Shown: positions 1 to 64,000 of the stretch, piece after piece | Layout of the letters: each line of letters opens with the position of its first letter | Position numbering within the stretch: the stretch's first letter is position 1 | From: a virus | Length of the DNA: 64,000 bases | Reading direction: 5' to 3' (one strand) | IMG/VR virus record: IMGVR_UViG_3300008954_002687 | Coordinates: 37,444-101,443 of that record | Notes under the pieces: generated by a model | What the model was told of the DNA's origin: nothing | The model's input: only the letters and a program-made list of their open reading frames with translations | The model's database searches: none | Position numbers and translations under genes: made by a program

Positions 1-147
1 CTCTTGGAACACGCAACCTCTTTCAATGAGCAAATGGAAACCTTTGAGTACATTTACACACTAACAGAAGCTGACAGACCTGAGTCTGAAGACGCTGACG
101 CTGATGAAGAGGAATTAGATGACGACACCAACCCCGAAACCCCGTAG
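1..147 (+). CDS. 3' end of an unidentified phage gene (5' partial)
   Basis: Frame 1 is open from the first base and stops at TAG 145-147, giving 48 residues of a gene that begins outside the window. The visible tail is strongly acidic, ending in a run of Asp/Glu and then TNPETP. The next gene (sigma-like) starts inside it with a 29-base overlap, so the two are probably co-translated. No family can be recognised from this fragment. The reading is supported by the tight coupling and the acidic C-terminus, but the product is unknown. Confidence 0.55.
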   Translation, partial: LLEHATSFNEQMETFEYIYTLTEADRPESEDADADEEELDDDTNPETP

Positions 148-838
148 GCGCCGGAAAAAGAGAGGAAGTAACAAAAACCACTACTTCACTCAAGAGCATG
201 AAGACGCAATAATAAGATATGCTCAAACTAAATGTTCACGAGAGCGAACAGAACTATACATCAAATGGATCCAGCCTGCCTTTGATCAGATGGTAGACAA
301 GATTGTCTTTACTTATAAGTTTACCAATTTGCCCAATTGCGATTCTCTAAGAGATGAATGCAAAATTTGGCTGATGACGATTTTAGACAAATATGATCAA
401 AGCAAGGGCTCGAAAGCTTTTTCATATTTTAGTGTTATTACAAAAAATTGGTTTATCCACAAGGTTAAGCGCCAACAAAAGCGCAATAAGCGCGAAGTAG
501 ATTATGACAACATCTCTAAAGCTTATGAAGAAGAATATTTATCTACCAGTGAATCATATGTAACCATGCGCGAGGAGAATGAATTCTGGACATCATTCTA
601 CACGGAGCTTAAATCGTGGGATGTTGCGCAAATGAAAGAAAACGACCTTAAAGTTTATCAGGCCATTTTAATTCTCTTTGAGTCAAAAGAAGACATCGAA
701 ATTTTCAACAAAAAAGCTATTTATTTATACCTGCGAGAGATCACAGGGCTAAACACTAAACAAATTGTAAACTCGCTAAAGAAATTTCGAAAGAAATATG
801 AATACTTTAGAGGAGATTGGGAATCAGGAACATTATGA
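119..838 (+). CDS. Late-transcription sigma factor, T4 gp55-like
   Basis: A 239-residue protein with a very basic N-terminus (RRRRKKR at about residues 9-15). The middle (about residues 60-125) looks like sigma70 region 2 as found in T4 gp55: a helical stretch with ECKIWLMTILDKYD, then AFSYFSVITKNWFIHKVKRQ and a basic tail. In T4, gp55 directs host RNA polymerase to late promoters of the TATAAATA type together with the sliding clamp. It overlaps the upstream fragment by 29 bases and the next gene by 4 (ATGA). It would be the natural reader of the CTATTTAT octamers seen before several structural genes here. That link is inference. An unrelated DNA-binding protein is the alternative. Confidence 0.68.
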   Translation: MTTPTPKPRRRRKKRGSNKNHYFTQEHEDAIIRYAQTKCSRERTELYIKWIQPAFDQMVDKIVFTYKFTNLPNCDSLRDECKIWLMTILDKYDQSKGSKAFSYFSVITKNWFIHKVKRQQKRNKREVDYDNISKAYEEEYLSTSESYVTMREENEFWTSFYTELKSWDVAQMKENDLKVYQAILILFESKEDIEIFNKKAIYLYLREITGLNTKQIVNSLKKFRKKYEYFRGDWESGTL

Positions 839-1140
839 GCAACAAGGACTTAGATTTATTGATTGACGAAGCATTAACAAACATTCGCAATGATCGCAAA
901 GTAGCGAGAGAATTTTTGAACGAGATCGCAACTCAAATTTCAATTGATGCCGAGAAGAACAGATATCTTAGTCCCGTCGCTGCTCAACACGTCCAGTCAC
1001 TCCAGCGCTCCAACGAACAACTTGTAAAATTAATAGGTCTTAGACAGAAAGGTTCTGCCACTTCTCCTATCTTGACTGACGAAGACAAGAACAGTCTGTT
1101 TGATTTAATTCAAGGGGACGCCTCGCCAAATGTCGACTAA
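835..1140 (+). CDS. Small helical protein of unknown function
   Basis: I take ATG 835, which overlaps the sigma-factor stop as ATGA, rather than the in-frame TTG at 817. The product is 101 residues (MSNKDLDLLIDEAL...), predicted mostly alpha-helical and mildly acidic, without cysteines, signal peptide or membrane segment. It overlaps the following baseplate gene by 11 bases, so it is part of the same transcription unit. Its size and place after the sigma gene would allow a small terminase subunit or an assembly factor, but no motif supports either, and the large terminase lies 54 kb away. Function unknown. Confidence 0.6.
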   Translation: MSNKDLDLLIDEALTNIRNDRKVAREFLNEIATQISIDAEKNRYLSPVAAQHVQSLQRSNEQLVKLIGLRQKGSATSPILTDEDKNSLFDLIQGDASPNVD

Positions 1141-2626
1141 GGTTCCTCGTGCATGGGAAAGGTCTGAATTTTCGACCCCCCACGAGGCTAGCCAAGTGGA
1201 TAATGAGCTTCTGCGCCAAGCAGATCGATATGATATCTATGGCGAGAGAGAAGTGTTTATTGTCCGCGTGCTCACGCGACCTGTTCCCCTAAGTGCTGAT
1301 GATTTTAAAGCAGTAATGGGCGCTAGCGGCGACGACGCCGTACTTCTGGAGGGTTCCTCCGCCGCTAAAATTGTTTTTGTGGGGCGAATTGAGCCCGACG
1401 ACGCCCCATCACCACACGCGACGATTCCGGATCCATGCAGCAGTGCGGTAGGAACAAACCCCGGCTGTGCAGCAAAAATAGTATCTTGGCATACTAAGTT
1501 TTTTTCAAGATCAGATTACGAAGGAAAGGTACCTGAGATCGGCGACCTTGTAAAGGTTAAAATTTCCCCGGGCACTTTTAAGTATAACCTACAATATGCG
1601 TATTTTGACACACTGGAGGCGGCAGGTGACGCTGTACCGCCCGCCGCTAACTGCTCTCACCTCGACGCCTTGTTCAAGGGGTTCGATCACAAAAACTTGG
1701 GCACGATTATTCCTCCGGAGGATCTTAACCCAGAAACCGGTAAAAGCGATGATAAATGCAAAGCTGAAACCCCAATTAGTCAAATAGATTGGAGTTCAAT
1801 TCGCTCAAAAGCCATGAAGACCTGTAAGAGCACCACAAAGGGATGCTCGATGTGCGCCTGCAAGATCCCAGATAGCGTAGGTAGTAACTGGAGAAGTCCA
1901 CAACCTACGCTCGGGAACTTACTGTGGATGAAGAAAACCAATAAAATCAAGCGCATTTTAAAATATAACGGTAATGACGAGATTGGTTACGATCCACACA
2001 CAAAAACCATATCAGGCACCAAGGGAGTTTGTGTGGGCGGCGACGTCGAGAAAGAATATGCAAAAAGATTAGGTATGGAATATCAGCGCACCAGCGCGCA
2101 TAAAGGCGGGCAGATGGGGTACGGCTACAAGAAGTCTGTAGATCATGCAAATAAAGTGCTTAAACAAGGAAACACATTGGTTCATTGTACACACGGAGCC
2201 GACCGTACTGGTATGATAGTTGGCGCGTGGATAAAGTCCAAAGAAGGCGGAAAGAAGATAACTGGCTGTTATGCCCTTTGGAAGTATGCAACATCTTTCA
2301 ACAGTTGGAAAGGCTATATTTGCAGAAGCGCAAATCTAGGTTTCGCCGCATATTTCGATGCACTGTGTCCTATGACGACATTTTGTAATGGAGATATGTA
2401 TGAGAAGTGCGCCGCATGCAAAAAGGCAGGCGTGAAACACGGTACTTTCGGCGGTCCACTAATACCCGCAGGCTGGAAACCATCGGGAGTTAACCCGAAA
2501 GACCCGCCAAACAAATGCAAAAAATACCCGGGAACTACGTATTTTAAAGGAACTGCGAAGTATCAAGAGGGTTGTTGGTCTGGAAGTGATTCTGAGGGCT
2601 GGAAGAAGGTAGGAAACGCGGAGTAA
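1130..2626 (+). CDS. Baseplate/spike-associated protein: OB-like N-domain fused to a cysteine phosphatase (HCx5RT)
   Basis: 498 residues in two parts. Residues about 20-195 are clearly paralogous to the same part of the next gene (shared blocks FIVRVLTRP, CAAKIVSWHT, FFSRSDY, then a GD-V-V strand and LEALFKGFDH-like ending) and look like an OB-fold such as the N-domain of T4 gp5. The C-terminal part (about 270-430) carries VHCTHGADRTGM, with Cys353 and Arg359 forming the HC-x5-RT signature of tyrosine/dual-specificity phosphatases. An obvious WPD-loop aspartate is not visible. The part after 430 is Cys/Gly/Pro-rich. Its position beside the lysozyme and spike genes suggests a virion component acting at infection. 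The family signature is seen; the substrate is unknown. Confidence 0.72.
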   Translation: MSTKVPRAWERSEFSTPHEASQVDNELLRQADRYDIYGEREVFIVRVLTRPVPLSADDFKAVMGASGDDAVLLEGSSAAKIVFVGRIEPDDAPSPHATIPDPCSSAVGTNPGCAAKIVSWHTKFFSRSDYEGKVPEIGDLVKVKISPGTFKYNLQYAYFDTLEAAGDAVPPAANCSHLDALFKGFDHKNLGTIIPPEDLNPETGKSDDKCKAETPISQIDWSSIRSKAMKTCKSTTKGCSMCACKIPDSVGSNWRSPQPTLGNLLWMKKTNKIKRILKYNGNDEIGYDPHTKTISGTKGVCVGGDVEKEYAKRLGMEYQRTSAHKGGQMGYGYKKSVDHANKVLKQGNTLVHCTHGADRTGMIVGAWIKSKEGGKKITGCYALWKYATSFNSWKGYICRSANLGFAAYFDALCPMTTFCNGDMYEKCAACKKAGVKHGTFGGPLIPAGWKPSGVNPKDPPNKCKKYPGTTYFKGTAKYQEGCWSGSDSEGWKKVGNAE

Positions 2627-2628
2627 TT

Positions 2629-3882
2629 ATGAGCAAAAGAAAACATGACAAATCGAATGTGTCCACTCCGGCTGGCGCCAGTCAGTTTAAGGCGCATGCC
2701 ACGCGCCAAACTCTAGCATATGATGCTTATGGCGCCCGCACGACGTTCATCGTGAGGGTTCTAACTCGCCCTATTCCAATGAGTGCAGACGATTTTAAAA
2801 CAGTAATGGCTGCTTCGGATGCCGATTCTGCAATATGGGAAGTCGACGCCACCGCAGCAACCCGAATTGTCTTTATGGGAAGAATATTGCAGGACGAGAT
2901 GGATGCCCCATCACCCCATTCAACCCTTCCAGATCCATGTCAGGATTGGACCATTAAAACAAAAGGCGGCGTACAGCCGGGCTGCGCAGCAAAAATAGTA
3001 TCGTGGCACACCCGCTTTTTCTCAAGATCAGATTATAACGGGAAGGTCCCGGGAATAGGAGATAAAGTAAGGGTGACTTTATCCACCGGAGATTTCAAAT
3101 ATAATTTGCAAAATGCATATTTTGAAACCCTAGAGTCGGTTGAACTGGCTGACTCCGACGAAAGTTGCCAATCAAGCTTAGAGGCTTTGTTCAAAGGGTT
3201 TGATCATACACAATTAGGAGAGGTGTATGATATTTCATCCGAAGTCGCCAAAAGGAGCAAGAAAAAGGGAGACTGCCACAAGCCCGGACCGCCGTACACG
3301 TCAGCGGTCGCCGCCAGCCCAACAGCCAATCACAGTACCGCTGCCCATGTTAGTTTTTTCAAGAAAATGCGCGCCGCCCTTCCTACGAGCAAATTTAGTG
3401 ATGAATTTATATACGGTATGATGGGAAATGTTGCACACGAGAGCAACTTCAAGCCCACGATATCTGGGGATCCAGAGTGCAAAGAGCCCGCCCGTATGAT
3501 GAAAGGATGGGGCTATTCCGGCGGCAAGAAGGGTGAACGCACAACCCTCTACGCAGCCCATGGCTTCTTCCAAATGAATACATGCCGCGCCGGCGCGATG
3601 GGCAGACAGATGTTAGCCTACCACGGCATCACTACAATGCCGGAACAAGCATCGGACAAAGCGTATAAAATACTTACTAGCGGTGACAATCAAATAAAGT
3701 TCATGGCGTGGCGCCTGCAGAAGTATGGAGGCTCTTTCACCGACACCGGCACCGCTGCCATCGCCAAATATACGGATTGGTTCTTGCTAAAAGTTGAAAA
3801 CCCCGGCTGCCCCGCGGGCTCTCGTAAGTCACGCACTGATCACGCATTAGGATATGCAGCCAGCATTCCTCCAAAGTTGTGA
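2629..3882 (+). CDS. Baseplate hub protein: OB-like domain fused to tail lysozyme
   Basis: 417 residues, starting two bases after the previous stop. Residues about 25-205 match the N-domain of the preceding protein block for block. The C-terminal half (about 240-415) resembles the phage tail lysozyme/transglycosylase family: GMMGNVAHESNFKP with Glu271 as likely catalytic acid, then AAHGFFQMN and GRQMLAYHG. This architecture recalls T4 gp5 (OB fold plus lysozyme) without the beta-helix, which may be supplied by the next gene. The likely role is local peptidoglycan cutting during tail contraction. The lysozyme assignment is good; the OB-fold assignment is by weak pattern and context. Confidence 0.75.
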   Translation: MSKRKHDKSNVSTPAGASQFKAHATRQTLAYDAYGARTTFIVRVLTRPIPMSADDFKTVMAASDADSAIWEVDATAATRIVFMGRILQDEMDAPSPHSTLPDPCQDWTIKTKGGVQPGCAAKIVSWHTRFFSRSDYNGKVPGIGDKVRVTLSTGDFKYNLQNAYFETLESVELADSDESCQSSLEALFKGFDHTQLGEVYDISSEVAKRSKKKGDCHKPGPPYTSAVAASPTANHSTAAHVSFFKKMRAALPTSKFSDEFIYGMMGNVAHESNFKPTISGDPECKEPARMMKGWGYSGGKKGERTTLYAAHGFFQMNTCRAGAMGRQMLAYHGITTMPEQASDKAYKILTSGDNQIKFMAWRLQKYGGSFTDTGTAAIAKYTDWFLLKVENPGCPAGSRKSRTDHALGYAASIPPKL

Positions 3883-3908
3883 AAGTAAACCAATTTTTGT
3901 ACAAAAAA

Positions 3909-3916
3909 CTATTTAT
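3909..3916 (+). promoter_or_regulatory. Candidate late-promoter octamer CTATTTAT
   Basis: CTATTTAT lies in the 53-base gap before the spike-like gene, 19 bases before its ATG at 3936. The same octamer, with C or G in the first place, sits at the same distance in three other gaps of the structural region. No -35 element is visible, as expected for T4-type late promoters. Promoter function is inferred. Confidence 0.45.
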
Positions 3917-3935
3917 TCGAGGTAGAATATAAAAC

Positions 3936-4970
3936 ATGTCAAGTAAAAAACCCATTTATGATCCGAAGCTATTAGCCGGACAACGAAAAGAGGCTGCAGC
4001 GCGCACGCTTGAAAATCTGCTAAACATGGCAGATCAAAAAACTGTGAGTGCTTTAACGGGAGATGCAAAAGCTTCTTTCATCCCGCAAGGCGCAGGCATT
4101 AGCCACACACCTGTTCTTAAGCCTACGATTAACTTTAATGCAGCACCAGATGAAATGCAAGTTGGTCCCGGCGGCAATACGGCAATTGTTTTTGGACGAG
4201 ACAGACCCGCCTCTGAAGCCAGTGGCTGGGGCGCAAAAGGTTCCAATACTTGCGACACCATCGACATTGTAGCAGGTCGAAGCTCGGCTGCACGCGGTGG
4301 AAAGGGTCCCACCCCGGGCTCCGTCGTTGAGCCGAATCTCACAAACGACGCCGCCCGCATATATATTAGTCAACTTACGGACGTTGACCTTAACTTTGGC
4401 ATCGCCGGCGGGAAACAAGGTCTTATGAAAGAGCGCTCCGCAATCGCCATGAAAGCTGATGGGATTCGTGTCATCGGCAAAGAGGGCGTGAAGATTGTGA
4501 CCGGTCGCTCATTTGCCTTTAAAGCTGGACCCAGCGGAGAGAAAAACACGCTTGGCGGCACTAATAAAAAGCCGGCACCCAAGATTGAACTCCTCGCAGG
4601 AAACCATGATGGAGAACAAGTCATAAAAGCCACCAAGTGGCTTCCCAAACAAAATATTAAAAATTTGCAAGGAGTAGCCCGCGGCGAAAATACCAGAGAC
4701 GCCCTCCGAGGTTTGGGTGAAATTGTTGAACAACTTATAGGCACTGTGAATCAAATGGCAGACATCCAACTTAAGACCAACAGTTTATTTGGGGCGAATA
4801 TATGGCACTCCCACTACCAACCAGCAGCACTAGATGCTGGGTTGAAATATCTTCTGTTTGTTCAGAGTTCTCTATGGCACACGCGCATTAACAAAATCAT
4901 TTGGGAACTTAATTATACGTATCCTTTTGGATACAAGTACGTCCTGAGTAGAAACGTATATTCCACATAA
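3936..4970 (+). CDS. Beta-helical spike-like baseplate protein
   Basis: 344 residues, ATG 3936. Central residues about 140-230 alternate short hydrophobic strands and Gly/Lys turns (IAMKADGIRVIGKEGVKIVT), the look of the intertwined beta-helix/beta-prism of T4 gp5 C-domain or VgrG spikes. The preceding Gly/Ser-rich stretch (residues 75-120) has many turns. The last ~60 residues are aromatic and hydrophobic, with a HSHY motif. The gene directly follows the OB-lysozyme gene, so the three gp5 modules may be spread over separate genes here. The assignment rests on repeat texture and context. A general virion structural protein is the alternative. Confidence 0.5.
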   Translation: MSSKKPIYDPKLLAGQRKEAAARTLENLLNMADQKTVSALTGDAKASFIPQGAGISHTPVLKPTINFNAAPDEMQVGPGGNTAIVFGRDRPASEASGWGAKGSNTCDTIDIVAGRSSAARGGKGPTPGSVVEPNLTNDAARIYISQLTDVDLNFGIAGGKQGLMKERSAIAMKADGIRVIGKEGVKIVTGRSFAFKAGPSGEKNTLGGTNKKPAPKIELLAGNHDGEQVIKATKWLPKQNIKNLQGVARGENTRDALRGLGEIVEQLIGTVNQMADIQLKTNSLFGANIWHSHYQPAALDAGLKYLLFVQSSLWHTRINKIIWELNYTYPFGYKYVLSRNVYST

Positions 4971-4982
4971 AAAGAAAACAAA

Positions 4983-7900
4983 ATGGCAAAATCTGAATTT
5001 TTAAAATGGCAGGATAGGAACAACAATCTCATTCATGACGCTTGTCCCGAAGACGACGAGTTCAAGGAGGTAAAAAATTGTCCCGACTGTAAACCAAACC
5101 CTAACGCTGTTCTTCCAAACTGGAAGAAAAGAAAGCGCGATGAGCCGTGGTTTAACGATAAATACTGCACGTTTCAAGTAACAGTTCCTACGCATTACGC
5201 TTCTCTTATAAGCGATTCTGCGACGGACGCTGATTATGTAAAGTCGATGTTTCAAGAATATGAGTTATCGGCGATCAAGTCACTACTAAACAACTTTAAC
5301 AAGAAGAATGACGAATACACTCAAGAACTCTTGTCTGAGGTAATTCAATATACAAAATATGACCTCGCGCCAAACGCGGCATCGCGTGTAAAACTGTTGT
5401 ATACGATCCCTTACGAGCATTTTGCTCCACTGGAGGACTCGATAAATGATGATGAGGACGAAGAAGAAGAAGCCGGTCCTAGGACGGTCACCTATGTTGC
5501 ACATGAAATTGCACCCAAGCTAAATGTTTTCCGGCGCGCCATGCACCTATACGGTCGCTACTATAGAGTTTTTAGTGCCGTCGAATCGGGCACCTTTGTG
5601 TTTGATCAGGCTCCACTCACAGGAAAAGTTTTTACGACCGGTCACTTTGATAGCTATGGAGATGGATTGGGGGATCGCGGCAGTACTATGTGGGGCTTAC
5701 TCAATTCTTTGGATGAATGGTTGAATCAAAAAGACTATAATATTTTTGGCGTTGGTGATATTTCGTTTTTTAAGACCCGGGTAGACAAATTAGAATTTAC
5801 ATTTAGTGAAGAATATAAGCTTGTAAAATTGCGCGCATACGCACAGGGTTGCCCCGAAGCGCCCATTACATGGAAGATGGACCCTGAAGACATGGATGGA
5901 CCACTGGCGACACTCTCAAACAATGAGCACTGGAAAGATCCCACAGCCTGTGCATACTTCTCACGTCTCGAAGAACTGGAAGCATCGATCACATCCCGCG
6001 TAGAAACGCCGTGGACCGAGATTATTGAGAAATATACGTATCCAAAGGTAATTGCCAAGTTTAACTATCCTCGCGAAGAGGTAGACGATCCCTCTCTTAC
6101 AACCGCCAGTTGTGTGGTCGAGGCTCTAGACAACGAATTTAAACAGCTTGGTCAAGACATTTTAGATGATGTGTTTAGTATTGGAGATGCTTTAGCCTAT
6201 GCCTTCAATAAAAACATGTGCAAAAAGGATCTAAACGAAGCCCTCGACGCAAAAAATCACCTCGGCATATTATATGATCCGACAAAGCCGCAAGACAAAA
6301 AAAATAAAAAAAGCATGTGGGCGATGGCACAAGAGCAAGCCTACAAAAAGCTCAATAAAGACGATCAAGTTTTTGCGAGATTCTGCCAATCAATGGGTAC
6401 CGCCAAAGTTTCCTCATCTAGCTTTTTTGTCAAAATGTTTGGAAGTTCAGATTCTAAAGTGTTAGACGAATTTTATTCGATGTCCGAAGGCGGGCTCGAT
6501 ATAGTCATGTCGTGCGGCTTGTTTGACATGATGTTGGATGCAATCAAATGTTTGTTTAAGGGCTTGACTCTGGAACAAGCATTAGCTAGTGTAGCAAAGG
6601 CAGCGCTGGAATCAATGAACATAACCAACTTTGGAGATTTGTTCGTTGGTTTACCTCCTGACAAACAAGCCAAACTGCACGAAATGGTGAAGAAGAAGCT
6701 TGAATCAGGTGACTTCTTTAAAGCAGGCTCCGGCGGTGAAGACGCGAGTAAGCGCATTGAGAACAAAGACAGCACCACTGCCCCAGAGAACACCCCTTTC
6801 TTTGGAGAAGTAAAGTTTATAGTACCATGGAAAGACAAAGAAGCCATTGATGCTGAGAAAAAAGCACAAGAGCGCCCCGCTTCATCATCCCGTCGAACAC
6901 TGGCGCAACAATATCAGCAAGCTGACGACGCCCGCGGCGCCCAAACAAACGTTGTTATGCAGGCATATGTAGCTGCGTTGTTGGATGAGTATATGGATGA
7001 CCTACTTGGTCTCGTGGATATGCTAAATAAATACCCCGGCGCTCAAATGATCGCCAACATCATTGCCTTGATTGATTGCCCGGGTCCACCGATGCTTGAG
7101 CCAAGCGTTATGGATTTCATCAAAAGCATCGAGTTGCCATTCTGCCGCGATATTAATGGAATCGTCGTTCCGGGATTTAACAACCCCTTTGGTTGGATCC
7201 CAGACTGGGCAGACCTGAAGAAGAAAATATTTGAAATTTTCAAAATGGTTATTCAACAAATTGTAATGAGCATAATGATCAAAATCATTGTCAAGCTATG
7301 TCAAATGTTAGGAGATGCGATCTGTAAAGCCTTAGAAGTCGTAGGCGACGTAGCAACCGCGTTGCCCGGCATGATGACCGGCAGAACACAACTCGCGGAC
7401 GTTATCCGCGACGCACTCTGCGGAGAAGATGCATCCCAGCAGCAAGTTGAAGACACCGTAGCAGACATGTTTGCCAAATTGGGTGTCGGCGGCGCAGCGT
7501 TGGCTGACAAAAATGCAGTTATGAATTTCGCCGGTGACCTATCGTCGGCGGTCACCACGCAAGAACTGAATGATGCCCTCACAGGGAATGCCTCGGACGA
7601 GTTCTTGGAAGTCGCCGACGGACTGGTCGAATATGAATACCCTCAGTTTCGTAATGGTCTGCGCAACAAAAGAGCTTTTGCGGACTTTTTCGGTGCCATG
7701 GGCAACTTAATGCCGGCAAGCGTCAAAGCCGCCATGGAAGATATGCTAGAAGCAATGCCAGAGACAGGAGCATTGCCAGCAAACCCGTCATTGTGTGCTT
7801 CTGAAGAAGATTTAGATAATTTCCAAGAATTGCGCTGTACCTTATTAGAGGGTCGTGCAACCCCAACACAATGTCGGGAAATGTTCGACAACATGCAAAA

Positions 7901-10900
7901 CGAAAAATTAGAAGACCTTGAAGACCTTGCCAATGTTTTGCAGAAGGGTATTGGAGAAGCTATCGCCGACCAAATGCCCCCTCTGGTATCTTCTCCCGGT
8001 TGCGATGATGGATTGATTCCGTTTGAAGCAGAGGAAACTGTTAAGGGCGCCGGCGCTCTTTTCGATGCCACCTTGAAGCAAGTAAAAGTTGATTTCTCAC
8101 AAGATATGCTTGGAAATGGAGGGCTGTTTGCCGGCGACGATGACTGGGGATTCATTAATATGATTTTGTCAGATACGAACGGTATGCCCTTAACTGCTCA
8201 TCATCGCTTAACATATAGAGACCGCGACCGCGTCGACTTTGTTGTGGCTCAGGGTGCCGAGGACAACGGAGACTGGTGGGCTTCCCTCTTCCCAGACCCA
8301 CCGGCGAAGAAAAAACAAGAAGGTCAGTACCCCGGCTTGGTCGCCGGCTGGCTCCGCAAATCGATGAGCGAGATGAATACGAACTTTGATTCCAACAACG
8401 ACTGGCAGGATGCCGAAGTATTCTACAGGAGCTTCGAAGACTTAGGATTCGATGGTATGTGGGGAAGCCGCCCGGATATTAACCTCATCTCAATGCCTGA
8501 TTATGGATACAATGTAAAGTTCGGAGTTCAATATCAAAACGAACAGCTTAAAATAACACGCGCTGGCAGAAAAGATCATACCGACATCCAACTACAGTTT
8601 AGAGATAATAACATGGGCGCCGCATCTGCCGAGAAAAACCAAACGTATTTCTCGTACGGGTTTAATGTAAACATGTACTTGTCAGATCTAGAGGAAACCA
8701 ATGGCGTCATCCACAATATAGAATCTGACAACGTAAGAATGAGTATCGTAAGTGTAACAAACCCGCTGTCCGCTCCGATCAACAAACATGGAAAGACCGA
8801 GGAGGAGATTGAAGAGGAAGAAGAAGCCCGCGCCCAAATTCTCGTGGATCTGATCACCGAGGGAGGGACCATAGAAGACATTCTCATTAAAGATCGAGTA
8901 TATGAATTTGTCTCGCACGAATCAACTCTCCAAGACCTAGATCTGTCAGAGTATCCAAAGTTTGCGTCAGCATTCAGTACGAAACAAAGGTATATACCCC
9001 AAGTGCTCCTTTTGCAAGAGATGTGCTCGGACAATCCGGCTGATCAACCGGATATTGCAGACGTGAAAACGTTTTACGATTCGTTTATTACAGAGATAGT
9101 AGCCAAATTAACTGGAGATGTGGTGGGCAACCTTCCCTCTTGGAGTTATGGCGCCAAATATGACGATTTGACCGTAGAGGATACCGAATATGTTCTTAAG
9201 AGAGGGCAAGCATACCTCAAAGATGGGAGCGCGGCTGTGGGTGGCACTCCCTATGGCGACGGGTATCTTCCAAACGCTGATGGAAAACTGAAAAAGATCA
9301 CAAGCGACGATAGCATCTTAGGATACAGCAGGATGGAGCACAAGGAGCTTCGTGGCACTAGCACCCGCGAGAACCGTGTCTTTTACCTAGATCCAGCCAC
9401 CTACGGCGGCTCATACGCCAATCCTCCCTTTTATATTAAACCGCTAAAGAGCGACGGCTGGCTCGGAATGGTGGAAGTATTGTTCCCGGAGTTAAGTCCG
9501 TGTAAGCCACAGCTAACCGATCTCATAGACTTCGCCGATATCGAGGAGGAAATAACCAAAGCATACTCCTTAATGCCAGAAGACGAAAGAATCAAGAACG
9601 ACCCTGATTGTGTGATGGAGCTTCCTTACAATAGAATTTTGATGCGCCCGAACCGGGCAGGCATCGAGGGAATTATTTTAGCCACCTGCCGGATATTTGC
9701 CAGCACTCACTTGCTTAAGAGTTTAGCAACGACCACGACGTTTTACCCAACCTTCCCTAGCACGTTTGGTTCGATTTATGCAGCATATGTAGTAGAGTCT
9801 ATGGAAGCGTCACTTAGAGATGCCCAGAGTGCCGGCTGGGAATTCTGGAACTCCTTTAAGGACGACGAATTTTGGTATGCGTTTCTAGAGCAATCCGTGC
9901 AGATGTATAGCCGCAGAATCGATGCGGATCCTCCAACGATTGAGGACCCACCTGCGCATGTTATCGATGCATTGAACCGAATCAATGACATGAAAGAGCG
10001 TTACACTTATCCATGGTCAGATGATTTGGACGCTGCTCGCGATGCCGGAGAAGCCCAAGCATGGCCATGGGACACTCTCGATAGTTGGAGAACCGAAAAG
10101 AATTTTGAAGCAATCCAAGCCACGGAAGAGGATGCCAAAATTGTATTGAAAGAACTCGTGATGACTGAGTTGAATGTAATGGGCAAAAAGTTTGTTGATA
10201 ATTTGAAAGCTGTCGGAATGGTGCCAAAGTATAAAGATATGGACTATTACTTTATGCAACGTTTCTGCACCGGGGGTGAGGGACTTGATATAGATAAGGA
10301 AATCATTCCAGAAATCCAAAAACTCCCGACACCAGAGAATCCGGATCCAAACGAAGACGGCTCCAAGTTCCCCGGTCCATATTATACCGATGGCGGAGAA
10401 CTCTCCACGCAACCCGAGGGACATGACTATGTTGGATACTATCATGTATCCGAAGATGAAATGGGCAATGTAATCTACATGCAGGGCGAAGCCCACTCGG
10501 ACACTCCTCACGGAGAATTGACAGTATACGCGGACAATATTATCATACCGATTGGGGACGTTGCCGATTATCGCGCCTCGGGAACCACAACCGCCGGCGC
10601 CCCCTTTAAGCTTGAAAAGTTCATTGAGATCAATGGTGAAAGGTACATGGTAGAAACCGCCTACAATAAAATTACTTCCAACGATCCTGAAGCCAATTTG
10701 CACGATATCTATCCCGGCACACTTAAGACAGTTACTTCAACGGTAACTGATCCCACCACTAACGAGAAATATGAAAAAGTAGTAGGAATAGAGGGGCACA
10801 TGGGAGTGCGATATGGACTACAACTTGGATTAGTGATCGAAGGCAAAACATATGGCATGACAACAGTTAAAATGGACGCTTTGGATCTTCCTGTCAAATC

Positions 10901-11486
10901 GTTTAAAAAGTTCACTGGCGACAGCAATATCCTCTATTGCTTAATAAAAATGCTCAAAGAGGATCCTGCGTTCTTAGCACTGTCGCGATACGTAATCAGC
11001 ACTAGTAAATTTACGTCGCTTCTCGCGATTTATAACGATATGGGTCTGCTGCCCTCTATCGGAGAATTAACCACCGCGAAGGGCGCGAATAAAGAAGACT
11101 CCGGCAAACCCGGCATGATGTTTAACGCTGTGCCAAACGCCATGACAGGAGAGCCCGCCGGGCTTTCTTATAATGAAGGTTGGGAATTCGGAAATGACCG
11201 AAAACCTTCAAATTGGACATGGGGGATCCGAGAGTGGGACGATTGGGATAAGGTTTTGTTAAGAAAATCTAAATCCCGCATTAAGAAAGTTTTTAAAGCA
11301 TTTTATAATATTAGAGATTTCAACTCTGAAGGAGATGGCGAGGGTCTTGATTTTACTAGAGTTTGGATCAATAATCTCAAAACCGCTATGTTACCGCCCG
11401 CCGGCATGAACCTTTTCAGTGGATGGGCTAAATGGCGCCGCCGGACTAATCCTTTCAATGCCGACGGTAAATTATGCAAAAAGTGA
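4983..11486 (+). CDS. Very large virion structural protein (2,167 aa), unknown
   Basis: Located between the spike-like gene and the gp25 homologue, so probably a baseplate or tail component. The N-terminus has four cysteines (CPEDDEF..., NCPDCKP). A hydrophobic, helix-forming stretch around residues 745-800 (IFEIFKMVIQQIVMSIMIKI and following) looks membrane-interacting or like a tape-measure segment. Much of the rest is acidic and mixed alpha/beta, with an acidic run around residue 160 (DDEDEEEE). No enzyme motif is recognisable. The length rivals a tape-measure protein but the regular helical heptad pattern expected of one is not obvious. Start: ATG 4983 after an A-rich leader with only a weak ribosome site (AAAGAAAAC). 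Confidence 0.6.
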   Translation: MAKSEFLKWQDRNNNLIHDACPEDDEFKEVKNCPDCKPNPNAVLPNWKKRKRDEPWFNDKYCTFQVTVPTHYASLISDSATDADYVKSMFQEYELSAIKSLLNNFNKKNDEYTQELLSEVIQYTKYDLAPNAASRVKLLYTIPYEHFAPLEDSINDDEDEEEEAGPRTVTYVAHEIAPKLNVFRRAMHLYGRYYRVFSAVESGTFVFDQAPLTGKVFTTGHFDSYGDGLGDRGSTMWGLLNSLDEWLNQKDYNIFGVGDISFFKTRVDKLEFTFSEEYKLVKLRAYAQGCPEAPITWKMDPEDMDGPLATLSNNEHWKDPTACAYFSRLEELEASITSRVETPWTEIIEKYTYPKVIAKFNYPREEVDDPSLTTASCVVEALDNEFKQLGQDILDDVFSIGDALAYAFNKNMCKKDLNEALDAKNHLGILYDPTKPQDKKNKKSMWAMAQEQAYKKLNKDDQVFARFCQSMGTAKVSSSSFFVKMFGSSDSKVLDEFYSMSEGGLDIVMSCGLFDMMLDAIKCLFKGLTLEQALASVAKAALESMNITNFGDLFVGLPPDKQAKLHEMVKKKLESGDFFKAGSGGEDASKRIENKDSTTAPENTPFFGEVKFIVPWKDKEAIDAEKKAQERPASSSRRTLAQQYQQADDARGAQTNVVMQAYVAALLDEYMDDLLGLVDMLNKYPGAQMIANIIALIDCPGPPMLEPSVMDFIKSIELPFCRDINGIVVPGFNNPFGWIPDWADLKKKIFEIFKMVIQQIVMSIMIKIIVKLCQMLGDAICKALEVVGDVATALPGMMTGRTQLADVIRDALCGEDASQQQVEDTVADMFAKLGVGGAALADKNAVMNFAGDLSSAVTTQELNDALTGNASDEFLEVADGLVEYEYPQFRNGLRNKRAFADFFGAMGNLMPASVKAAMEDMLEAMPETGALPANPSLCASEEDLDNFQELRCTLLEGRATPTQCREMFDNMQNEKLEDLEDLANVLQKGIGEAIADQMPPLVSSPGCDDGLIPFEAEETVKGAGALFDATLKQVKVDFSQDMLGNGGLFAGDDDWGFINMILSDTNGMPLTAHHRLTYRDRDRVDFVVAQGAEDNGDWWASLFPDPPAKKKQEGQYPGLVAGWLRKSMSEMNTNFDSNNDWQDAEVFYRSFEDLGFDGMWGSRPDINLISMPDYGYNVKFGVQYQNEQLKITRAGRKDHTDIQLQFRDNNMGAASAEKNQTYFSYGFNVNMYLSDLEETNGVIHNIESDNVRMSIVSVTNPLSAPINKHGKTEEEIEEEEEARAQILVDLITEGGTIEDILIKDRVYEFVSHESTLQDLDLSEYPKFASAFSTKQRYIPQVLLLQEMCSDNPADQPDIADVKTFYDSFITEIVAKLTGDVVGNLPSWSYGAKYDDLTVEDTEYVLKRGQAYLKDGSAAVGGTPYGDGYLPNADGKLKKITSDDSILGYSRMEHKELRGTSTRENRVFYLDPATYGGSYANPPFYIKPLKSDGWLGMVEVLFPELSPCKPQLTDLIDFADIEEEITKAYSLMPEDERIKNDPDCVMELPYNRILMRPNRAGIEGIILATCRIFASTHLLKSLATTTTFYPTFPSTFGSIYAAYVVESMEASLRDAQSAGWEFWNSFKDDEFWYAFLEQSVQMYSRRIDADPPTIEDPPAHVIDALNRINDMKERYTYPWSDDLDAARDAGEAQAWPWDTLDSWRTEKNFEAIQATEEDAKIVLKELVMTELNVMGKKFVDNLKAVGMVPKYKDMDYYFMQRFCTGGEGLDIDKEIIPEIQKLPTPENPDPNEDGSKFPGPYYTDGGELSTQPEGHDYVGYYHVSEDEMGNVIYMQGEAHSDTPHGELTVYADNIIIPIGDVADYRASGTTTAGAPFKLEKFIEINGERYMVETAYNKITSNDPEANLHDIYPGTLKTVTSTVTDPTTNEKYEKVVGIEGHMGVRYGLQLGLVIEGKTYGMTTVKMDALDLPVKSFKKFTGDSNILYCLIKMLKEDPAFLALSRYVISTSKFTSLLAIYNDMGLLPSIGELTTAKGANKEDSGKPGMMFNAVPNAMTGEPAGLSYNEGWEFGNDRKPSNWTWGIREWDDWDKVLLRKSKSRIKKVFKAFYNIRDFNSEGDGEGLDFTRVWINNLKTAMLPPAGMNLFSGWAKWRRRTNPFNADGKLCKK

Positions 11487-11494
11487 GTATTTAT
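11487..11494 (+). promoter_or_regulatory. Candidate late-promoter octamer GTATTTAT
   Basis: GTATTTAT begins immediately after the stop codon of the 2,167-residue gene and ends 18 bases before the gp25-like ATG at 11513. Its placement matches the octamers at 3909, 31894 and 37116. A near match, CTATTTAA at 11871-11878, sits 16 bases before the baseplate J start. The first position differs from the other three copies. Function inferred. Confidence 0.4.
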
Positions 11495-11512
11495 GATAAG
11501 AGGGACTAAAAC

Positions 11513-11878
11513 ATGGCTTCAATAGGAGTTAGCCTGCCGCTGACAAAAGACTCAGCCGACGGGTTTACTATGCTTAAAACTCTGGCAACAACAATTAAGC
11601 AAAATTTTAAGATGTTGATACTCACAGATCCTGGAGAGCGCGTGATGACTCCAAATTACGGAGTAGGACTTAGAACGTATTTGTTTTTAAACTATAGCGA
11701 GGATGCGCATGAAAAAATTAGGAGCAAGATCTTACAACAAACCTCTCTCTATATGCCGTCTGTTTCTATTCAGGCAATTGATTTTGGTATGGAGCCAGAC
11801 TTAAATAAGCTGTCTGTTCATATTCGATATGCAATACCCAATATAGGAATAGAGGATTTATTAGAGTTTACTATTTAA
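11513..11878 (+). CDS. Baseplate wedge protein, gp25/GPW family
   Basis: 121 residues, close to the usual size of the family. The N-terminal half contains the typical pattern with TDPGERVMTPNYGVGLRTYL (residues about 38-57), equivalent to the PGER-x-M-x-P-x-(F/Y)-G block of T4 gp25 and Mu/P2 GpW-type proteins. The C-terminus ends in beta strands (LSVHIRYAIP...LLEFTI). gp25 forms part of the inner baseplate wedge and helps start the sheath. It is followed 16 bases later by the J/gp6-like gene, the order commonly seen in contractile tails. High confidence. Confidence 0.88.
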   Translation: MASIGVSLPLTKDSADGFTMLKTLATTIKQNFKMLILTDPGERVMTPNYGVGLRTYLFLNYSEDAHEKIRSKILQQTSLYMPSVSIQAIDFGMEPDLNKLSVHIRYAIPNIGIEDLLEFTI

Positions 11879-11894
11879 TAGTGAGGTTTTTTTG

Positions 11895-13691
11895 ATGGCT
11901 GACGAACAGAAGAAAATTTTACCGATTAACTATACTCACAGAGAGTATCAGGGCATCCGGCAAGACCTGCTGCAACTGGCAGAAAGATACTACCCAGAAA
12001 ATTTTCAAGATTTTAGCGAAGCTTCATTTGGAGCCCTGATGCTTGATGCGGTTGCGTATGTCGGTGATCAACTATCATTATATCTAGATTACAACGTAAA
12101 CGAGTCGTTTCTAGACACAGCATACCAGCTTAATAATGTTGTGCGCCATGGTCGCGTTCTCGGATATAAAAATCCCGGTCGACCCTCGACCCATGGCACA
12201 GCAGCTGTATACATTCAGGTACCGGCTACCACAACTGGAATGGGACCCGACACTCGCTATATTCCCACCATGCTGCGCGGGAGTTCGTTTACGTCTGATA
12301 ACGGGCTGTCCTTTGTTTTAACAGAGAATATATCGTTTTCCGAACCAGTTAACCAAGTGGTTGTATCGCAGGTGGATAGCATCTCCGGCGCCCCCACTTA
12401 CTATGCCATCAAAGCTTACGGAAACGTAGTCTCCGGTCGATTCTCACAGGAACAAGTTGTGGTGGGAGCTTTTGAGAGGTTTAAGCGTATCCGAGTGGCA
12501 TCCCCAGATATTTCAGAGATCATCTCAGTGTTCGATTCCGAAGGAAATCAATATTTTGAAGTAGAGTATCTTGCTCAAGATATGGTATTCAAAGAGCTTG
12601 CTAACCAGAACTACAAGAGCGACAACGTCCCATCCATTTTAAAGCCAATGCTGGTATCTAGAAAATTCACCGTAGAACGGGACATAGCAGACACATACCT
12701 GCAGTTTGGGAGCGGCAATGAGGCAGAATCGAATGTCGTCGCCAACCCACAACAAGTGGCAATTGACGTATTTGGAAAAAGCTATGTTACGGATACCACA
12801 TTCGATCCAACGAGATTGTCTAAAAACAAGAATTATGGAATTTGCCCAGCAAACACAACTTTAACCATTACCTATCGCACTACAAATCCGACCAACTCAA
12901 ATGTTGCAGTGGGGTCACTAAATAGCGTAAGCACCGTGTTATTTGACTTTGAAGATCGGAGCAGCTTAAGCGGGCTCAATGTTCAAGCGGTCATCGACTC
13001 CGCGGAAGTCTCTAACGAGACGCCCATAGTCGGCAGCGTCGCCGAACCGTCAACATCGGAAATCAAGCGAAGAATCTTTGATACGTTTCCGACTCAAAAT
13101 CGAGCAGTCACTCAAAGCGATTATGAAAATTTAGCCTACCGCATGCCGGGGAAGTACGGTTCTCTCAAGAGAGTTTGCATTCAGAAAGACCAAGATTCCC
13201 TTAAAAGAAATTTAAATATGTATGTTATTTCGGAGGATAGCTTTGGAATGCTTACAAAAACTAACGCAACCATAAAAAATAATTTAAAAACTTGGCTTGA
13301 ACAGTATAGAATGATTAATGACACTGTGGACATTCTCGATCCACATATTATCGATATAGGAATTGATTTCGTTATCAAAACTGCACCCGGCGCAAACCGC
13401 ACCGATACGTTAAACGCCGGTATCTTAGCCTTGACAGCAAAATACGAAGAGTCGTTCTTCATTGCCGAGTCTATGTCAATTAGCAGTATTTATAGTACAC
13501 TCAGCCAAGTTGAGGGTGTCTTAGACGTTGTTACGGTAAAACTACACAATAAACTCGGAGGAAGTTATTCTTCAGTTGCATTTAATGTTCAAAAGAACCT
13601 ATCGCCAGATGGTTCATCGCTAGTTGCACCGGCAAACGCCATATTTCAGATTAAGTACCCTTCTGTAGATATCAGAGGAAAGGTCAGGTAG
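11895..13691 (+). CDS. Baseplate J-like / gp6-like wedge protein
   Basis: 598 residues. ATG 11895 is preferred over TTG 11892. The first 100 residues (DLLQLAERYYPENFQDFSEA, then LMLDAVAYVGDQLSLYLDYNVNESFL) are typical of baseplate J and T4 gp6-type proteins. Another recognisable block is RIFDTFPTQNRAVTQSDYEN at about residues 393-412, and the C-terminal part holds the usual ILDPHIIDIGIDFVI strand pattern. gp6 forms the ring that joins wedges and controls the baseplate switch. Position right after gp25 supports the call. A weak CTATTTAA element at 11871 may give it its own late promoter. Confidence 0.88.
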   Translation: MADEQKKILPINYTHREYQGIRQDLLQLAERYYPENFQDFSEASFGALMLDAVAYVGDQLSLYLDYNVNESFLDTAYQLNNVVRHGRVLGYKNPGRPSTHGTAAVYIQVPATTTGMGPDTRYIPTMLRGSSFTSDNGLSFVLTENISFSEPVNQVVVSQVDSISGAPTYYAIKAYGNVVSGRFSQEQVVVGAFERFKRIRVASPDISEIISVFDSEGNQYFEVEYLAQDMVFKELANQNYKSDNVPSILKPMLVSRKFTVERDIADTYLQFGSGNEAESNVVANPQQVAIDVFGKSYVTDTTFDPTRLSKNKNYGICPANTTLTITYRTTNPTNSNVAVGSLNSVSTVLFDFEDRSSLSGLNVQAVIDSAEVSNETPIVGSVAEPSTSEIKRRIFDTFPTQNRAVTQSDYENLAYRMPGKYGSLKRVCIQKDQDSLKRNLNMYVISEDSFGMLTKTNATIKNNLKTWLEQYRMINDTVDILDPHIIDIGIDFVIKTAPGANRTDTLNAGILALTAKYEESFFIAESMSISSIYSTLSQVEGVLDVVTVKLHNKLGGSYSSVAFNVQKNLSPDGSSLVAPANAIFQIKYPSVDIRGKVR

Positions 13692-13698
13692 AAAACAC

Positions 13699-15627
13699 AT
13701 GATTAGAAAATATACAGCATCTGCTGATACCACCATTGTTAACGCCTATCAGCCCAATTTATCGACTCGTGGAACTGGTTCCAATATGGGGATGGCAGAT
13801 GTTATGGAGGTTTTCTCCGTTTACGGAAGGCAGACACCCAGTAGCTCTGCCGCACAAGGATCTCAAGAATTATCGCGATTGCTAATCAAATTTCCTACTG
13901 CAGGAATTTCAGCCGACAGAACAAGTGGATTGGTGCCTGCCAGTGGCAGTGTAAGGTTCTATCTTAGTTTATATAATGCTCAGATTTCCAAGACAACACC
14001 GCGCGATTATAAGCTTGTAGTTCATGCTGTTTCACAGTCATGGGAAGAGGGCGTCGGATTAGATTTAGAAGGCTACAAAGATTACACGAAGGGCAACACC
14101 GGCGCCAACTGGATTGACAGAATTAGTAAGGACGTCCCCGAGATCACCAAGTTTGTGTTTGGCTCTGGTGATCCGACAAAATACGCCGCCGGCGCCGGCG
14201 CAAACTATGTAAAGCTTTATAACACGTCTACTCGGTACAATTTTTGGTTTAAAAATACCGGCGCCGACTCACTCCCAGACGCAGACGGAACGGAGATCCG
14301 AGTCGACATCAACGGCTTAGGATCAGCAGCCGCCATCGCCGGCGCATTTCAAACCACAGCTTCTGCTCAGAGTGGCTTCTCAGCTAATATCGATGGCGCC
14401 ACAGTCTATGTTACAGCTAGCAATTCTGGCTCCTCAACGGATACTAGTGTTTACGGGACTTTGAGTTATTTGACCGTCTCTGTTCCTCAAGCCGGCGGCA
14501 ATGCTTCTCGCTGGCAAAGTGTTGGTGGAAGCTATTTGACAGGCGGCTCTTATCCGTTCTTTGAGCAGTCGTTTGAAACCGGATTAGAAGATCTAGAAGT
14601 AGATATTACCGGCTTGGTCGAAAGTTGGATTGCCGGCACCTATGAAAACTACGGAGTGGGCGTACACCTATCCCGCTCATATGAAGCGTATTTCTCGGGT
14701 TCCGATGGTGAGAACAGCGGCAGCGTCCTTAACAATACCGATGGCGCCACCAAATCTTATTATACAAAGCGCTTCTTTGCGCGAGGATCACAGTATTGGT
14801 TTAAGCGCCCACGCATTGAAGCGAGATGGGACGACACCAAGCAGGACCAACGCGGAGACTTTCATTATAGTTCATCGTTAGCGCCTGCCGCCGACAACTT
14901 AAACACCATTTTTCTTTACAATTACGTCCGCGGTCGCTTGGTAAACATTCCGAACATCGGAACTGGCAATCCTTATGTGAGCCTTTACTCAGGCTCCTCA
15001 GACAATTCTGCCCCAACCGGCTCCAAGTTGTCGTCCATTGCCGCCAGCACTCCTATCGGCGCCGGCGTCAAGAACATAACCGGCGCATATGTCTCGACCG
15101 GCATCTACTCCTGCGACATAGGGATCGCCTCTTCATCAATCACACACTTGTTCGATGTTTGGCACGACGGCACCACCGAATACTTTACCGGTTCAATCCA
15201 GCCGATACTTCAAGATGGCGAAATGACGCGTCGAACACCGATTCACTACCTCAACATCACCAATCTTCAGAACGAATATAGGGCTGATGAGACCGCACGC
15301 ATGTACCTTTATGTAAGAGATAAGAACTGGAGCCCAACAGTTTACACACAAGCCAATACTAACGTGGCAACGACTGCTATTCAAAGCGCATCTTATCGGG
15401 TATATCGAGTGCTGGACGGATACCCAGCGATCAGACACAACACTGGATCAAATTATGCAACTGGGCTATCCTACGATGTGTCTGGAAATTACTTTGACTT
15501 GAACATGAAACTACTGGAACCCGGATATGAATACGCGGTCAAGTTTGCGTTCTATAACAGCGAACTCAGCACGTGGAATGAACAAGACGACACATTTAAG
15601 TTCCGAGTAGAAGACTATGAGTATTAA
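13699..15627 (+). CDS. Virion protein with DNRLRE-like N-terminal domain
   Basis: 642 residues. The N-terminal ~200 residues follow the DNRLRE-type pattern: an ADTTI strand, then N-Y-Q-P-N, a Gly-rich turn, SRLLIKFP, a segment rich in Leu (VRFYLSLYN) and a V-x-x-W-E-E-G ending (VSQSWEEGV). Such jelly-roll domains occur in fibres and cell-surface proteins. The middle is Ser/Thr/Gly-rich, like fibre proteins, and the C-terminus has fibronectin-like strands. Placed between gp6/J and the giant LamG protein, it may be a baseplate periphery or fibre-attachment protein. The domain call is by pattern only. Confidence 0.55.
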   Translation: MIRKYTASADTTIVNAYQPNLSTRGTGSNMGMADVMEVFSVYGRQTPSSSAAQGSQELSRLLIKFPTAGISADRTSGLVPASGSVRFYLSLYNAQISKTTPRDYKLVVHAVSQSWEEGVGLDLEGYKDYTKGNTGANWIDRISKDVPEITKFVFGSGDPTKYAAGAGANYVKLYNTSTRYNFWFKNTGADSLPDADGTEIRVDINGLGSAAAIAGAFQTTASAQSGFSANIDGATVYVTASNSGSSTDTSVYGTLSYLTVSVPQAGGNASRWQSVGGSYLTGGSYPFFEQSFETGLEDLEVDITGLVESWIAGTYENYGVGVHLSRSYEAYFSGSDGENSGSVLNNTDGATKSYYTKRFFARGSQYWFKRPRIEARWDDTKQDQRGDFHYSSSLAPAADNLNTIFLYNYVRGRLVNIPNIGTGNPYVSLYSGSSDNSAPTGSKLSSIAASTPIGAGVKNITGAYVSTGIYSCDIGIASSSITHLFDVWHDGTTEYFTGSIQPILQDGEMTRRTPIHYLNITNLQNEYRADETARMYLYVRDKNWSPTVYTQANTNVATTAIQSASYRVYRVLDGYPAIRHNTGSNYATGLSYDVSGNYFDLNMKLLEPGYEYAVKFAFYNSELSTWNEQDDTFKFRVEDYEY

Positions 15628-18600
15628 GAAACTCTTTGGCGAGACCGTAGGAGACCTACAGTCAGCCGATTATAAAAACCAGAAAGAAACTTTCGAACCA
15701 ATAGAGTCAGCGCGAAATGCGGAAGCTATTGAATTGAAACAAAATACGTTTGTACCGCAAGTGGACTTTGCGGAACCAGAAAACTTCGCTAAGTATGGCT
15801 CGGCTTATCTTTATTATAGCGGCGCGATGAACAGGATCTTGGATTTCTATCCTTACGATGGCTCAAAAGCTGAAAAGAACGAGTTTTACAATGGATTGAT
15901 GGGGGTCGAGAAATATGTTTTCGACAATCTTTATCCGAAGTCTACTGGTTATGCGGTTTTAAGTCCCGCCGGCTATACCCGTGTTGGCGACATGACTTCG
16001 GATGGCTACGGTACTCCAAGCTCATACGAATACATCACGTTCAAGGGTGGACCCGGAACAGGCTCTGCCGGCAGCACATTGGTGTCGAAATCGCCAAACG
16101 CTTACTCGAACAAGTTTAACTACAGTAACATATATGACACGGACATTTATACTACGGAGAACCTGCCAACTGATTATGGTAAAGGCACTCGACAATCGAA
16201 CTTAAAGGCTAATTTTGATACCGGCGTAACCGTTGAATTTTGGCTGAAGAAAGAGGCTTTCGATGTTACTGCAACCCAGCAAGAAGTTGTTTTCGATCTT
16301 TGGAACAGCGCAAGCGTTGGAAACACAGACTACGGGCGATTGACGATTACGATTCAAGGTTCTTCGGGCTCGGCAACGCCATTCCTATTAACAGCGCAAT
16401 CCGGCACTGTATCAGCTTCCTTTGTTACTCAGTCGATAGGAAGCGGTCTTACGCCTAGTTCTCTAACGTCTTGGGGACACTATGCTTTCGTCTTCCAAAA
16501 TTCTGGCTCGATGCTCAAGACCCAACTGTATGTTAATGGCTATATTAACGACGTCACATCTTCCTTCTCAACTCCCGGTACAACAAACGGAAGCTTGGGA
16601 GAGATCACCGGAAGTATGATCGGTCGCATCGGCGCACTTATAACTAATCCGATGACCAACCGAGTCTCTGCAAGCTCTGCGCGCAATGGCGATGGCAGGC
16701 TATCAGCGTCTCTTGACGAATTCCGTTATTGGAAAGTTGCACGAAATGCGCAGCAAATTGGAGAGAGCTTCTTCGTGCCCGTAGGCGGCGGCGTAAACAC
16801 AGATATTTCTAACACGACCTTGGGTGTCTATTATAAATTTAACGAGGGCATAACCACTGTAGCCGCCACGGATAGCATTGTTTTGGACTATGCTGGGCGC
16901 GTAACTAACGGCGCTTGGACTGGATACACAAGTACCTCTCGAAACACCGGTTCTGCGATTGTATCTGCGTCAGCCGCTTCTCGGGAAGATCCAGATCCGA
17001 TTATGCGCTCGCAGCATACAGATGTATCAACATTACAAACTAATTTGTTGGAATCGGGTTCGTTCTATGATTCAAATAACAATTCTTCGTTTATTAATTA
17101 TGCGCCGGCGTGGGTTATTGAAGAGCACGAAAATGAAGGCAATGATAACTTAAAGATTATTTCGCACATCATGGGTGCTTACTTCGACAAAATGTATTTG
17201 CTGACCAGTCAGATGCCAGCGCTGCGTCAGACAACTTATACAACAGCGTCTCATCGACCCTACCCCTTTGCGCACCATTTGCCACAGTCGCTTGGCTTAT
17301 ATTCGCCAGAAATATTTGTGGATTCTACGATTTTAGAGAAATTTGAGAGTCGAACAGAGAAAGAACTTTTTGAAAGCAAGCTGGTCGACGCCAAGAATCT
17401 CATTTACCTCAATCTTTATAATAACTTAACAAACATATACAAATCTAAGGGCACCGAAAAATCAATTCGAAATGTCATGAGATGTTTCAACCTCGATGAC
17501 TCGCTCCTTAAACTAAAAGTTTATAATCGGGACAACACATATCAACTAAAGAACAATCTGCAACAATCAATGTTGGATCGTTCATCGCTAGACTTTAACC
17601 AGTCGGGCAATATTCATGCGGTTGTTTATCAGGCGCTAACAGGAACAGCCACGCCGGTTTCTAGAGGCGGTCAGGCTCTTGGATATATAAGTGCATCACG
17701 CGGCACCGCCGGCGCCTATAACGCAGAAGCACGCTACGGCGCCACTATCGAGGCATCGCTGACGCTGCCAAAATTCTTTTCCACTAACGACAAGTTTAAT
17801 AGAACGTGGATCTCCTCATCGCTGTTTGGATTATACCAAGTTACAACGGGTAGTATCACAAACGAGAGTGGTTCAGCAACCACACTGAGAGCCTCCGACG
17901 AGACAAACTTCCAAATCTTTGCAGTCCGCGACGCAGAATATTCTAAGAATGTAAGATTCTTATTAACTTCTTCAATCTCCCCTCATCCGATACCAACGTT
18001 GAGCAGTTCGACTTTCCCCGGCGCCTATGATGATTCGCAATGGAACTTATCCGTAAGAATTAAGCCGAGAGGCTATCCGCTCGATGGAATGGTGACTGGA
18101 TCAACTACAAACTATCCATATGATGTTATATTCCGAGGCGTCAACACTATCCTTGGCACAGTTCGAAATTCATTCGAAGTTACCGGTGTGATGGGCGCCC
18201 CAACTCATTACCCAGCCGGCTATAGCGCAGCTAACTCATACTTAAGCGGCACAAATTTCCTGCATAGCGCGAAGAGAGTTTATGCCGGCGCACGCAGAAC
18301 AAACCTTACGGGAACAGTTTTAAACCCGTCTGACGTGAGATTCAGCAGCATAAAGTACTGGACTAAAGTATTAGACAACCTTTCCCTAGATCAGCATGTT
18401 TACGACTTAGAAAACGCAGGAATTTCCGGATCTTATCGGGAGATCGCGCCACGAGATACAAACAATGCCGGCTTAGACTTAACAAACGCCAACACTATCG
18501 CATTAAATTGGAGATTTGACAACTTAACTAGCTCCAACGCCGGCGGATACTTTAATGTGACAGACTATAGCTCTGGCTCTGCGCTATTGAGAGACAACTA

Positions 18601-21600
18601 CGGCTGGCTCGGAGAGGTGGTGGGCTATCAACACGGTGGTTATGGCTGGGGATTCCCGCCTTTAGAGAAAGCAGTTGTCCAAAAGCAACTTACAAACGTG
18701 TTCAAGTTCATTGATCCGGAGCAAGCTGTTTCGTCTGACATGATCCAAATTTTAGACAAGGATGACGAGGTGTTCGGCGTGGTTGAAACAGTACCCGACT
18801 TCATCTATACTTTGGAGAAGAGCCAACAGCAAGCAGTTTCTGACGAGATGCTTGACTTTTTTGCCGGCGTAATCGACTTTAATAACTTAATCGGCGCTCC
18901 CATCAATCGATATCGAGATCGATACAAAAATCTGGAGAAATTAAGAGAGGCATTTTATAGAAGAGTAACAGCCGTCACCGATGTTGAGAAATTTGTAGGC
19001 TACTATAAGTGGTTTGATGATGCCATCACAGAGATTGTATCTCAGCTTGTTCCAGCATCTTCCAACTTAGTAGAAGGAGTGCTAAACACAATCGAACCAA
19101 CCGTGCTAGATCGCTCGAAATACGAAACCAAATATCCCACTCTCGATGCTCAAGTGCCCGATCTTGTGGGAGTTGTGGGGGGCGAAGCGGAATCCGCGTG
19201 GGACGCAAAATTAGAGCGCACGACTGTTCCTCGATCACCTCGCGACACAACTCGCCACGTTCCTTTCTGGAAGACTCGCGCAATTCGCTCCGCCGATGAG
19301 ATCTCTGCCGCACGCTTTGTAGGCGCCGCAGCGGCAGCAATCATTGATGCCCAACGCGAAACGTTTAGAAAAGTTATTGTCTCTGCACCTCACATGAGTC
19401 GATCTGCACCGACTTTCTACGACCACAAAACGAACAACACATACACCGGCAACGCGTTTAAGATCAACACCCTTTCGAAGTTATTCAAAGTCACAGCAGA
19501 CAAAAAATACGACACCCGCGGAAGTATCAAGGGAGGAGTAAATTTTGATGCTAACAAAAATATACACTTTACATACGCTGCCCTACATCCAGCGGGTCCA
19601 GTAGACCAGTCCGGCGGGCGATTTGTCCCTCAAAATGTTTTAATAGCCTTTATGAAGGATTTGGTTGCGCTCCCATACGATAACGATCCAAAACTGCCGA
19701 TAGAAAAGATAAAGAGGTACATTACTGTAAATCATGGTCGCGCCAAAGTCGGAGAAAGCGATGAACATCTCAAATCATCATTGGTGTTCCCCTTCAATCT
19801 CATCAGTTCGTCGGTCAAGACCGGATACCAGAAAGAAGTTTATGACAGATTAACAGCAAGCTTTGAAATAACTAACCTCCATAACGACGTTTATGGACCA
19901 GATATGGAAAAGCCGTTGCAGGGACCATTTACTGAGCATGTGGTTGGCGGACACCAGTCGAGACACGTTCGTGTAAACTATAGTAGTTCTACGCACCCAT
20001 TAGATACATGGAGAACGCGCCCCGAAGCATGGAAGATCTTGCTCGGAACTTGCGATGCCACATTCACAGGCGCCATCGGAATGGTCGGCGCCGATTACCC
20101 ATGGCCAGAGTGGAACGGATATCCCGACGTTCCCGGGAATTACCCAGCGTATCCGATGACTGCAGCTTTGAAGGCGGTTTATTATCGTGATGTTGTGGCA
20201 AAGCGCCCGGTCAACATCAAGAATATCAAACTCACGACCGGCTCAACCATCCTAGGAAATTACAGACACACATATGATTTTGTGAACACCGTCGGGACCT
20301 TTAACAACCCCCGCGGCTTCATAGAGAACCAGCCGACATTTCCCGCAAACGTGTTCCAAACACATACAACAGGCGCCACATCAACCAATACCATCTTGGA
20401 CATGCCGCGACTCTTACGCCCGGGAACCGTCCCTGCCGCAATTCAAGACAGTCACTTTACCTTTGTTGGCGATTACTCCACATCTTATTTGACAAGCGCG
20501 ATTAACAAGTCAGTTATTGTGGGGAGATTCTCAAACCATGGCGGACCAGAAGTACAGTCGAGAGGACACCAAGATTTCAGATCCTCCGAGTATTCAGTCT
20601 ACAATGCTCTTAACTTTAAGAATTTAACGGTTATCAAGCCCTCACAAGGACCCAGCGGCACAATTTCGGAAACTGAGGGCATCCGCGTATCGGATATTCA
20701 CGGATTCGACTATGGATTGCGCTCACAGCTTTCGCGACACACGGCGCGATTTGGTCGCGACTCATTGTTTGTGACAAGTACAGCTGTTCCTTATGGTAAT
20801 GCCGCACCCGGAGGTACCTACAATCAATTGCCCGGCTTCCACAAAGTCCACCGTAATAATGTGGGGCGCCCTAAGTGTCTTGATACAATTACTTATGGAT
20901 ACAATAAAGCGCTTACAAACAGTTCCGGTTATGATTTCGGCGCTGCCAATTATTTATCGACGCTCATTTTGACTGGCGCAGACAACAACGATGCGACCAA
21001 TACCATCATGCCTTTAATCGGCGCTGTTACATCAAGCGGTCTCTCATGGACCGGCTGGATCAACTTTGGAGATCAGGGATCCGCCGTGACCCAGAGCGTC
21101 ACAGCTCTTGGTTTACGCCATACTGACAAAACCTTTTTCGAAATTCAGAAAACACACGGTTCAGGCGAGTACAAATTTCAAGTATACTTACGTCTTCAAA
21201 ATACCGCCGGCGGATGGAGAACCGGCGGCGGAGCGGGCGACTATAATTTATGGGAGTTCACTTCCACTGATAATTGGTCTTCGGGATGGAACCACTTTTC
21301 GGTTGTGTGGGATGCCAGCGCCGTCTCCAATGGCTCTCTGGCTTCAGTTGCTGACAAATACATGAAGATTTACTATAATGGAGTCGATACAGAAGCCTCG
21401 CGGGTAGATAGCAACACAACTAAAAACTATTATAGCACATGGGATGCAACCAAATCTGGAGCATTTGGGTTTTCTACTCCTCCCAACAACATTGTCGTAA
21501 CCTATAACGGCGCATTTTCGATTGGCGGAGACTTCACCGGTCTTCGCCCCATGTCAGGCGCCATTGACGAATATACTTATTGGACTCGCCCGCTCACCCC

Positions 21601-24600
21601 GCTTGAAGTCCGCAGCATATATAATAGTGGAACACCCTGTGATATTACCCAATCAACTGCATATACTTCAGATGTTTCGAAGCTGTGGGATTGGATCAGA
21701 TTCGGTACCGGCAGCACCAACGAGAAGACCGACATCCGAACAGCTAATGCCGGTACATATGGTATAGGCAACCGCGTCGTCGGTTTCACGGGTACCAAAA
21801 CATATTTGCCGTTGGCAGTTAACGGTGGCACTAACCCCGCATTTGAATTAACAGGCGGCGCTGGTCATGCGTCAGTATTGGCAGGCTGCGCCTCGGTGAT
21901 AACCGGAGCCACCACAACCACCACCTGCACCGACAGGACCATCTATGACAATTTCTACGTTAAGCATCCGATCCCCCGGTCATCGAAACAGTACACATGG
22001 GTAACCCGTTCATTAGCCAGCACTAACGGTGTGTTTGGATACGCACCAGCAACATTCAGGATATCCTCCAGCACCGGCGGCACAAAGAACGCATATAATT
22101 TTGTGAGTCAAAGTGACTTCGGTAGATACTATCAAACCTCCGCCGGCTCAAACCGAAGCCGATTTGGTGGGACGTCGGCTAGCGTCGCTGCGGGAATAAA
22201 TGTCAATAAGTTTATTCCAGTCGACTTTGTGGGAATGAATACGATCATCGTAGATCAACTGAATACATCGATCAACACTATGGGACGAACAGGCTCAAAC
22301 CCGCGGATTGGACTGCCGGCAGAAGACTATATCAATTATGATATAATTAACCAAGTACAAAACGCAGAGTCATCTGCCAGCATTCTAAACGCCCTCACAC
22401 TAAACCGACAGGGCATTTATGGATATCCCATATGGCGACAAGTTAGAACTGGAGACAACCCCATCACGCGCTGGGAACGAAAGAATAACGTTGTTTCTAT
22501 GATGAGCCTCACCGGCGCCCGCAACGCAATCGCACGTTATAACGTTCCGCCGGTATCGATGGAAGGGCGCCCAGTGACAGTAAACTTAACAGCGAACGGT
22601 ATGAGCTTCGGCTTGGACGTCACTCACAACAATGAATCGGTTTATTACCCTTCAGTAGCTATGGAAAATCAATTAGATATCCAATATGATTTATACGATA
22701 CCCCGTTTGAACAGCTTATCAAATCAGTGAAGCAGCCGGCATCCCCCACACAGTTGAACTGGGTCCTCTACACTCAAAAGCTTTTCCCATCATCACGAAA
22801 CGAATTTACATCTGGATCAAACGAGCGAATAAAATACGACAACAGGTTCTGGACAAGCAACCGCGAAGCTAGAAATTCGAAGGGAGCATACACATACCAG
22901 ACCACGTCGCCTGCCGCCGTTGAATTTGGAAACAACGATATTTCGTACAATAGTCTGGGAATTATCGTAAAACAAAGCTCTTGGCCATTAGACGCCCCCG
23001 ACGACTTTATGACAAGAACACGCCCGATGTTTTGGAAGTACTCATCGGTCACGCTGCCCTATTTGTATCGGGGAGGCACTGGATCTGCCGGCGAGCTACA
23101 AAATGCATACACTAATTACTTTACAGCCTCTTTCAAGACCTTCTATCCATGGTCCGGACAAAATCCATGGACAAGGTCATCGCGTCCGAGATCATATGAC
23201 CATTGGATGCTCGCAGTTGTAGGTTGCGGAGCTTTGTATTCGCGAAAGCACCTCTTGTCGATTTCGGCGTCGGTGGTGGGACCAAGCGGAATGAAGATCC
23301 CGGAAACAAGCTCACGCGCCGGTCATGCATGGTCAAACGCTGCACAAATCTGGCCAATCGGCGGCGGAGAAGCCTTATGGGAGGCAGGCACCCAAGCTGG
23401 CGTTGTGACTGCTGACTACGGTGGTTCCGCAGAGAACGCTAAACTGGGTATCAAAGGTTCTGACACTTCGTGGGGATTTAATCTATCTCAATCCGCGCCA
23501 TGGAAATTTGATACTTACGAAGATTATCGTTACGAGCTTAAATTATTGGCGAAAGATTATGGGATTGTACCTGAATACAGAATTAGCGAGCATGTGAATG
23601 AATACCTGCAAAAAGATCCGCTCGAAACACGTCAGACAACGGTTGATACATCTCCAGACGGCGATTTACCGTACAAGGGAACATATGAGATCGTGGGCAC
23701 CAACAAGGTTCCCGATGACGGGTTCGCGACCTTCAACGTCGATGTAGATGTTTCAGCTTCGTATAATAGCTTGAACACTCAGAATTTCTTCATAGACTAC
23801 TCAAATACAGAATTTTTACAAGACTTCTTAAAAATTAAGCGCGAAACATTGCTCGGCGCAACACAGATTAAAATGGTTTGTTCTGCCGCCTTAAGATTTA
23901 ACCCGTATAAGGGATTTTATCCAGCAGAACGGACGATTGACTTGGTATCTCAGTTTAGAAAGTCTTATCAAAAGTCGCTATTTTCCATCACCGGTCGGGA
24001 ACCCGATTCTGATGATATCTTCCCGGGCGGAGGCAACCGCGACGAGATATTTTACAGAAAAGCCGGCAGCCATACTCGCCCAGTCTCGGCGCGCCCACTT
24101 TTGAGCGCGATCTGTTCTCCCGGCATATTGTATAATTCTATAAAATCCGGCTTAGCGGTGGATTATCCACTCGTACTGAATGGCAACAGAATGATGCGCC
24201 AATATTATGGTGCACTTGGATCAGGGTCGATTAGCAGCACCACATTTAATGCTCTGGACCTACACCAGTATGGTGCTCAAGATAACTATGCTTTGACATT
24301 TAATCCGAACCAATACACAAATAGTGATATATCAGCTGCCGACAGTTCCCACAGCAAAAAAGTTTTTTGGGATAAGCGCCTGCCATTCGAGACCATGTTA
24401 ACGCCAGCTAAGTATCTTAACGGATTATCAGTACCAGATCAAGAAGCACACCCATCAGCATCTCTATGGAATGTTACCTGCTCTTTTGCTGGAGACGAGG
24501 AAGATGACGCATATACTTTAATGGCTAGCAACTTCTTTGGGGAAACAGCAGCGTTCTTCTTGCAAGATGCCGATTATACTTCATTGAAGTCCGGCGTTTT

Positions 24601-26821
24601 GCGCGAAAACTTGCGGTTTGTTTCCGGCTCCACATACATGGCACGTGTTAAAATTAATCGCTCAATGACAGGATCTAGATCCTATCTAAATGAAAAGGGA
24701 GGCATTCATGTCACTAATTCCGCCGGCGCATCAAGTACTTACGCCTACGGATATGGGGTCCTAGGAGCGAGAGCGTTCAACCACCTACAAGGAGTTCGCT
24801 CATTCATAACAGGCGGCAGCGTTGCCGGCGCATCAGCAGAATACCCTCTGCCACAAGATCCATATCATATGCCCGGATATCGCGAATCGTTCACGATGTA
24901 CAGCCGACCGACTGCCTTTGGACCGGAATTATCCGGACGAATGCCGTGGTCTCAAGCGAGTGGGTCCGACACTGTGTATAATAAAAATACATATCATTAT
25001 CCGCTTGATTCATTTAATGGATTTAACTGGTCGTTTACTCCACCTTATTACCACGGCGAAGCTTGGGCAGATTTGATCTTCCGACCAAATCACACCAAGT
25101 CTTACGATATTCAACAAATAATGGCAGAAACAATTACTCAATACTGGCGTTGTGACGCCGGACCCGCAGAGTTTTTGAACCAAACTAGCAAAACGCAAAC
25201 ACTACTTATTAGCAGTTCGTTTAGAAGTCCAAGTGTTTCGGGTAACTTGGCTGTAGAAGCCGGCTCTAAGTACCCCTCTGCTGGTATCGCGATTAATCAA
25301 AACGCAATGCAGTTAAGCGCTAGCTTCAATCTGTTTGGAATTGAAGAAGTACCGTTCCAAGAAACTGACGCTTTCGGAAACCTGACCACCACGCGAAATG
25401 ATTCCGTTGGGCAGCGCTGGGTCATCAAGCCCAAATACGAAACTCCGATGTTAAATTTCACCGATACGGGACCACACCCGATCAAATCTGGTTCCTTAAG
25501 GGACGACGACGGTATCAAGCGGTGGGAAGACGGCGCAGGAGAACCCGGGTACTTAAGTTCACCCCCCAACCTATCAGCCTCAGTTCCCCGCGGAATGTGG
25601 CATCAGTTTGGTATAATCGAGCCGGATCCCGATAAAGGCATTTTCATGCAAATCGGAGATATCCCAGAAGCTTGGCTCAAATACCATTGGACAATGCTTA
25701 ATACGGGGAGCGTTTATAACAAGTACACCCCTCAACTGACATCGATCGGTCACGGCATCCCCGGCGAAGCCGGCATGATGAATGATTACACAAAGATCAA
25801 ATCATTGACAAGTCTTGTCGGATTTGACAAAGGTAAGCCTCGCAAGAGATTAGGGCAGCTAGCAAAAAGCAGAACGATAAGAGAAGCTATTGTGGCGGTG
25901 CCTTATATCACAGAGACGGTAGACGCGCAAGATATCGGCGCCACAACCGCAGCAACAGCAAATCGTAAAAAATTCATTGAGATAAGTCCCGAGAGACTGA
26001 GGGCAGCGAAAGACGATAGGATCGGATCTGCCGAGGGAGATTCCTTGATAACTGCTGGAGAATCGATTAGGAAGCAATTGCAAAAGATGAAGCGCTATGT
26101 ACTGCCGCCTGAGATGGACTTTCTGAACAACGAATCACTACCAGCGATTGCCATGTATATCTTCGAATTTGAATACACTTTTGACAAAGACGATCTCAAC
26201 TATATGTGGCAGAACCTAGCGCCGCGAGATTCCCAAAAGATCTCCTTTCAATCGCAGTCTGTAGCTCACGAACTCATCAACACAGAACTCTTAAGCGAAA
26301 CAGAGTTGGCAGAAAACCAGAACCTTCGTTGGATGGTGTTTAAGGTCAAACAAAAGGCTCAAGCAGATTACTATGACTTGACTTTGCCGCAAGTTGGTGA
26401 AGCTCAAATATTAGGAGTCGGCGGAACAACGGTCCCAACAGGAAACAAAGGACAGATTAAAACTAAGAGCGGAAGCGTCGTTAAATATAACTGGCCATAT
26501 GATTATGTCTCACTTATCGAATTAATTAAGATTGATGCGCAGATCCTTTATTCTGAACCACGCACGATCTCACGTGATACCATCGGCACCTCGGGAGTAC
26601 TTGCCTCTACTGCTCCCCAAGATTTTGGGAGCATGGTCAATGATCTCGTCACTGCACCCGGCTATCGAGGATCCACTAGCACTCCATCGCCTGTCTTGAG
26701 AGGGGTGCTGGGGGCAGCTTCTCCGCAAATTACGTCAGTGTCTAGAGCGACTTCAATTCAACCTATTGCTCCGACACGTGTCGCCAGCCGGCGCTCAATG
26801 AAGTTTAAAGGAGGTTACTAA
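15617..26821 (+). CDS. Giant virion protein (3,734 aa) with two LamG/ConA-like domains
   Basis: Starts inside the previous gene (11-base overlap). Two LamG-like lectin folds are visible. The first is around residues 200-385 (VTVEFWLKKEAF, WGHYAFVFQN, LYVNGYIND, SLDEFRYWKVARN). The second is around 1805-1990 (LSWTGWINFGD, WNHFSVVWD, MKIYYNGVD, AIDEYTYWTRPLTPLEVRS). The rest is Ser/Thr/Gly/Tyr/Asn-rich, like large tail or fibre proteins. The C-terminal ~350 residues are more charged and end in a basic tail (ASRRSMKFKGGY). LamG folds bind glycans, so host-surface recognition or virion decoration is plausible. It is the largest gene of the window, and an intact frame of 11.2 kb implies strong selection. 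Exact virion location unknown. Confidence 0.72.
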   Translation: MSIKKLFGETVGDLQSADYKNQKETFEPIESARNAEAIELKQNTFVPQVDFAEPENFAKYGSAYLYYSGAMNRILDFYPYDGSKAEKNEFYNGLMGVEKYVFDNLYPKSTGYAVLSPAGYTRVGDMTSDGYGTPSSYEYITFKGGPGTGSAGSTLVSKSPNAYSNKFNYSNIYDTDIYTTENLPTDYGKGTRQSNLKANFDTGVTVEFWLKKEAFDVTATQQEVVFDLWNSASVGNTDYGRLTITIQGSSGSATPFLLTAQSGTVSASFVTQSIGSGLTPSSLTSWGHYAFVFQNSGSMLKTQLYVNGYINDVTSSFSTPGTTNGSLGEITGSMIGRIGALITNPMTNRVSASSARNGDGRLSASLDEFRYWKVARNAQQIGESFFVPVGGGVNTDISNTTLGVYYKFNEGITTVAATDSIVLDYAGRVTNGAWTGYTSTSRNTGSAIVSASAASREDPDPIMRSQHTDVSTLQTNLLESGSFYDSNNNSSFINYAPAWVIEEHENEGNDNLKIISHIMGAYFDKMYLLTSQMPALRQTTYTTASHRPYPFAHHLPQSLGLYSPEIFVDSTILEKFESRTEKELFESKLVDAKNLIYLNLYNNLTNIYKSKGTEKSIRNVMRCFNLDDSLLKLKVYNRDNTYQLKNNLQQSMLDRSSLDFNQSGNIHAVVYQALTGTATPVSRGGQALGYISASRGTAGAYNAEARYGATIEASLTLPKFFSTNDKFNRTWISSSLFGLYQVTTGSITNESGSATTLRASDETNFQIFAVRDAEYSKNVRFLLTSSISPHPIPTLSSSTFPGAYDDSQWNLSVRIKPRGYPLDGMVTGSTTNYPYDVIFRGVNTILGTVRNSFEVTGVMGAPTHYPAGYSAANSYLSGTNFLHSAKRVYAGARRTNLTGTVLNPSDVRFSSIKYWTKVLDNLSLDQHVYDLENAGISGSYREIAPRDTNNAGLDLTNANTIALNWRFDNLTSSNAGGYFNVTDYSSGSALLRDNYGWLGEVVGYQHGGYGWGFPPLEKAVVQKQLTNVFKFIDPEQAVSSDMIQILDKDDEVFGVVETVPDFIYTLEKSQQQAVSDEMLDFFAGVIDFNNLIGAPINRYRDRYKNLEKLREAFYRRVTAVTDVEKFVGYYKWFDDAITEIVSQLVPASSNLVEGVLNTIEPTVLDRSKYETKYPTLDAQVPDLVGVVGGEAESAWDAKLERTTVPRSPRDTTRHVPFWKTRAIRSADEISAARFVGAAAAAIIDAQRETFRKVIVSAPHMSRSAPTFYDHKTNNTYTGNAFKINTLSKLFKVTADKKYDTRGSIKGGVNFDANKNIHFTYAALHPAGPVDQSGGRFVPQNVLIAFMKDLVALPYDNDPKLPIEKIKRYITVNHGRAKVGESDEHLKSSLVFPFNLISSSVKTGYQKEVYDRLTASFEITNLHNDVYGPDMEKPLQGPFTEHVVGGHQSRHVRVNYSSSTHPLDTWRTRPEAWKILLGTCDATFTGAIGMVGADYPWPEWNGYPDVPGNYPAYPMTAALKAVYYRDVVAKRPVNIKNIKLTTGSTILGNYRHTYDFVNTVGTFNNPRGFIENQPTFPANVFQTHTTGATSTNTILDMPRLLRPGTVPAAIQDSHFTFVGDYSTSYLTSAINKSVIVGRFSNHGGPEVQSRGHQDFRSSEYSVYNALNFKNLTVIKPSQGPSGTISETEGIRVSDIHGFDYGLRSQLSRHTARFGRDSLFVTSTAVPYGNAAPGGTYNQLPGFHKVHRNNVGRPKCLDTITYGYNKALTNSSGYDFGAANYLSTLILTGADNNDATNTIMPLIGAVTSSGLSWTGWINFGDQGSAVTQSVTALGLRHTDKTFFEIQKTHGSGEYKFQVYLRLQNTAGGWRTGGGAGDYNLWEFTSTDNWSSGWNHFSVVWDASAVSNGSLASVADKYMKIYYNGVDTEASRVDSNTTKNYYSTWDATKSGAFGFSTPPNNIVVTYNGAFSIGGDFTGLRPMSGAIDEYTYWTRPLTPLEVRSIYNSGTPCDITQSTAYTSDVSKLWDWIRFGTGSTNEKTDIRTANAGTYGIGNRVVGFTGTKTYLPLAVNGGTNPAFELTGGAGHASVLAGCASVITGATTTTTCTDRTIYDNFYVKHPIPRSSKQYTWVTRSLASTNGVFGYAPATFRISSSTGGTKNAYNFVSQSDFGRYYQTSAGSNRSRFGGTSASVAAGINVNKFIPVDFVGMNTIIVDQLNTSINTMGRTGSNPRIGLPAEDYINYDIINQVQNAESSASILNALTLNRQGIYGYPIWRQVRTGDNPITRWERKNNVVSMMSLTGARNAIARYNVPPVSMEGRPVTVNLTANGMSFGLDVTHNNESVYYPSVAMENQLDIQYDLYDTPFEQLIKSVKQPASPTQLNWVLYTQKLFPSSRNEFTSGSNERIKYDNRFWTSNREARNSKGAYTYQTTSPAAVEFGNNDISYNSLGIIVKQSSWPLDAPDDFMTRTRPMFWKYSSVTLPYLYRGGTGSAGELQNAYTNYFTASFKTFYPWSGQNPWTRSSRPRSYDHWMLAVVGCGALYSRKHLLSISASVVGPSGMKIPETSSRAGHAWSNAAQIWPIGGGEALWEAGTQAGVVTADYGGSAENAKLGIKGSDTSWGFNLSQSAPWKFDTYEDYRYELKLLAKDYGIVPEYRISEHVNEYLQKDPLETRQTTVDTSPDGDLPYKGTYEIVGTNKVPDDGFATFNVDVDVSASYNSLNTQNFFIDYSNTEFLQDFLKIKRETLLGATQIKMVCSAALRFNPYKGFYPAERTIDLVSQFRKSYQKSLFSITGREPDSDDIFPGGGNRDEIFYRKAGSHTRPVSARPLLSAICSPGILYNSIKSGLAVDYPLVLNGNRMMRQYYGALGSGSISSTTFNALDLHQYGAQDNYALTFNPNQYTNSDISAADSSHSKKVFWDKRLPFETMLTPAKYLNGLSVPDQEAHPSASLWNVTCSFAGDEEDDAYTLMASNFFGETAAFFLQDADYTSLKSGVLRENLRFVSGSTYMARVKINRSMTGSRSYLNEKGGIHVTNSAGASSTYAYGYGVLGARAFNHLQGVRSFITGGSVAGASAEYPLPQDPYHMPGYRESFTMYSRPTAFGPELSGRMPWSQASGSDTVYNKNTYHYPLDSFNGFNWSFTPPYYHGEAWADLIFRPNHTKSYDIQQIMAETITQYWRCDAGPAEFLNQTSKTQTLLISSSFRSPSVSGNLAVEAGSKYPSAGIAINQNAMQLSASFNLFGIEEVPFQETDAFGNLTTTRNDSVGQRWVIKPKYETPMLNFTDTGPHPIKSGSLRDDDGIKRWEDGAGEPGYLSSPPNLSASVPRGMWHQFGIIEPDPDKGIFMQIGDIPEAWLKYHWTMLNTGSVYNKYTPQLTSIGHGIPGEAGMMNDYTKIKSLTSLVGFDKGKPRKRLGQLAKSRTIREAIVAVPYITETVDAQDIGATTAATANRKKFIEISPERLRAAKDDRIGSAEGDSLITAGESIRKQLQKMKRYVLPPEMDFLNNESLPAIAMYIFEFEYTFDKDDLNYMWQNLAPRDSQKISFQSQSVAHELINTELLSETELAENQNLRWMVFKVKQKAQADYYDLTLPQVGEAQILGVGGTTVPTGNKGQIKTKSGSVVKYNWPYDYVSLIELIKIDAQILYSEPRTISRDTIGTSGVLASTAPQDFGSMVNDLVTAPGYRGSTSTPSPVLRGVLGAASPQITSVSRATSIQPIAPTRVASRRSMKFKGGY

Positions 26822-28278
26822 TGGCTAAATTTATCAACAAGAAAGAGAGAACATATGATTTCAGGCTTACTCCGTACGGACACTACCTGTTCTCGGTGGG
26901 CTCGTTTAAACCGGAGTATTATGGGTTTTATGACGATAACGTGATTTACGACAGTGTTTACGCGACGAGTGGACAACCAACAGCCGTCTATACACATGTT
27001 GAAACGACACCGGCGGACGTTACCCACGAAACTTTAATTCTAGAGGATGCGACCGGGAGAACGCATACGATGACATTCAACGATGGTCTCTCTCCGCCGA
27101 CTGTGGATGCATCTATCATACGAATCAATGGTCTCTCAAACGCCACACAATATGCTGCACAAGTAGCAATTGCGACCAATTTTGCATATGCAGGCGGCTA
27201 CATCTCAATCACAGCAGAGCAAGACGAACAACACGTTATTTTGACAATGACCGCGACCGGCTCTGCTGGCGTTGGAAAAACTGTCACAGGTACGGCATTC
27301 TCTGACGGTTCGGCAACTGTAACCGCTTTTAAGTTTAACACAGAACCTCAAAACAAAATTCATTCGAGAATTAAAAATGATACGCAGTACTTGGGAACGC
27401 AAGTAGTTTTTGAAGACATCGATAAAGGGGGCAACACCTTCACCATGGACGGAACATGGGCTGAACTCCAAGCCGATGGCTCGGATTCGCGTTCCTACTT
27501 TGAAATTGATATCACCCCAACAATGCAAATTCCGAGAATGGATTCTTATCGGTTCGAGGGCATGTTGGGGGACGCCAGATTAGAGGGCAACACTCAAAAA
27601 GCCCCGGCATGGAAGATAGTGACTTTAGACGGAACGATAAAGTCTTCCTCCCAAACAGACACTTTAAATAACATTAACATTCCTCAAATAAACATTGAGT
27701 TAAACTACTTTAAAAAAGTTGAACCATATGATATGATCGGCAGCATAGAAGAAGAAGACTATAGAAATACCTTGGCTTCTACTTATGAATTCTCTGATGG
27801 GAATGTAATTAAATTAGTTAGCGAAGATCTCATGTTATATGCCGAAGAACTAAACACTGTACTGCTCACAGAAAATTTTGATATCGAGGTATTTAAAATT
27901 TTGGAAGGCGAGATCCCAGCAACCAATATCACCGAAGCTGATCCCCCTAACCCAGCCAACAGCGAAGTGCCCACCGACGCGTTCCGACGCAAATATTTTG
28001 AGAAGGACACCGAAAGAATTGCCGGCGGTCTCTTGGGAGGCGAATCATATATGGGATCAGCAGTTGTGGATATGAGCGAACTAACAAGCAGTGTCGCTTA
28101 CTACTTTGATATCTATAAAGATTATGAGATCAACGAAGAGGTTGCATGCAAAGGCGCCGAGATATACAACAAGGACTCTTATTATATCGATCTTGACTTT
28201 GAGTGCACGCCTGAAGCCGATGACCCGGTCTTTAACGATATCTATGGACCAGTGACGGAGCCCGAAATATGTCTGTAA
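26821..28278 (+). CDS. Virion structural protein of unknown fold (485 aa)
   Basis: Starts at a TAATG junction with the giant LamG gene and has a strong ribosome site (GGAGG) just upstream. The N-terminus (MAKFINKKERTYDFRLTPYG) is basic and leads into a strand-rich region with YYGFYDDN. A segment around residues 55-160 looks like an inserted Ig-like or beta-sandwich domain rich in Thr and Ala. The C-terminus is acidic. There is no signal peptide or membrane segment. Its place inside the tail-gene run suggests a baseplate or tail component. Function not recognisable. Confidence 0.5.
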   Translation: MAKFINKKERTYDFRLTPYGHYLFSVGSFKPEYYGFYDDNVIYDSVYATSGQPTAVYTHVETTPADVTHETLILEDATGRTHTMTFNDGLSPPTVDASIIRINGLSNATQYAAQVAIATNFAYAGGYISITAEQDEQHVILTMTATGSAGVGKTVTGTAFSDGSATVTAFKFNTEPQNKIHSRIKNDTQYLGTQVVFEDIDKGGNTFTMDGTWAELQADGSDSRSYFEIDITPTMQIPRMDSYRFEGMLGDARLEGNTQKAPAWKIVTLDGTIKSSSQTDTLNNINIPQINIELNYFKKVEPYDMIGSIEEEDYRNTLASTYEFSDGNVIKLVSEDLMLYAEELNTVLLTENFDIEVFKILEGEIPATNITEADPPNPANSEVPTDAFRRKYFEKDTERIAGGLLGGESYMGSAVVDMSELTSSVAYYFDIYKDYEINEEVACKGAEIYNKDSYYIDLDFECTPEADDPVFNDIYGPVTEPEICL

Positions 28279-31200
28279 AATTCTCTGGAAACACAATTAA
28301 CAAGTTTGGCAAGATGTTGCCAACCCTGTATTTTGAGAAGATCTACCTTTACGATACTCACATCAGGGTTAAGCTAGCCATGTATGTTGATGCTGTTGAA
28401 GATCAAGAAGACGCATTCGCAGCGTACGCCACTGACTATCTTAATGACTTAAACTATTACGTGATGTTTGTGCTTGACGGTGAAACCTCGCCATATTGGG
28501 CATCTTCGACAAACCCGGCAATAGCTGAATACTATCCGATTGATGAAATAGGAGTAGAAGGCACCCGCCGTCTTGAGAAATTGTTAAGCGGCGAAAAAAC
28601 GATTTTAGACCTCGTGAGATACGCCGGCGAGCCATCCATGTGTGCTTTGGCTGCAGCCAAGGAAGAATTCGACCGTGATTCTCCGTACAACGCCGCTGAT
28701 GTTTTTACCATCGACGGAATCGACAAAATTGATGGCGAATGGGATGGAGAGCCCATCTACTCGGGCGGCGATTCGTCAGATCCCGACGAATGTTGCGCTC
28801 TTGATGGCGGACTTGATATTCCCACTGAGGTGACGTCGACCACTACTCTGATGGGGACGCCCCTACTGTACCCCTCGTTTGGAACATACAGGCAGAATTT
28901 TTACAGATTTGCGTTTGACAGCTTTACTTCTATTCCGGAAACCATATATAACGCCAATGGTAATCCCATTTATAAATACGTGGTCGGTCTAGATCTTGCC
29001 ACTGCCGGCGCGTCGATGCAGCAGTTTATCCTACAGTTCCATCGAATACCCAAGCTTAGTATGGTGGCGTTTACTGCTCATCACGATCTGGACATTACCT
29101 CCACCAATTATGACTTCTTGGCTGCTGCTCGCTCCAACAAAGGCATAGGCAAGCTATATGATGCTAAAGTGTCCGACGCAACGTACGAGAAAGTAACAAA
29201 TTTTGGTGTCGTGGACTCGGACCCTATATCAATTTATGTGTTGCCGAACCAGTCAGAATATGATGAAACACCAATTCAGGCGATTGACAGCGTTTATTAC
29301 GCCCCAGTTGATGTGACGCTGGAAGAAATTAGGAGCAAGTTTAAGGCGTTTGTGGGGACAGGGCTATCGTCAGATAGTCAAATACAAGACATATATGATA
29401 GCCTAAACTATATTTTGGAAAAATATGGAGATAGTCCCGAGCTTTTGCCTCGACTGGATGTCTTCCGAAAAACGTTTCCGGACACGAGTACAGCTACCGC
29501 CCCCGGCAAGATATATCAAAGTTTCAAAGTGATGCTTTATAACGCAGACAACGCAGTTAAAAGAGGCACCGTGCTGATGAAAAAGCTGATTAAAAGTGCG
29601 GTAGTAATGGACTATCGCTCAACTGAGCCGCTCACGTGGCAACCACCGGCAGACGAGGACATAGAGATCGGCGCGCCAGAATTAGAGCACAACTTTATTA
29701 ATACGGATCTTATGCAAATTAACAAATACGGACTGCACATAGGTCGATATGCCCATGCCACCGGCGAGAACAAGCAGAATATTTACATAAACGGATACTG
29801 GTTTTTTGATTATGAAAGAGCGCTCAGGAAAACATCAAACATCGCCCGCATTTTTCACAATGGGGTTAAAAAGATAGATGCCTATTTCGGACGAGGGGTG
29901 CTAAATTCTTGTTTCAATTTGATGCACACATTACATGCGCGCAAGCGTATTTTAGATAATATAAATACATACTTCCTCGGCTGGGGCGGTAAACTTACGC
30001 GACATGAGTCGGACTGCCCCTCCCCGGATGCGGGCACCCCCTCGGTGGGTCCCGACCCATCCAACCCATGGGGCAACAACACAAACTTTTCGGAAGTCAC
30101 CGAGATGCCCCCCACGGTAGCAGTTATCCAGTGTTTAACAATATATGACACTGACGCGTTTGACTTTAGCGCCGAAGCATTTTCCGGCGAGACCGACGCC
30201 GATGTCAACCTGTACCCCACCGTGAAATATTATAGAAATTATACAAACTCAGAGTACAAAAACGAGTATGGAGGGGGCACTTGGGGGTCAATACAATATA
30301 CGGAAGACCGCAACATCAGCGCGCTGCCTCATTTCTTACGGGAAAATATCGACGGCGTAGAAGATGATGTCGAGATATTTGGGGTAACCGCCGGCACCAC
30401 ACACACGACTCACGATTTCATAAGGAATTTTGATTTTTTCGATAAGCTAACAATCGACGGAGAGCCGTACCGCCTCATGGCATTTGAGTTCCAAGAGTTA
30501 TCAAAAAACCAGCGCACTGATTACGACTATGAACCAACCTTCAACGATTATTTGATGTTCTCGGTTGTCGTGGAAGATAAAACGAAAGACGTCTATGACT
30601 TGCTTATTTCTCAATATATGTCAATGAGAGACACGTTCATTGAGTATTATGATGCTGCATATGAATTTTGCAGCTACAACAACGTTGATGGCAACTTCAA
30701 CACATTTTTTCAGACAGCCATGGAACAACAAAACTCAGAGGAACCTGAACAAGCCCCATGGATTATGGCGCCAGTTATATATTATTTTCATGTTGATCTA
30801 CTAACGGATGCATTTGGCGGAAGCTTCGATAAGATAATCGATGCTGCTATTCGCGAAAGTGAAGGCATAAATCCAACTACAGGAAGATTGGAGGACGTAA
30901 AAACGTTTAGAGAGAAGATAGAAGAGCTATACAACATAAACTATGAACCCTCCAATCCAGAGGGACTACCAGCACATGCTGAGGGGTTGCGCAACTCGCG
31001 CACAATCTTCGGCGGCGCCGGAAAAACATATTTTCCGCTCCCGGAATTGAAGACCGACATGCCGGTTGGTGCCCAAATTAGCACCATGCCTACCGAGCTG
31101 GTCGTGGGCGACGTCGACCCTGACGATATCTTCGGAGAAGATGACCAAGGCGGCGCCGTGACGCCGTTCACCCGCGGCGGTCTAAAGATGGTCAAGATGG

Positions 31201-31865
31201 CATTTGGATTTAAACAGATCCCCAAGCACAGCACCGATCACGATTCTGATGGATACATTAGGATTACGCCTGTTGGCGGACTTCAAGAGCTTCCCAATGG
31301 CGAAAACGCCACCGCCTCAACCGCTGCCACGCTGGAGCAAATATGCTCCCCTTACGGTCGCGACAAAGCCGACGCAACCGGGATTTACCTGTATAATAGT
31401 AATTGGGATTACGATGGTAACAAATGTAGACCAAGCACAGAAAAATACCGCACAGTGTGGCTTTATCCCGGCATTACATATACCATTATGTGGTATGCGC
31501 GCGCGACTGAAGGCGGAACCGCATACGGCGGCGATCTCGCGCCACTGATCTACACGACTGCCACAATCACTGTGCCTACGGGAGAGCCCGGCACCGGTGG
31601 AGCCGACATAGAGGGTTCTGAAGAAAATAGTGGTCAGAAGATCGACGATCAAGCACAACTAACGGACAGTCGTTATAATTACTATGTCTTACGCGCCGGC
31701 TGTAAGCGAACCAATGCCTTCGAGGGTGCGTCACGCCGCGGACTTTTTGGCAAGACCAAATCCTCATTCTATGATGCGGACCAGAGCTTGTGGGAAAATA
31801 TCGAGGCGGAACCAGATTGGCGGACCTTCGCCGGTTATAAATTTACTGCACCATATGGCACCTAA
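28269..31865 (+). CDS. Large virion structural protein (1,198 aa), unknown
   Basis: Overlaps the previous gene by 10 bases (ATG 28269). Early residues (TINKFGKMLPTLYFEKIYLYDTHIRVKLAMYVD) form alternating strands that could be an assembly interface. The protein is acidic overall, with Asp/Tyr-rich stretches and a Cys pair (DECCALDGG) near residue 175. A Gly/Pro-rich segment near residue 590 looks like a linker. No catalytic motif was found. It is followed by a gap containing a candidate late-promoter octamer. It is probably part of the baseplate or tail, judged only from context. Confidence 0.5.
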   Translation: MSVKFSGNTINKFGKMLPTLYFEKIYLYDTHIRVKLAMYVDAVEDQEDAFAAYATDYLNDLNYYVMFVLDGETSPYWASSTNPAIAEYYPIDEIGVEGTRRLEKLLSGEKTILDLVRYAGEPSMCALAAAKEEFDRDSPYNAADVFTIDGIDKIDGEWDGEPIYSGGDSSDPDECCALDGGLDIPTEVTSTTTLMGTPLLYPSFGTYRQNFYRFAFDSFTSIPETIYNANGNPIYKYVVGLDLATAGASMQQFILQFHRIPKLSMVAFTAHHDLDITSTNYDFLAAARSNKGIGKLYDAKVSDATYEKVTNFGVVDSDPISIYVLPNQSEYDETPIQAIDSVYYAPVDVTLEEIRSKFKAFVGTGLSSDSQIQDIYDSLNYILEKYGDSPELLPRLDVFRKTFPDTSTATAPGKIYQSFKVMLYNADNAVKRGTVLMKKLIKSAVVMDYRSTEPLTWQPPADEDIEIGAPELEHNFINTDLMQINKYGLHIGRYAHATGENKQNIYINGYWFFDYERALRKTSNIARIFHNGVKKIDAYFGRGVLNSCFNLMHTLHARKRILDNINTYFLGWGGKLTRHESDCPSPDAGTPSVGPDPSNPWGNNTNFSEVTEMPPTVAVIQCLTIYDTDAFDFSAEAFSGETDADVNLYPTVKYYRNYTNSEYKNEYGGGTWGSIQYTEDRNISALPHFLRENIDGVEDDVEIFGVTAGTTHTTHDFIRNFDFFDKLTIDGEPYRLMAFEFQELSKNQRTDYDYEPTFNDYLMFSVVVEDKTKDVYDLLISQYMSMRDTFIEYYDAAYEFCSYNNVDGNFNTFFQTAMEQQNSEEPEQAPWIMAPVIYYFHVDLLTDAFGGSFDKIIDAAIRESEGINPTTGRLEDVKTFREKIEELYNINYEPSNPEGLPAHAEGLRNSRTIFGGAGKTYFPLPELKTDMPVGAQISTMPTELVVGDVDPDDIFGEDDQGGAVTPFTRGGLKMVKMAFGFKQIPKHSTDHDSDGYIRITPVGGLQELPNGENATASTAATLEQICSPYGRDKADATGIYLYNSNWDYDGNKCRPSTEKYRTVWLYPGITYTIMWYARATEGGTAYGGDLAPLIYTTATITVPTGEPGTGGADIEGSEENSGQKIDDQAQLTDSRYNYYVLRAGCKRTNAFEGASRRGLFGKTKSSFYDADQSLWENIEAEPDWRTFAGYKFTAPYGT

Positions 31866-31893
31866 TAATAAGTTTTATAAATTGTACAGCTTT

Positions 31894-31901
31894 CTATTTA
31901 T
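31894..31901 (+). promoter_or_regulatory. Candidate late-promoter octamer CTATTTAT
   Basis: CTATTTAT in the 57-base gap, 21 bases before ATG 31923. It is followed by an A/G-rich ribosome site (AAAAGGAA) and a T-run. It is one of four equivalent occurrences in structural gaps. A TTATAAAT-like string also lies about 20 bases upstream, so the exact element is uncertain. Confidence 0.42.
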
Positions 31902-31922
31902 TGTTGAAAAGGAATTTTTTAA

Positions 31923-32504
31923 ATGGGACTCTCCACAACTTTAAGCTCCGGACTCCTACAAAGCAAAAGCAGTCGTCGGCGCATAAAGAACGCTAACAAT
32001 CTTCAGGTGATCGACGGTCAAGTCTATTCGCCAGCCCACGACTTTGACCAATTGACGATTAGAAAAATTAACAAACGAATGCAACGGGCGGGACTAAAAA
32101 ACAACAGCAATCCGAACGTCAGCGTTCAAAATTTAGCATCCGGAGTTCTACAGATAGCCGGCATTTCACTCACAACTCACACAAATCGAAACAAAATAGA
32201 TTTCTCGCTGATCGCATCTCAACTGGACACGGAAACGTTAGACAATCCAAATATTTTGAATCCGTCACAATATACAAATATTCAAAAAAGAAAAATAACA
32301 TTAGGACCGATGTTTCCCAATTTAAACGATCCTATATATGTGCTCGATGACGCGCCCCCCATAAGAAAACAAACTCAAATGGAAGCAATCGCGTCAGCCG
32401 AAACTGTGCCGAATTTAATATCTATAGCTTATGACATGAATAAGATAACCGAAGATCCACGTCAGCCCACATTGAGAAACTTTACAAGATACGGAGGGGC
32501 ATAA
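31923..32504 (+). CDS. Small structural-region protein, unknown (193 aa)
   Basis: ATG 31923 follows AAAAGGAA. The first 60 residues are Ser/Arg/Lys-rich (SKSSRRRIKNANN). Then come Asn/Thr-rich segments and a Pro/Met region (ITLGPMFPNLNDPIYVLDDAPP). No membrane segment, cysteines or catalytic motif. It has its own candidate late promoter and is followed after 3 bases by a GTG-start gene, so the two are probably coupled. Function unknown; a minor tail or baseplate component is likely from context. Confidence 0.5.
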   Translation: MGLSTTLSSGLLQSKSSRRRIKNANNLQVIDGQVYSPAHDFDQLTIRKINKRMQRAGLKNNSNPNVSVQNLASGVLQIAGISLTTHTNRNKIDFSLIASQLDTETLDNPNILNPSQYTNIQKRKITLGPMFPNLNDPIYVLDDAPPIRKQTQMEAIASAETVPNLISIAYDMNKITEDPRQPTLRNFTRYGGA

Positions 32505-32507
32505 GAA

Positions 32508-33269
32508 GTGACTAGTGAATACGAAGCTGAAGTCGGTGGTGGCGACGGCTACACCCCAAGGAGTTCGGAGGGCATTCTCCGCGACGTCGCTGTCGACCCC
32601 AGCACTGAACTGAGATACCAATCCCGCAAGACCGTAGTGCCAGAGAGCGAATTTTGCCTTTTATTTACAGTTACTGCGAATAGTCTCGATAGTGATGGGC
32701 TTATTAAGCCGAATTCTGTAGAGCCTGTTTGGTATAATCAGGACGCAACCGATGATCTATTTACTGAAGCTCTGACTGGTGAAAATCAATTTGATACAAT
32801 CCTGCAGGGTTTGGGCAACGAAGCTATTGGGATTTGCAATTATGAGATAATGGGCGCCCAAACGTTTACCGAAGCGTACCAATACGAAATGTTTAGGAAT
32901 GTCGCCGCAGTTCAAAACTTTGCTGCCGAAGATTCATCCGGCGGGGCAACTTTTCTAACGCCGACACCTTCTTATTATGAGGCTGCTGATGAGTGGAGGG
33001 TGGAGTATACTCCCGAAGAAGTGCAAGGTTTGATAGACAGATTTGGTGGCGTCCCGGGCTCCACCTTTGAAGAAGTAATATCCGAGAAAATGCGCTCTTT
33101 AGCGATAGAAGTTCTCCAAACTTTCCCCAGTCGAGATCTCCACTTTTCTAAAGCGAAATCTTTAATGTTAAGAACGTCAAATTTGGCTGCTTTCGCAGTT
33201 TCTGAAGGAGATCAGAATGTAACTCTGTCACTTGAAAGAATGGGCGCCGATTATGGGAGTTCTGCGTGA
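32508..33269 (+). CDS. Acidic structural-region protein, unknown (253 aa)
   Basis: GTG 32508 is used, with GGAGG at 32492-32496 about 11 bases upstream, inside the previous gene's last codons. The product is acidic, with a strand-rich middle (SEFCLLFTVTANSLDSDG) and a helical C-terminal half. No recognised family. It overlaps the next GTG-start gene by four bases (GTGA), a translational-coupling junction used repeatedly in this genome. Probably a virion component because every neighbour is. Confidence 0.48.
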   Translation: MTSEYEAEVGGGDGYTPRSSEGILRDVAVDPSTELRYQSRKTVVPESEFCLLFTVTANSLDSDGLIKPNSVEPVWYNQDATDDLFTEALTGENQFDTILQGLGNEAIGICNYEIMGAQTFTEAYQYEMFRNVAAVQNFAAEDSSGGATFLTPTPSYYEAADEWRVEYTPEEVQGLIDRFGGVPGSTFEEVISEKMRSLAIEVLQTFPSRDLHFSKAKSLMLRTSNLAAFAVSEGDQNVTLSLERMGADYGSSA

Positions 33270-36043
33270 GTGAATACATTAAAATAACGACCATTGACAC
33301 CAATCTTGTCTCTGGCTCGCAAGATAAGACTAGGAATATGATCGGTGGTTATTGGCACGTAATGTCTTCAGAAGACGAAGCCGACTATGGATCGTCGTTG
33401 ATATACAGCGAAACACCTTCCACAGACACAGGTACGACAGTCACGCCGGCACACTCAAGTGAGTTTGATATGCATCCCGAGGCGCCGTGGACCACGGCTT
33501 CTGCTGATTCTATTGCGCCGAACTACAGGATTCCAGTCCGCGTAATTGGCAACCCTGATATAGTTAAGGATGACGTACACTGGGCTGCAATTTTGGCAGG
33601 AGGCACTTATGGCACATCTTCATATGATGGAATCTTATCCAACGGCACCTTCGACGCGCACAATTTTACGATGGAAGTGCCATATTCGAAGCTCGACGCA
33701 AAAAACATAACGCCGGAAAACTATGCAGACTATGATTATTACGACATAAAATGTAACTATCAAGACTACTATCCACAATATGAAACTTATGTACAAGGTT
33801 TAGACAGTGATTTACTGATCCCCAATTTCTATATTTTAGAAATGTATAGGCAAAAATATGAAACTGATAACTTTGACGAAGAACTTACAGATTTTGTCAC
33901 CGCCGGCAACAGCCTCTCTGTTGATCCACATGATATACTTGAGGATTACTTCGGGACTTACCCACCACCTTATGTGATGAGCGCAAGGTCAATAGCGGGG
34001 GTTGATCTCCCCAGGGGCACCTTCCTTTATCGTGACGCCACTAGAAATGCGCGAGATTATTTGACAGGCACTCTCCCGAACAGCGAGCTATCAGGCGCCA
34101 CTTTCGATTATATCACCGGTCGATTCTCGAACTTTTTATTTAATGAGGAAGCACAAGGACAGTATAACCAGACAGTCATGGAGGATAACGCAGTGAACAG
34201 GGCACCCTTCTATGTTTCGATGGATATTCCTGCTATCGGGGATAATACCATGCGAAGCACCTTTGCAGGTTTAGGATTTGAGGATATGTTTTTGTCGAAT
34301 CTCCGTGCGCACTTTGAATCGACCGCTATCCAATCCACCTCGGTCGAAGACTACCCAACCACAGCACTTATCGAGAACGATGCGCTGGTAGACGGATCCA
34401 TCATTCCCTTTGGGCAGACACGAAATGTATCATATCGTAGTGTTGATTACTTAGAATTCCTGCTTAATTGCGCCAATATGGCATCTTTTAGCGCTTTGAG
34501 CGATCAATATTTGTTTGAGCCTTTGACACCAGAGACTTTAATGCTAAGAAATTTTAACGGCGCCTACCGCTTCGCCAAAAGCACAACAGCGTTTGCTGTG
34601 TTAAGCGCAGCAGTCGCTGAAATGAACTCGGAACCATTAGCGTGTGTCGGCGGATCCACGATAAATTATGTCGACTTTTTAGCCATGGCAGAAGCCTCCG
34701 TGTCCGCGGACACTCTCGCATATAGAATAGCGAAAACTAACGCCACTAGGGGAGCCTTCGTTCAAAATGTTTTTCTGTCTAACCCCCACCCCAACAGGGT
34801 ATCGTACTATGACACACAAGTTCGTTACGGCGAGACGTATACATATACCACATATGCTTATGTGCTTGTGAAGGGCTATAACTATCGATATACTAATCTA
34901 TTGGGGACTCGTTTGATAGGCGACGCAGATCACACATTATCAAAAGTGGCGTCAGCCCTTGGGTTAGAGTTGGAAGCCCTCGGCGAGAATGATGCGACGC
35001 GTGATGCTGTTTCTCATGCACATGGCGAAGACTATTTCAACAGCTTCGTGCAAGTTGCAACAGGAGCCGACCATTGTCTAGAGTTTTTTAACTTGTCAAA
35101 TGGTGCTGCATCCCCGCAACTGTATGTGGCGGCTGATGAGAACCCGCTTATTGTCGCAAATGCATTTAGTACCAATGCACAAGTGCTAAGCGAAAACAGG
35201 TATATGGCAGATTTCTATCTAAGTCTTGAGCCTTCGTGGAAAATAATGGAAGTGGAAGTGGCGAGCAAGACAATTACAATTTTGGATCACATGCCATCCG
35301 CGCCGGATATTACACCCTACCAAAGGATGGACGATTCTCAAATAATAGGATTTTATGCTAACCTTGAGTCGTTCACGCCATCTCTTTTTCCGACGTCCAT
35401 AGATCCAACACAAGAGGAGCAATATAAGCAAGATTATCTACGTTCGTATAACCTGCTGGATTCCGAAAATGCTCAATTCCGCTCAGTTTCAAGAGCGTCG
35501 TCTTTAGAGGTTTATAGGATCGACAAGAAGCCCGCATCTATTTCGGACTTTGCTGGAAAACTCGTTGCAACCAAAGATCTATCGGTAACAATGTACGGAA
35601 GCACAAAAACCAATTGCTTCTACGAAGAAAAAATACGAGCCAACAAGAAATACTATTATTTATTTAGGTTTCTAAACGAACACGGAATCAGCGGTCTTAT
35701 ATCGCCGATACATGTAGCAGAATTAGTTAATGATGGGGGCTACAAATATTCCAAATTTAATGTATTATATGAGACAGAACTCACTCAGTCTGATGACGCG
35801 GTAGTTTCCGAACCATTTAAAAAATTAATGAGAATTATTCCGAACGCCCGACACATATTTATGGACGATTCCGAAGTTGACTATGAGCAAGAAGCATCAA
35901 CTCAATTGGAGAACGTAAAGATTGGAACAGGTGTTGATGATACGATCTGGGACACACCCTTCAAAGTGCGCCTAACCTCTAAAAAAACTGGCAAGAAAAT
36001 AGATCTTAATATTACATATAGAATAAGAGAGAGCAGCTACTAA
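33266..36043 (+). CDS. Virion structural protein (925 aa) with fibronectin-like C-terminal segment
   Basis: GTG 33266 overlaps the previous stop. The protein is Tyr/Asp/Ser-rich, as tail and fibre proteins often are. Around residues 745-840 the pattern ASSLEVYRIDKKP ... FYEEKIRANKKYYYLFRFLN ... GLISPIHVAELV resembles a fibronectin type III-like beta sandwich. The extreme C-terminus is basic (KKTGKKIDLNITYRIRESSY). No enzyme motif is seen. Neighbouring genes are also large virion proteins. Likely an outer baseplate or fibre-linked component. Exact role unknown. Confidence 0.5.
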   Translation: MSEYIKITTIDTNLVSGSQDKTRNMIGGYWHVMSSEDEADYGSSLIYSETPSTDTGTTVTPAHSSEFDMHPEAPWTTASADSIAPNYRIPVRVIGNPDIVKDDVHWAAILAGGTYGTSSYDGILSNGTFDAHNFTMEVPYSKLDAKNITPENYADYDYYDIKCNYQDYYPQYETYVQGLDSDLLIPNFYILEMYRQKYETDNFDEELTDFVTAGNSLSVDPHDILEDYFGTYPPPYVMSARSIAGVDLPRGTFLYRDATRNARDYLTGTLPNSELSGATFDYITGRFSNFLFNEEAQGQYNQTVMEDNAVNRAPFYVSMDIPAIGDNTMRSTFAGLGFEDMFLSNLRAHFESTAIQSTSVEDYPTTALIENDALVDGSIIPFGQTRNVSYRSVDYLEFLLNCANMASFSALSDQYLFEPLTPETLMLRNFNGAYRFAKSTTAFAVLSAAVAEMNSEPLACVGGSTINYVDFLAMAEASVSADTLAYRIAKTNATRGAFVQNVFLSNPHPNRVSYYDTQVRYGETYTYTTYAYVLVKGYNYRYTNLLGTRLIGDADHTLSKVASALGLELEALGENDATRDAVSHAHGEDYFNSFVQVATGADHCLEFFNLSNGAASPQLYVAADENPLIVANAFSTNAQVLSENRYMADFYLSLEPSWKIMEVEVASKTITILDHMPSAPDITPYQRMDDSQIIGFYANLESFTPSLFPTSIDPTQEEQYKQDYLRSYNLLDSENAQFRSVSRASSLEVYRIDKKPASISDFAGKLVATKDLSVTMYGSTKTNCFYEEKIRANKKYYYLFRFLNEHGISGLISPIHVAELVNDGGYKYSKFNVLYETELTQSDDAVVSEPFKKLMRIIPNARHIFMDDSEVDYEQEASTQLENVKIGTGVDDTIWDTPFKVRLTSKKTGKKIDLNITYRIRESSY

Positions 36044-37071
36044 TGGCTTTTCAGGACACATCATACACCATCATATTGGACGCAGTGTTGACCGACATCG
36101 GCAGAAAAAGAATGGTCCAAGGGGACTTTAAAGTTGCTAAATTCGCCATGGGAGACGACGAAATTGATTATGGCTTGTGGGCGCCCGGAGACAGCTTTAG
36201 CGCTCAGACGAACATCGAAAATACTCCAGTTTTGGAAGCGTTTGCAGGACAAAACGCGGCAATTTTGCACGGACTTATAGATTACGGACGTTTGGATATT
36301 TATTTCGTGCCCGAGGTTGTTGTAAATCATGACAGAGTAGCAGAATCAGCAACCCCCTACCCGGATCACAAAGTGGGGAGATACTATCTGTCAGTGAATG
36401 ATGAAACCACAGAAAAACTCAAGTTGAGTACAGCGCTGGCTTCGGATAAATATATTTTAGAAAGCAATTCTGAGTTGAAAACCAAGCTTTTAATTGAGTC
36501 AGGAATAAACATTTTGGGGACAACATCGATCCCAGACGACAAATTGGCAAAAGAAAGATATGTGACGCAGATGAACCTATATGATTCATACTTCATTATT
36601 TCTGTCGATTCAAGATTTGTTGAGAACGTCCTAAGTCAACCCCAAGGTTCATATTTTAAGACCGACGCTTCCAATAATCTATACATGAACTTCGAACCCC
36701 TACAAAGGAACATCAAAGTATCATTAGCACCAGTCGTAGATTACTATGAGAGTTACAGGATTCCTGCAGTAGACACTGAAATATTTGGCGGCAATAGCGG
36801 TACCGGCACAAGTGTGAGGAATGCCAATTCAGCCCTCATAGGTCCCCGCGGCACAGTAATAGCACTTAATTTTAACATTTTCAATGAACTATGTGGAGAC
36901 TCGACAACAACCGCTGACGACTCCTATTATATTTTTGGTACAAGAAGCTCCGATCTTTTTAGCGACGGCAATTTGTACGATTATATTGATACTACTATAT
37001 ACATTGAAGGGCTGTCGAGTAACGCCCGGCTTCAAATACCGATAAGGATCACTAGATATGCCGGTACGTAG
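36043..37071 (+). CDS. Structural protein, paralogue A of a tandem pair (342 aa)
   Basis: Starts at a TAATG junction. The first 50 residues (SYTIILDAVLTDIGRKRMVQ, FKVAKFAMGDDEIDYGLW) are nearly the same as in the next gene (IILDAVLTETGRKRMANG, ISKFALGDDEINYTTY). The C-terminal ends also match in pattern (GTVI-LNFN..., DYIDTTIYIEG versus DYIDTVVYVVG). The similarity over the whole length points to an old tandem duplication followed by divergence. The abundance of strands and lack of catalytic motifs suit a structural role. T4-type phages have many such wedge and collar proteins, but no specific homologue is recognised. Confidence 0.55.
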   Translation: MAFQDTSYTIILDAVLTDIGRKRMVQGDFKVAKFAMGDDEIDYGLWAPGDSFSAQTNIENTPVLEAFAGQNAAILHGLIDYGRLDIYFVPEVVVNHDRVAESATPYPDHKVGRYYLSVNDETTEKLKLSTALASDKYILESNSELKTKLLIESGINILGTTSIPDDKLAKERYVTQMNLYDSYFIISVDSRFVENVLSQPQGSYFKTDASNNLYMNFEPLQRNIKVSLAPVVDYYESYRIPAVDTEIFGGNSGTGTSVRNANSALIGPRGTVIALNFNIFNELCGDSTTTADDSYYIFGTRSSDLFSDGNLYDYIDTTIYIEGLSSNARLQIPIRITRYAGT

Positions 37072-37115
37072 AGCAAAGAAATGTACTTATATAAGTAGAA
37101 CAAACAAAATACCAA

Positions 37116-37123
37116 CTATTTAT
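37116..37123 (+). promoter_or_regulatory. Candidate late-promoter octamer CTATTTAT
   Basis: CTATTTAT in the 71-base gap between the two tandem paralogues, 19 bases before ATG 37143 and followed by the ribosome site GAGAGGAA. Same octamer and spacing as at 3909. The gap has no hairpin terminator, so transcription from upstream probably also continues through. Confidence 0.45.
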
Positions 37124-37142
37124 GAAAGAGAGGAAATAATAA

Positions 37143-38144
37143 ATGGCTTTTTTGGATAACTCCGGCGACATCATACTTGATGCAGTATTAACTGAGACCG
37201 GTCGCAAACGAATGGCAAACGGCAACTTTGGCATTTCGAAATTTGCCCTAGGCGATGATGAAATCAACTATACAACCTATAACAAGAATCACCCATCAGG
37301 CTCGGCATACTATGACTTAGAGATACTTCAGACGCCCGTATTAGAGGCGACTACCCAGATGAACTCTAACATCAACTATGGTCTACTGTCTATCACAAAT
37401 ACCCAGCTACTTTATATGCCAGCAATTGACATGAATGAACTGCTTCCAGATCTGGCAGTATTCAAGACCGGAAGTGTTTATTATGTTGCCACCAACCAAG
37501 CAACAGCAAACAAGCTAGCTCTCGCCACCAGCATTGGCAATACTAAGTATATTTCAAAAGCCACCGGTACGCCGCAGAGAGACGGTAGAATTATTTTGTT
37601 CGAATCTGGTATCAATAACTCGAAGCTGGCATCTACTGCGGCAAATCGCAGCAAGTTTTTGGTGTCAACCGACATGGTAGATAGCAGTTTTACGGTTCAA
37701 GTAGACGGTCGCTTTATCGCGTCAGTCGCCGGACTCGCCGCCAATAGCACTTTTACAAACGATTTTGAGGATAATCTCGTGGCAAACCTATCCGTAGGCG
37801 CTGGCAGCATCAGCGGTGTCGCCGCGACGGGTCTAGCCAATTACAACAACTTTACTGTCCCCGGCATAACCGACGCGATAACAGACACATCATCAGGGGC
37901 TTCTCAGTGGAGTGCCCTCAACGGACCCAAAGGGACCATCGGTGGCGTGGTCTTCAACACCGTGAGCGAATTGGGATCCACGGACACGAGATCCTCTCTT
38001 TATAATGATTATGGAGTAATCAGTGCCACGCCATTCGGAGGCTCCGACACCTACGATTATATAGATACGGTTGTTTACGTTGTCGGCAACAACACATCTG
38101 CCGTGATCCAATTGCCGGCTAGAATTATCAGGAACGTTAGTTAA
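37143..38144 (+). CDS. Structural protein, paralogue B of a tandem pair (333 aa)
   Basis: Shares its N-terminal 45 residues and its C-terminal DYIDTVVYVVG pattern with the preceding gene. The middle differs more and is richer in Ala, Ser and Thr. ATG 37143 is preceded by GAGAGGAA and by a candidate late promoter of its own, so the two paralogues may be expressed at different levels even though they are neighbours. No membrane segment or catalytic motif. Virion location unknown; possibly two variants of one ring or fibre-adaptor protein. Confidence 0.55.
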   Translation: MAFLDNSGDIILDAVLTETGRKRMANGNFGISKFALGDDEINYTTYNKNHPSGSAYYDLEILQTPVLEATTQMNSNINYGLLSITNTQLLYMPAIDMNELLPDLAVFKTGSVYYVATNQATANKLALATSIGNTKYISKATGTPQRDGRIILFESGINNSKLASTAANRSKFLVSTDMVDSSFTVQVDGRFIASVAGLAANSTFTNDFEDNLVANLSVGAGSISGVAATGLANYNNFTVPGITDAITDTSSGASQWSALNGPKGTIGGVVFNTVSELGSTDTRSSLYNDYGVISATPFGGSDTYDYIDTVVYVVGNNTSAVIQLPARIIRNVS

Positions 38145-38160
38145 AATTAGGAGTTTATAA

Positions 38161-39309
38161 ATGCCTGTACAGAATTATGAAAATATCGACACAAACACAG
38201 ATGTCACGACAACCCGGACGCTATTACACGAAGTAATACCGCTGACGGGCACAATTGTTTCGGGCACCTACAGTGATCTTAACATCAAAAACTATTCTCA
38301 CGGGATGTTCCAGTCGACTTACGACTATCCTTATCTAAGCTCCTCGGCTAACCATCTCTTTGATGTTACTTGCGGCTTTGATGAGGGAGCCGCTGTGACA
38401 GGCTCAGCGCAAACTCTCTCTGCGTCAGCGCGCTATAGTGGCGTACAGGTCGCCAAAAAGATCAACATGTATAACCAATTCTCTCAAGTACTTTTGGGAT
38501 ATACGGGCAGCAACAACACTGTTGAGATTTTTGAGAGCGACTTGAATATCAGCGACAATTCTGCGCAGATGACATCGTGCTATTTCGTTACGCTATCGCG
38601 CCTTCTTATGAAAGAGCAAATTAAGAAAGGCACCTTCAGCATGACGCTCGGCACAGGATCTCACAGGAATGCCGGCGCGAATTATCCCATCATGTCTGCA
38701 TATTCTATCACGCTTATCGATGCTTCCGCCTCGTCCGGCGATAGCGGAGGCTACAAGTCCGGACTCCCCGGCGGTGACTACGGCGTCCTATATGTGTCTG
38801 GTTCTCAATACAGTACAACAGGAATAGCGGTAGGCAACATATGGTATCAGGCAGGAGTTATTGTATTAACTAGCTCGGTATTTGGAACAGGATCCACCGG
38901 CGCCCCCCGGCAACCGAATCAAATTCCGACAGCCATAGTCTCTGAATCGATGGGCGGCGCCACCTACACAGCCATTCAAACAATGGTTACGGGAACCATT
39001 ACAGGTTCGTGCGACATTGTGCGTGAGAGAATCCAAAACATCTCGTTTAACAATACAACCGAGATCAACTCTAAGATTTACTTCTGCCGCGTTCCGCACA
39101 ACAAGTATAACTATAGCTCGAACCCCACATATACTAGCGCAAGTAAAATCAGAGTGAAAGAAAAGGCGTCAGATCCACCAATTAGCTACATTACAACCGT
39201 GGGTCTGTATAATGCTAGCAACGAACTCTTGGCGGTCGCTAAGCTTTCAGAGCCGCTTCGAAAAGATCCTACGAACGAGATCACGCTAAGAGTTAGATTG
39301 GATTACTAA
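38161..39309 (+). CDS. Structural protein with C-terminal domain shared with next gene (382 aa)
   Basis: ATG 38161 follows TTAGGAG. The protein is Ser/Thr/Gly/Tyr-rich. Its last ~80 residues (NYSSNPTYTS..., YITTVGLYNASNELLAVAKL, then SEPLRK and a beta ending) match the end of the next protein (NYSNNPTFLK..., YISRIGVYDKSKNLIGLATL, SNPILKK). The N-terminal parts are less alike. This suggests a common assembly or trimerisation domain with different outer parts. No enzyme motif. Probably a tail or baseplate surface component. Confidence 0.52.
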   Translation: MPVQNYENIDTNTDVTTTRTLLHEVIPLTGTIVSGTYSDLNIKNYSHGMFQSTYDYPYLSSSANHLFDVTCGFDEGAAVTGSAQTLSASARYSGVQVAKKINMYNQFSQVLLGYTGSNNTVEIFESDLNISDNSAQMTSCYFVTLSRLLMKEQIKKGTFSMTLGTGSHRNAGANYPIMSAYSITLIDASASSGDSGGYKSGLPGGDYGVLYVSGSQYSTTGIAVGNIWYQAGVIVLTSSVFGTGSTGAPRQPNQIPTAIVSESMGGATYTAIQTMVTGTITGSCDIVRERIQNISFNNTTEINSKIYFCRVPHNKYNYSSNPTYTSASKIRVKEKASDPPISYITTVGLYNASNELLAVAKLSEPLRKDPTNEITLRVRLDY

Positions 39310-39311
39310 AA

Positions 39312-40745
39312 ATGGCGTTCCGCAAGATAGGAGAAAACGACTTCTTTCTTAACACGATGAAGGCGCAGCCGCATAATAAGTTTTTCATTTTCGACACTTA
39401 CGTATACTATAATAACGAGTCGTTAGTGACGGGATCCTCCGGCAACCGGAACACGGGCTCGCAAGCACGCACAGTAAAGAATGTCCCTCGCGGCTTCGTT
39501 AGTCTATATGAATACAACATAGATCGCCCCCATTCAGGTAACGTGGGAAGATCGAACTGGGCGAACCGAAACATCGCCGGCGGCGGAAAGACCGCTGCAG
39601 TGATCGAGGGTCCGGTAGCGTTCGGCTACCCCGGCGGCGTTATGGGGCTTCATTCATCCGCAAGCTATAATGCATTGAAGCAAGCCTATGACGACACCAC
39701 CGAGCCCGTCACATTCTTGCCAAACAACGGCACGATATACGCATATATTTCAAAAGACAGCGCCCGCTCGTCCTTCAAAACAGTAGCGCCAGTTTCATAT
39801 AATACTGAATATTCCTACGGCGCAGTCCAATCGTTCCAATATCCTCTGTCCTCGTCCATTACACGCGAGTATATCGAAACCCCCTCCTCTTCAGCAGGGG
39901 TCTACAATAAGCACTACGTCGCGTTACGGAATCGCTTAAACTTTTACGGCGCCAGAAGCCAGCAATATATTGTGAAGGGACCCACTTGGGACAAAGACAC
40001 TCAAACCCTTAATATGATTCACATTCCATCTATTTTCTATGGAACGAAAATTGAACCCGGCACCGTCTCCTTGAAATTCTACTGGACAGGCTCGTTAGTT
40101 GCCGAGTTAAGAGATGATCGTCGCAACGGAGAGCTTATTCAACAATCAGATACTGACGATGGAACGGGCGTACTCGGATACAGTGGAAGTTGTGCTGGGG
40201 TTGTTATGTATGACGAAGGAATCGTTATTTTAACTGGCTCGTGGGATATGAGCGATCAAACTGCAAGGCTAATTGATGCCTCCGCGGTCAAACCCAAATG
40301 GATCTATTGGGGCGTTGGAGCAAATGACGGGACCGTGAAAGGTTCTGGTGGCATAGACTCAACATTTGCCAATGTCTCCTTCGACATGTCCTTTAAGGGC
40401 AATACCGAAACTCAGGTGATGACACTTTTTGCGCATGCGCGCCGCGGCGAGGCAAACTATTCCAATAATCCAACTTTTCTAAAATTTGGACAAGAGAAAG
40501 TTAACTACACGTCATCTCATGTATATCAAGAAAATCCAAATCTGCTGATGAAGAACACCGTTAGCTCAAGCTTCGGCACGACCAATAATTTTGATTATAC
40601 GTCTTCGTTCGAAAGGCAGGTATACATTTCGCGCATCGGAGTATATGACAAAAGCAAGAATTTAATTGGATTGGCAACACTTTCAAATCCAATTTTAAAA
40701 AAAGAAGATCAAAGCTATACATTCAAATTGAAGATGGATGTATAA
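39312..40745 (+). CDS. Structural protein, partner of the preceding gene (477 aa)
   Basis: Begins three bases after the previous stop. The N-terminus (MAFRKIGENDFFLNTMKAQP) is followed by Tyr/Asn/Gly-rich beta-type sequence. The C-terminal ~90 residues match the previous protein in order and spacing (Asn-Tyr-Ser-x-Asn-Pro-Thr, then YISRIGVYDKSKNLIGLATL and SNPILKK). The pair probably arose by duplication with replacement of the N-terminal region. It is the last large structural gene before the nucleic-acid enzyme cluster. Function beyond structure unknown. Confidence 0.52.
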   Translation: MAFRKIGENDFFLNTMKAQPHNKFFIFDTYVYYNNESLVTGSSGNRNTGSQARTVKNVPRGFVSLYEYNIDRPHSGNVGRSNWANRNIAGGGKTAAVIEGPVAFGYPGGVMGLHSSASYNALKQAYDDTTEPVTFLPNNGTIYAYISKDSARSSFKTVAPVSYNTEYSYGAVQSFQYPLSSSITREYIETPSSSAGVYNKHYVALRNRLNFYGARSQQYIVKGPTWDKDTQTLNMIHIPSIFYGTKIEPGTVSLKFYWTGSLVAELRDDRRNGELIQQSDTDDGTGVLGYSGSCAGVVMYDEGIVILTGSWDMSDQTARLIDASAVKPKWIYWGVGANDGTVKGSGGIDSTFANVSFDMSFKGNTETQVMTLFAHARRGEANYSNNPTFLKFGQEKVNYTSSHVYQENPNLLMKNTVSSSFGTTNNFDYTSSFERQVYISRIGVYDKSKNLIGLATLSNPILKKEDQSYTFKLKMDV

Positions 40746-41087
40746 ATGAAGCCCATTGTAATTTTAGCACCAAGGTTTCTCAAAGCGATATCGTGGGTAA
40801 TCGATATCTGCGCCATTACCCTATATCCCTTTATAATTGCGCGAGAAGAAATGTCCGAAGACGTTTTAAATCACGAAAGTATACATATCGCTCAACAAAA
40901 AGAATTACTTGTGGTATTCTTTTATATATTGTATGGCTGGGACCACCTAAGAGGCTTTGTGAAATACAGAGACAAAAACAAAGCATATTTTCAGATTAGA
41001 TTTGAACAAGAAGCTTACGAACACATGTATACGCAAACTTATTTAGACACTCGACAGTCATATAGCTGGAAAAACTACAAGGTATAA
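40746..41087 (+). CDS. Small membrane-associated metalloprotease-like protein (HEXXH)
   Basis: 113 residues starting directly after the previous stop (TAAATG). An N-terminal hydrophobic segment (about residues 10-31) is followed by LNHESIHIAQQKELL, where His43-Glu44-x-x-His47 is a zinc-protease HEXXH motif. A second hydrophobic stretch (VVFFYILYGW) and a conserved-looking FEQEAYE near residue 86-92 could give the third zinc ligand. Small proteins with this N-H-E-x-I-H-x-x-Q-Q pattern occur in bacteria and phages, mostly uncharacterised. It may act on envelope or membrane proteins. Catalytic activity is inferred from the motif only. Confidence 0.55.
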   Translation: MKPIVILAPRFLKAISWVIDICAITLYPFIIAREEMSEDVLNHESIHIAQQKELLVVFFYILYGWDHLRGFVKYRDKNKAYFQIRFEQEAYEHMYTQTYLDTRQSYSWKNYKV

Positions 41088-41088
41088 A

Positions 41089-41655
41089 ATGATTTTAGGG
41101 GTTGACATTTCAACCAGCATCACTGGCTTTGCTATTGTTGCTGACGACCAGATTCTTTATTATGATTCAGTTGATTTGAGGAAGTATAAGGATATATTTG
41201 AAAAGACTATTGTGTTGAAAGAAAAGCTTTTAGACTTGTTCGAGATGTACCAGTGCGATAATGAAGCCTTTGTGGGATCCTCAGAATATCCCATTGAACA
41301 CATTTATATTGAGCAGTCTCTTCATATGTTCATGGGCGGAAAATCGTCCGCCAAAACCCTATCAACTCTCACTCGCTTTAATGGAATCGTATCGTGGTTA
41401 ATTTATGAATTGTTTGAGATCAAACCAAAGTTCATTGGCGCCTCATCCGCACGCAAGCAAGCTGGCATTAAAGTCCCGAGAGGACAAAAGGCAAAACAAG
41501 TTGTGCTGCAGCACTTATTGGAGAATGAGCCAGCATTTAGTATTGAGTATACCAAGCACGGAAACCCGAAGCCAGAGTCCTATGATAGGGCTGATGCTAT
41601 CATAGTTGCCAAAGCTGGCTATAGGGTAGAACAAAATAATCAAGAAAAAGCTTGA
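41089..41655 (+). CDS. RuvC-like Holliday-junction resolvase / RNase H-fold nuclease
   Basis: 188 residues. Acidic residues sit where the RuvC family needs them: Asp5 in LGVDISTSITGFAI, a Glu in IEHIYIEQSL near residue 67, and the C-terminal pair in ESYDRADAIIVAKAGYR (about residues 162-178). The middle helix with SSAKTLSTLTRFNG is also typical. Such phage enzymes resolve branched recombination and replication intermediates before packaging, a role played by a different nuclease (gp49) in T4. The primase and SbcDC genes nearby support a DNA-metabolism role. Confidence 0.78.
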   Translation: MILGVDISTSITGFAIVADDQILYYDSVDLRKYKDIFEKTIVLKEKLLDLFEMYQCDNEAFVGSSEYPIEHIYIEQSLHMFMGGKSSAKTLSTLTRFNGIVSWLIYELFEIKPKFIGASSARKQAGIKVPRGQKAKQVVLQHLLENEPAFSIEYTKHGNPKPESYDRADAIIVAKAGYRVEQNNQEKA

Positions 41656-41680
41656 CGAGCTATTTAAACGATGTTAATAT
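41652..41680 (+). promoter_or_regulatory. Sigma70-like promoter before the FKBP gene
   Basis: TTGACG at 41652-41657 and TAATAT at 41675-41680 are separated by exactly 17 bases. They overlap the end of the RuvC-like gene and precede ATG 41717 by 36 bases. A small hairpin-capable repeat (GATGA-TCTT-TCATC) lies between the -10 and the ribosome site TAGGAG. This is a good match to the host housekeeping consensus and unlike the octamers in the structural region. Confidence 0.68.
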
Positions 41681-41716
41681 ACATAAGATGATCTTTCATC
41701 ATACCTAGGAGATAAA

Positions 41717-42271
41717 ATGAAAGTAACAAATGGACATAACGTAAAAGTCCACTACAGGGGTACCCTCACTGATGGTACCGAATTTGATAATTCGCGGGTA
41801 CGCGGCGAGACACTCGATTTTGAAATCGGTTCTGGTCGCATGATTCTCGGATTTAACAACGCAGTTGTTGGAATGAGTGTGGGGGAGACAAAGACGTTTA
41901 CTCTCGCACCGGACGAGGCGTACGGTCTACGTAATCCGAACGCCTTCCAGCCAGTACCGAAGACGGCATTTGGTCCAGATTTCGAGTTTTTAGTTGGCGA
42001 AACTATTCAAGGAAATGGTCCTGCAGGTCCTTTCCTTGCTAAGATTCACGAACTTCAAGAAGACAATGTGATTCTGGACATGAACCATCCCCTCGCTGGC
42101 GAAGAACTCACCTTTGAGATTGAGTTGATGTCTGCCGAGTCCGAGACTACCACCGCTAACTGGTCTGCTTCAATGAAAAAAGCAGAGCTTCTAGAGGTTG
42201 CAAAGTCCCGTGGGTTGCCAGTCAACACCAAGTCCACAAAGGCTCAGATTATCCAAGCACTTGGAGCTTGA
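41717..42271 (+). CDS. SlyD-type FKBP peptidyl-prolyl isomerase with C-terminal SAP-like domain
   Basis: 184 residues. Residues 1-145 are an FKBP of the SlyD type with an insert-in-flap domain: VKVHYRGTLTDGTEFDNS, GSGRMILGFNNAVVGMSVGE, DEAYGLRN, and the closing DMNHPLAGEELTFEIELM. The last ~33 residues (KKAELLEVAKSRGLPVNTKS and TKAQIIQAL) look like a SAP/helix-extension-helix nucleic-acid-binding motif, not usual for SlyD, which normally ends in a metal-binding His-rich tail. It may be a folding helper for phage proteins held near DNA or nucleoprotein. It has its own sigma70-like promoter, ribosome site AGGAG and a downstream terminator, so it forms a single-gene unit. Confidence 0.85.
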   Translation: MKVTNGHNVKVHYRGTLTDGTEFDNSRVRGETLDFEIGSGRMILGFNNAVVGMSVGETKTFTLAPDEAYGLRNPNAFQPVPKTAFGPDFEFLVGETIQGNGPAGPFLAKIHELQEDNVILDMNHPLAGEELTFEIELMSAESETTTANWSASMKKAELLEVAKSRGLPVNTKSTKAQIIQALGA

Positions 42272-42290
42272 TTAATTCTGATCGGCAAAT

Positions 42291-42317
42291 AAAACCTCGC
42301 TTCGGCGGGGTTTTTTT
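42291..42317 (+). terminator. Intrinsic terminator after the FKBP gene
   Basis: AAAACCTCGC (42291-42300), TTCG tetraloop, then GCGGGGTTTT with one G-T wobble in the stem and a run of seven T ending at 42317. A classic rho-independent terminator with a stable UUCG loop, 20 bases after the FKBP stop. It separates the FKBP unit from the primase promoter just downstream. The clearest terminator in the window. Confidence 0.9.
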
Positions 42318-42319
42318 GC

Positions 42320-42348
42320 TTGACAGCCAAGCCACCATATGTTAGATT
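42320..42348 (+). promoter_or_regulatory. Sigma70-like promoter before the primase gene
   Basis: TTGACA (42320-42325), 17-base spacer, TAGATT (42343-42348), just after the terminator and 14 bases before ATG 42363. The consensus -35 and optimal spacing make it a strong candidate for host-polymerase transcription, probably early or middle. Confidence 0.7.
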
Positions 42349-42362
42349 GTATATGAGGGCAT

Positions 42363-43301
42363 ATGAATAAGAAAGAAGCGAAGAAGATCCTACATGCAGC
42401 AATTGGAAACTACGCAGACAAAGGCAGCGAACTACTTTTCGCGTGCCCGGTCTGCAATCACCACAAGCGTAAGTTCTCTGTTAATCTCGATAAAGGTTTT
42501 TATAAGTGCTGGGTTTGTGATTATCGCGGTCGCAATCTTAGGCGTGTTGTTAGGCGTTTTGGTTCGTATACACAACTACAGAAATGGGACGAAATTACGA
42601 ACAGGTCAGATCTTGAGAGATTTGCTGATCTCTTTATGGAACCAGAGCGTCGAGAAGACGCGGAAAAACCGGAACTCCCGGAAGAATTCGTAAGCCTCTG
42701 TTCGGACAATATCCCCGCCACAGGCATGTATGCGCTTAGATATTTACAAAAGCGCGGACTTACCAAGACGGATATTCTTAAATGGAAAATTGGATATTGT
42801 TTTAGCGGAGAATATCGTAATAGGATTGTTATTCCTTCTTTTGACAGCGAAGGAGACGTAAGTTACTTTGTTGCGAGAGCCTATAACGGCGACTCATACA
42901 AGTATAAGAACCCGAAGGCTTCAAAGAATATTGTATTTAATGAACTATATATCGATTGGAACAAAGACTTAGTTTTAGTCGAAGGAATTTTTGATGCTAT
43001 TATCGCCGGAAACGCTGTACCTATCTTGGGTAGCACGTTACGAACTGGTTCCGAACTGGTCCGAAAAATCGTCACAAACGATACCCCAATCTACATCGCC
43101 CTCGACCCCGATGCGCGAGACAAAGAAAACAAAATCATCAAAACACTTCTTAAATATGATATCGAAATGTATAAGATCGATGTTTCGGACTACGAAGACG
43201 TAGGGTCCATGTCGAAAGAAGTTTTCGAAGAAAGAAAAAAGAACGCTGTATTTATAGATAATGACAACTATTTACTGTTGAATTTGCTATCAGCACTATA
43301 A
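42363..43301 (+). CDS. DNA primase (zinc finger plus Toprim), DnaG/gp61-like
   Basis: 312 residues. A zinc ribbon is seen near the N-terminus (CPVCNHHKRKFS ... YKCWVCDYRG, about residues 25-55), then a region resembling the RNA-polymerase domain (RNRIVIPSFDSEGDVSYFVA, YKYKNPKASKN) and a Toprim-type block with LVLVEGIFDAIIA (about 203-215) and YIALDPDAR (about 244-252). It would prime lagging-strand synthesis, with a helicase not seen in the window. It is shorter than bacterial DnaG and near the T4 gp61 size. It has its own promoter and a leader gene follows 10 bases after its stop. Confidence 0.82.
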   Translation: MNKKEAKKILHAAIGNYADKGSELLFACPVCNHHKRKFSVNLDKGFYKCWVCDYRGRNLRRVVRRFGSYTQLQKWDEITNRSDLERFADLFMEPERREDAEKPELPEEFVSLCSDNIPATGMYALRYLQKRGLTKTDILKWKIGYCFSGEYRNRIVIPSFDSEGDVSYFVARAYNGDSYKYKNPKASKNIVFNELYIDWNKDLVLVEGIFDAIIAGNAVPILGSTLRTGSELVRKIVTNDTPIYIALDPDARDKENKIIKTLLKYDIEMYKIDVSDYEDVGSMSKEVFEERKKNAVFIDNDNYLLLNLLSAL

Positions 43302-43311
43302 GGAGAACAGC

Positions 43312-43824
43312 ATGTCCAGATGGGGAAAACCAAGAAAAAACGTCAGGAGAATCGACCCACGATACTTTATGGATGAGAAGGCAGAAGTAATCAAGGAAGA
43401 AAAAGAAGTCACGCGCATGAAGGAGATTGCTGGCGTAGGCGCCGGCGCACCGTCGCCCTCCGCACGTCGAACCCCACGATTACAAACTCGCGAACCTGAC
43501 ATGACACAAGCACAAGAGCTTGCTCAAGTCCTCGCCCAAAGTCCGGCAGTCATGGCTGCTGTACAACAGGCAGCGAAGGATCCCGAAGTCCAAGCCGCTG
43601 CGCAGGAAGGTGCAGCGGAGGCAGACGCAATGCAAGAAGGCGACGGGGTGCTTGGGGGTAATCCATTATCGGATGCAGCCCTAGCTACCGGACTCGGCGC
43701 CGGCGGAATCATGATGATCGGCGCTGCAGCAGTCGCCACGCCGGCAGTATTTGCGCTGGGATTAACCGGAGGCGTGGCGTTAATGGCAATCGGAATATTA
43801 GTTAGCCAGATCGTCGAACAGTAG
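43312..43824 (+). CDS. Leader-C protein with hydrophobic C-terminus (putative internal head protein)
   Basis: 170 residues after a good ribosome site (AAGGAGAACAGC). The N-terminus carries IDPRYFMDEKAEVIKEE (residues 14-30), almost the same as in the gene at 51628 (IDPRYFMDEKTDIIKEE). The middle is Ala/Gln-rich and helical. The last ~55 residues hold two hydrophobic, Gly/Ala-rich segments (LGAGGIMMIGAAAVATPAVF and GGVALMAIGILVSQIV) that could insert into a membrane. No signal peptide. The shared leader with an I-K-E site suggests targeting to the prohead and possible ejection, with the hydrophobic tail perhaps acting on the host membrane. Inference only. Confidence 0.6.
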   Translation: MSRWGKPRKNVRRIDPRYFMDEKAEVIKEEKEVTRMKEIAGVGAGAPSPSARRTPRLQTREPDMTQAQELAQVLAQSPAVMAAVQQAAKDPEVQAAAQEGAAEADAMQEGDGVLGGNPLSDAALATGLGAGGIMMIGAAAVATPAVFALGLTGGVALMAIGILVSQIVEQ

Positions 43825-43839
43825 CTAAGGAATAAACAA

Positions 43840-43980
43840 GTGAAAATCACCAAATCCCGACTTAAAGATATTATCGAAGAAGAGCTTAGTAATTATTTGT
43901 CCAACATATACAAATGGTGCCCCTCGGGAAGCAAATGTTCTCCGGAGAAGAAAAAGACAAAGTGGTGGAAAGGAAGATGA
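43840..43980 (+). CDS. 46-residue leader-A miniprotein
   Basis: A GTG start at 43840, preceded by AAGGAATAAACAA, opens a 46-codon frame that ends with TGA 43978-43980. The product begins MKITKSRLKDIIEEELSNYL, the same leader as six longer proteins in the window, and continues with a small Cys-containing basic tail (CPSGSKC, then KKKTKWWKGR). Its stop overlaps the next ATG (ATGA). Nearly half the protein is leader, so the payload is a ~30-residue basic peptide. It could be a minimal packaged peptide or a degenerated longer gene. The conserved leader and coupling argue that it is translated. Confidence 0.6.
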   Translation: MKITKSRLKDIIEEELSNYLSNIYKWCPSGSKCSPEKKKTKWWKGR

Positions 43981-44891
43981 AGATCACAAAAACGCAGCTT
44001 AAACAAATCATCAAAGAAGAGCTAAGTTCGATAGAGGATCTTGAAGCCCGGCTTGCCGGCATGGATGCGCGCAGAGACGACGACACTCAGAAAGTCAAAC
44101 ACAGAGACGCTAGAGACGAGCTAAATGAAATAGCCCGAACCCTACAACAAATGTTTGAGTTGTCAAACCTTATGGTGCAGAAGAAGTCAGAACACTTTCA
44201 GAACACAACTGTTTATGGGTTACCCATCCGAGAACAAGGTGCCCTTAAGGAGTTGGCTGATATTACTAGAGAATACGCCAAGCATGTAAAAGGTGCCGAA
44301 TCAGAGCCAGTGACTGAAGGTCGAGGATCTGGGCATTCTGAAGTCTTAAGGCATACAAACGATGCAGTCGAGCGTATAATTAAGAAGGTTGGCTCACTAG
44401 GAGATGAGCTTGTATCCGGCGCCACTCGCGGAGGACCGTACGAGAGGATGCCAGTTGACATGTATATAGATGGCTTCGACAACTACGACGAACCCCGAAA
44501 AGTGCTCAGAGAACAAGCATTAAAATTGCGATTCGCGATTGAATATGGTTTAGATCGCCCGGTACCACCCGGGATTAGAGATAGGCTTAAAAAAGAGATC
44601 AAATCGGGATTCCTTAGTAATATGCGCGGACTTAAATCAACATATAGAGAACACATGCTGAAGATCGTTAAAGAGGAAGTCGAAGCCGCACTGGAGGAGA
44701 AAAAGATGCAAGAAGCCCCCTCAGAAGAAAAGGATGATTGGATCCAAGATGCAGAAAAAGATATTGAAAAGAGCGGCACAGAAGGTGTCTGCACCGGCGA
44801 TAAGTTTGGCGGACCTACTTGCAAGCCGGGAACGAAGAGATATAATCTAGCCAAAACATTCCGCAAGATGGCAAAGGACAAAAAGAAATGA
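43977..44891 (+). CDS. Leader-A protein, helical (putative internal head protein, 304 aa)
   Basis: I choose ATG 43977, after GGAAAGGAAG, because it puts MKITKTQLKQIIKEE at the N-terminus as in the sister proteins. An upstream in-frame start at 43914 lies inside the 46-residue gene. The body is highly charged and helical, including DLEARLAGMDARRDDDTQKV and a run of amphipathic helices. The end (CTGDKFGGPTCKPGTKRYNL and AKTFRKMAKDKKK) is basic with two cysteines. No known enzyme domain. The I12-K-E14 leader fits a prohead-protease cleavage site. It overlaps the following leader gene by four bases. Function unknown. Confidence 0.62.
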   Translation: MKITKTQLKQIIKEELSSIEDLEARLAGMDARRDDDTQKVKHRDARDELNEIARTLQQMFELSNLMVQKKSEHFQNTTVYGLPIREQGALKELADITREYAKHVKGAESEPVTEGRGSGHSEVLRHTNDAVERIIKKVGSLGDELVSGATRGGPYERMPVDMYIDGFDNYDEPRKVLREQALKLRFAIEYGLDRPVPPGIRDRLKKEIKSGFLSNMRGLKSTYREHMLKIVKEEVEAALEEKKMQEAPSEEKDDWIQDAEKDIEKSGTEGVCTGDKFGGPTCKPGTKRYNLAKTFRKMAKDKKK

Positions 44892-45226
44892 AGATTACAA
44901 AAGAACAATTGCGTAAGATTATCGCGGAAGAGGTCGCCAATGAAGGCGTCGTGAAAAAGCCTTTCGATGACTCCATGATCACTCACGATGATTATGAGCA
45001 GTCTGACGAGCCTTCTCGCGACGATACTGGCGAGCCTCCTCTTACACAACGATCACAACGCAAACTTAACCACAATCATATGCTGGCGAGAATTAACGAC
45101 GCAAAGCTTTACCTTCAACAACAAGGCGATCCAGTAGCGTCAGAGCTTTCTCAAGAGTTAGATCAGGTAATATACAGCATGGAACTGTTAAGTGATTATT
45201 TTATGGGCGATATGCCCTCTGAGTAA
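44888..45226 (+). CDS. Leader-A protein, small acidic (putative internal head protein, 112 aa)
   Basis: Starts MKITKEQLRKIIAEEVANEG. The I12-A-E14 triplet equals the I-A-E form of the T4 gp21 cleavage site, the closest match in the set. The body has an acidic, disordered-looking middle and a helical C-terminal half (ARINDAKLYLQQQGDPVASE). It overlaps the preceding gene (ATGA junction) and is followed by an 81-base regulatory gap. No enzymatic motif, cysteine or membrane segment. A small packaged protein or scaffold is suggested by the leader and not shown by the body. Confidence 0.6.
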   Translation: MKITKEQLRKIIAEEVANEGVVKKPFDDSMITHDDYEQSDEPSRDDTGEPPLTQRSQRKLNHNHMLARINDAKLYLQQQGDPVASELSQELDQVIYSMELLSDYFMGDMPSE

Positions 45227-45242
45227 TGGCACAAAAAAATAC

Positions 45243-45271
45243 TTGACAGCCTCTACTGAACAAGATATACT
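45243..45271 (+). promoter_or_regulatory. Sigma70-like promoter before SbcDC
   Basis: TTGACA (45243-45248), 17-base spacer, TATACT (45266-45271): the best consensus promoter in the window. It lies 36 bases before the TTG start of the SbcDC gene and is largely covered by a 37-base palindrome, which suggests control by a binding protein. Confidence 0.75.
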
Positions 45272-45285
45272 TGTATAGTAGAGGC
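45249..45285 (+). promoter_or_regulatory. 37-base near-perfect palindrome over the SbcDC promoter (operator candidate)
   Basis: Left arm 45249-45264 (GCCTCTACTGAACAAG) and right arm 45270-45285 (CTTGTATAGTAGAGGC) pair at 14 of 16 positions around a 5-base centre (ATATA). The centre is inside the -10 box and the left arm begins right after the -35. There is no T-run after it, so it is not an intrinsic terminator. It fits a dimeric repressor site. The right arm is probably transcribed, but most of the left arm is not, so an mRNA hairpin is less likely. Confidence 0.6.
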
Positions 45286-45307
45286 ACATTTGTGCTCGGA
45301 GGGAAGT

Positions 45308-48300
45308 TTGAAGTTTGCACACATCAGTGACACTCATATCAAAAATTTGAAGTATCACTACGAATATAGAATTGTATTCGAACAATTATACCAGACACTG
45401 CGAGAGCAGGAAGTCGATTACATCGTTCATTGCGGAGATATCGCACACACAAAGACACAGATCTCACCAGAGTTTGTGGAAATGTGTTCTGATTTCTTCC
45501 GCAGTTTAGCGGAGATTGCACCCACATATATTATATTGGGCAACCACGATGGCAATCTAAAGAATAGTAGTCGCCAAGACGCATTGACGCCGATTGTAGA
45601 TGCGTTAAACTTGCCAGCTCTGCATCTGCTCAAAGAATCTGGCGAAACCCACATAGACGATAAGTTCTGTTTGAATGTGCTTTCAGTCTTTGATCGAGAT
45701 AATTGGACAAAGCCAAGCGATACTGATAAAATCAACATCGCCCTGTATCACGGCTCAATCAGCAACTGTAAGACTGACATGAACTGGACAATGAGAAATG
45801 GCGAAGATACTCTAACTATCTTTGAAGACTTTGATTTCGCCATGCTCGGCGATATTCACCGTCGTCAATATTTAGATGAAGTAGGTCGCGTTTGGTATGC
45901 CGGCTCAACTGTACAGCAGAATCATGGCGAAACAAATGATAAGGGGATTCTCATCTGGGATATCCAGTCAAAGGATGATTGGGAAATCGAGCCCATTGTG
46001 CTTAAGAATCCAAAGCCATTCTTTACAATTCCTTTAACGATGAAGGGGCGCATGCCACGCAAGATTGATGTGCCAACCGGCGCTCGTCTGCGCTTGGTGA
46101 GCAACAACAATCTTCCGCTCAATGTGATGAAGCGCGCAATGGATATCGCCAAACACCGATTCAAACCGGAGAGCATCTCGTTTTTGAACAGAGCCACCGG
46201 TGAACGCGGAAATGTTGAAGATATTACAGACGGACTCAAGACCGAGAACTTGCGAGATCCAAAGATTCAGGAAGAACTTATCGATGAGTACCTTAAGGAC
46301 TATCAGGTGCCCTCTGAGACGCTCGAAAAAGTTTATGAACTCAATCGGGCTTACAACAAAATTATTGAGGAGACAGAGGAAGTCTCGCGCAATGTAAACT
46401 GGAAACTTAAGACCTTTGAGTTTGACAATCTGTTTAATTATGGAACAGACAATTCAATTAATTTTGAAAATATGGGTGGTATCATCGGCATCTTTGGAAA
46501 GAACTTTTCCGGAAAGAGTTCTGTGATTGATGCTGCATTATATACTTTGTTTAATACGACGTCCAAGAACGAACGCAAAAACTTAAACGTCATTAATCAG
46601 AACAGAGATTCATGCGCAGGCAAGCTCACTATCGAGTCAAACAATAAGGTCTATACGGTTGAAAGGAAATCAGAGAAGTACGTTAAGAGGCTTAAGGGCG
46701 AGGAAACCCTAGAAGCCAAAACCGATTTGAATTTTGAAGTATATGATCGCATCACCGAAGAAACAACATCTCTGAACGGAACAACGCGAAATCAGACAGA
46801 TGCAATTATCAGAAAGCATTTTGGTTCTATCGATGATTTCATGGTATCTTCGCTAGCCTCGCAGCATGGTGCGTTAGCATTTATTGATGAGGGCTCTACT
46901 CGACGTAAAGAGATCATTGCTAAGTTCTTGGACCTGGAGATTTTTGAAAAGAAGTTTAGGATGTCCAAGGAAGACTCGGTAGAAGCCAAAGTCTTGATTA
47001 AGAAGCACGAAGACCGAGACTATGGGGCAGACATCACCGCCGCCACGAAGGAGTTGAATAAGTATCAGAACAAATCAGAGAAGAACAAGAGCCTCTGTGA
47101 ATCCTTGCGTATTAAGCTTAATACATTGACGGATGTTGTGCGCTTATTGGAAGAACAAATCAAAGCGACTCCCTCGGAAGTGGTGGACATTACTAACTTG
47201 CGCAAAGAGCACAAAAAGAAAGTTAATTCTATTGTTGCTTTGGGCGAAACAATCAAAGAACAATCGCAGTTCATATCTCTCAAGAGCGAGGAAATCGCGG
47301 CAACCGAGAAGCTACTCGGCGCGATAGATCACCAGAAGAACCTTGAGAATAAGTTGTCGATTGAGAAATTAGATGAAACGATTGCCTCGTTAAATCAAGA
47401 ACTAGAGAGTATCGTTAAGAAACAGAAGCTGCTAGAGGGAATCCCGTGCGGTGATTCGTTCCCAACGTGCAAGTTTATTAGAGATGCACACGTCTCAGTT
47501 GCCACAAGGGATATTGCAGCTAACGAGCGCGATAAGTCCATAGAAGCCCGCAGCGCATTAAATCCCGAAGAAATCGAGTTGGAGATTGAAGAACACAACG
47601 CTTTACAAATAAAGTCTTTAAATTTTGAAAAAGAGATTTCTGAGTTGAAGCTTAAGCGAGAGCGCAACAAGGCTACAAAATCTAAGATAGAATTATCTTT
47701 GAAAGATATTACTAATCAAATTAAGGAATACGAAGAAAATAAAGAAGCAATTGAGAATCTTGAGAAACTTATAAAGGAAAAAGATAAGCACCAAAAAGAC
47801 ATGAACAGTAAGCAGAATGAGATAACGACTTGCGAACAAGAGACTTTAGATATCGTTAAACTCGTTGGTTCTTGCGAACAAAAGATTGAAAACTTGCGAG
47901 AGCAACAAACTGAATACAAAGAACTACAGAACTCATATGCAGCCTACGATCTGTTTATGCAGTGCATGCACCCAAACGGAATTGCATACGATGTGATTAA
48001 AAAGAAGATTCCTGTTATCAATCAAGAGATAGCGAAGGTGTTGGCAAATATTGTAGATTTTGAAATTTTCTTTGAGAGTTCTGGTAATAAGTTTGACATC
48101 TTTATCAAGCACCCTCTATACGACGAGCGCCCTATTGAAATGGCGTCTGGCGCAGAGAAAACCATGGCGGCGATGGCAATTCGTTTGGCTCTTCTGAGTG
48201 TCTCTTCACTGCCCAAAAGCGACTTATTCATCCTCGACGAGCCCGGCACAGCATTAGATGAAGAAAATATGGAAGGTTTTATTAGGATCTTAGAACTAAT

Positions 48301-48415
48301 TAAAGTGTATTTTAAGAACGTTTTGTTGATCTCGCACCTTGATTCGCTCAAAGACTGTGTTGACATGCAAATTGTAATTGAAAAGAAAAATGGATATGCA
48401 AGAGTAAACCAATAA
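45308..48415 (+). CDS. Fused SbcD-SbcC (gp47-gp46-like) recombination exonuclease
   Basis: 1,035 residues from TTG 45308, chosen because GGAGGGA (45298-45304) sits just upstream and the protein then begins MKFAHISDTHI. Residues 1-330 are the Mre11/SbcD phosphoesterase: SDTH, HCGDIAHT, LGNHDG, ALYHGS, LGDIHRRQY. From about 370 comes the Rad50/SbcC ATPase: Walker A GKNFSGKSS (about 395-403), coiled coils, a hook-like CGDSFPTC (about 714-721), SGAEKTMAAMAIRLA signature (about 946-960) and Walker B DLFILDEPGTALDEEN. In T4 these are two proteins that resect ends for recombination-dependent replication. Here they are one chain. All catalytic motifs are present. The hook is C-x6-C instead of the usual CxxC. 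Confidence 0.93.
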   Translation: MKFAHISDTHIKNLKYHYEYRIVFEQLYQTLREQEVDYIVHCGDIAHTKTQISPEFVEMCSDFFRSLAEIAPTYIILGNHDGNLKNSSRQDALTPIVDALNLPALHLLKESGETHIDDKFCLNVLSVFDRDNWTKPSDTDKINIALYHGSISNCKTDMNWTMRNGEDTLTIFEDFDFAMLGDIHRRQYLDEVGRVWYAGSTVQQNHGETNDKGILIWDIQSKDDWEIEPIVLKNPKPFFTIPLTMKGRMPRKIDVPTGARLRLVSNNNLPLNVMKRAMDIAKHRFKPESISFLNRATGERGNVEDITDGLKTENLRDPKIQEELIDEYLKDYQVPSETLEKVYELNRAYNKIIEETEEVSRNVNWKLKTFEFDNLFNYGTDNSINFENMGGIIGIFGKNFSGKSSVIDAALYTLFNTTSKNERKNLNVINQNRDSCAGKLTIESNNKVYTVERKSEKYVKRLKGEETLEAKTDLNFEVYDRITEETTSLNGTTRNQTDAIIRKHFGSIDDFMVSSLASQHGALAFIDEGSTRRKEIIAKFLDLEIFEKKFRMSKEDSVEAKVLIKKHEDRDYGADITAATKELNKYQNKSEKNKSLCESLRIKLNTLTDVVRLLEEQIKATPSEVVDITNLRKEHKKKVNSIVALGETIKEQSQFISLKSEEIAATEKLLGAIDHQKNLENKLSIEKLDETIASLNQELESIVKKQKLLEGIPCGDSFPTCKFIRDAHVSVATRDIAANERDKSIEARSALNPEEIELEIEEHNALQIKSLNFEKEISELKLKRERNKATKSKIELSLKDITNQIKEYEENKEAIENLEKLIKEKDKHQKDMNSKQNEITTCEQETLDIVKLVGSCEQKIENLREQQTEYKELQNSYAAYDLFMQCMHPNGIAYDVIKKKIPVINQEIAKVLANIVDFEIFFESSGNKFDIFIKHPLYDERPIEMASGAEKTMAAMAIRLALLSVSSLPKSDLFILDEPGTALDEENMEGFIRILELIKVYFKNVLLISHLDSLKDCVDMQIVIEKKNGYARVNQ

Positions 48416-48427
48416 GGAGTCAACAGC

Positions 48428-48958
48428 ATGAAAATTACCAAATCGCAGCTTCGAAGCGTAATCAGAGAAGAAATAGAAAACACCGTCGATGAGGGTTTTG
48501 TGGACTCTATCAAGGGCGCCCTCGGTCTTGGCGGCAAGAAAGCAGCCCCAGCAGCCGATCCAATGGCAAATGTCCCAGAAGATGAGCGCGAAGACTATGA
48601 AGAATTTCGTAGTGGAGGCGCCGCCGGTCAATTCAAGTGGGAAGATGCCCGAGGACAGAACTTCGACGATACGAGTTCATATGAGGCTTACCAGGACTTC
48701 TTAAAATGGAGAACCAAGCATGTAGCTGACTCCGAACAACATCGACAGGCTCAATGGGATATTGAGCAAGCCAGGAAGAAGCGCGGCTCTGGAAGATCGT
48801 CGTCATCGTCGTCGTCGTATCGACGTGATAAATCCCCTGCCCATCGCGCATCCAGCGCTGTTGGTTCATCTAACCTTGCTTACGGCGAATCCATAGAGAA
48901 GATTAAGGACATTATTAGAGAAGTGCTACAAGAGATTCAAGGAGATAAAAAACAGTGA
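48428..48958 (+). CDS. Leader-A protein with Ser/Arg tract (putative internal head protein, 176 aa)
   Basis: ATG 48428 after AAGGAGTCAACAGC. The N-terminus MKITKSQLRSVIREEIENTV has the leader with I12-R-E14. It then has a Gly/Ala/Lys stretch, a Trp-containing charged helix (DFLKWRTKHVADSEQH), a low-complexity tract (SGRSSSSSSSYRRDKS, about residues 121-137) and a C-terminal helix IEKIKDIIREVLQEI that itself resembles the leader. No enzyme motif. The basic Ser/Arg tract could bind DNA inside the head. It overlaps the next GTG start by four bases. Confidence 0.6.
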   Translation: MKITKSQLRSVIREEIENTVDEGFVDSIKGALGLGGKKAAPAADPMANVPEDEREDYEEFRSGGAAGQFKWEDARGQNFDDTSSYEAYQDFLKWRTKHVADSEQHRQAQWDIEQARKKRGSGRSSSSSSSYRRDKSPAHRASSAVGSSNLAYGESIEKIKDIIREVLQEIQGDKKQ

Positions 48959-49980
48959 AACTTTTAATGGAAAACTGGCGTAAATTTGTTAATGAACAAG
49001 AAGAAGCCGCACAACAAGGATTTGCCCAAATAACTCCCGATACTAATATTGGAGCCGTCAAGGCTGATGAACTCTGGAGGCAGCTTGTGTCCGGACAGGA
49101 GAGTCCGCTCTATAATGCGATGAAAAATGCCACTGGCTGGGCAAGCGGCGTCTTGGGCACCCCAGAACAAGTTAAACAAAGGTTTGGGCAGATTGGACAA
49201 GAAGCCTTCATAGCGAGAGTTCAACAAGTTCAAAAACTGATCTCTACAGCAAAAACAGCTAAATTTAATATGCCTGCTCTGGAGGGCGGAGACGCCGATG
49301 CAGTAGTAGATGCACTAAGCGATCAAGATGGCGCCTTGGGAGTTGATCTAAGTTCGAAATTTGCGAACCAAATCGAAAGCTTTAAAGAGTGGTGGGAGGC
49401 ACTACCCGAGCCGATTAAACAGATGTACGAAGCAGGGAAGATCCCATCTGTAGAACAAGTACAGCAAGCAACCCAACAGACCCCCCAACAAAACGTCAGT
49501 GAAGACAAGTTTCCACGATTTGGAAAAGGTCCAATGCCCGGCGCCCCCGCTGTTGGAGAAAAAGAACAAATCAATCTTAAAAATATTAAGGGCGCCGCAT
49601 TGGCGTTCTTAACCAAAGGGATGCTCGACGGCGCGCCGGGTGACGCTGTAGCCGTTGAAAAAGACGCCGGCGCCACAAACTCAAAAATGATTCCAACGCA
49701 AAGTAATATTTTGGCAGCTAAGTCACTATTATTTGCATACAACAATCCAGCAAAACAACTCAAAGATATGGGCGGAGCCTTTGTCACTAGTGATGGAAAG
49801 ATTCTCGACGGTCACCATCGTTGGTCAGGCGCCCTTATCGGTACCGGTGGTGCACTTCAGCATACCGGCGTTCATATTGTTAAGGCGCCAGCCGATGCAG
49901 TCATCCCTCTTTTGGTTACGGTAGGGAACGCACTTGGTCGCCAGCAAAAGGGTCCCAATCCCGAAGACGAAAACCAGTAA
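48955..49980 (+). CDS. Leader-B protein with ParB/sulfiredoxin-like C-terminal domain (341 aa)
   Basis: GTG 48955 overlaps the previous stop (GTGA). The leader MKLLMENWRKFVNEQEE places Trp8 and Glu14 like the leader of the gene at 51141. The middle (about 30-200) is helical and Gln-rich. The C-terminal part contains GGAFVTSDGKILDGHHRWSG (residues about 263-282) followed by HTGVHIVKAPAD: the DGHHRW core is typical of the ParB/Srx-like fold used by ParB nucleases, sulfiredoxin and some serine kinases. T4 packages the enzyme Alt in its head, and this protein could be an analogous ejected enzyme. Activity and substrate are unknown. Confidence 0.65.
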   Translation: MKLLMENWRKFVNEQEEAAQQGFAQITPDTNIGAVKADELWRQLVSGQESPLYNAMKNATGWASGVLGTPEQVKQRFGQIGQEAFIARVQQVQKLISTAKTAKFNMPALEGGDADAVVDALSDQDGALGVDLSSKFANQIESFKEWWEALPEPIKQMYEAGKIPSVEQVQQATQQTPQQNVSEDKFPRFGKGPMPGAPAVGEKEQINLKNIKGAALAFLTKGMLDGAPGDAVAVEKDAGATNSKMIPTQSNILAAKSLLFAYNNPAKQLKDMGGAFVTSDGKILDGHHRWSGALIGTGGALQHTGVHIVKAPADAVIPLLVTVGNALGRQQKGPNPEDENQ

Positions 49981-49995
49981 AATAAGGAATAAACA

Positions 49996-51144
49996 ATGTC
50001 TGATAACGAAAATAAAGATGACAAAAACGAATTTGATTTTCTGCCTCCCGCAGAGCCACCACCCTCCTTTAATCAGGAGAAAGACCACTATCACGAAGAA
50101 GTCGCAGCAGAGGATTTCGGCATGGTTGAGGACTTCGGTCTCCAGATGGAATATTCTGATGAAGATCTCCTCCCAGAAAACACTGCCCCTTCTTCGATTA
50201 ATGTGGGCTTTGTTGGCGTTGGCGGCGGAGGCAACAAAATGGCGAACGCCTTCATTGAACTTGGATTCAACAAAACACTGATGGTAAACTCCACAGGGAA
50301 AGACATTCCGAAGAACGTCGAAGAAGATCACGTCGTTCTTATCCCCGATAGCGACGGCATCGGAAAGAACGTCGTTTACGGCAAAGAGATTCTTTCCCAA
50401 AATGGCGCCATCGTTGAAGATGCACTTCGTATTAAGCTTGGAAAAGTCGATTGGCTTTTCGTTATGGCTGGTGGAGGCGGCGGAACCGGCAGTTCGGTAA
50501 CCGCGCTGCAGCCAGTCTTCGAAAGATATATGCAATCAGTTCAGGCTTCTGGAAAAGTGGTCTATATTGTTTCTTGGCCAACCGCGCAAGAGGCACTGAA
50601 CCCGACTATCGCTCGCAACGCGCTTACGCTCGTGAATGACGTTGCCCGCCATCCGCACATCGTTCTCGACAACGAACGTGCCACACGATTACTCCGCGGC
50701 AGAATCGGCATGCTTGGCATGTATCCTGTCGCTAACACAACATTTGCTAAGTCACTTGCTCAAGTTTTAAAACTCTCCACCGAGGATTCACCGATCCAAT
50801 CTTTCGATTCTAAAGATTTGGAAACTTGCTTGAGCAATAATGGCAGAGCCTTTATGGGCTCAACAATGATAAAAGATCCAAATACAGCAAAGCTTGGATC
50901 GGTGATCCTTCATAACTGTATGAATCGTTCTGCGTGTCCGCCCCCCAAGGGGAAGGCAGGCGCCGGTTCGTTAGTGTTGGTGGTCTCGGAAGAGATGGTG
51001 GCTGACCCAAAGGTCAGTAAAAACATTGAGTCTGCAATCGCTTATGTCGGCGGTCGGTGCGAGACACTTTTCTCTGGCGTTTACGTGCGCAAGAATGTGC
51101 CCGGATTGATTGCGATACTAAGTATGAATGGATTAGCAACATGA
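49996..51144 (+). CDS. FtsZ/tubulin-superfamily GTPase
   Basis: 382 residues, ribosome site AAGGAAT. An acidic N-terminal extension (about 65 residues) precedes the GTPase. VGFVGVGGGGNKMANAF (about 71-87) matches the FtsZ first loop. AGGGGGTGSS (about 157-166) is the tubulin signature G-box. SFDSKDLETCLSNNGRAFMG (about 269-288) aligns with the FtsZ T7 loop region, keeping two acidic residues needed to activate GTP hydrolysis in the neighbouring subunit. Phage tubulins such as PhuZ position replicating phage DNA. A role in organising the cell or disturbing host FtsZ is possible. The assignment to the superfamily is strong; the role is open. It lacks a head-targeting leader. Confidence 0.87.
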   Translation: MSDNENKDDKNEFDFLPPAEPPPSFNQEKDHYHEEVAAEDFGMVEDFGLQMEYSDEDLLPENTAPSSINVGFVGVGGGGNKMANAFIELGFNKTLMVNSTGKDIPKNVEEDHVVLIPDSDGIGKNVVYGKEILSQNGAIVEDALRIKLGKVDWLFVMAGGGGGTGSSVTALQPVFERYMQSVQASGKVVYIVSWPTAQEALNPTIARNALTLVNDVARHPHIVLDNERATRLLRGRIGMLGMYPVANTTFAKSLAQVLKLSTEDSPIQSFDSKDLETCLSNNGRAFMGSTMIKDPNTAKLGSVILHNCMNRSACPPPKGKAGAGSLVLVVSEEMVADPKVSKNIESAIAYVGGRCETLFSGVYVRKNVPGLIAILSMNGLAT

Positions 51145-51605
51145 ACAAACTATTTGAAAATTGGCGAAAGTACACAAACGAAGCAGCATACGAACCCGGT
51201 CGTGCTGTTGCCGATATTGATACTGGCGAAGATTACATGAGCCCCGAAGAAATTAGGGACGAAGAGGTACAAGACTTGGCTGACAAGTTTAATGTCGAAG
51301 CCTTCGTTGAGATTGCTAGCGATGGAAAGCCTTCTATTATAGTAAAGCACCAAGACGGCAAATTGTCAATGTATAACGACACAGAAGAGATGTACAAAGA
51401 GTTAGCAAGCCGACAAGAAATGAATGAAGCAGCTGAACCACATTCAGCCTCTCACGTCGTTAAAAAGATGATGAAAACAGGACTAAGTGCTAAGGAAGCG
51501 CTAAAGAGTTTAACTCATGATCTTTCTGATGAAGAAGCTGAGCGTTGGCTTGAGCGCCACAAGGATGAAATGGATAGTGCTGAACAAGATTTAGCAAGCC
51601 GATAA
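51141..51605 (+). CDS. Leader-B protein (putative internal head protein, 154 aa)
   Basis: ATG 51141 overlaps the FtsZ-like stop (ATGA); I reject the upstream in-frame start at 51057. The N-terminus MNKLFENWRKYTNEAAYEPG matches the leader of the gene at 48955 over ENWRK and has Glu14, although the residue at -3 is Thr rather than Leu/Ile. The acidic body has a short beta region (FVEIASDGKPSIIVKHQDGK) and a helical C-terminal half with repeated EE/DE pairs (LSDEEAERWLERHKDEMD). No enzyme motif or membrane segment. Classified with the leader set by its N-terminus. Confidence 0.58.
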   Translation: MNKLFENWRKYTNEAAYEPGRAVADIDTGEDYMSPEEIRDEEVQDLADKFNVEAFVEIASDGKPSIIVKHQDGKLSMYNDTEEMYKELASRQEMNEAAEPHSASHVVKKMMKTGLSAKEALKSLTHDLSDEEAERWLERHKDEMDSAEQDLASR

Positions 51606-51627
51606 TAAATATAAAAGGAATAATATA

Positions 51628-51951
51628 ATGGCATTTAGAAAAAACAAGAAGTTCATTGATCCTCGTTACTTTATGGACGAGAAGACTGATATTATTAAAG
51701 AAGAGATTGAGGAGGCGCGCCTTCCTGCATGGGAACGCCCGGTCCACACACCGCCCGAAGAAGAAAGATTTACTGGCGGCTCCATTGATATTGAACCACT
51801 CTCCGATGAAGAACAAGAAGCTTCTTACGATGCCTATTACGAATTGCATAGTTTCTTGCTGGATTCGGACCTCCCCGGCAACAAACCATCAGATAAGCTA
51901 CGTCACGCCCTTCGTTGGATTGCAAAATTTGAAAAGCAAGGTATGGGTTAA
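51628..51951 (+). CDS. Leader-C protein (putative internal head protein, 107 aa)
   Basis: ATG 51628 after AAAAGGAATAATATA. The leader FIDPRYFMDEKTDIIKEEIE (residues 9-28) is nearly identical to that of the gene at 43312, with the same I-K-E triplet. The rest differs completely: a Pro/Glu-rich linker and a helical C-terminus (LRHALRWIAKFEKQGMG). Two proteins sharing only their first ~30 residues indicates that the leader is a mobile module with its own function. No enzyme motif. It is followed after 4 bases by a leader-A gene. Confidence 0.6.
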   Translation: MAFRKNKKFIDPRYFMDEKTDIIKEEIEEARLPAWERPVHTPPEEERFTGGSIDIEPLSDEEQEASYDAYYELHSFLLDSDLPGNKPSDKLRHALRWIAKFEKQGMG

Positions 51952-51955
51952 CAAC

Positions 51956-52813
51956 ATGAAAATCACAAAATCACAACTCAAAGAAATTATACGAGAGAAT
52001 ATCGACTCGCTTCCGATTGAGAATTTAATCGGCGGAATCAGCAGTCTCGTCGACGGCATGGATCCGGAGTTGGTGGGTGTTGTTTTCACCACTGTCTTCA
52101 AGGAGATGGAGGGAGGCAGTCCGCCACCCGAAACAAGTGAAGAGCCGGAAGCGACCCAACAAATTGGCTTTGATAGGGAACCTGAAGAAGTATCCAATAG
52201 AGCACCAGAGCGCATCGGCTTCGAAGAGAGCTTGATAAAAGTAATCAAAGAAGAAATGAGTACCGATTCCGCCCTTTTAAGCGCGATCAATAAATTAGCA
52301 GACAAGATTGATAACTTAGATGTTAGTGTTGATTACTTAGCCGCTTCTGTTACCGGCGAAGATCCTCTCTCTCTTGGGTATGGACAGGCAGCGTTTGGCA
52401 GAGCCGCCCGCAAGAAGAAGATTCAACCGCCGGCGGAATTAGCCGAGATCATCGAACAAGAGATCGCAGAGGCGCTAGGTACGGGCAGAATGGCTCCAGT
52501 AGCTCGCACTCTCTCTCGCGCAGGGATCGCCCAGCGCTCAGAACCAACAAGAACAGAGTTGATGAAATTAATAGCTGCCTTAGACACCGGAGACCCAGAG
52601 GAATTACAACAACTAGCCGATATGGTGGCACAACTCATGGACGCAGCTAGCGAAAATATTGAACAAGATTACGGCTTAGAAGAGGTGTCTTCCGAGAAGC
52701 AACGCCGCTGGGCTTGCGCACAAAAAGACAAGCCCGCCGATGAAAGAGCAGACAGCTTATCCGCAGCAGAGGCAGAAGAGATGTGTACATCCAAAGTGGA
52801 AGAAGACGCATGA
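51956..52813 (+). CDS. Leader-A protein, helical, with Cys-containing C-terminus (285 aa)
   Basis: I choose ATG 51956, which gives MKITKSQLKEIIRENIDSLP at the N-terminus; the longer in-frame reading from 51656 overlaps the previous gene and lacks sense. Several internal I-x-E triplets occur (VIKEEMS at about residue 96, IIEQEI at about 162), so it could be cut into pieces by the prohead protease. The body is helical and acidic. The C-terminus (KQRRWACAQKDKPADE, then AEAEEMCTSKVEED) has two cysteines about 30 residues apart and may form a small metal-binding or disulphide unit. Function unknown. Confidence 0.6.
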   Translation: MKITKSQLKEIIRENIDSLPIENLIGGISSLVDGMDPELVGVVFTTVFKEMEGGSPPPETSEEPEATQQIGFDREPEEVSNRAPERIGFEESLIKVIKEEMSTDSALLSAINKLADKIDNLDVSVDYLAASVTGEDPLSLGYGQAAFGRAARKKKIQPPAELAEIIEQEIAEALGTGRMAPVARTLSRAGIAQRSEPTRTELMKLIAALDTGDPEELQQLADMVAQLMDAASENIEQDYGLEEVSSEKQRRWACAQKDKPADERADSLSAAEAEEMCTSKVEEDA

Positions 52814-52856
52814 CCGGAAGAGGAAGGCTTAGTTTAAGCTAATAATTGGAGACAAG

Positions 52857-53054
52857 ATGATGGAATATGTACAAGGCAAACTAGACAGATTAGTCGAGAA
52901 AATGATTTCTCGGAAGTTTCTTGTATGGCTAACCGCAACAGGACTCCTCGCATTTTCAGACTTACAGTCGGGCGACTGGGTAATTATTTCAGCAATTTAC
53001 ATTGGGGGTCAAACTGTCATCGATGGTATCGCTAAACTTAAGGGTGTCGCGTGA
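52857..53054 (+). CDS. Holin-like small membrane protein
   Basis: 65 residues. ATG 52857 (a second ATG follows at once), preceded by TTGGAGACAAG. Two hydrophobic segments are visible: FLVWLTATGLLAFSDL (about residues 20-35) and WVIISAIYIGGQTVIDG (about 41-57), with a charged N-terminus. The size, topology and place before a spanin-like gene suit a phage holin. A general small membrane protein is the alternative. Its stop overlaps the next GTG (GTGA). Confidence 0.55.
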   Translation: MMEYVQGKLDRLVEKMISRKFLVWLTATGLLAFSDLQSGDWVIISAIYIGGQTVIDGIAKLKGVA

Positions 53055-53437
53055 ATTGGTCGGCAGTAATTAAATTTGGTTTAAAGTACTGGCGAGAACT
53101 GCTGGTCGTTGGCTCCCTCCTTGCAGTTGTAATTAAGACACAGCTTGATTATCGTGCGCTTAATAAAGCGTATGAGATTTCGCAACAAAGCCTCCAAGAA
53201 CAAGTAGAGGGTTTACAAAAGATTCACGAGGAAGAACTTAAGAAGCGAGACGCGGCATTGAGGAGCTACCGTACAACTCTTGAAGAAATCGAAAGAGGCT
53301 ATTTAGAATCTCAAGAAGAAGTCGAAAGATTAAAAAAACAGAAAAGAGATCGTTTAGAGAAAAGCTATTCATCGAACCCGGAGGATTTAGCCAATGAGAT
53401 TGTTAATACTTATGGCTTTGAGCGCACTGCTGAGTAA
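53051..53437 (+). CDS. Inner-membrane spanin-like (Rz-type) protein
   Basis: 128 residues from GTG 53051. An N-terminal transmembrane helix (ELLVVGSLLAVVIKTQL, about residues 16-32) is followed by a long charged coiled coil (residues about 35-105, rich in Glu, Gln, Lys, Arg). This is the layout of lambda Rz-type i-spanins, which span the periplasm and fuse the membranes at lysis. The last 44 bases overlap the next gene in another frame, as in many Rz/Rz1 pairs. The context with the holin-like gene supports a lysis cassette. Confidence 0.62.
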   Translation: MNWSAVIKFGLKYWRELLVVGSLLAVVIKTQLDYRALNKAYEISQQSLQEQVEGLQKIHEEELKKRDAALRSYRTTLEEIERGYLESQEEVERLKKQKRDRLEKSYSSNPEDLANEIVNTYGFERTAE

Positions 53438-53825
53438 TCCGGCACTCGGCGCCGACAACGGAAGGTTTACCTTTTTGGGGAAAAATCAATGCGCGCCATA
53501 CGAGGGTGTCCTGTTCGACCCAAAAGCAACCGCTCACATCCTTGCGGATCGGTTTGCCTTAAATAACGATTGCGAGATAAGGATGAAATATCAACTGGAT
53601 ATACAAGCAGCAGACTATGATCTACAATTACAAAACTTACAGATTCGCCACGAAGCCCTTTTGCAAGAATATGTTTTACGAATTGATTCGCTAGAACGCG
53701 AGAGTGGTGCGCTAGCAAATGCTCTTAAAAAACAAAGTAAAAAAAATCCTGCACTTTGGGTGACAATTGGGGTAGCATCTGGAATAGCACTAAGCTACGG
53801 TGCATATAAGGTGTTTAATGAGTGA
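53394..53825 (+). CDS. Secreted/membrane protein in the lysis-like cassette
   Basis: 143 residues, ATG 53394 with GGAGG (53380-53384). It begins with a signal peptide (MRLLILMALSALLSNPALGA) and has a C-terminal hydrophobic helix (ALWVTIGVASGIALSYGAYK, about residues 119-138) after a coiled-coil region. No cysteine follows the signal peptide, so it is not a lipoprotein o-spanin of the classic kind. The two cysteines are in the mature part. It could be an unusual spanin partner or an inner-membrane-anchored periplasmic protein. The overlap with the Rz-like gene favours a linked role. Confidence 0.55.
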   Translation: MRLLILMALSALLSNPALGADNGRFTFLGKNQCAPYEGVLFDPKATAHILADRFALNNDCEIRMKYQLDIQAADYDLQLQNLQIRHEALLQEYVLRIDSLERESGALANALKKQSKKNPALWVTIGVASGIALSYGAYKVFNE

Positions 53826-54204
53826 GAAAGATTTAAATGAGGTAGCTGCCATTGAGCGCGCAATCGCTGCGAAATATGGTGAAGAAGCCATTAAAAATCC
53901 TCGGTCCGATTGGGACGAGACCAAAGAAAAAGAATATCTTCAGCAAATGAAAGAACTCTATCGCCACGCTTCTAAGAATAAAGAGTGGGAAGAAAAAGTC
54001 GACGTTAATGGGATAAAGGTTACAAAAAAACTACTTAATAGAGAATCTTTAAAAACTTGTCCTGTCTGCGGAAATTTTCCAAAGAGTGCAATGGATGATG
54101 TCTGTCTTGTAAAATTTGATTGTTGCAATAATTGTTACATTGAATATGTAGAAGATAGAGAAGAAAGATGGAAAAAAGGCTGGAGACCAAATGAGAATCA
54201 ATAA
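53818..54204 (+). CDS. Zinc-ribbon-like small protein, unknown
   Basis: ATG 53818 overlaps the previous gene by 8 bases and is preferred to the upstream GTG 53800. The product is 128 residues with a helical, charged N-terminal half and a cysteine cluster in the C-terminal half: CPVCGNFP, then a single Cys, then CCNNC before a basic Trp-rich end (RWKKGWRPNENQ). The cysteine spacing suits one or two zinc sites. No family recognised. A nucleic-acid or protein-binding helper is possible. It overlaps the next leader gene by 14 bases. Confidence 0.55.
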   Translation: MSEKDLNEVAAIERAIAAKYGEEAIKNPRSDWDETKEKEYLQQMKELYRHASKNKEWEEKVDVNGIKVTKKLLNRESLKTCPVCGNFPKSAMDDVCLVKFDCCNNCYIEYVEDREERWKKGWRPNENQ

Positions 54205-54496
54205 ATCACAACTTAAACAAATTATTAGAGAAGCAATTGCTGAGTCCGACATCGGAACTGCCGTCTCGGACCTCGGCGGCTCTGCAAAGACGACCGTCAA
54301 GAACCAAGCAGTGCAGAAGTTTATCGAGCAGGTGGGTGTGCGCCTATCGAAGGTTAGCCGCAGCGCCCAAGTAGAATTTTTAAAAGGCTTGATGCAGACG
54401 CTTGACATCGATCCATCGCTACTAACACAAGTGAAGACCGCTGTTCAGAAAGACCAAAGAGCTGCCGCCGCAGCACCACAAGGAGAACCCCAATAA
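54191..54496 (+). CDS. Leader-A protein (putative internal head protein, 101 aa)
   Basis: Begins MRINKSQLKQIIREAIAESD, a variant of the leader with I12-R-E14 followed by Ala, the residue type often found after the cut in T4. The body is mainly helical (KFIEQVGVRLSKVSRSAQVE, then LDIDPSLLTQVKTAVQ) with an Ala/Pro/Gln tail. No cysteine, membrane segment or enzyme motif. Overlaps both neighbours (14 bases upstream, TAATG downstream). Assigned to the leader group by its N-terminus. Confidence 0.6.
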   Translation: MRINKSQLKQIIREAIAESDIGTAVSDLGGSAKTTVKNQAVQKFIEQVGVRLSKVSRSAQVEFLKGLMQTLDIDPSLLTQVKTAVQKDQRAAAAAPQGEPQ

Positions 54497-55047
54497 TGGC
54501 AACAGTTTACGAAATAGTTCAAGGCTTATCACAAGCCGCAGCAAACGCATATGACGGTGCGCTTGGAGAAGATCAGTCGCCAGTAACCGTAGGCGCCCTG
54601 CGCAGAGAAGAGGGCAACGCCCTTATCGATCAGAGGGTCATGGACGGCTTCAACGTGAAGTTTTACGGAGACATGATGTGTCTCACATATCAGTCCGATA
54701 TTCAACTCAGAGAGGTTTATGCCGGCGGATTTGAAGAAGAGATTGAGCAAAGACTTGTTGATATTTCTGGATGGCTCAAGAAAGAGTATAAGAGAATCAC
54801 TGGCGAATCAGTCAAGCTGACCAAAGAGGGCGAAGCTGATGTGCGCGTTGAGAACTCTTCCCGTGTTCGTTCATGGGTTGTGGCTAAGCTCCACTTTCGC
54901 GTTGGTGGTCTATCCGAGCAAATGAACGTCGACAACAGCGGCTCCACCAATCCCGTAGAGGCTAGCTGGAAAAAGTTTTTGGATCTTGGTGGCTGGAATG
55001 GCGAAGGCGGCAAGCGCCCCGACAACGATAAAAGAAAGAAAGAATAG
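54496..55047 (+). CDS. Head/neck-region protein, unknown (183 aa)
   Basis: ATG 54496 shares its first A with the previous stop (TAATG). It has no leader. The protein is mixed alpha/beta with a central region EEEIEQRLVDISGWLKKEYK and a basic C-terminal tail (GEGGKRPDNDKRKKE). No catalytic motif or membrane segment is seen. It lies shortly before terminase and portal, a place where neck, head-completion or packaging cofactors often occur. Function not recognisable. Confidence 0.5.
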   Translation: MATVYEIVQGLSQAAANAYDGALGEDQSPVTVGALRREEGNALIDQRVMDGFNVKFYGDMMCLTYQSDIQLREVYAGGFEEEIEQRLVDISGWLKKEYKRITGESVKLTKEGEADVRVENSSRVRSWVVAKLHFRVGGLSEQMNVDNSGSTNPVEASWKKFLDLGGWNGEGGKRPDNDKRKKE

Positions 55048-55050
55048 ACA

Positions 55051-55308
55051 ATGAAATTCTCCAAATTATACCTTAAGCAGATCATCAAAGAAGAGATCTC
55101 AAGTGTTTTGCGCGAGGGTCATTATCATGATATGGGCGGTGAAGACGAGACATATGATGTCCTCGATCCCCACGGAATCGAAGATATGTCCGATGCTGAG
55201 CTTGTCGACATGATGCATGTAGATGGAATGGAAGAAATGATTGTTCTGGACGGAGAAGGGGATCTTGCAAATCGCGAAGAAGTTATAGCAGCATTGAAAG
55301 ATGTATGA
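55051..55308 (+). CDS. Leader-A protein, small acidic (85 aa)
   Basis: Begins MKFSKLYLKQIIKEEISSVL, a diverged form of the leader that still has I12-K-E14. The rest is strongly acidic and Met/Asp-rich (DMSDAELVDMMHVDGMEEMI, then DLANREEVIAALKDV) and looks like a small helical domain. The stop overlaps the terminase ATG (ATGA), so it is translated just before the terminase. It could be an internal protein or, by position, a small terminase-associated factor. The leader favours the first. Confidence 0.58.
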   Translation: MKFSKLYLKQIIKEEISSVLREGHYHDMGGEDETYDVLDPHGIEDMSDAELVDMMHVDGMEEMIVLDGEGDLANREEVIAALKDV

Positions 55309-56888
55309 CGTTCCAATTAGACAAAAAACAACAAGTTAAAGAAATACTTAAATGCGGGAAGGAACCCGCTTATTTTTTAAAGACTTACGCAAGAATTTCC
55401 CATCCCATGTATGGGCTTATTTTATTTGATACTTATGATTTCCAAGACGACCTTCTTAAAGATTTTAATGATTATCGCTTTAATGTTATTTTAAAGGCGC
55501 GCCAGTTAGGGATTTCAACAATCACTGCTGGCTATATTGTTTGGTTGATGTTGTTTCACCGTGACAAATCAATTCTTGTTATGGCGACCAAATTTGCAAC
55601 AGCGGGCAACTTAGTAAAGAAGGTCAAGGGCGTTATGCGCAACTTGCCAGATTGGCTTAAGATCGCCACAATTGACGTGGATAACCGGACTTCCTTTGAG
55701 CTTTCTAATGGGTCATCTATCAAAGCAGCGTCTACCTCTGGTGATGCCGGTCGTTCTGAGGCACTGTCTTTGCTGGTTCTTGATGAGGCTGCACACATTG
55801 AAGGACTTGAAGAACTGTGGACCGGTCTGTATCCTACACTATCAACTGGTGGGCGATGCATAGCACTTTCAACGCCCAACGGGGTCGGTAACTGGTTCCA
55901 TAAAACATGTATGGATGCTGAAGGCGGCAGCAATAACTTTAACCTTACAACACTCCAGTGGGACGTTCACCCCGAGCGTGATGAAGCTTGGTATAAGAAA
56001 GAAACCAAGAACATGTCAAAACGCCAGATTGCACAAGAGCTTGAGTGCAATTTCAATACTTCTGGCGAGACTGTCATAGACCCTGACTGTATGAAGTGGC
56101 TATTAGAAAATGTTAAAGAGCCAAAGCACAGAACCGGCTTTGATCGCAATTTCTGGATTTGGGAAGAATTCGATCCCACATGTAACTATCTTGCGGTGGC
56201 AGATGTTTCGCGAGGCGATGGCGCTGACTATTCAACATTACACATGATTAAATTAGAGACGCTGGAAATCGTGGGCGAGTATCAAGGGAAGCCAACGCCC
56301 GATATGTATGCAAACTTCTTGAATCAAGTAGGGAGAGAATTTGGAAATGCGATGCTTGTAGTAGAGAACAATAACATCGGTTACACGGTTCTCGATAAAC
56401 TCGTTGAACACGGTTATCCAAATTTGTACTACTCTATTAAGTCTACACATGAGTATATAGAGCAACATCAAGCAGAAGTTAGAAACTCTGCCGTTGCCGG
56501 GTTCACAACCTCAATGAAGACGCGCCCGCTCATCGTTGCGAAATTAGAGGAGTTTATCAGAAACAAACTAATTAAGATATATTCATCTCGCACAATTAAT
56601 GAGATGAAAACTTTTATTTGGAAGAACGGTAAACCACAGGCAATGAAAGGATATCATGATGATCTCATCATGGCGCTAGCGATTGCTTGCTGGGTGAGGG
56701 ACACAGCATTGCAATCAAACGCACGAGACCTAAACTATCAAAAAGCTTTTGTGAATGCCATTGTTACTTCGAAGACTTCTATGAACACTCAAATTAACGG
56801 ACAACAAGGCTACAAAAAAGATAATATTTTTGATAAAATGGGTGAAGCAAAAGAATTATACGATCAGTATAAATGGATTATTAAGTGA
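55305..56888 (+). CDS. Terminase large subunit, gp17-like
   Basis: 527 residues. The ATPase half has a Walker-A-like KARQLGISTITAGY (about residues 62-75), FATAGNLVKKVKG, and Walker B LLVLDEAAHIE (about 155-165), followed by ALSTPNGVGNWF as motif III. The nuclease half starts near 290 with an acidic DVSRGDGADYS, has LVVENNNIGYTVLD, and ends with GYHDDLIMALAIACW (about 449-463). This is the motor that pumps DNA into the prohead and cuts concatemers. The portal gene follows after 8 bases. No intein or insertion seen. Confidence 0.95.
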   Translation: MTFQLDKKQQVKEILKCGKEPAYFLKTYARISHPMYGLILFDTYDFQDDLLKDFNDYRFNVILKARQLGISTITAGYIVWLMLFHRDKSILVMATKFATAGNLVKKVKGVMRNLPDWLKIATIDVDNRTSFELSNGSSIKAASTSGDAGRSEALSLLVLDEAAHIEGLEELWTGLYPTLSTGGRCIALSTPNGVGNWFHKTCMDAEGGSNNFNLTTLQWDVHPERDEAWYKKETKNMSKRQIAQELECNFNTSGETVIDPDCMKWLLENVKEPKHRTGFDRNFWIWEEFDPTCNYLAVADVSRGDGADYSTLHMIKLETLEIVGEYQGKPTPDMYANFLNQVGREFGNAMLVVENNNIGYTVLDKLVEHGYPNLYYSIKSTHEYIEQHQAEVRNSAVAGFTTSMKTRPLIVAKLEEFIRNKLIKIYSSRTINEMKTFIWKNGKPQAMKGYHDDLIMALAIACWVRDTALQSNARDLNYQKAFVNAIVTSKTSMNTQINGQQGYKKDNIFDKMGEAKELYDQYKWIIK

Positions 56889-56896
56889 GGCGATAA

Positions 56897-58924
56897 ATGG
56901 CAAACAACAATAGAAATAAATCAAGAGGCAAAAACCCAGCGAACGAAGACTCAAATCTCTTTAAAGCGCTGACGAGATTGTTCTCGGGACCAATCGTTAA
57001 TTATCGGTCTCAATCCGGTCGCAAGATCCGGCGGCAGCATATGGACAAATATGCTGCACGGTTCAAGTCTGCATCCGGTCAACAGTTTAAGAAAGCCTTA
57101 TACAATCCTCTTGATACAATTGCCACCAATGCAATTGCAAATCAGCGCCGCTCCGAGAGATACATCGATTTTGATCAGATGGAGTATATGCCAGAAATCG
57201 CGTCCTCCATGGATATCTATGCCGATGAGATGACCACCTACTCAGACTTGCGACCGATGCTTAGTATCAAGTGTCCGAATGAAGAAATCAAAGCAGTCTT
57301 AGCAATTCTTTTTGACAACATTCTTAGCCTTCAATACAATCTTTTTGGCTGGGCACGGACAATGTGTAAGTATGGAGACTTCTTTCTCTATCTCGACATT
57401 GATGAGAAGTACGGCATCAAATCAGTTATTGCACTCCCTTCCCCAGAAATCGAACGCTTGGAAGGAGAAGACTCCACGAACCCCAACTATGTGCAATATC
57501 AGTGGAACTCTGCCGGAATGACGTTTGAAAATTGGCAGGTTTGCCATTTCCGTATTCTCGGAAACGACAAGTACATCCCGTACGGCACCTCTATCCTTGA
57601 GCCTGCCCGCCGCATCTGGCGCCAACTGACGCTTATGGAAGATGCGATGATGGCGTATCGTGTTGTTCGGTCTTCCGAGCGCCGAGTGTTCAAGATCGAC
57701 GTAGGCTCGATCCCCCCACAAGATGTCGAGCAGTATATGCAAAAGATTGTAACACAACTCAAGCGCCATTCGGTAGTAGATCCTAGCACAGGTAGAGTGG
57801 ACCTTCGTTATAATCCGATGAGCATCGAAGAAGATTACTTTATTCCAGTGCGCGCTGGCTCTGTCACTGACATTCAAAGTTTAGCCGGCGCACAGAATAT
57901 TACACAGATTGACGATATTAAGTATCTGCGCGATAAACTGTTCTCTGCGTTAAAGATTCCCCAAGCATATCTTGCCATGGGCGAAGGAGCAGCAGAAGAT
58001 AAGACCACACTCGCACAGAAAGACATTCGATTTGCACGCACAGTCCAGAGGCTTCAGCGCGTTATTATCGCTGAACTAGAAAAGATATCTATTATTCATC
58101 TTTATACTTTAGGATTCCGCGGCGACGACCTGTTAAGCTTCAAATTGGCACTCAACAATCCGTCCAAGATTGCAGAGCTTCAAGAAGTGGAACACTGGAA
58201 AGCTAAGTTTGATATTGCCGGCGCAGCCACCGAGGGTTACTTCTCTCGTCGTTGGGTTGCTGATAACATCTTTGGCTTGTCTCACGAAGAATTCGCGCGA
58301 AACCAGAAAGAAATGTATTACGACCGTAAGCACGATGCAGCACTCCAAGCTGTTGCCGAAGGCGGCGAAGCCGCAGCAGGCGGCGGAGGACTCGGCGGAG
58401 GACTCGGCGGAGGACTTGGTGGTGACCTCGGTGGCGGTGACCTCGGGGGAGATGATCTTGGAGGCGGAGACGATCTGGGCGGTGATCTGGGCGGTCCGGA
58501 AGAGATGCCGGCAGGTGATGCTGGTGGAGGCGCCGAGGGCGGAGGAGAAGAGTCTCCACTTCTCGCAGTTCCCCCGGGATCGCGAAATGAGCCCCGTCTT
58601 ACTCCGGGCGCAAAGGGGAAAGTATATCACCCCACCACTATCGATCAGCGAAAGGCTGGAGCCCGAAAACGCTCAAATGCCGCTAAATATTCTAGAGAAA
58701 AAGCCAGCGCCACACTGCGAAACGTTTTCCCCGGCGCGGAGATCAACAAGATCCCCAGCGCAGCAGCAGGGATTTACGAGCAAGAACAGTCTATTTATAA
58801 CTTGAGAGAACAAACCGAAGAAGATAAGTTGTTTAACATCAATGATTCTCTTAGGGTATTGATCCAAGATTTAGAAAATAAAAAATTATTAACGGAGCAG
58901 AAGAAAGATGAAGACAAAACATAA
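56897..58924 (+). CDS. Portal protein, gp20-like
   Basis: 675 residues, longer than T4 gp20 (about 524). Recognisable blocks: a basic N-terminus, RRSERYIDFDQMEYMPEIAS (about 79-98), FGWARTMCKYGDFFLYLDID and IAELEKISIIHLYTLGFRGD. It forms the dodecameric ring for DNA entry at one head vertex and binds the terminase. Residues about 490-540 are a Gly/Asp-rich insertion (repeats of LGGG, then DLGGD) encoded in part by 12-base tandem repeats. A further helical tail contains several I/L-x-E triplets, which could be trimmed by the prohead protease. Confidence 0.93.
   Translation: MANNNRNKSRGKNPANEDSNLFKALTRLFSGPIVNYRSQSGRKIRRQHMDKYAARFKSASGQQFKKALYNPLDTIATNAIANQRRSERYIDFDQMEYMPEIASSMDIYADEMTTYSDLRPMLSIKCPNEEIKAVLAILFDNILSLQYNLFGWARTMCKYGDFFLYLDIDEKYGIKSVIALPSPEIERLEGEDSTNPNYVQYQWNSAGMTFENWQVCHFRILGNDKYIPYGTSILEPARRIWRQLTLMEDAMMAYRVVRSSERRVFKIDVGSIPPQDVEQYMQKIVTQLKRHSVVDPSTGRVDLRYNPMSIEEDYFIPVRAGSVTDIQSLAGAQNITQIDDIKYLRDKLFSALKIPQAYLAMGEGAAEDKTTLAQKDIRFARTVQRLQRVIIAELEKISIIHLYTLGFRGDDLLSFKLALNNPSKIAELQEVEHWKAKFDIAGAATEGYFSRRWVADNIFGLSHEEFARNQKEMYYDRKHDAALQAVAEGGEAAAGGGGLGGGLGGGLGGDLGGGDLGGDDLGGGDDLGGDLGGPEEMPAGDAGGGAEGGGEESPLLAVPPGSRNEPRLTPGAKGKVYHPTTIDQRKAGARKRSNAAKYSREKASATLRNVFPGAEINKIPSAAAGIYEQEQSIYNLREQTEEDKLFNINDSLRVLIQDLENKKLLTEQKKDEDKT
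58382..58417 (+). repeat. Three tandem 12-base repeats in the portal gene
   Basis: GGCGGAGGACTC occurs at 58382, 58394 and 58406 (last copy ends in T). It is followed to about 58500 by degenerate GGTGACCTCG-type units. In frame they encode a Gly/Leu then Gly/Asp tract. Slippage-prone, so length may vary among relatives. Confidence 0.8.
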
Positions 58925-59741
58925 TAAAAAAAGAAACACCGCTTTTGTTTATGAAGCCTTAATCAAAGAAGCTACATTGTCGATAATCAAAGGAGACGCC
59001 GAGCGAAAGCAGAGCGTTGTTAATGTGATTAAGAAACATTTTGGAGCCAAGACCATTCTGAGAAAAGATTTAGAGTGTTACCGCTCATTATATGAGAACC
59101 AAAACCTAACCAAAGAAACATCCGAGAAGATCCTGCGCGAAGCCAAAATGCAAAAGATGCTTGTAAACCCTGCAGGACTCTTCGCTGCTCAGAGTGCAAT
59201 GATTCATGACGTCAATAAAGAAATTGACACCAAGGTCTTTAACAATTTTGTTCCCAATTACAAAACTTTAGCTACCATCGATCAGATTTTTAATATCAAA
59301 ACTGATCCGAAGAGTGTAATCATGCTCGAAAACGAAATCGTCACCAACATGACACAGGCAGCACCAGACAACACAGAGCCCGAACCAGTTGATAAATTAC
59401 TCCTTAATACGTTTGTCACAAAGTTTAATGACAAGTACGGAGAGAGTCTCCGCGAAGAGCAACAGCAGCTTTTAAGCACCTATATCTCGTCTTTTGTTGA
59501 TAATTCTCTTGCGCTTAAAATGTATCTTAACGAAGAGATTGCGCGGCTTAAGCAAGAATTAGAGGGCGCCTCCGCGACCGAGTGCTTTAAAGATGACGAA
59601 GTAATGGTACAGAAGGCTAATCAAGTAGTCGAAAAGCTGAACAAGTTTGCGCAAGAGCCTCCCTCTGATGCAGTGTTGTTCACCGTGCTTAAAGCACAAG
59701 AATTAGTAGGGGAGATCTATAACGATGGCGCTGACGATTAA
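58908..59741 (+). CDS. Head-region helical protein between portal and protease, unknown (277 aa)
   Basis: Starts 17 bases inside the portal gene's end. The product is nearly all helical and highly charged: a basic start (MKTKHNKKRNTAFVYEALIK), a long acidic/basic coiled region and a C-terminal helix VFTVLKAQELVGEIYNDGAD. Its place between portal and prohead protease matches where T4 has the prohead core genes 67 and 68, and its helical nature would suit a scaffold or core protein. No direct similarity is evident, so this is inferred from position and composition. Confidence 0.52.
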   Translation: MKTKHNKKRNTAFVYEALIKEATLSIIKGDAERKQSVVNVIKKHFGAKTILRKDLECYRSLYENQNLTKETSEKILREAKMQKMLVNPAGLFAAQSAMIHDVNKEIDTKVFNNFVPNYKTLATIDQIFNIKTDPKSVIMLENEIVTNMTQAAPDNTEPEPVDKLLLNTFVTKFNDKYGESLREEQQQLLSTYISSFVDNSLALKMYLNEEIARLKQELEGASATECFKDDEVMVQKANQVVEKLNKFAQEPPSDAVLFTVLKAQELVGEIYNDGADD

Positions 59742-60264
59742 GATCGGAAGAGGACACCAGTCGGCAGTCGTCCGATTGGAAATGGATTTGCGAAAGAGTC
59801 TCAACGGAGATCTCATGATTTTTGATCATGGAGATATCGACATTGTGTTGTCTCCCTCTAAAAATAAAATTGTAGCATTTCCCAAAGAGACGATGAATGA
59901 TATGGTATATGGTGCACAAAATCGTCTATTTGCCCACTTGCGCAAAAAGGGACTAGTGATCCCAGAGTCAATTCAAGCCGGAGCCTTTTACGGCTCGTTT
60001 GAGGCGACAATGGAAGAGCCGTTTAAAGAGAGCCTGAATGCGGCTAAGTTCACACTTATCAATATCTCGAACTTTATTAACGAAGAACGTCCGTACTTTG
60101 AAGCCACAGAAGCGATTGTCTCGATGACGGACGACGAACTGACGCACCCAGACAACACAGACTCCACCGAGTTAGGCGAGGTACCTCAATCAACTGAGAA
60201 GGGCTCGATTCGACCCGGCTTTACCCGAGATCCCTATTCCTTAAACTATCTATATACAATCTAG
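59725..60264 (+). CDS. Head-region protein of unknown function (179 aa)
   Basis: Overlaps the preceding gene by 17 bases. The N-terminal half is a beta-rich fold (ALTIKIGRGHQSAVVRLEMD, DLMIFDHGDIDIVL), followed by helices and an acidic linker (ELTHPDNTDSTELGEVPQST) and a Tyr-rich end. No enzyme motif or membrane segment. Part of the portal-to-protease gene run, so probably involved in head assembly. The function cannot be read from the sequence. Confidence 0.5.
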   Translation: MALTIKIGRGHQSAVVRLEMDLRKSLNGDLMIFDHGDIDIVLSPSKNKIVAFPKETMNDMVYGAQNRLFAHLRKKGLVIPESIQAGAFYGSFEATMEEPFKESLNAAKFTLINISNFINEERPYFEATEAIVSMTDDELTHPDNTDSTELGEVPQSTEKGSIRPGFTRDPYSLNYLYTI

Positions 60265-60273
60265 GAGAGAGCA

Positions 60274-61203
60274 ATGTCAGAAATGCATTTAATTATGAAT
60301 GGGTGGCGAGGTTACCTCCTCCAAGAGTATAAGAACCAAACGCTTTTTGAAGACACAGCATATATTGCGGGCGTACTTGGGATCGTACTCCCTCTTACTG
60401 AGTCGGGCAATATTGCCCCTCTAAGCGAAGAACTTAAAAAACAAATTCTGCATGAGCAAATGTTGTTTGAATCCTTTTGGGATGACGCGGTCCAAACGGT
60501 TAAGGACGCCGCCGGAAAAGTTGCCGGCAAGTTTATCGACGCTGCCGAGGGGATTAAAAAGTTTGGCAAAGAAGGTTGGGCTATCGTAAAACAACTGTAT
60601 CGAGTTGCAACAAACCCAGATCTAATTCCCAATTTCACGGGCGCCATATGGAAAGTAAATTTAAGACACAAGTGGCGCACCGGTCTAAAGCCCATATTGG
60701 AAGATTTAATACAAAGATTGCCGACGTGGGATATGCCCAACTTTGCTTCTATCGCACAAAGAGCCTTAGACACTATAAATAAAGTAATCGAGTCGGTTAA
60801 ATCCCTGTCAGGATGGAAGAAGGCAATCGCCACTGCTGGATTATCCATAGGGTTTACGTGGATATGGGAAAAGGTTAAAGATTTTATAGAAGGCTATAGA
60901 ACGTGGAGTAAAAAGCTTGAATCGGATGAGAGTGAAGGAATGGCAGAACAGTTTAAGACTTGGCTCAAAGCCGCAGTCAACAGCACCTTTTTAAATGTTT
61001 TAAAGACTCAGTTTGTTGGAATGGTAGAAAAACTCATTTCAGTATCTACGGGCGTCAAGGGATGGTGGGATGCAGCAGTCTCTGCAGTCGGCGGCGTCCA
61101 GTTGGTTATCAAAGCCCTCGGCACTTCTTTATCGAGATTCTCGCGCTACACGGGCGGTGGAAAAAAGATAAACCTTAGCAAGTACACTGCTGCTACAACT
61201 TAA
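60274..61203 (+). CDS. Amphipathic helical protein with leader-B-like start (putative internal/ejection protein, 309 aa)
   Basis: ATG 60274 after TAGGAGAGAGCA. The first residues (MSEMHLIMNGWRGYLLQEYK) resemble leader B (Trp-Arg then L-x-E: L-L-Q-E at 15-18). More L/I-x-E triplets follow (TLFED, ILHEQMLFE). From residue 70 on the protein is a chain of amphipathic and hydrophobic helices with many Trp, Ala and Gly (DAAGKVAGKFIDAAEGIKKF, AIATAGLSIGFTWIWEKVKD). This texture is found in membrane-inserting ejection proteins. It lies directly before the prohead protease gene region. Function inferred from leader and composition. Confidence 0.58.
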   Translation: MSEMHLIMNGWRGYLLQEYKNQTLFEDTAYIAGVLGIVLPLTESGNIAPLSEELKKQILHEQMLFESFWDDAVQTVKDAAGKVAGKFIDAAEGIKKFGKEGWAIVKQLYRVATNPDLIPNFTGAIWKVNLRHKWRTGLKPILEDLIQRLPTWDMPNFASIAQRALDTINKVIESVKSLSGWKKAIATAGLSIGFTWIWEKVKDFIEGYRTWSKKLESDESEGMAEQFKTWLKAAVNSTFLNVLKTQFVGMVEKLISVSTGVKGWWDAAVSAVGGVQLVIKALGTSLSRFSRYTGGGKKINLSKYTAATT

Positions 61204-61218
61204 ACATTAGGAAACAAA

Positions 61219-61542
61219 ATGGAATTATTGACATTTGTCTTGTGTGCCTACGGGCTCACTCAAATTTTAGTATATAGCGATCTACCCGCTTTACAAAAAT
61301 TACGCCCCCCAAAGGACGCCGCCGGCGGCTATGGCAAGGTATTTCACTGCCCTATGTGCATGGGATTTCACGTCGGATGGCTTTTGATGCTGCTTTCCCC
61401 ATACACAGAACTATTTAGTTTTGACGTTTCCGTATTCAATTTCTTCCTTCTTGGATGGTTATCTTCGGGAACATCCTATATATTAAACATGGTCTTTGGA
61501 GACAACGGAGTTAAACATGAACACAAATACTTGGACAAATAA
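61219..61542 (+). CDS. Small membrane protein with CPMC motif (DUF1360-like)
   Basis: 107 residues, ribosome site AGGAAAC. Three hydrophobic segments are visible: the N-terminus (LLTFVLCAYGLTQILVY), the region after FHCPMCMGFHVGWLLMLL (about residues 42-60), and FNFFLLGWLSSGTSYILNMV (about 74-93). The C-P-x-C-x-G-F/W pattern is that of the DUF1360-type small membrane proteins found in phages and bacteria, of unknown role. It has no leader. Why it sits between the helical protein and the protease is not clear. Confidence 0.6.
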   Translation: MELLTFVLCAYGLTQILVYSDLPALQKLRPPKDAAGGYGKVFHCPMCMGFHVGWLLMLLSPYTELFSFDVSVFNFFLLGWLSSGTSYILNMVFGDNGVKHEHKYLDK

Positions 61543-61587
61543 ATGGATGCTGCAGCCCGTTAGGCGTTGCTGCAAAGGATCCTAACT

Positions 61588-62193
61588 GTGGGTCAGAAGT
61601 TACTTAGAGAATATTATGAACTCTGCGAAGGCGGCATTTGTCAAGACTTGCTGACTGAAGAAGAGAAGGCATATGTCGCTGATGGCGGCATGTACCTTAC
61701 TGGAATTATTCAGAAAGCAGACACAGTTAACGGCAACGGTCGAGTTTATCCTCACAAGGTCCTCATGCGCGAGATAAAGAACTATGAAAAATTAGTTAGC
61801 GAGCGCCGAGCTTTGGGAGAGTTGGACCACCCTGACGACTCTGTGATCAACCTTAAGAACGCGTCCCACATGATGACCAAAGTTTGGTGGGACGGCAAAA
61901 ATGTGATGGGCAAAGCCAAAGTGCTCGATACTCCGTCCGGTCAGGTCTTAAATTCCCTAGTGAAAGCCGGCGTAAGCATCGGCATTTCGTCTCGGGGAAT
62001 GGGTTCTGTATCGGAATCCGCCGGCAACACAGTTGTTGAAGACGATTTCCAGCTTATCTGCTTTGATTTTGTATCTGAACCTTCCACGCCCGGCGCCTTT
62101 ATGATGAAAGAAGCTAAAGGATACACCAACAGAGTGTTCACCAAAGCGGACCGCATCAACAGATTATTAAACGAGGTACTTGAAGATGAGTGA
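61588..62193 (+). CDS. Prohead core protease, gp21-type
   Basis: I take GTG 61588, which has AAAGGA at a 7-base distance, over TTG 61567; the product is 201 residues, close to T4 gp21. The diagnostic blocks are NGNGRVYPHKVL, RALGELDHPDDSVINLKNAS (His81 as catalytic His), and GVSIGISSRGMGSV (Ser134 or Ser135 as nucleophile), followed by FDFVSEPSTPGAFM. The enzyme cleaves scaffold, capsid and internal proteins after [L/I]-x-E during head maturation. Its presence next to many proteins with I-x-E leaders underlies the main hypothesis of this annotation. Overlaps the next gene by 8 bases. Confidence 0.92.
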   Translation: MGQKLLREYYELCEGGICQDLLTEEEKAYVADGGMYLTGIIQKADTVNGNGRVYPHKVLMREIKNYEKLVSERRALGELDHPDDSVINLKNASHMMTKVWWDGKNVMGKAKVLDTPSGQVLNSLVKAGVSIGISSRGMGSVSESAGNTVVEDDFQLICFDFVSEPSTPGAFMMKEAKGYTNRVFTKADRINRLLNEVLEDE

Positions 62194-64000
62194 CTGGAGT
62201 AGTTTTAAAGACGCTAAAAAGCGCAGCGACGCATGGAAAGGCTTTTTAGCCGAGAGTGTTGAGCCTAAGATCAAAGAAGATGTTCCTCTTGATGAGTTTT
62301 TCGGAAAACTTAAGTGGGGAAAGACCGGAGGAAAACACGGACTTAGCTATGACAAGCATCAATATACAGGCGATCTGGTATGCAAGCCGGGCGACAAATG
62401 TGCCGGCGGCGATGGAGAGGAAGAGGGCGCAGGCAACGAGCCTGAAACTTATAACGCCGACGACGTAGCTGCTCTTTATAAGGCAATTGACGACATCCGT
62501 CGAATTTTAAACGTAGAAGTTAAGCGCGATGTATTATATAACGAACTTGAAGACCTTATTACAAACCCTCAAGGAAATAATTATACAATCGAGGAACAAT
62601 CAATTCACAAGGCATCTGTAATTCTTAGCCGGATGCCCAAGTTGGGTCCCAACGGCGAGTTGGACGTAAATAAATACCCAAATCTTGCTAAAGTATTCAA
62701 CGCTGCGCTCACTACACAAAAGACCAAAGACCATCTCTATAAGATTCTTGCACGTGCCGGCTTCTTCGGCAAAGAAGGGAACGACCTTCCCAACTGGTTT
62801 AAAAAATCAAAGCCCAAGCAGCAAGAACCCCAAAAGCCCCAAGAACCACAAGCGCCCCAAGAGCCACAACAGCCACAACCGCAGGGTGGCACACCCGGTC
62901 AAGAGGAAGAGCCAGAAGATGGGACTCAGGCGCCGACCCCCGTCGACGTGGAAGAATATCCGGACGCAGTGGTCGGCGACTGTAGCAAAATCAAATTCAA
63001 GCCAAAGCCCAGCAATCCCGGCTACACACTAGCATACTTTTTATCGGCGATAAAGAATGAGTATCAAATAGCACCGGAGAAGTATAAAGAACTGCGTGAC
63101 TATATGGTCAAGCAAAGCGTCAGTGCCGGCATCATTAAACAAATGGATGCAGACAGCACTATCCGAGAATACATCGCCGGCGTAACTACCCCTGAAAAAT
63201 CTCCACGCAAAGGGCGCAAAGTTAAGGGAAGTGACTCAAAGCCGGCTAAGTCGCATGCAGTTGACTTTTCTGGCATCTTTAAGATCTTTGCCGACCAAGA
63301 AGTTGCACAAGCCATTTATGATTGTTGCAAGACTCAATTGCGCGAAGGCGGTTGGGACATCGGTACCGGTGTTGAAGAGCCAGCAATCGACCCAGAGGGC
63401 ACCACCGATACGGATGGAGAAGACGAAAGTGTTATAGATAAAGTTCAAGATTTAGCAAACACGCCCGCTGTTAAAGCGGTCGAAGGTTTGGCTAGCGTAT
63501 TGTCACTGGTGCCCGGCGCCAATATACCGGCGTCTATCGCAGAATCTCTCATTAATATAGCACAAGGGGATTTGAAATCGGCGGCATTGGCACTGTTTTC
63601 CCTCATTCCCTTTGGAAAGATCGCCGCGAAAGCTGGCAAGTTTGGACCATTGGTCCTTAAGTTAATACCTCTAGTTAAAGCTATGGACAAAGTCCGCGGC
63701 GCCCAAGGTGCCAAGGATGCTATCATAAATGCTCTAGAGGCAGCAGGCATCGAGGCATCGGTCGAAGATGTACAAGAGGGTGTTAACAAGGCGCTCGAAC
63801 TGTATGACAAGGTTGCCGACAAGCCCGGAATGGAAGAGTTGAAAAAACTAGGCGATAAGTACATTGAACCCCTCAGAGATCTCAGCGCAATGCTCGGTAC
63901 CGCGCCGGGCGAAGCTCCCCCTGAAGGGGCGGAAGATATAGCCCCCGCCGGCGCAGAAGGCGAACCCGGCGAGGAAGGCGCAGAAGACGCAGAAGGCGAA
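62186..64000 (+). CDS. Leader-bearing multi-domain protein, 3' partial (at least 605 aa)
   Basis: ATG 62186 overlaps the protease end; the frame is open to the window edge. The start contains SDAWKGFLAESVEPKIKEDV, a leader-B-like Trp-Lys-Gly-Phe followed by L21-A-E23. Next come a short Cys segment (CKPGDKC), a helical domain, a Pro/Gln repeat linker (QEPQKPQEPQAPQEPQ, about residues 211-232), a second helical domain, a linker, and a hydrophobic Gly/Ala-rich block (VLSLVPGANIPASIAESLIN, then LALFSLIPFGKIAAKAGK, about 435-490) that resembles the helices often placed before toxin domains in polymorphic toxins. It ends in an acidic Gly/Glu-rich region. Scaffold or ejected internal protein are the two main possibilities. 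Confidence 0.62.
   Translation, partial: MSDWSSFKDAKKRSDAWKGFLAESVEPKIKEDVPLDEFFGKLKWGKTGGKHGLSYDKHQYTGDLVCKPGDKCAGGDGEEEGAGNEPETYNADDVAALYKAIDDIRRILNVEVKRDVLYNELEDLITNPQGNNYTIEEQSIHKASVILSRMPKLGPNGELDVNKYPNLAKVFNAALTTQKTKDHLYKILARAGFFGKEGNDLPNWFKKSKPKQQEPQKPQEPQAPQEPQQPQPQGGTPGQEEEPEDGTQAPTPVDVEEYPDAVVGDCSKIKFKPKPSNPGYTLAYFLSAIKNEYQIAPEKYKELRDYMVKQSVSAGIIKQMDADSTIREYIAGVTTPEKSPRKGRKVKGSDSKPAKSHAVDFSGIFKIFADQEVAQAIYDCCKTQLREGGWDIGTGVEEPAIDPEGTTDTDGEDESVIDKVQDLANTPAVKAVEGLASVLSLVPGANIPASIAESLINIAQGDLKSAALALFSLIPFGKIAAKAGKFGPLVLKLIPLVKAMDKVRGAQGAKDAIINALEAAGIEASVEDVQEGVNKALELYDKVADKPGMEELKKLGDKYIEPLRDLSAMLGTAPGEAPPEGAEDIAPAGAEGEPGEEGAEDAEGE

Follow-up and report, generated by a model that had tools for sequence, protein, structure and literature searches.

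The closest described counterpart of the system analyzed here is the capsid-targeting sequence (CTS) of phage T4, a short N-terminal peptide common to the otherwise unrelated proteins IPI, IPII, IPIII and Alt. The T4 head cleavage motif is L/I-x-E (PMC9026906), and the internal-protein cargo varies between related phages (PMC9026906, PMC12373910). The IPIII N-terminus, MKTYQEFIAE followed by A, has the hydrophobic-x-Glu end, as do the single structural proteins gp24 (MAKINELLRE, then S) and gp22 (MLKEQLIAE, then A). In phiKZ and SPN3US, the prohead protease removes N-terminal propeptides after x-x-Glu, and the paralogs gp53 and gp54 have identical N-terminal 15 residues (PMC5694885). These propeptides mostly exceed 100 residues, end in A-x-E and serve few substrates, with no tag common to unrelated proteins. 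The N-terminal 30 residues of P1 DarB suffice for entry of a reporter into the head (PMC9024508); the P1 Dar proteins, unlike those described below, have no consensus and no common short leader family. Flavobacterium phage immuto (NC_055915), among the nearest cultured relatives by terminase, has analogous repeated starts, MKKSxLRxIIKE and (M)ENxFDLKKFLVEN, each three times, and its deoxyribonucleotidase starts MKKVMGNLADLLLEE. Their wording differs from that of the leaders reported here; a literature search found no virion or structural proteomics of immuto.

The window comprises 64,000 nucleotides of the IMG/VR record IMGVR_UViG_3300008954_002687, which represents an uncultured T4-like phage. 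As the initial annotation had reported, seven of its genes, all on the plus strand, share their first 14-16 residues (leader A) and encode bodies that are unrelated beyond:

43840..43980, + strand: 46 aa, GTG start, MKITKSRLKDIIEE14; homologs L035, L030 and L198 in related contigs
43977..44891, + strand: 304 aa, MKITKTQLKQIIKE14
44888..45226, + strand: 112 aa, MKITKEQLRKIIAE14
48428..48958, + strand: 176 aa, MKITKSQLRSVIRE14
51956..52813, + strand: 285 aa, MKITKSQLKEIIRE14; 14 homologs
54191..54496, + strand: 101 aa, MRINKSQLKQIIRE14
55051..55308, + strand: 85 aa, MKFSKLYLKQIIKE14

The six genes after the first start with ATG, and several tagged genes of the window adjoin one another. I12 and E14, described earlier as fixed, are constant in all seven. 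The claim that nothing is shared after about residue 16 likewise held: mean pairwise amino acid identity falls from 0.60 (residues 2-16) to 0.11 (17-31) and 0.06 (32-43). Leader A is, like the T4 CTS, a short N-terminal segment (about 7-20 aa for the CTS type) on otherwise unrelated proteins. Pfam and PHROG searches with the 304-residue protein gave no match, and in relatives the body encoded at 55051..55308 forms the C-terminal domain of longer proteins. Since 46% of the identical-residue codon pairs of leader A differ synonymously, it is neither a recent DNA copy nor a nucleotide signal. The corresponding figure for leader C, introduced below, is 37%; by this codon evidence, leader conservation acts at the protein level.

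The single leader family of the initial annotation proved incomplete, as the same record holds two more. Leader C, MKLLxENWRKF[LIV]NE14, begins five clear genes and leader B, FIDPRYFMDEKxxIIKE, two; altogether, the incomplete 101-kb record has 14 clear tagged genes and several weaker ones. Those of the window that bear leader B, leader C or a leader C-like start are:

43312..43824, + strand: leader B protein, 170 aa, ..RIDPRYFMDEKAEVIKE
48955..49980, + strand: leader C protein, 341 aa, GTG start, MKLLMENWRKFVNE14, with a PHROG 2859 match in the body
51141..51605, + strand: leader C protein, 154 aa, MNKLFENWRKYTNE14
51628..51951, + strand: leader B protein, 107 aa, ..FIDPRYFMDEKTDIIKE
60274..61203, + strand: gene between portal and protease with a leader C-like start, (M)HLIMNGWRGYLLQE (weaker match)
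62186..64000, + strand: gene immediately following the protease and running off the contig end, with the C-like start MSDWSSFKDAKKRSDAWKGFLAE followed by S

The DGHHRW of the 341-residue protein is reminiscent of ParB-like domains; PHROG 2859 itself has no assigned function. Three of the five leader C genes of the record depart from L/I at residue 12, two with V and one with T. At least a dozen unrelated proteins look tagged, one of them kinase-like and one phosphatase-like.

Hundreds of proteins in public viral contigs have leader A or C, always at the start codon, and their bodies form 231 unrelated clusters. A motif search with fully degenerate codons returned at least 120 stretches with the real motif and 0 with the reversed motif, shuffled-leader decoys averaged 0-0.2 matches per set, and a single loose match turned up in 1.13 Mb of random viral sequence (120 loci); these controls being nearly matchless, chance is excluded. 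Leader A co-occurs in 28 of 115 loci picked solely for leader C, compared with 1 of 120 random loci (p=6e-9). The initial annotation had named wide occurrence in cellular proteins as evidence against its reading; 257 Gb of cellular genomes contained only 10 leader stretches, most on viral-looking MAG contigs, with one chromosomal match in a WOR-3 MAG. This rules out a general cellular motif, and in the genomes searched the leaders are phage-restricted and nearly absent from cellular sequences. Among 50,697 cultured-phage records, tblastn with leaders A, B and C gave no convincing match, the sensitivity of such short queries being limited and the immuto variants also going unlisted. No mention of the leader motifs was found in the literature.

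The site at residue 14 is conserved across independently assembled sets. E14, which was not a search term, is present in 68 of 86 leader C starts (background 9.8%, p~1e-51), and L or I occupies residue 12 in 75 of the 86 (p~6e-10). For a leader A set picked by residues 1-8 alone, the counts are 59/59 for I/V/L12 and 53/59 for E14. The hydrophobic-x-Glu ending recurs in three leader families despite different upstream sequence; it corresponds to the L/I-x-E end of the T4-type CTS, with V/T12 in leader C of the record as exceptions. Leaders of 14 residues ending in L/I/V-x-E do not match the long propeptides and A-x-E sites of the phiKZ/SPN3US type. Over 172 homologous pairs, conservation is 0.74 at leader residues 2-8 and 0.72 at E14, compared with about 0.46 in the body, and dips to about 0.3 at residues 16-18. 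The leaders are short and charged, without a hydrophobic core.

Homologous proteins with exchanged leaders delimit the unit further. The homology between L072 (leader A) and L201 (leader C), 57% identity over 65 aa, sets in at A15, directly behind E14; the leader unit would therefore end at E14. The leader C protein at 51141 in the window is 80% identical over 60 aa to L043 (leader A), and other phages have parts of its body behind leader A (L043) or leader B (L100); a further leader C protein of the record (L005:5669) matches L044 (leader A) with E=8e-18. As judged from these alignments, leaders A and C are interchangeable on homologous bodies, the clearest pair switching exactly at E14/A15. 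A HAD homolog without a leader starts MKTLFIFDFDDT, and its tagged counterpart reads MKLLLENWKKYLNE followed by SKLRVFDFDDT; the untagged protein thus begins at the point where the leader of the tagged one stops. AlphaFold models the tagged HAD enzyme of the record with pLDDT below 50 only at residues 1-3 and 5-16, while the body averages near 87. Foldseek with this model returned nothing below E=0.001, the best matches mixing HAD proteins and methyltransferases, so the HAD assignment is based on sequence motifs. The model of the kinase-like cargo is too poor to draw on (pLDDT 53).

Downstream of the seven leader A genes lies a T4-type head module, whose terminase and portal lack a leader:

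55305..56888, + strand: large terminase, T4 gp17 type (PF03237)
56897..58924, + strand: portal, T4 gp20 type (PF07230, 4.3e-79)
61588..62193, + strand: gp21-type (S77) prohead protease (PF03420, E=6.7e-35; phrog_207, 2.8e-57)

The gp21-type protease that had been proposed at 61588 is thus confirmed by its Pfam match, and the GTG start there suits relatives better than the longer ORF from 61567. Its catalytic domain is preceded by an LLTE site of its own; relatives keep L-T-E in their own propeptide, and LTE/LLE sites are present in both the protease and the major capsid protein of relatives. This protease is presumably the enzyme that processes the leaders. Untagged neighbors in the window include primase, Mre11-Rad50-like, tubulin-like, terminase and portal proteins. 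The record also encodes tubulin-like and FKBP-type proteins.

The comparison of leader and protease occurrence suggested by the initial annotation came out only partly in its favor. The protease was detected in 34 of 50 leader contigs and in 19/19 of those of at least 130 kb, but also in 6/6 random control contigs of at least 130 kb, which makes the argument from a nearby protease weak and rules out its presence as proof of leader function. Among random contigs of at least 100 kb, leaders were found in 0/9, though 7 carry the protease; the relaxed codon pattern, without ACA/ACG threonine codons, undercounts leader A. In a 125-kb fragment (G015) with one leader A gene and T4-type portal and terminase, no protease was detected with an HMM built from 23 proteases (nothing below E=0.39).

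Together, the shared leader on unrelated bodies, the fixed site, the swaps, the phage restriction and the head module with protease form the sequence basis for regarding the leaders as, quite probably, cleavable capsid-targeting propeptides on a large cargo set, as on the T4 internal proteins. The earlier proposal of a protease-removed, prohead-targeting tag on many cargos thereby stands as the best-supported reading on swaps, leaderless homolog, site conservation, scarcity in cellular genomes and the LTE/LLE sites of relatives, though not on protease proximity. By analogy with T4, the leader, a short and probably helical segment ending in hydrophobic-x-Glu at residue 14 (at about residue 25-29 in leader B), would dock its protein onto the prohead core late in infection; the gp21-type protease would cut after E14, freeing the mature protein inside the head, and this protein would leave with the DNA into the host. 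Docking, cleavage, presence in the virion and ejection are all transferred from T4. The likeness to the T4 CTS extends to the L/I-x-E end, the gp21-type protease and the T4-type head genes. In contrast to IPII/III (MKTYQEFIAE), leader A (MKITKxQLKxIIKE), leader C (MKLLxENWRKFLNE) and leader B differ in sequence: no homology to the T4 CTS was found, and resemblance to IPII/III is confined to the K-F-[LI]-x-E end of leader C. T4 gp24 and gp22 match leader A in length and ending, but are single proteins rather than bearers of a tag common to many. Also unlike the T4 CTS, there are several leader families in one phage and many more tagged genes, and the putative cargo proteins include kinase-like, HAD, NUDIX and P-loop types.

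It is unlikely, but deserves weighing, that the leaders are uncut docking helices that bind the prohead core or some other component of the virion, with E14 kept for binding. Conservation does span the whole leader rather than just the site, and in leader A it takes in E15 and a hydrophobic residue 16 as well, so that this unit may reach beyond the presumed cleavage point. Against such a helix, conservation in homologous pairs drops right after residue 15, the clearest natural swap falls exactly at E14/A15, and three families that differ upstream all have hydrophobic-x-Glu. We give somewhat less credence still to a leader that addresses the baseplate or tail, a membrane, a phage-made compartment, or a host or phage chaperone. 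The tubulin-like and FKBP-type proteins of the record would suit such destinations, and most tagged bodies have no known function. Against them stand the small size and the charge of the leader, its lack of a hydrophobic core and its ending in the head protease motif, as well as the missing tag on nearby replication, repair, terminase and portal proteins.

Two further explanations concern the origin of the shared starts. The adjacency of several tagged genes might recall a recent gene duplication in one phage whose bodies then diverged, but this is highly improbable: synonymous codon divergence within the leader and the spread of bodies from many phages over 231 unrelated clusters rule it out, and leader swaps on homologous bodies speak against it as well. 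A nucleotide signal for translation or recombination, with which the invariable position at the start codon would agree, has practically no likelihood, being refuted by the codon divergence; the motif was, moreover, recovered with fully degenerate codons.

Cleavable capsid targeting thus remains the preferred reading, and its principle is already known from T4, whereas the apparent novelty lies in the particular tags, in how many there are and in their interchangeability. More tentatively, and with the odds somewhat against it, the leaders may form a general loading code, in which several interchangeable or location-specific tags (A, B, C and more) would be read by the core, dozens of effectors would be carried per virion, and gene-tag fusion would add effectors; its cargo might then comprise kinase-like, phosphatase-like and nucleotide-hydrolase proteins and many of unassigned function. 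If capsid targeting is correct, the natural swaps predict that the tags would be usable for loading cargo into phage heads, and a leader A, B or C at a start codon would predict the set of injected proteins, a rule that would cover a large group of T4-like phages, most of them uncultured. Inhibition of type IV restriction enzymes is common to the three internal proteins of T4 (PMC12373910); for this reason the tagged proteins, which number in the hundreds and mostly have no known relatives, would be candidates for anti-defense and host takeover.

All seven leader A genes that the initial annotation reported between 43840 and 55308 are present in the window, and the fixed I12 and E14 (residues counted from the leader start) occur in 7/7 of them. 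The claim that the proteins share nothing past the leader also holds, as identity among the seven falls from 0.60 over residues 2 to 16 to 0.11 over residues 17 to 31. Because 46% of their identical-residue codons are synonymous variants, selection acts on leader A at the peptide level. The 101,443-base source record, whose remainder was also read, contains two families beyond that first list, leader C (MKLLxENWRKF[LIV]xE14) and leader B (FIDPRYFMDEKxxIIKE). In total, 14 of its genes are clearly tagged (7 A, 5 C, 2 B) and about three others more loosely so.

Record 4639: leader C gene
Record 5669: leader C gene
Record 6289: leader C gene
Window 48955: leader C gene
Window 51141: leader C gene
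Record 10171: C-like start
Window 60274: C-like start
Window 62186: C-like start
Window 43312: leader B gene
Window 51628: leader B gene
L005:4639-5667 and L005:6289-6972 (L005, a part of the record outside the window; the genes listed above at record 4639 and 6289): protein-kinase-like and HAD-phosphatase-like tagged genes, close together

Genes without a leader are interspersed among the tagged ones, including those for a primase, an Mre11-Rad50-like fusion, a tubulin-like protein, the terminase and the portal. A Tubulin/FtsZ-family protein (window 49996-51144; PF00091, E=1.4e-8) is flanked by tagged genes of this T4-like phage, and a 1041-aa ORF (window 45290-48415) joins metallophosphoesterase and SMC-type ATPase domains, resembling a fusion of T4 gp47 and gp46. 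The phage also encodes an FKBP-type peptidyl-prolyl isomerase (window 41717-42271; PF00254, E=6e-22).

Grouped by their bodies, the 383 tagged proteins of at least 110 aa form 231 clusters, and homologous bodies bear different leaders. Homology between viral loci L072 (leader A) and L201 (leader C) begins exactly past E14; the leader C protein at window 51141 matches L043 (leader A) at 80% over 60 aa and has a different part in common with L100 (leader B), while L005:5669 (leader C) matches L044 (leader A). A HAD protein without a leader starts where the leaders of its tagged homologs stop, the structure model of a tagged HAD protein shows low confidence in the leader only, and across 172 homologous pairs the leader is highly conserved, with a dip at residues 16 to 18 before conservation comes back to that of the body. 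A leaderless HAD protein at L116:4018-5448 (-) contains an internal leader-A-like stretch, MKITKRHLKRIIKKALIEH, and is possibly a fusion of two genes.

For leader C, whose search pattern made no demand for E14, this residue is found in 68/86 (background 9.8%) and L/I at position 12 in 75/86; in a leader A set picked by residues 1 to 8 only, I/V/L12 occurs in 59/59 and E14 in 53/59. The ends of T4 propeptides are similar to those of these leaders, and T4 gp21 cleaves after L/I-x-E (PMC9026906). Among 23 N-termini of gp21-type prohead proteases (window 61588 and 22 relatives), 21 carry an L-T-E site ahead of the catalytic domain, and one of the two exceptions has IIKES instead, identical to the leader A end. 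LTE, LLE and LLRE sites occur in capsid proteins. A conserved gene shortly downstream of the protease (L388:4693-5082, equivalents in 19/20 head modules) starts with MKKSxLKxxIKPLVKECIxEVLxEEG, a start similar to leader A, which may mimic it. Adjoining the head protease is a phage ribosomal protein S21-like gene (L388:5089-5331; PF01165, E=7e-11), also annotated in Mel-JY01 (L128:21404-21631).

The argument from the protease is weak: the enzyme is present in 19/19 leader contigs of at least 130 kb, but also in 6/6 random contigs of such size. Among 30-100 kb contigs, 11/24 leader-bearing ones encode it versus 3/22 random ones (p=0.03). Fifteen of the 16 protease-less leader contigs also lack T4 portal and terminase, and these fragments probably miss the head module. 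The exception, the 125-kb fragment G015, carries a leader A gene (L406:(-)688) with T4-type portal and terminase, and no gp21-type protease is detectable in it. Taken together, these counts make the link consistent but not diagnostic.

The leader A pattern yields at least 120 stretches in viral contigs (its reversal, none) and leader C 115; leader A co-occurs at 28/115 loci picked for leader C alone versus 1/120 random loci. In 257 Gb of cellular genomes there are 10 stretches, which come from six genomes. One MAG has seven copies, all on the contig encoding a gp21-type protease; another has seven on a single 101-kb contig, with the protease on a different contig; one cellular match sits on a WOR-3 chromosome. 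A search of 50,697 GenBank phage records, at limited sensitivity, did not detect the leaders.

Known domains turned up in few of the 90 cluster representatives covered by the domain search, namely protein kinase (2), NUDIX, DnaJ, HD, exonuclease, P-loop kinase-like, NT5C nucleotidase and pentapeptide repeats. The record's tagged kinase-like protein scores 31.9 bits for PF00069, barely over the Pfam cut-off of 31.7, and has a GxGxxG loop, a beta-3 lysine region, DVHSGN and DLG; the nearby tagged HAD-like protein has DxDxT, TAR, K and D-S motifs. Neither has a match among those GenBank records.

Judged by sequence, the leaders are shared and modular, are conserved as peptides, end in a fixed hydrophobic-x-Glu and belong to phages whose head is of T4 type. 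Their known counterpart is the T-even internal proteins, in which the N-terminal leader is the sole shared feature (PMC12373910), although the likeness does not extend to sequence homology with the T4 capsid-targeting sequence. By analogy with T4, the leader would bind the prohead core, the protease would cleave after E14, and the mature protein would remain in the head and then be ejected. We thus place the system as one that would function like T4 capsid targeting, with packaging, cleavage and injection inferred from that parallel.

Follow-up and report, generated by a model that had tools for sequence, protein, structure and literature searches.

The question raised by this locus is what a short shared block does at the start of several otherwise unlike proteins of one uncultivated T4-like phage. 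The window, that is, the whole stretch of 64,000 nucleotides analysed, is part of a 101-kb record and carries four genes with this block, which we call leader B (for example MKLLLENWRKFLNE):

48955–48996, + strand: leader B of 48955, MKLLMENWRKFVNE, predicted cut after E14
51141–51182, + strand: leader B of 51141, MNKLFENWRKYTNE
60274–60327, + strand: leader B of 60274, MSEMHLIMNGWRGYLLQE, a variant longer by one residue
62186–62254, + strand: leader B of 62186, MSDWSSFKDAKKRSDAWKGFLAE, the long form

A second leader type on at least two and probably four proteins had been proposed in the initial annotation, and we find the block on all four, the N-termini being MKLLMENWRKFVNEQ, MNKLFENWRKYTNEA, MSEMHLIMNGWRGYLLQEY and MSDWSSFKDAKKRSDAWKGFLAES in the order above, and on eight proteins in the whole record. 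The shared ENWRK with W8 and E14 is present as described in 48955 (GTG start, SD-like site) and 51141 (ATG start), and since the position two residues ahead of the Glu holds V in the former and T in the latter, the clean L-x-E end is limited to 60274 (W11 and E18, a W-to-E distance one residue greater than in the other three) and 62186 (W17 and E23). Homologues of 51141 in loci L010, L011 and L012 retain MKKLFENWR, relatives of 60274 start MSEMKLIMENWR, those of 62186 start MSxWSSFKxxQLIMESWR, and the 48955 homologues in L089, L090 and L121 bear the long form as on 62186. In a structure model of 48955, the leader is a helix of lower confidence outside the folded domain.

We next consider how frequent leader B is. 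Scanned in six frames over its full length, the record contains exactly eight leader-B genes, the four further ones lying upstream at record positions 4639, 5669, 6289 and 10171, and nine leader-B proteins were found in one 203-kb record. The relaxed motif occurs in the first 32 residues of 7 of the 106 closed proteins of the record, or 8 of 107 with 62186, which was kept apart because its reading frame leaves the record end, and it has 0 matches in 28,362 internal residues; shuffled N-termini of the record's proteins gave a mean of 0.07 matches and a maximum of 2 over 2000 trials. Among 1125 proteins from loci fetched via gp21 alone, 44 of 45 matches to W..[FY][LIVMT].E fall within residues 1-20. 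Leader B is confirmed to be anchored to the protein start, beyond chance. Six leader strings sought in literature text gave no match, and we found no published description of the tag. A tblastn search against phages with the 20-residue leader, a short query with little power, returned only two microvirus capsid matches at E 4-7, which we take as noise, and neither of the two tagged proteins sought in a phage collection has a homologue in any of its records. The T4-like isolates HTVC008M, Syn9, immuto and Mel-JY01 have 0, 3, 2 and 2 spacing matches, none leader-like by eye.

Conservation was examined in kinase and HAD homologues retrieved by the mature part alone, with the leader left out of the query. 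Leader B is retained in all five kinase homologues and in 48 of 52 distinct HAD N-termini (68 loci), the four exceptions being L481 (contig end), L491 (Q for E), and L500 and L511, in which the called start lies beyond any leader. The conservation of Trp and Glu that had been put forward as a check across relatives holds: where the remaining positions fit the motif, the Trp position is W in 203, F in 5 and G in 1 of 209 cases, most of these loci having been chosen on W and the single G arising by chance deeper in a protein that bears a leader, and among 32 chosen without W it is W in 31 and F in 1. The residue at W+3 is F or Y in 73 of 129 N-termini picked on W alone. In the kinase and HAD loci, the Glu stands at W+6 in 103 of 118 leaders, only at W+7 in 13 and at neither in 2, hence at one of the two in 116 of 118. 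Leaders with E at W+6 have L (53), I (31) or V (14) at W+4 (98/103), and those with E only at W+7, which belong mostly to one family, have L or I at W+5 in 12 of 13, so that in these loci the [L/I/V]-x-E end shifts as one unit. The unit shift does not hold in the gp21-fetched loci, where seven leaders have E only at W+7 and three of these have L or V at W+5; in 3 of 30 leaders from these loci, E stands at neither position. At the position where T4 gp21 prefers L or I, V stands in 48955 and record 4639 and T in 51141, and a strict L/I rule therefore does not hold for some members of the record. By composition, leader B is an amphipathic helix, with a mean moment of 0.60 versus 0.33 for shuffles.

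Two further leader types are found in the window:

43977–44891, + strand: leader A protein, MKITKTQLKQIIKEE, aliphatic residues in the same spacing
44888–45226, + strand: leader A protein, MKITKEQLRKIIAEE
48428–48958, + strand: leader A protein, MKITKSQLRSVIREE
51956–52813, + strand: leader A protein, MKITKSQLKEIIREN
54191–54496, + strand: leader A protein, MRINKSQLKQIIREA
55051–55308, + strand: leader A protein, MKFSKLYLKQIIKEE
43312–43824, + strand: third leader type C, starting RRIDPRYFMDEK
51628–51951, + strand: third leader type C, starting KFIDPRYFMDEK

Leaders A and B had been described as sharing the Glu and as otherwise unlike. The same Glu is indeed shared, but in 68 leader A N-termini from gp21-fetched loci the columns are L8 (65/68), I11 (56/68), I12 (64/68) and E14 (65/68), and thus the whole spacing Phi8-x-x-Phi11-Phi12-x-E14 is common to both, beyond the Glu alone. 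Leaders A and B may reflect shared descent of one targeting code in place of the convergence suggested earlier.

The neighbourhood of the leader-B genes contains T4-type head genes:

48955–49980, + strand: candidate cargo protein of 341 aa whose invariant core reads ILDGHHRW (weakly ParB/Srx-like)
51141–51605, + strand: candidate cargo protein, 154 aa, without confident family
55305–56888, + strand: T4-type large terminase subunit
56897–58924, + strand: T4-type portal protein, gp20 (PF07230, E 4.3e-79; phrog_213)
60274–61203, + strand: candidate cargo protein, 309 aa, portal gene on one side and gp21 gene on the other
61588–62193, + strand: T4 gp21-like prohead core protease, Peptidase_S77 (Pfam PF03420, E 6.2e-35; tblastn)
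62186–64000, + strand: candidate cargo protein directly 3' of gp21, continuing past the record end; 832 aa in L005

Leader-bearing genes thus lie on both sides of gp21, and the gp21-like protease is the likely processing enzyme for leader B. Peptidase_S77 is encoded by all eight leader-B records that reach 139 kb or more and were chosen independently of gp21, versus 2 of 11 control records (Fisher p = 0.0007). Over all leader-B records it is found in 9 of 20, and the 11 without it measure 74-124 kb. A tubulin/FtsZ-like gene sits between two leader-B genes. We rejected 62186 as the gp22 scaffold, as L011 and L012 show it to be an accessory gene with a gp22-like gene downstream, a label given by place and N-terminus only, the Pfam search having no match; its counterpart is absent from the place after gp21 in L011, for example, and in L012 the gp22-like gene, at 17517-18701, and the gp23 gene lie ~6.9 kb and ~8.1 kb beyond that place. 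The 48955 family has no match at E < 0.07 to solved structures, and Foldseek with its model gave at most weak ParB-N matches (best E 2.9). A search of solved structures with the kinase gave no match; its model (pLDDT 70, modest) has PDB matches at E ~1e-5 but TM-scores of ~0.2, which in our reading probably rest on the N-lobe. Candidate promoter sites resembling TATAAATA have no clear placement 5' of leader genes, that at L002 4287 lying 352 bases before 4639.

We also observed that the leader is independent of what follows it. Clustering of 304 leader-B sequences by mature part gave 144 clusters, of which 28 were removed because the start or core was weak or the sequence short, and the 116 kept have nothing but the leader in common, with no conserved block after it; the tagged proteins include hydrolases of the HAD and NUDIX types, an M23 peptidase, a methylase, a P-loop kinase and a protein kinase. 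Homologues of 48955 bear B, A-type or T4-type leaders, and the T4-type tags MKSFKQYIxE and MKNIPTFEDFxNE are found on other phages' homologues in two families (48955 and record 5669), with record 5669 bearing leader B and its L137 homologue starting MKSFKQYITE. Similarly, L227:7074 (leader B) and L130:12915 (A-like leader) share 53% identity over 74 residues. These cases show leader B to be modular and, within one protein family, swappable with leader A and with leaders of the T4 type. One 24-mer is present in 37 genes from 20 cargo clusters, leader codon identity is 0.566 versus 0.435 expected, and part of the leader similarity is copying at the DNA level.

The likeness to the T4 leader noted at the outset extends to its spacing, as T4 IPIII reads Y4-x-x-F7-I8-x-E10, positions that align with W8, F/Y11, L/I/V12 and E14 of leader B. 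T4 itself has few tagged internal proteins, and the same scan finds two (plus 61.1) there versus 8 here and 9 in the 203-kb record; it recovers ipII and ipIII among 3 leader-like and 2 chance-like matches, with 1.86 expected. Like T4 IPII and IPIII, leader B is a short N-terminal leader of the form aromatic-x-x-aromatic-[I/L]-x-E on unrelated mature parts (116 clusters), anchored within the first 10-20 residues, with an aromatic residue at the first targeting position (W or F in 208/209, most loci chosen on W), and an L/I-x-E end, though V or T in some members here, in a genome that also encodes a gp21 protease, a portal and a terminase of the T4 type. It differs in its core, W in an ENWR context, in four more residues ahead of it, and in also admitting V or T two residues ahead of the Glu. 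The cargo-loading peptides of encapsulins and microcompartments are likewise short and modular and load unrelated enzymes into a protein shell, but their cargo is not phage-head proteins and they are not known to be removed by a prohead protease. From mutant work, PMC9026906 assigns IPIII residues 4 and 7 to targeting and 8 and 10 to processing, reports that Asp at position 10 blocks processing and leaves targeting unaffected, and suggests capsid-targeting sequences (CTSs) as a possible general packing route for various proteins in T4-like phages. In phiKZ and SPN3US, a gp21-related protease also removes head-protein N-termini, and two SPN3US paralogues have an identical N-terminus of 15 residues (PMC5694885), but several of those propeptides are longer than 100 residues and the motifs there are A-x-E and S-x-E, whereas leader B has 14-23 residues and ends in L/I/V-x-E.

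Taken together, we consider it very probable that leader B is a CTS of the T4 internal-protein kind, which the gp21-like protease would remove with a cut behind [L/I/V]-x-E, and that the cargo would be injected. The leader would fold as a short amphipathic helix whose aromatic W8 and F/Y11 would dock the tagged protein onto the prohead core before shell closure; the protease would cut after residue 14 (W+6, or W+7 in a variant) and so set the mature protein free within the head, and this protein would then pass into the host together with the DNA. Docking without removal, or with removal that is not always achieved, would be compatible with the V of 48955 and T of 51141 two residues ahead of the Glu, with the Q of L491 and with the IPIII position 10 mutant (PMC9026906), but it is unlikely given the Glu at W+6 in 103 and only at W+7 in 13 of 118 leaders, with neither in 2, and the hydrophobic residue two before it in 98/103 and 12/13.

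The amphipathic composition (0.60 versus 0.33 shuffled) and the tubulin/FtsZ-like gene between two leader-B genes would also suit a leader that routes proteins to the membrane, a tubulin-like filament or a replication compartment. Such a role needs no L-x-E end, however, and the leader spacing is identical to that of the T4 CTS, gp21 is flanked by leader genes and T4-type tags are exchanged onto the same families, making this destination very unlikely. We find it hardly credible that the leader is a recombination or translation-start cassette spreading as DNA, its peptide having no role: the 24-mer shared by 37 genes of 20 clusters and the raised codon identity would fit, but 201 leaders contain 124 distinct 24-mers, within contigs the codon differs in 439 of 1218 same-residue cases while W, the aromatic residue and E are retained, and the long form MSKYSSFK..QLIMENWRRYLNE retains the same core.

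Beyond a CTS role for leader B, we lean slightly towards a single N-terminal head-entry code, hydrophobic-x-x-hydrophobic-[I/L/V]-x-E, written in lineage dialects, in which transferred cargo genes would adopt the local one, helped by leader-DNA recombination. The dialects in this reading are MKLLxENWRKYLxE and MKITKSQLKQIIKEE in this phage, MKSFKQYITE and MKNIPTFEDFVNE in others, and that of T4, MKTYQEFIAE. If it is true, the virion cargo of uncultivated T4-like phages, probably injected effectors, would be listable with nothing but the sequence. The tag is recognisable on more than 100 unrelated clusters in the sampled loci, with up to nine proteins per genome, and as it most likely marks head entry and then removal, sequence could reveal the proteins that a phage carries into its host. 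If the CTS reading is true, the contents of heads that have never been grown would become predictable, and many proteins without an assigned function would gain a shared place and time of action, within the particle and as the first to enter the host.

The entire record holds exactly eight matches to leader B, the W-type N-terminal tag with W8, F/Y11, L/I/V12 and E14, in a six-frame scan with a relaxed motif that required a start codon at most 24 codons upstream. The window makes up the final 64 kb of this virus record, which is 101,443 bases long. On re-reading, the four N-termini in the window match their description in the initial annotation, and the window also carries a T4-type head module.

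Leader-B matches and head module (window or record positions)
Window 48955, 51141, 60274 and 62186: leader-B matches inside the window, that at 60274 being of the W+7 kind (Glu seven residues after the leader Trp)
Record 4639, 5669, 6289 and 10171: leader-B matches elsewhere, the first three adjoining one another, with N-termini MKLLFENWRKFVKEE (4639), MKLLLENWRKFLNEK (5669) and MKLLLENWRKFINEE (6289)
Window 55305: large terminase
Window 56897: portal (Portal_T4, E 4.3e-79)
Window 61588-62193: protease like gp21, the T4 prohead protease (Peptidase_S77, E 6.2e-35)

Between two leader-B genes sits a tubulin/FtsZ-like protein without the leader (window 49996-51144), with matches to Pfam Tubulin (E 1.4e-8), to TIGR00065 ftsZ (E 9.3e-14, yet far under the family cut-off) and, by tblastn, to Bacillus phage G gene 138 (E 1e-4). 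Upstream of the window, at about 13522-16223 of the locus covering record 19001-38500, the N-termini of a gene run resemble what we take to be sugar-nucleotide and sialic-acid synthesis families.

The leader-B N-termini are beyond chance. The relaxed motif lies within the first 32 residues of 7 of the record's 106 closed proteins, with 62186, open at the record end, counted as an eighth beyond these, 28,362 internal residues contain no match, and shuffled N-termini give a mean of 0.07 (maximum 2; 2000 trials). Across 1125 proteins of loci retrieved with gp21 only, 44 of 45 matches to W..[FY][LIVMT].E fall in residues 1-20, a search space of 22,500 residues against about 258,000 past residue 20. 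The initial annotation had proposed checking conservation in relatives, and homologues fetched by their mature parts alone retain the leader in 5/5 kinase and 48/52 distinct HAD N-termini.

The leader DNA pattern matches at least 120 stretches of viral contigs, and the 304 leader-B proteins from the matches listed and all other loci form 144 clusters by mature part, 116 of which survive start, core and length filters. Two alignments of the 116 representatives share MKLLxENWRx[Y/F]LxE, the invariance of W8 and E14 being a product of how these were selected, and zero common block beyond the leader. Pfam searches (58 + 58 representatives) returned 21 and 5 families, several overlapping, including AAA_33/zeta-type, protein kinase, DUF192, PGDYG, NUDIX, NT5C, GNAT, C-5 methylase, HNH, HAD, M23, LysM and LigT, and no family for most representatives. 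The record 4639 product appears kinase-like (PF00069, E 1.2e-7, barely above the family cut-off); it contains KDVHSGN, DLG and a lysine, which, with a glycine loop, we take to be kinase motifs. In the structure model of 48955, block pLDDT values are 93-98 across residues 21-100 but drop to 69 and 61 in the leader, which is modelled as a helix; the kinase model has the same pattern (leader 46 and 42). Homologues of 48955 and record 6289 were not found by tblastn in 50,697 phage records.

According to PMC9026906, ten residues of the T4 internal protein IPIII suffice for uptake, residues 4 and 7 control targeting, 8 and 10 control processing, and gp21 cleaves after L/I-x-E. Both IPIII and IPII start MKTYQEFIAEA, and X04567 annotates IPIII residues -10 to -1 as preceding the mature protein. 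IPIII Y4, F7, I8 and E10 superpose on leader B W8, F/Y11, L/I/V12 and E14, and leader A has the identical spacing with aliphatic residues (L8 in 65, I11 in 56, I12 in 64 and E14 in 65 of 68 N-termini from gp21-fetched loci). The second leader, shared Glu and T4 likeness recognized in the initial annotation hold up, leaders A and B having one spacing in common. In kinase- and HAD-fetched leaders, L/I/V stands third before the predicted cut in 98/103 with E at W+6, and L/I third before the predicted cut in 12/13 with E only at W+7, and therefore the L-x-E end moves as one; this joint shift is absent from gp21-fetched leaders (L or V in only 3/7). F replaces W in 5/209 leaders, and in 1/32 at loci selected without regard to W. 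It is well supported that leader B would work like the T4 capsid-targeting sequence (CTS), with uptake, cleavage and injection as the predicted steps; in the sequence features tested, it is a variant of the CTS.

A third leader, D-P-R-Y/W-F-M/L-x-E, also with an aromatic-x-x-E step, occurs at window 43312-43824 and 51628-51951 and in 13 distinct N-termini among the loci. In T4 itself, gene 61.1 (NC_000866 locus, 18966-19130, minus strand; 54 aa, hypothetical) starts MKTFKEFIKED, with CTS spacing, and its product is a candidate further internal protein.

Peptidase_S77 is found in 9/20 leader-B records, including 8/8 with a length of 139 kb or more, while those without a match (11) all measure 74-124 kb, and in 2/11 controls (at least 139 kb, picked by tRNA pattern among the 80 matches listed). 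The leader DNA pattern occurs 1-8 times in 12/13 records of this lineage and in none of the 11 controls, 6 isolates or 8 giant-phage records; G047, the remaining lineage record, has none despite an identical 48955 gene, the pattern requiring an ATG start. The gp21-like protease itself starts KLLREYYELCEGGICQDLLTE (window 61588-61650), retained with small changes in 80/80 loci; this start resembles the beginning of leader B and includes L-C-E and L-T-E, and it may serve to target the protease itself and as the site where it cuts itself. In T4, gp21, gp22 and gp23 adjoin one another; in relatives (L012 12227-17448), gp21 is separated from gp22-like/gp23 by roughly 5 kb occupied by other genes, whose N-termini resemble those of tail fibres. 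By eye, a small basic gene close to gp21 in relatives (L011 11032-11274, L012 11941-12180) resembles ribosomal protein S21, which is annotated near the prohead protease of Mel-JY01 (record 22183-22410).

To judge from homologue alignments, leaders are swapped among homologous cargo. Among 35 aligned sequences of the 48955 family, with an invariant ILDGHHRW core and leaders classed by eye, 8 carry leader B (window, L088, L089, L090, L116, L121, L131, L155), about 14 A-like leaders (e.g. L093 MKKLTPAQLRYLILQE, L162 MKLTESQLRKIISNE) and 4 clear T4-type leaders (L127, L139, L148, L150), the remainder being ambiguous. Identity reaches 45% across 231 residues between L121 (B) and L162 (A), and 53% across 74 between L227:7074 (B) and L130:12915 (A-like). 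A homologue of record 5669, itself with leader B, starts MKSFKQYITE (L137). T4-type tags form arrays in L127 (MKNIPTFEDFxNE, 11/30 genes, expected 0.18), L148 (8/27) and L137 (5/13), while the lowest counts among the ten loci are 1/18 (L144) and 0/9 (L138). Exchanged leaders and tag arrays therefore represent several dialects of one spacing.

The 48955 family also looks circularly permuted: by eye, a K/R-x-x-MP-x-hydrophobic stretch precedes the DGHHRW core in window 48955-49980 and follows it in the four T4-type-leader homologues.

Among isolates, general-spacing N-terminal matches number 0 in HTVC008M, 3 in Syn9, 2 in immuto_2-6A and 2 in Mel-JY01 (expected 1.04, 0.89, 1.44 and 0.74), with no repeated common leader among them. 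A literature search covering few subscription journals found no published description of the W-type leader, leader A or the MKSFKQYITE and MKNIPTFEDF arrays.

Within contigs, 439/1218 same-residue leader codons differ, and therefore the peptide is what is conserved. One leader 24-mer is shared by 37 genes that span 20 clusters and 30 loci. Across clusters and loci, codons are identical at a rate of 0.566 versus 0.435 expected, indicating that leaders are copied as DNA too. Such copying may be a route by which new cargo is captured.

Follow-up and report, generated by a model that had tools for sequence, protein, structure and literature searches.

Studies of phage cytoskeletons have dealt almost wholly with nucleus-forming phages, in which the tubulin PhuZ sets the position of the shell and transports capsids. 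Tubulin-like genes have also been reported more widely: marine jumbo phage cluster B uniquely combines a shell protein with a tubulin (PMC9123017), a circular environmental phage contig encodes a homolog of FtsZ but no shell protein that could be found (PMC7452251), and hot-spring viruses contribute tubulin/FtsZ protein clusters (PMC8597652), with further prior work in PMC7824862, PMC10299810, PMC7162821 and PMC12908238. TubZ partition systems are known from phages and plasmids (PMC7950403). The only precedents found for the genes considered here are general ones, namely scattered large phages with a tubulin and a single environmental FtsZ-encoding phage without a shell protein; in the open-access papers searched no description of the family itself was found.

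The gene described below comes from viral record IMGVR_UViG_3300008954_002687 (101,443 bp). The window, by which is meant the whole 64,000-nucleotide stretch analysed, covers positions 37,444-101,443 of that record and has 45.6% G+C. The best reading of the gene is that it represents a further group of phage tubulins, a family of its own within the tubulin/FtsZ superfamily. An earlier sequence-only reading had recognized an FtsZ-type GTPase in a phage with T4-type head genes; beyond this, the present analysis finds a large phage family and an N-terminal tail motif at fixed spacing.

The gene and its active site

The gene and the positions expected to bind and hydrolyze nucleotide are as follows, with invariance given over an alignment of 187 rows (186 distinct sequences and the window protein itself, to which one of the 186, L015, is identical).

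49996..51144, forward strand: tubulin/FtsZ-superfamily GTPase gene, 382 aa, ATG start (PF00091 above cut-off; AlphaFold2 model with a CetZ/TubZ/FtsZ fold)
50215..50241, forward strand: T1 G-box GVGGGGNKM, residues 74-82 (G74, G76, G77, G79 and K81 in 187/187 rows)
50467..50493, forward strand: T4 tubulin signature AGGGGGTGS, residues 158-166 (G161-S166 in 187/187 rows)
50671..50736, forward strand: stretch whose two end residues are the guanine-contact positions N226 and N247 (187/187 rows)
50797..50823, forward strand: T7 catalytic loop QSFDSKDLE, residues 268-276 (D271 and D274 in 187/187 rows)

The open reading frame is intact and is preceded by a ribosome-binding-site-like AAGGA. Pfam PF00091 matches residues 71-229 (35.6 bits, above the cut-off of 33; E 1.4e-8) and the NCBIfam ftsZ profile (TIGR00065) matches residues 62-300 (E 9.3e-14), in agreement with the earlier call of an FtsZ-type GTPase with both a G-box and a T7 loop; the latter match, at 51.5 bits, lies below the equivalog cut-off of 295.2. 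In a comparison of the single protein with the PDB, FtsZ chains came out on top (E 9.8e-11), in an alignment that spans the T7 loop. The three motifs quoted in the sequence-only reading are present letter for letter at residues 73-86, 158-167 and 269-288.

N226 and N247 align opposite the Asn of FtsZ PNDR and the AND/ADN/ANN position, and we take them to be guanine contacts on the strength of FtsZ and tubulin structures and biochemistry; a supposed loss of the guanine contact made by FtsZ D187 was ruled out, the wider alignment having Asn there. The T7 loop aligns with FtsZ NVDFADV/NLDFADV, so that D271 and D274 correspond to both Asp residues of the loop, presumably the catalytic ones, again going by FtsZ and tubulin biochemistry. 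In terms of the FtsZ N-x-D-x-x-D loop, both Asp are kept in 187/187 rows, and at the position of the first Asn the family has S, T, A or V. The gene is under purifying selection (median dN/dS 0.045 in the near clade, from 103 usable of 150 random pairs), and a degenerate copy is ruled out by this low ratio together with the invariant active-site residues. Sequence evidence for a working GTPase of a filament-forming superfamily is strong, and the earlier view that the protein looks competent to polymerize gains from the alignment: nucleotide-binding and T7 residues invariant in 187/187 rows are as expected of a polymerizing GTPase.

An acidic tail at the N-terminus

49996..50193, forward strand: acidic N-terminal tail, residues 1-66 (modelled with low confidence, pLDDT about 42-55 over residues 1-50)
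50110..50139, forward strand: tail motif EDFGMVEDFG, residues 39-48, with family form DDFDFV-x-x-Y (conserved in the family)

The acidic N-terminal extension that had been remarked on as unusual is real and conserved. The region up to residue 70 ranges from 32 to 139 aa across the family, and over the 187 aligned rows the extension has a median of 29% Asp plus Glu and a net charge of -16. A relaxed pattern for the tail motif is found in 182/187 rows and a stricter one in 170/187; all 170 stricter matches end 21-22 residues ahead of residue 70, a fixed spacing, while composition-shuffled tails gave 0.045 matches on average and 1 at most. Because the sequences are related rather than independent, the 170 matches represent conservation and not 170 separate events. 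The tail is under constraint similar to that on the GTPase domain (dN 0.035 and 0.041, respectively, in the near clade).

At the other end, 0-7 residues follow G379 in 187/187 rows and the protein ends past the last strand; it is therefore without the C-terminal linker or conserved terminal peptide (FtsA/ZipA) of FtsZ. With no C-terminal linker or tail, the N-terminal tail becomes the place where partners would dock, and we infer that the DDFDFV-x-x-Y motif may be the docking site.

Gene neighborhood

42363-43301: primase (PHROGs)
45290..48415, forward strand: recombination nuclease subunit of SbcC/gp46 type, lying upstream of tubulin (phrog_77, E 7.4e-54)
55305..56888, forward strand: terminase large subunit, TerL (phrog_2, E 7.6e-55)
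56897..58924, forward strand: T4-like gp20-type portal (phrog_213, E 9.4e-72)
61567..62193, forward strand: T4-like prohead protease (phrog_207, E 2.8e-57)

The T4-type head genes noticed earlier near the tubulin gene were identified by PHROGs as TerL, a gp20-type portal and a prohead protease, and many sister loci also have an SbcC/gp46-like gene. In 14 of 59 family representatives tubulin shares its locus with a major head protein of T4 type, and in 7 of 59 with TerL. This placement among head and packaging genes suggests late action. The T4-type late promoter TATAAATA has seven matches in the window, none near the tubulin gene, and was found in 0/58 other representatives within 250 nt upstream of that gene; the suggestion of late timing comes from gene context. 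Going by terminase, the closest cultured phages are Flavobacterium phage immuto and Microcystis phage Mel-JY01 (44-48% identity), and PF00091 matches nothing in either; it does match in Bacillus phage G, and weakly, below cut-off, in the uncultured 484-kb phage LR756508.

Several other features of these neighborhoods were observed. A PhoH-like gene lies downstream of tubulin in 22/59 representatives (L452, L407, L420 and others; median offset 396 bases), and a family with a GroEL-like representative lies upstream in 15/59. For one neighbor family in relatives, guessed by eye to be a tail sheath, PHROGs gave no such match (0 families). The gene immediately upstream in the window (48955-49980) contains DGKILDGHHRWSGALI, which by eye resembles a ParB/sulfiredoxin-fold motif; it has a weak PHROG match only (E 1.4e-4) and no Pfam match. 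As a candidate tubulin partner this gene was rejected, being present only in four window-identical loci of 17 checked. Many small neighbors between 43312 and 55308 start with MKITKxQLKxIIxEE (43977, 44888, 48428, 51956, 54191, 55051), and ENWRKF/Y (48955, 51141) and DPRYFMDEK (43354, 51658) also recur as start peptides. The three recurring start peptides finish in hxE-like sites, and we take them to resemble the T4 capsid-targeting sequences cleaved by gp21-type protease, in which case the small neighbors may be packaged internal proteins.

A full-length tmRNA (RF00023) is encoded upstream of tubulin in L404, L405, L407, L413, L420, L430, L436, L445, L456 and L474, in several relatives only 25-70 bases from the tubulin gene, with tags such as ANDNVEFDYALAA. 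ARAGORN detected tmRNA in 10/21 loci scanned and Rfam in 12/12 chosen loci, two of them cut by contig ends. In a 195-kb sister phage (contig G002), which also has seven tRNAs, the tmRNA (L519:5525-5864, tag ANNNNYFEQRLAA) is away from tubulin. The window has neither tmRNA nor tRNA.

Distribution and allele pattern

An initial search of viral contigs yielded 182 relatives, of which the top 80 have 88-100% identity. Successive outward scans gave at least 398 loci with a tubulin match, at least 352 that passed a filter for full length, and at least 186 distinct IMG/VR sequences, the count used here being restricted to distinct sequences because many loci overlap on one contig. Identity of these to the window protein goes as low as about 46%, and family contigs reach 293,409 bp. 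Each of the long contigs tested has one tubulin copy (12/12, made up of 5/5 and 7/7). Of 80 TerL loci fetched, 17 have at least 4.8 kb upstream, and tubulin is present in 16 of these, four truncated at the contig end; in the remaining one (L328) the small-gene array is enlarged and the contig stops before the place expected for tubulin. Among 50,697 phage records tubulin matched Bacillus phage G only (two records, 23% identity); plasmid sequences gave no match, and neither did a first scan of genome contigs.

In 48 distinct locus pairs with TerL at least 85% identical to that of the window, tubulin is at least 85% identical in 39 and 55-70% identical in nine, with no pair at 70-85%; as tubulin and terminase served as the queries by which loci were collected, these allele proportions are not population frequencies. 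Tubulins at least 85% identical are also found in pairs with terminases down to 77% (85 distinct pairs overall). The two-peaked distribution suggests that two tubulin lineages may have been exchanged between close phages. PhuZ incompatibility between co-infecting phages is described in PMC13282480, and it could be speculated that the tubulin allele exchange is linked to incompatibility of this type.

Predicted fold and phylogenetic position

An AlphaFold2 model built with 61 sequences (pLDDT 89.5, pTM 0.83) replaced an earlier one from 14 near-identical sequences (pLDDT 48.3). The new model matches structures of CetZ, TubZ and FtsZ at Z 32 to 27 overall. In VIA-align 2, where rows no more than 1 Z apart are counted as tied, the values are Z 32.1 for a CetZ2 protofilament (rmsd 2.6, 292 aligned, ~21% identity), Z 31.9 for TubZ (rmsd 2.3, 310 aligned), with 31.6 for a TubZ protofilament, and Z 29.1 for FtsZ (rmsd 3.0, 293 aligned, ~20% identity). 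No PDB PhuZ chain is among the best 50 VIA matches listed, which is no proof of difference. The top predicted viral structure is A0A6J5RW92 (15% identity), named FtsZ and from an uncultured Caudovirales phage, so phage FtsZ-like proteins are in UniProt already; Noxifer PhuZ is a weaker match among predicted viral proteins (TM 0.48 by query length), and all ten significant matches of this kind are at most 17% identical to the window protein. In profile comparison the family matches phage G at E 7.5e-12, FtsZ at 1.5e-10 over 297 columns and PhuZ at 2.2e-8 over 140 columns.

The tree has 52 rows, with TubZ left out and CetZ present as one fragment row on a long branch. The family forms one clade (support 98/99), as do PhuZ (100/100) and, more weakly, FtsZ (86/74), with long stems throughout. 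AU tests reject two groupings of the family, one with E. coli FtsZ (p 0.00025), the other with flavobacterial FtsZ (p 0.0006; rows L186, L195 and L203, a label based on how long their C-terminal regions are and on where the search was centred, the rows belonging to the phylum of the MAG discussed below), and reject neither the family with PhuZ (p 0.43) nor the family with phage G (p 0.36). A recent capture of a host ftsZ is thereby ruled out for the sampled FtsZ, and the case that would have overturned the sequence-only reading, an inactivated piece of host ftsZ acquired recently, is not seen: the rejected groupings are accompanied by intact residues. That reading had also placed the protein closer to FtsZ than to PhuZ; this holds for signature, profiles and fold and does not extend to the tree, in which a grouping with PhuZ is compatible with the data.

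Phage nucleus and host

Whether these phages form a nucleus-like compartment had been raised earlier, and nothing detected here points to one. A phiKZ chimallin query (E up to 0.1) found no match in nine long relatives, although with 2/3 controls recovered (Aphrodite1 was missed) a divergent shell is possible, and a phiKZ RNA polymerase beta subunit query likewise gave 0/9, with 3/3 controls recovered. The nine contigs are classed as linear and may be incomplete.

One 14,977-bp family contig is in a Flavobacteriaceae MAG, which makes 1 of 299 Flavobacteriaceae genomes. A Shine-Dalgarno core is found at 30/38 window gene starts against 4.9 expected, the 38 being hand-picked from 49 listed genes with TTG and doubtful starts dropped; for Flavobacterium phage immuto the figure is 0/34. 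Bacteroidota rarely use Shine-Dalgarno sites. The Shine-Dalgarno frequency argues against a Flavobacteriaceae/Bacteroidota host despite the one MAG contig, which is likelier to be mis-binned. Judging from IMG sample numbers, family samples are presumably mostly marine.

Possible roles

We favor, with moderate confidence, a filament driven by GTP that would act late in infection and, with no phage nucleus involved, position phage DNA or capsids. As in FtsZ and TubZ, each subunit of the head-to-tail stack would supply its T7 loop (D271, D274) to complete the neighboring subunit's GTPase site; GTP hydrolysis would drive filament turnover, and the DDFDFV-x-x-Y motif of the acidic N-terminal tail would let partners dock. 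Late in infection such filaments could position or move capsids or phage DNA, much as PhuZ does but without a chimallin shell. Three observations weigh against this picture: the first Asn of the FtsZ-type T7 loop is replaced, the T4-type late promoter is missing near the gene, and the chimallin query missed one of its three controls.

Rather unlikely, though the best placed of the alternatives, is that the protein blocks host division by joining or poisoning the host Z-ring or titrating its partners, so that division stops and the infected cell enlarges. Small FtsZ inhibitors are encoded by other phages, the core and the T4 and T7 loops are FtsZ-like (VIA Z about 29), and the acidic-aromatic tail could conceivably mimic a docking peptide. 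However, the family has no FtsZ C-terminal tail, about 20% identity to FtsZ makes copolymerization unlikely, the gene sits among head genes, and catalytic residues that a poison subunit would not need are strictly kept.

It is more doubtful still that the gene belongs to a TubZ-type partition system segregating a plasmid-like phage genome in pseudolysogeny. TubZ is among the top fold matches (Z 31.9) and there are the known phage and plasmid systems mentioned at the outset, but no iteron-like array or centromere was seen around the tubulin gene, no TubR-like helix-turn-helix partner was recognizable by Pfam among ten neighbors, and the gene lies among the head genes of a T4-like phage. An accessory role in head assembly or packaging, with the GTPase at the prohead or terminase instead of in a cytoplasmic filament, would fit the nearness to TerL and portal in the window's clade and, for 14/59 representatives, to the major head protein, but is the least probable, since every longitudinal-contact hallmark of filament-forming relatives is retained and the protein is without the capsid-targeting-like N-terminal peptide seen in its neighbors.

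The late, GTP-driven filament can be placed in a wider proposal, which we put forward somewhat more tentatively: that these proteins make up a third large phage-tubulin group beside PhuZ and TubZ, near-core in a widespread group of T4-like and jumbo phages, acting as a GTP-driven cytoskeleton that, with no chimallin nucleus, would organize capsids or replicating DNA and recruit cargo via an acidic tail that is N-terminal instead of C-terminal. The exchange of divergent alleles between close phages would then count as a compatibility trait, in line with what has been reported for PhuZ. An intact, strictly conserved tubulin in T4-like phages without a detectable shell would separate tubulin from nucleus, so that the purpose of a phage tubulin without a nucleus would become testable, and suggests that viruses beyond the well-studied nucleus-forming phages may build cell scaffolds too. 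It would also be an independent example, within the tubulin superfamily, of a docking tail at the N-terminus.

Comparison with known systems

PhuZ (phiKZ/201phi2-1-type, Chimalliviridae) is likewise a phage tubulin of large phages with a D-x-x-D T7 loop. Its signature is GGASGS, GGGSGS or GASGS, whereas that of the window family is GGGGGTGS; the window family has its tail at the N-terminus and none at the C-terminus, its head genes are T4-like, no chimallin or phiKZ-type RNA polymerase beta subunit was detected, and PhuZ of 201phi2-1 matches the family profile at only E 5.8e-4. FtsZ shares the T1, T4 and T7 loops, the fold and the 297-column profile alignment, but the equivalog score and the missing C-terminal linker and peptide set the family apart: from these two findings the protein is not an FtsZ, and from its different signature it is not a PhuZ. 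TubZ is close in fold and in profile (E 1.4e-14), but here no TubR-like partner or iterons were recognized and the protein ends past the last strand. Archaeal CetZ has the top fold score, tied with TubZ, and the best PDB profile match (3zid, E 5.4e-18), but identity is about 21%, and the window protein is phage-encoded and has its tail at the N-terminus. Bacillus phage G gp138 (a putative FtsZ-like protein by annotation) and the IMG/VR sequence L165 are FtsZ-like GTPases with a FDKNDL T7 loop, but have no N-terminal tail, a longer C-terminal region and about 23% identity to the window protein. The trees are compatible with more than one branching order of the family, FtsZ, phage G and PhuZ, and it is a fair statement that the family is more similar to FtsZ, CetZ and TubZ than to PhuZ.
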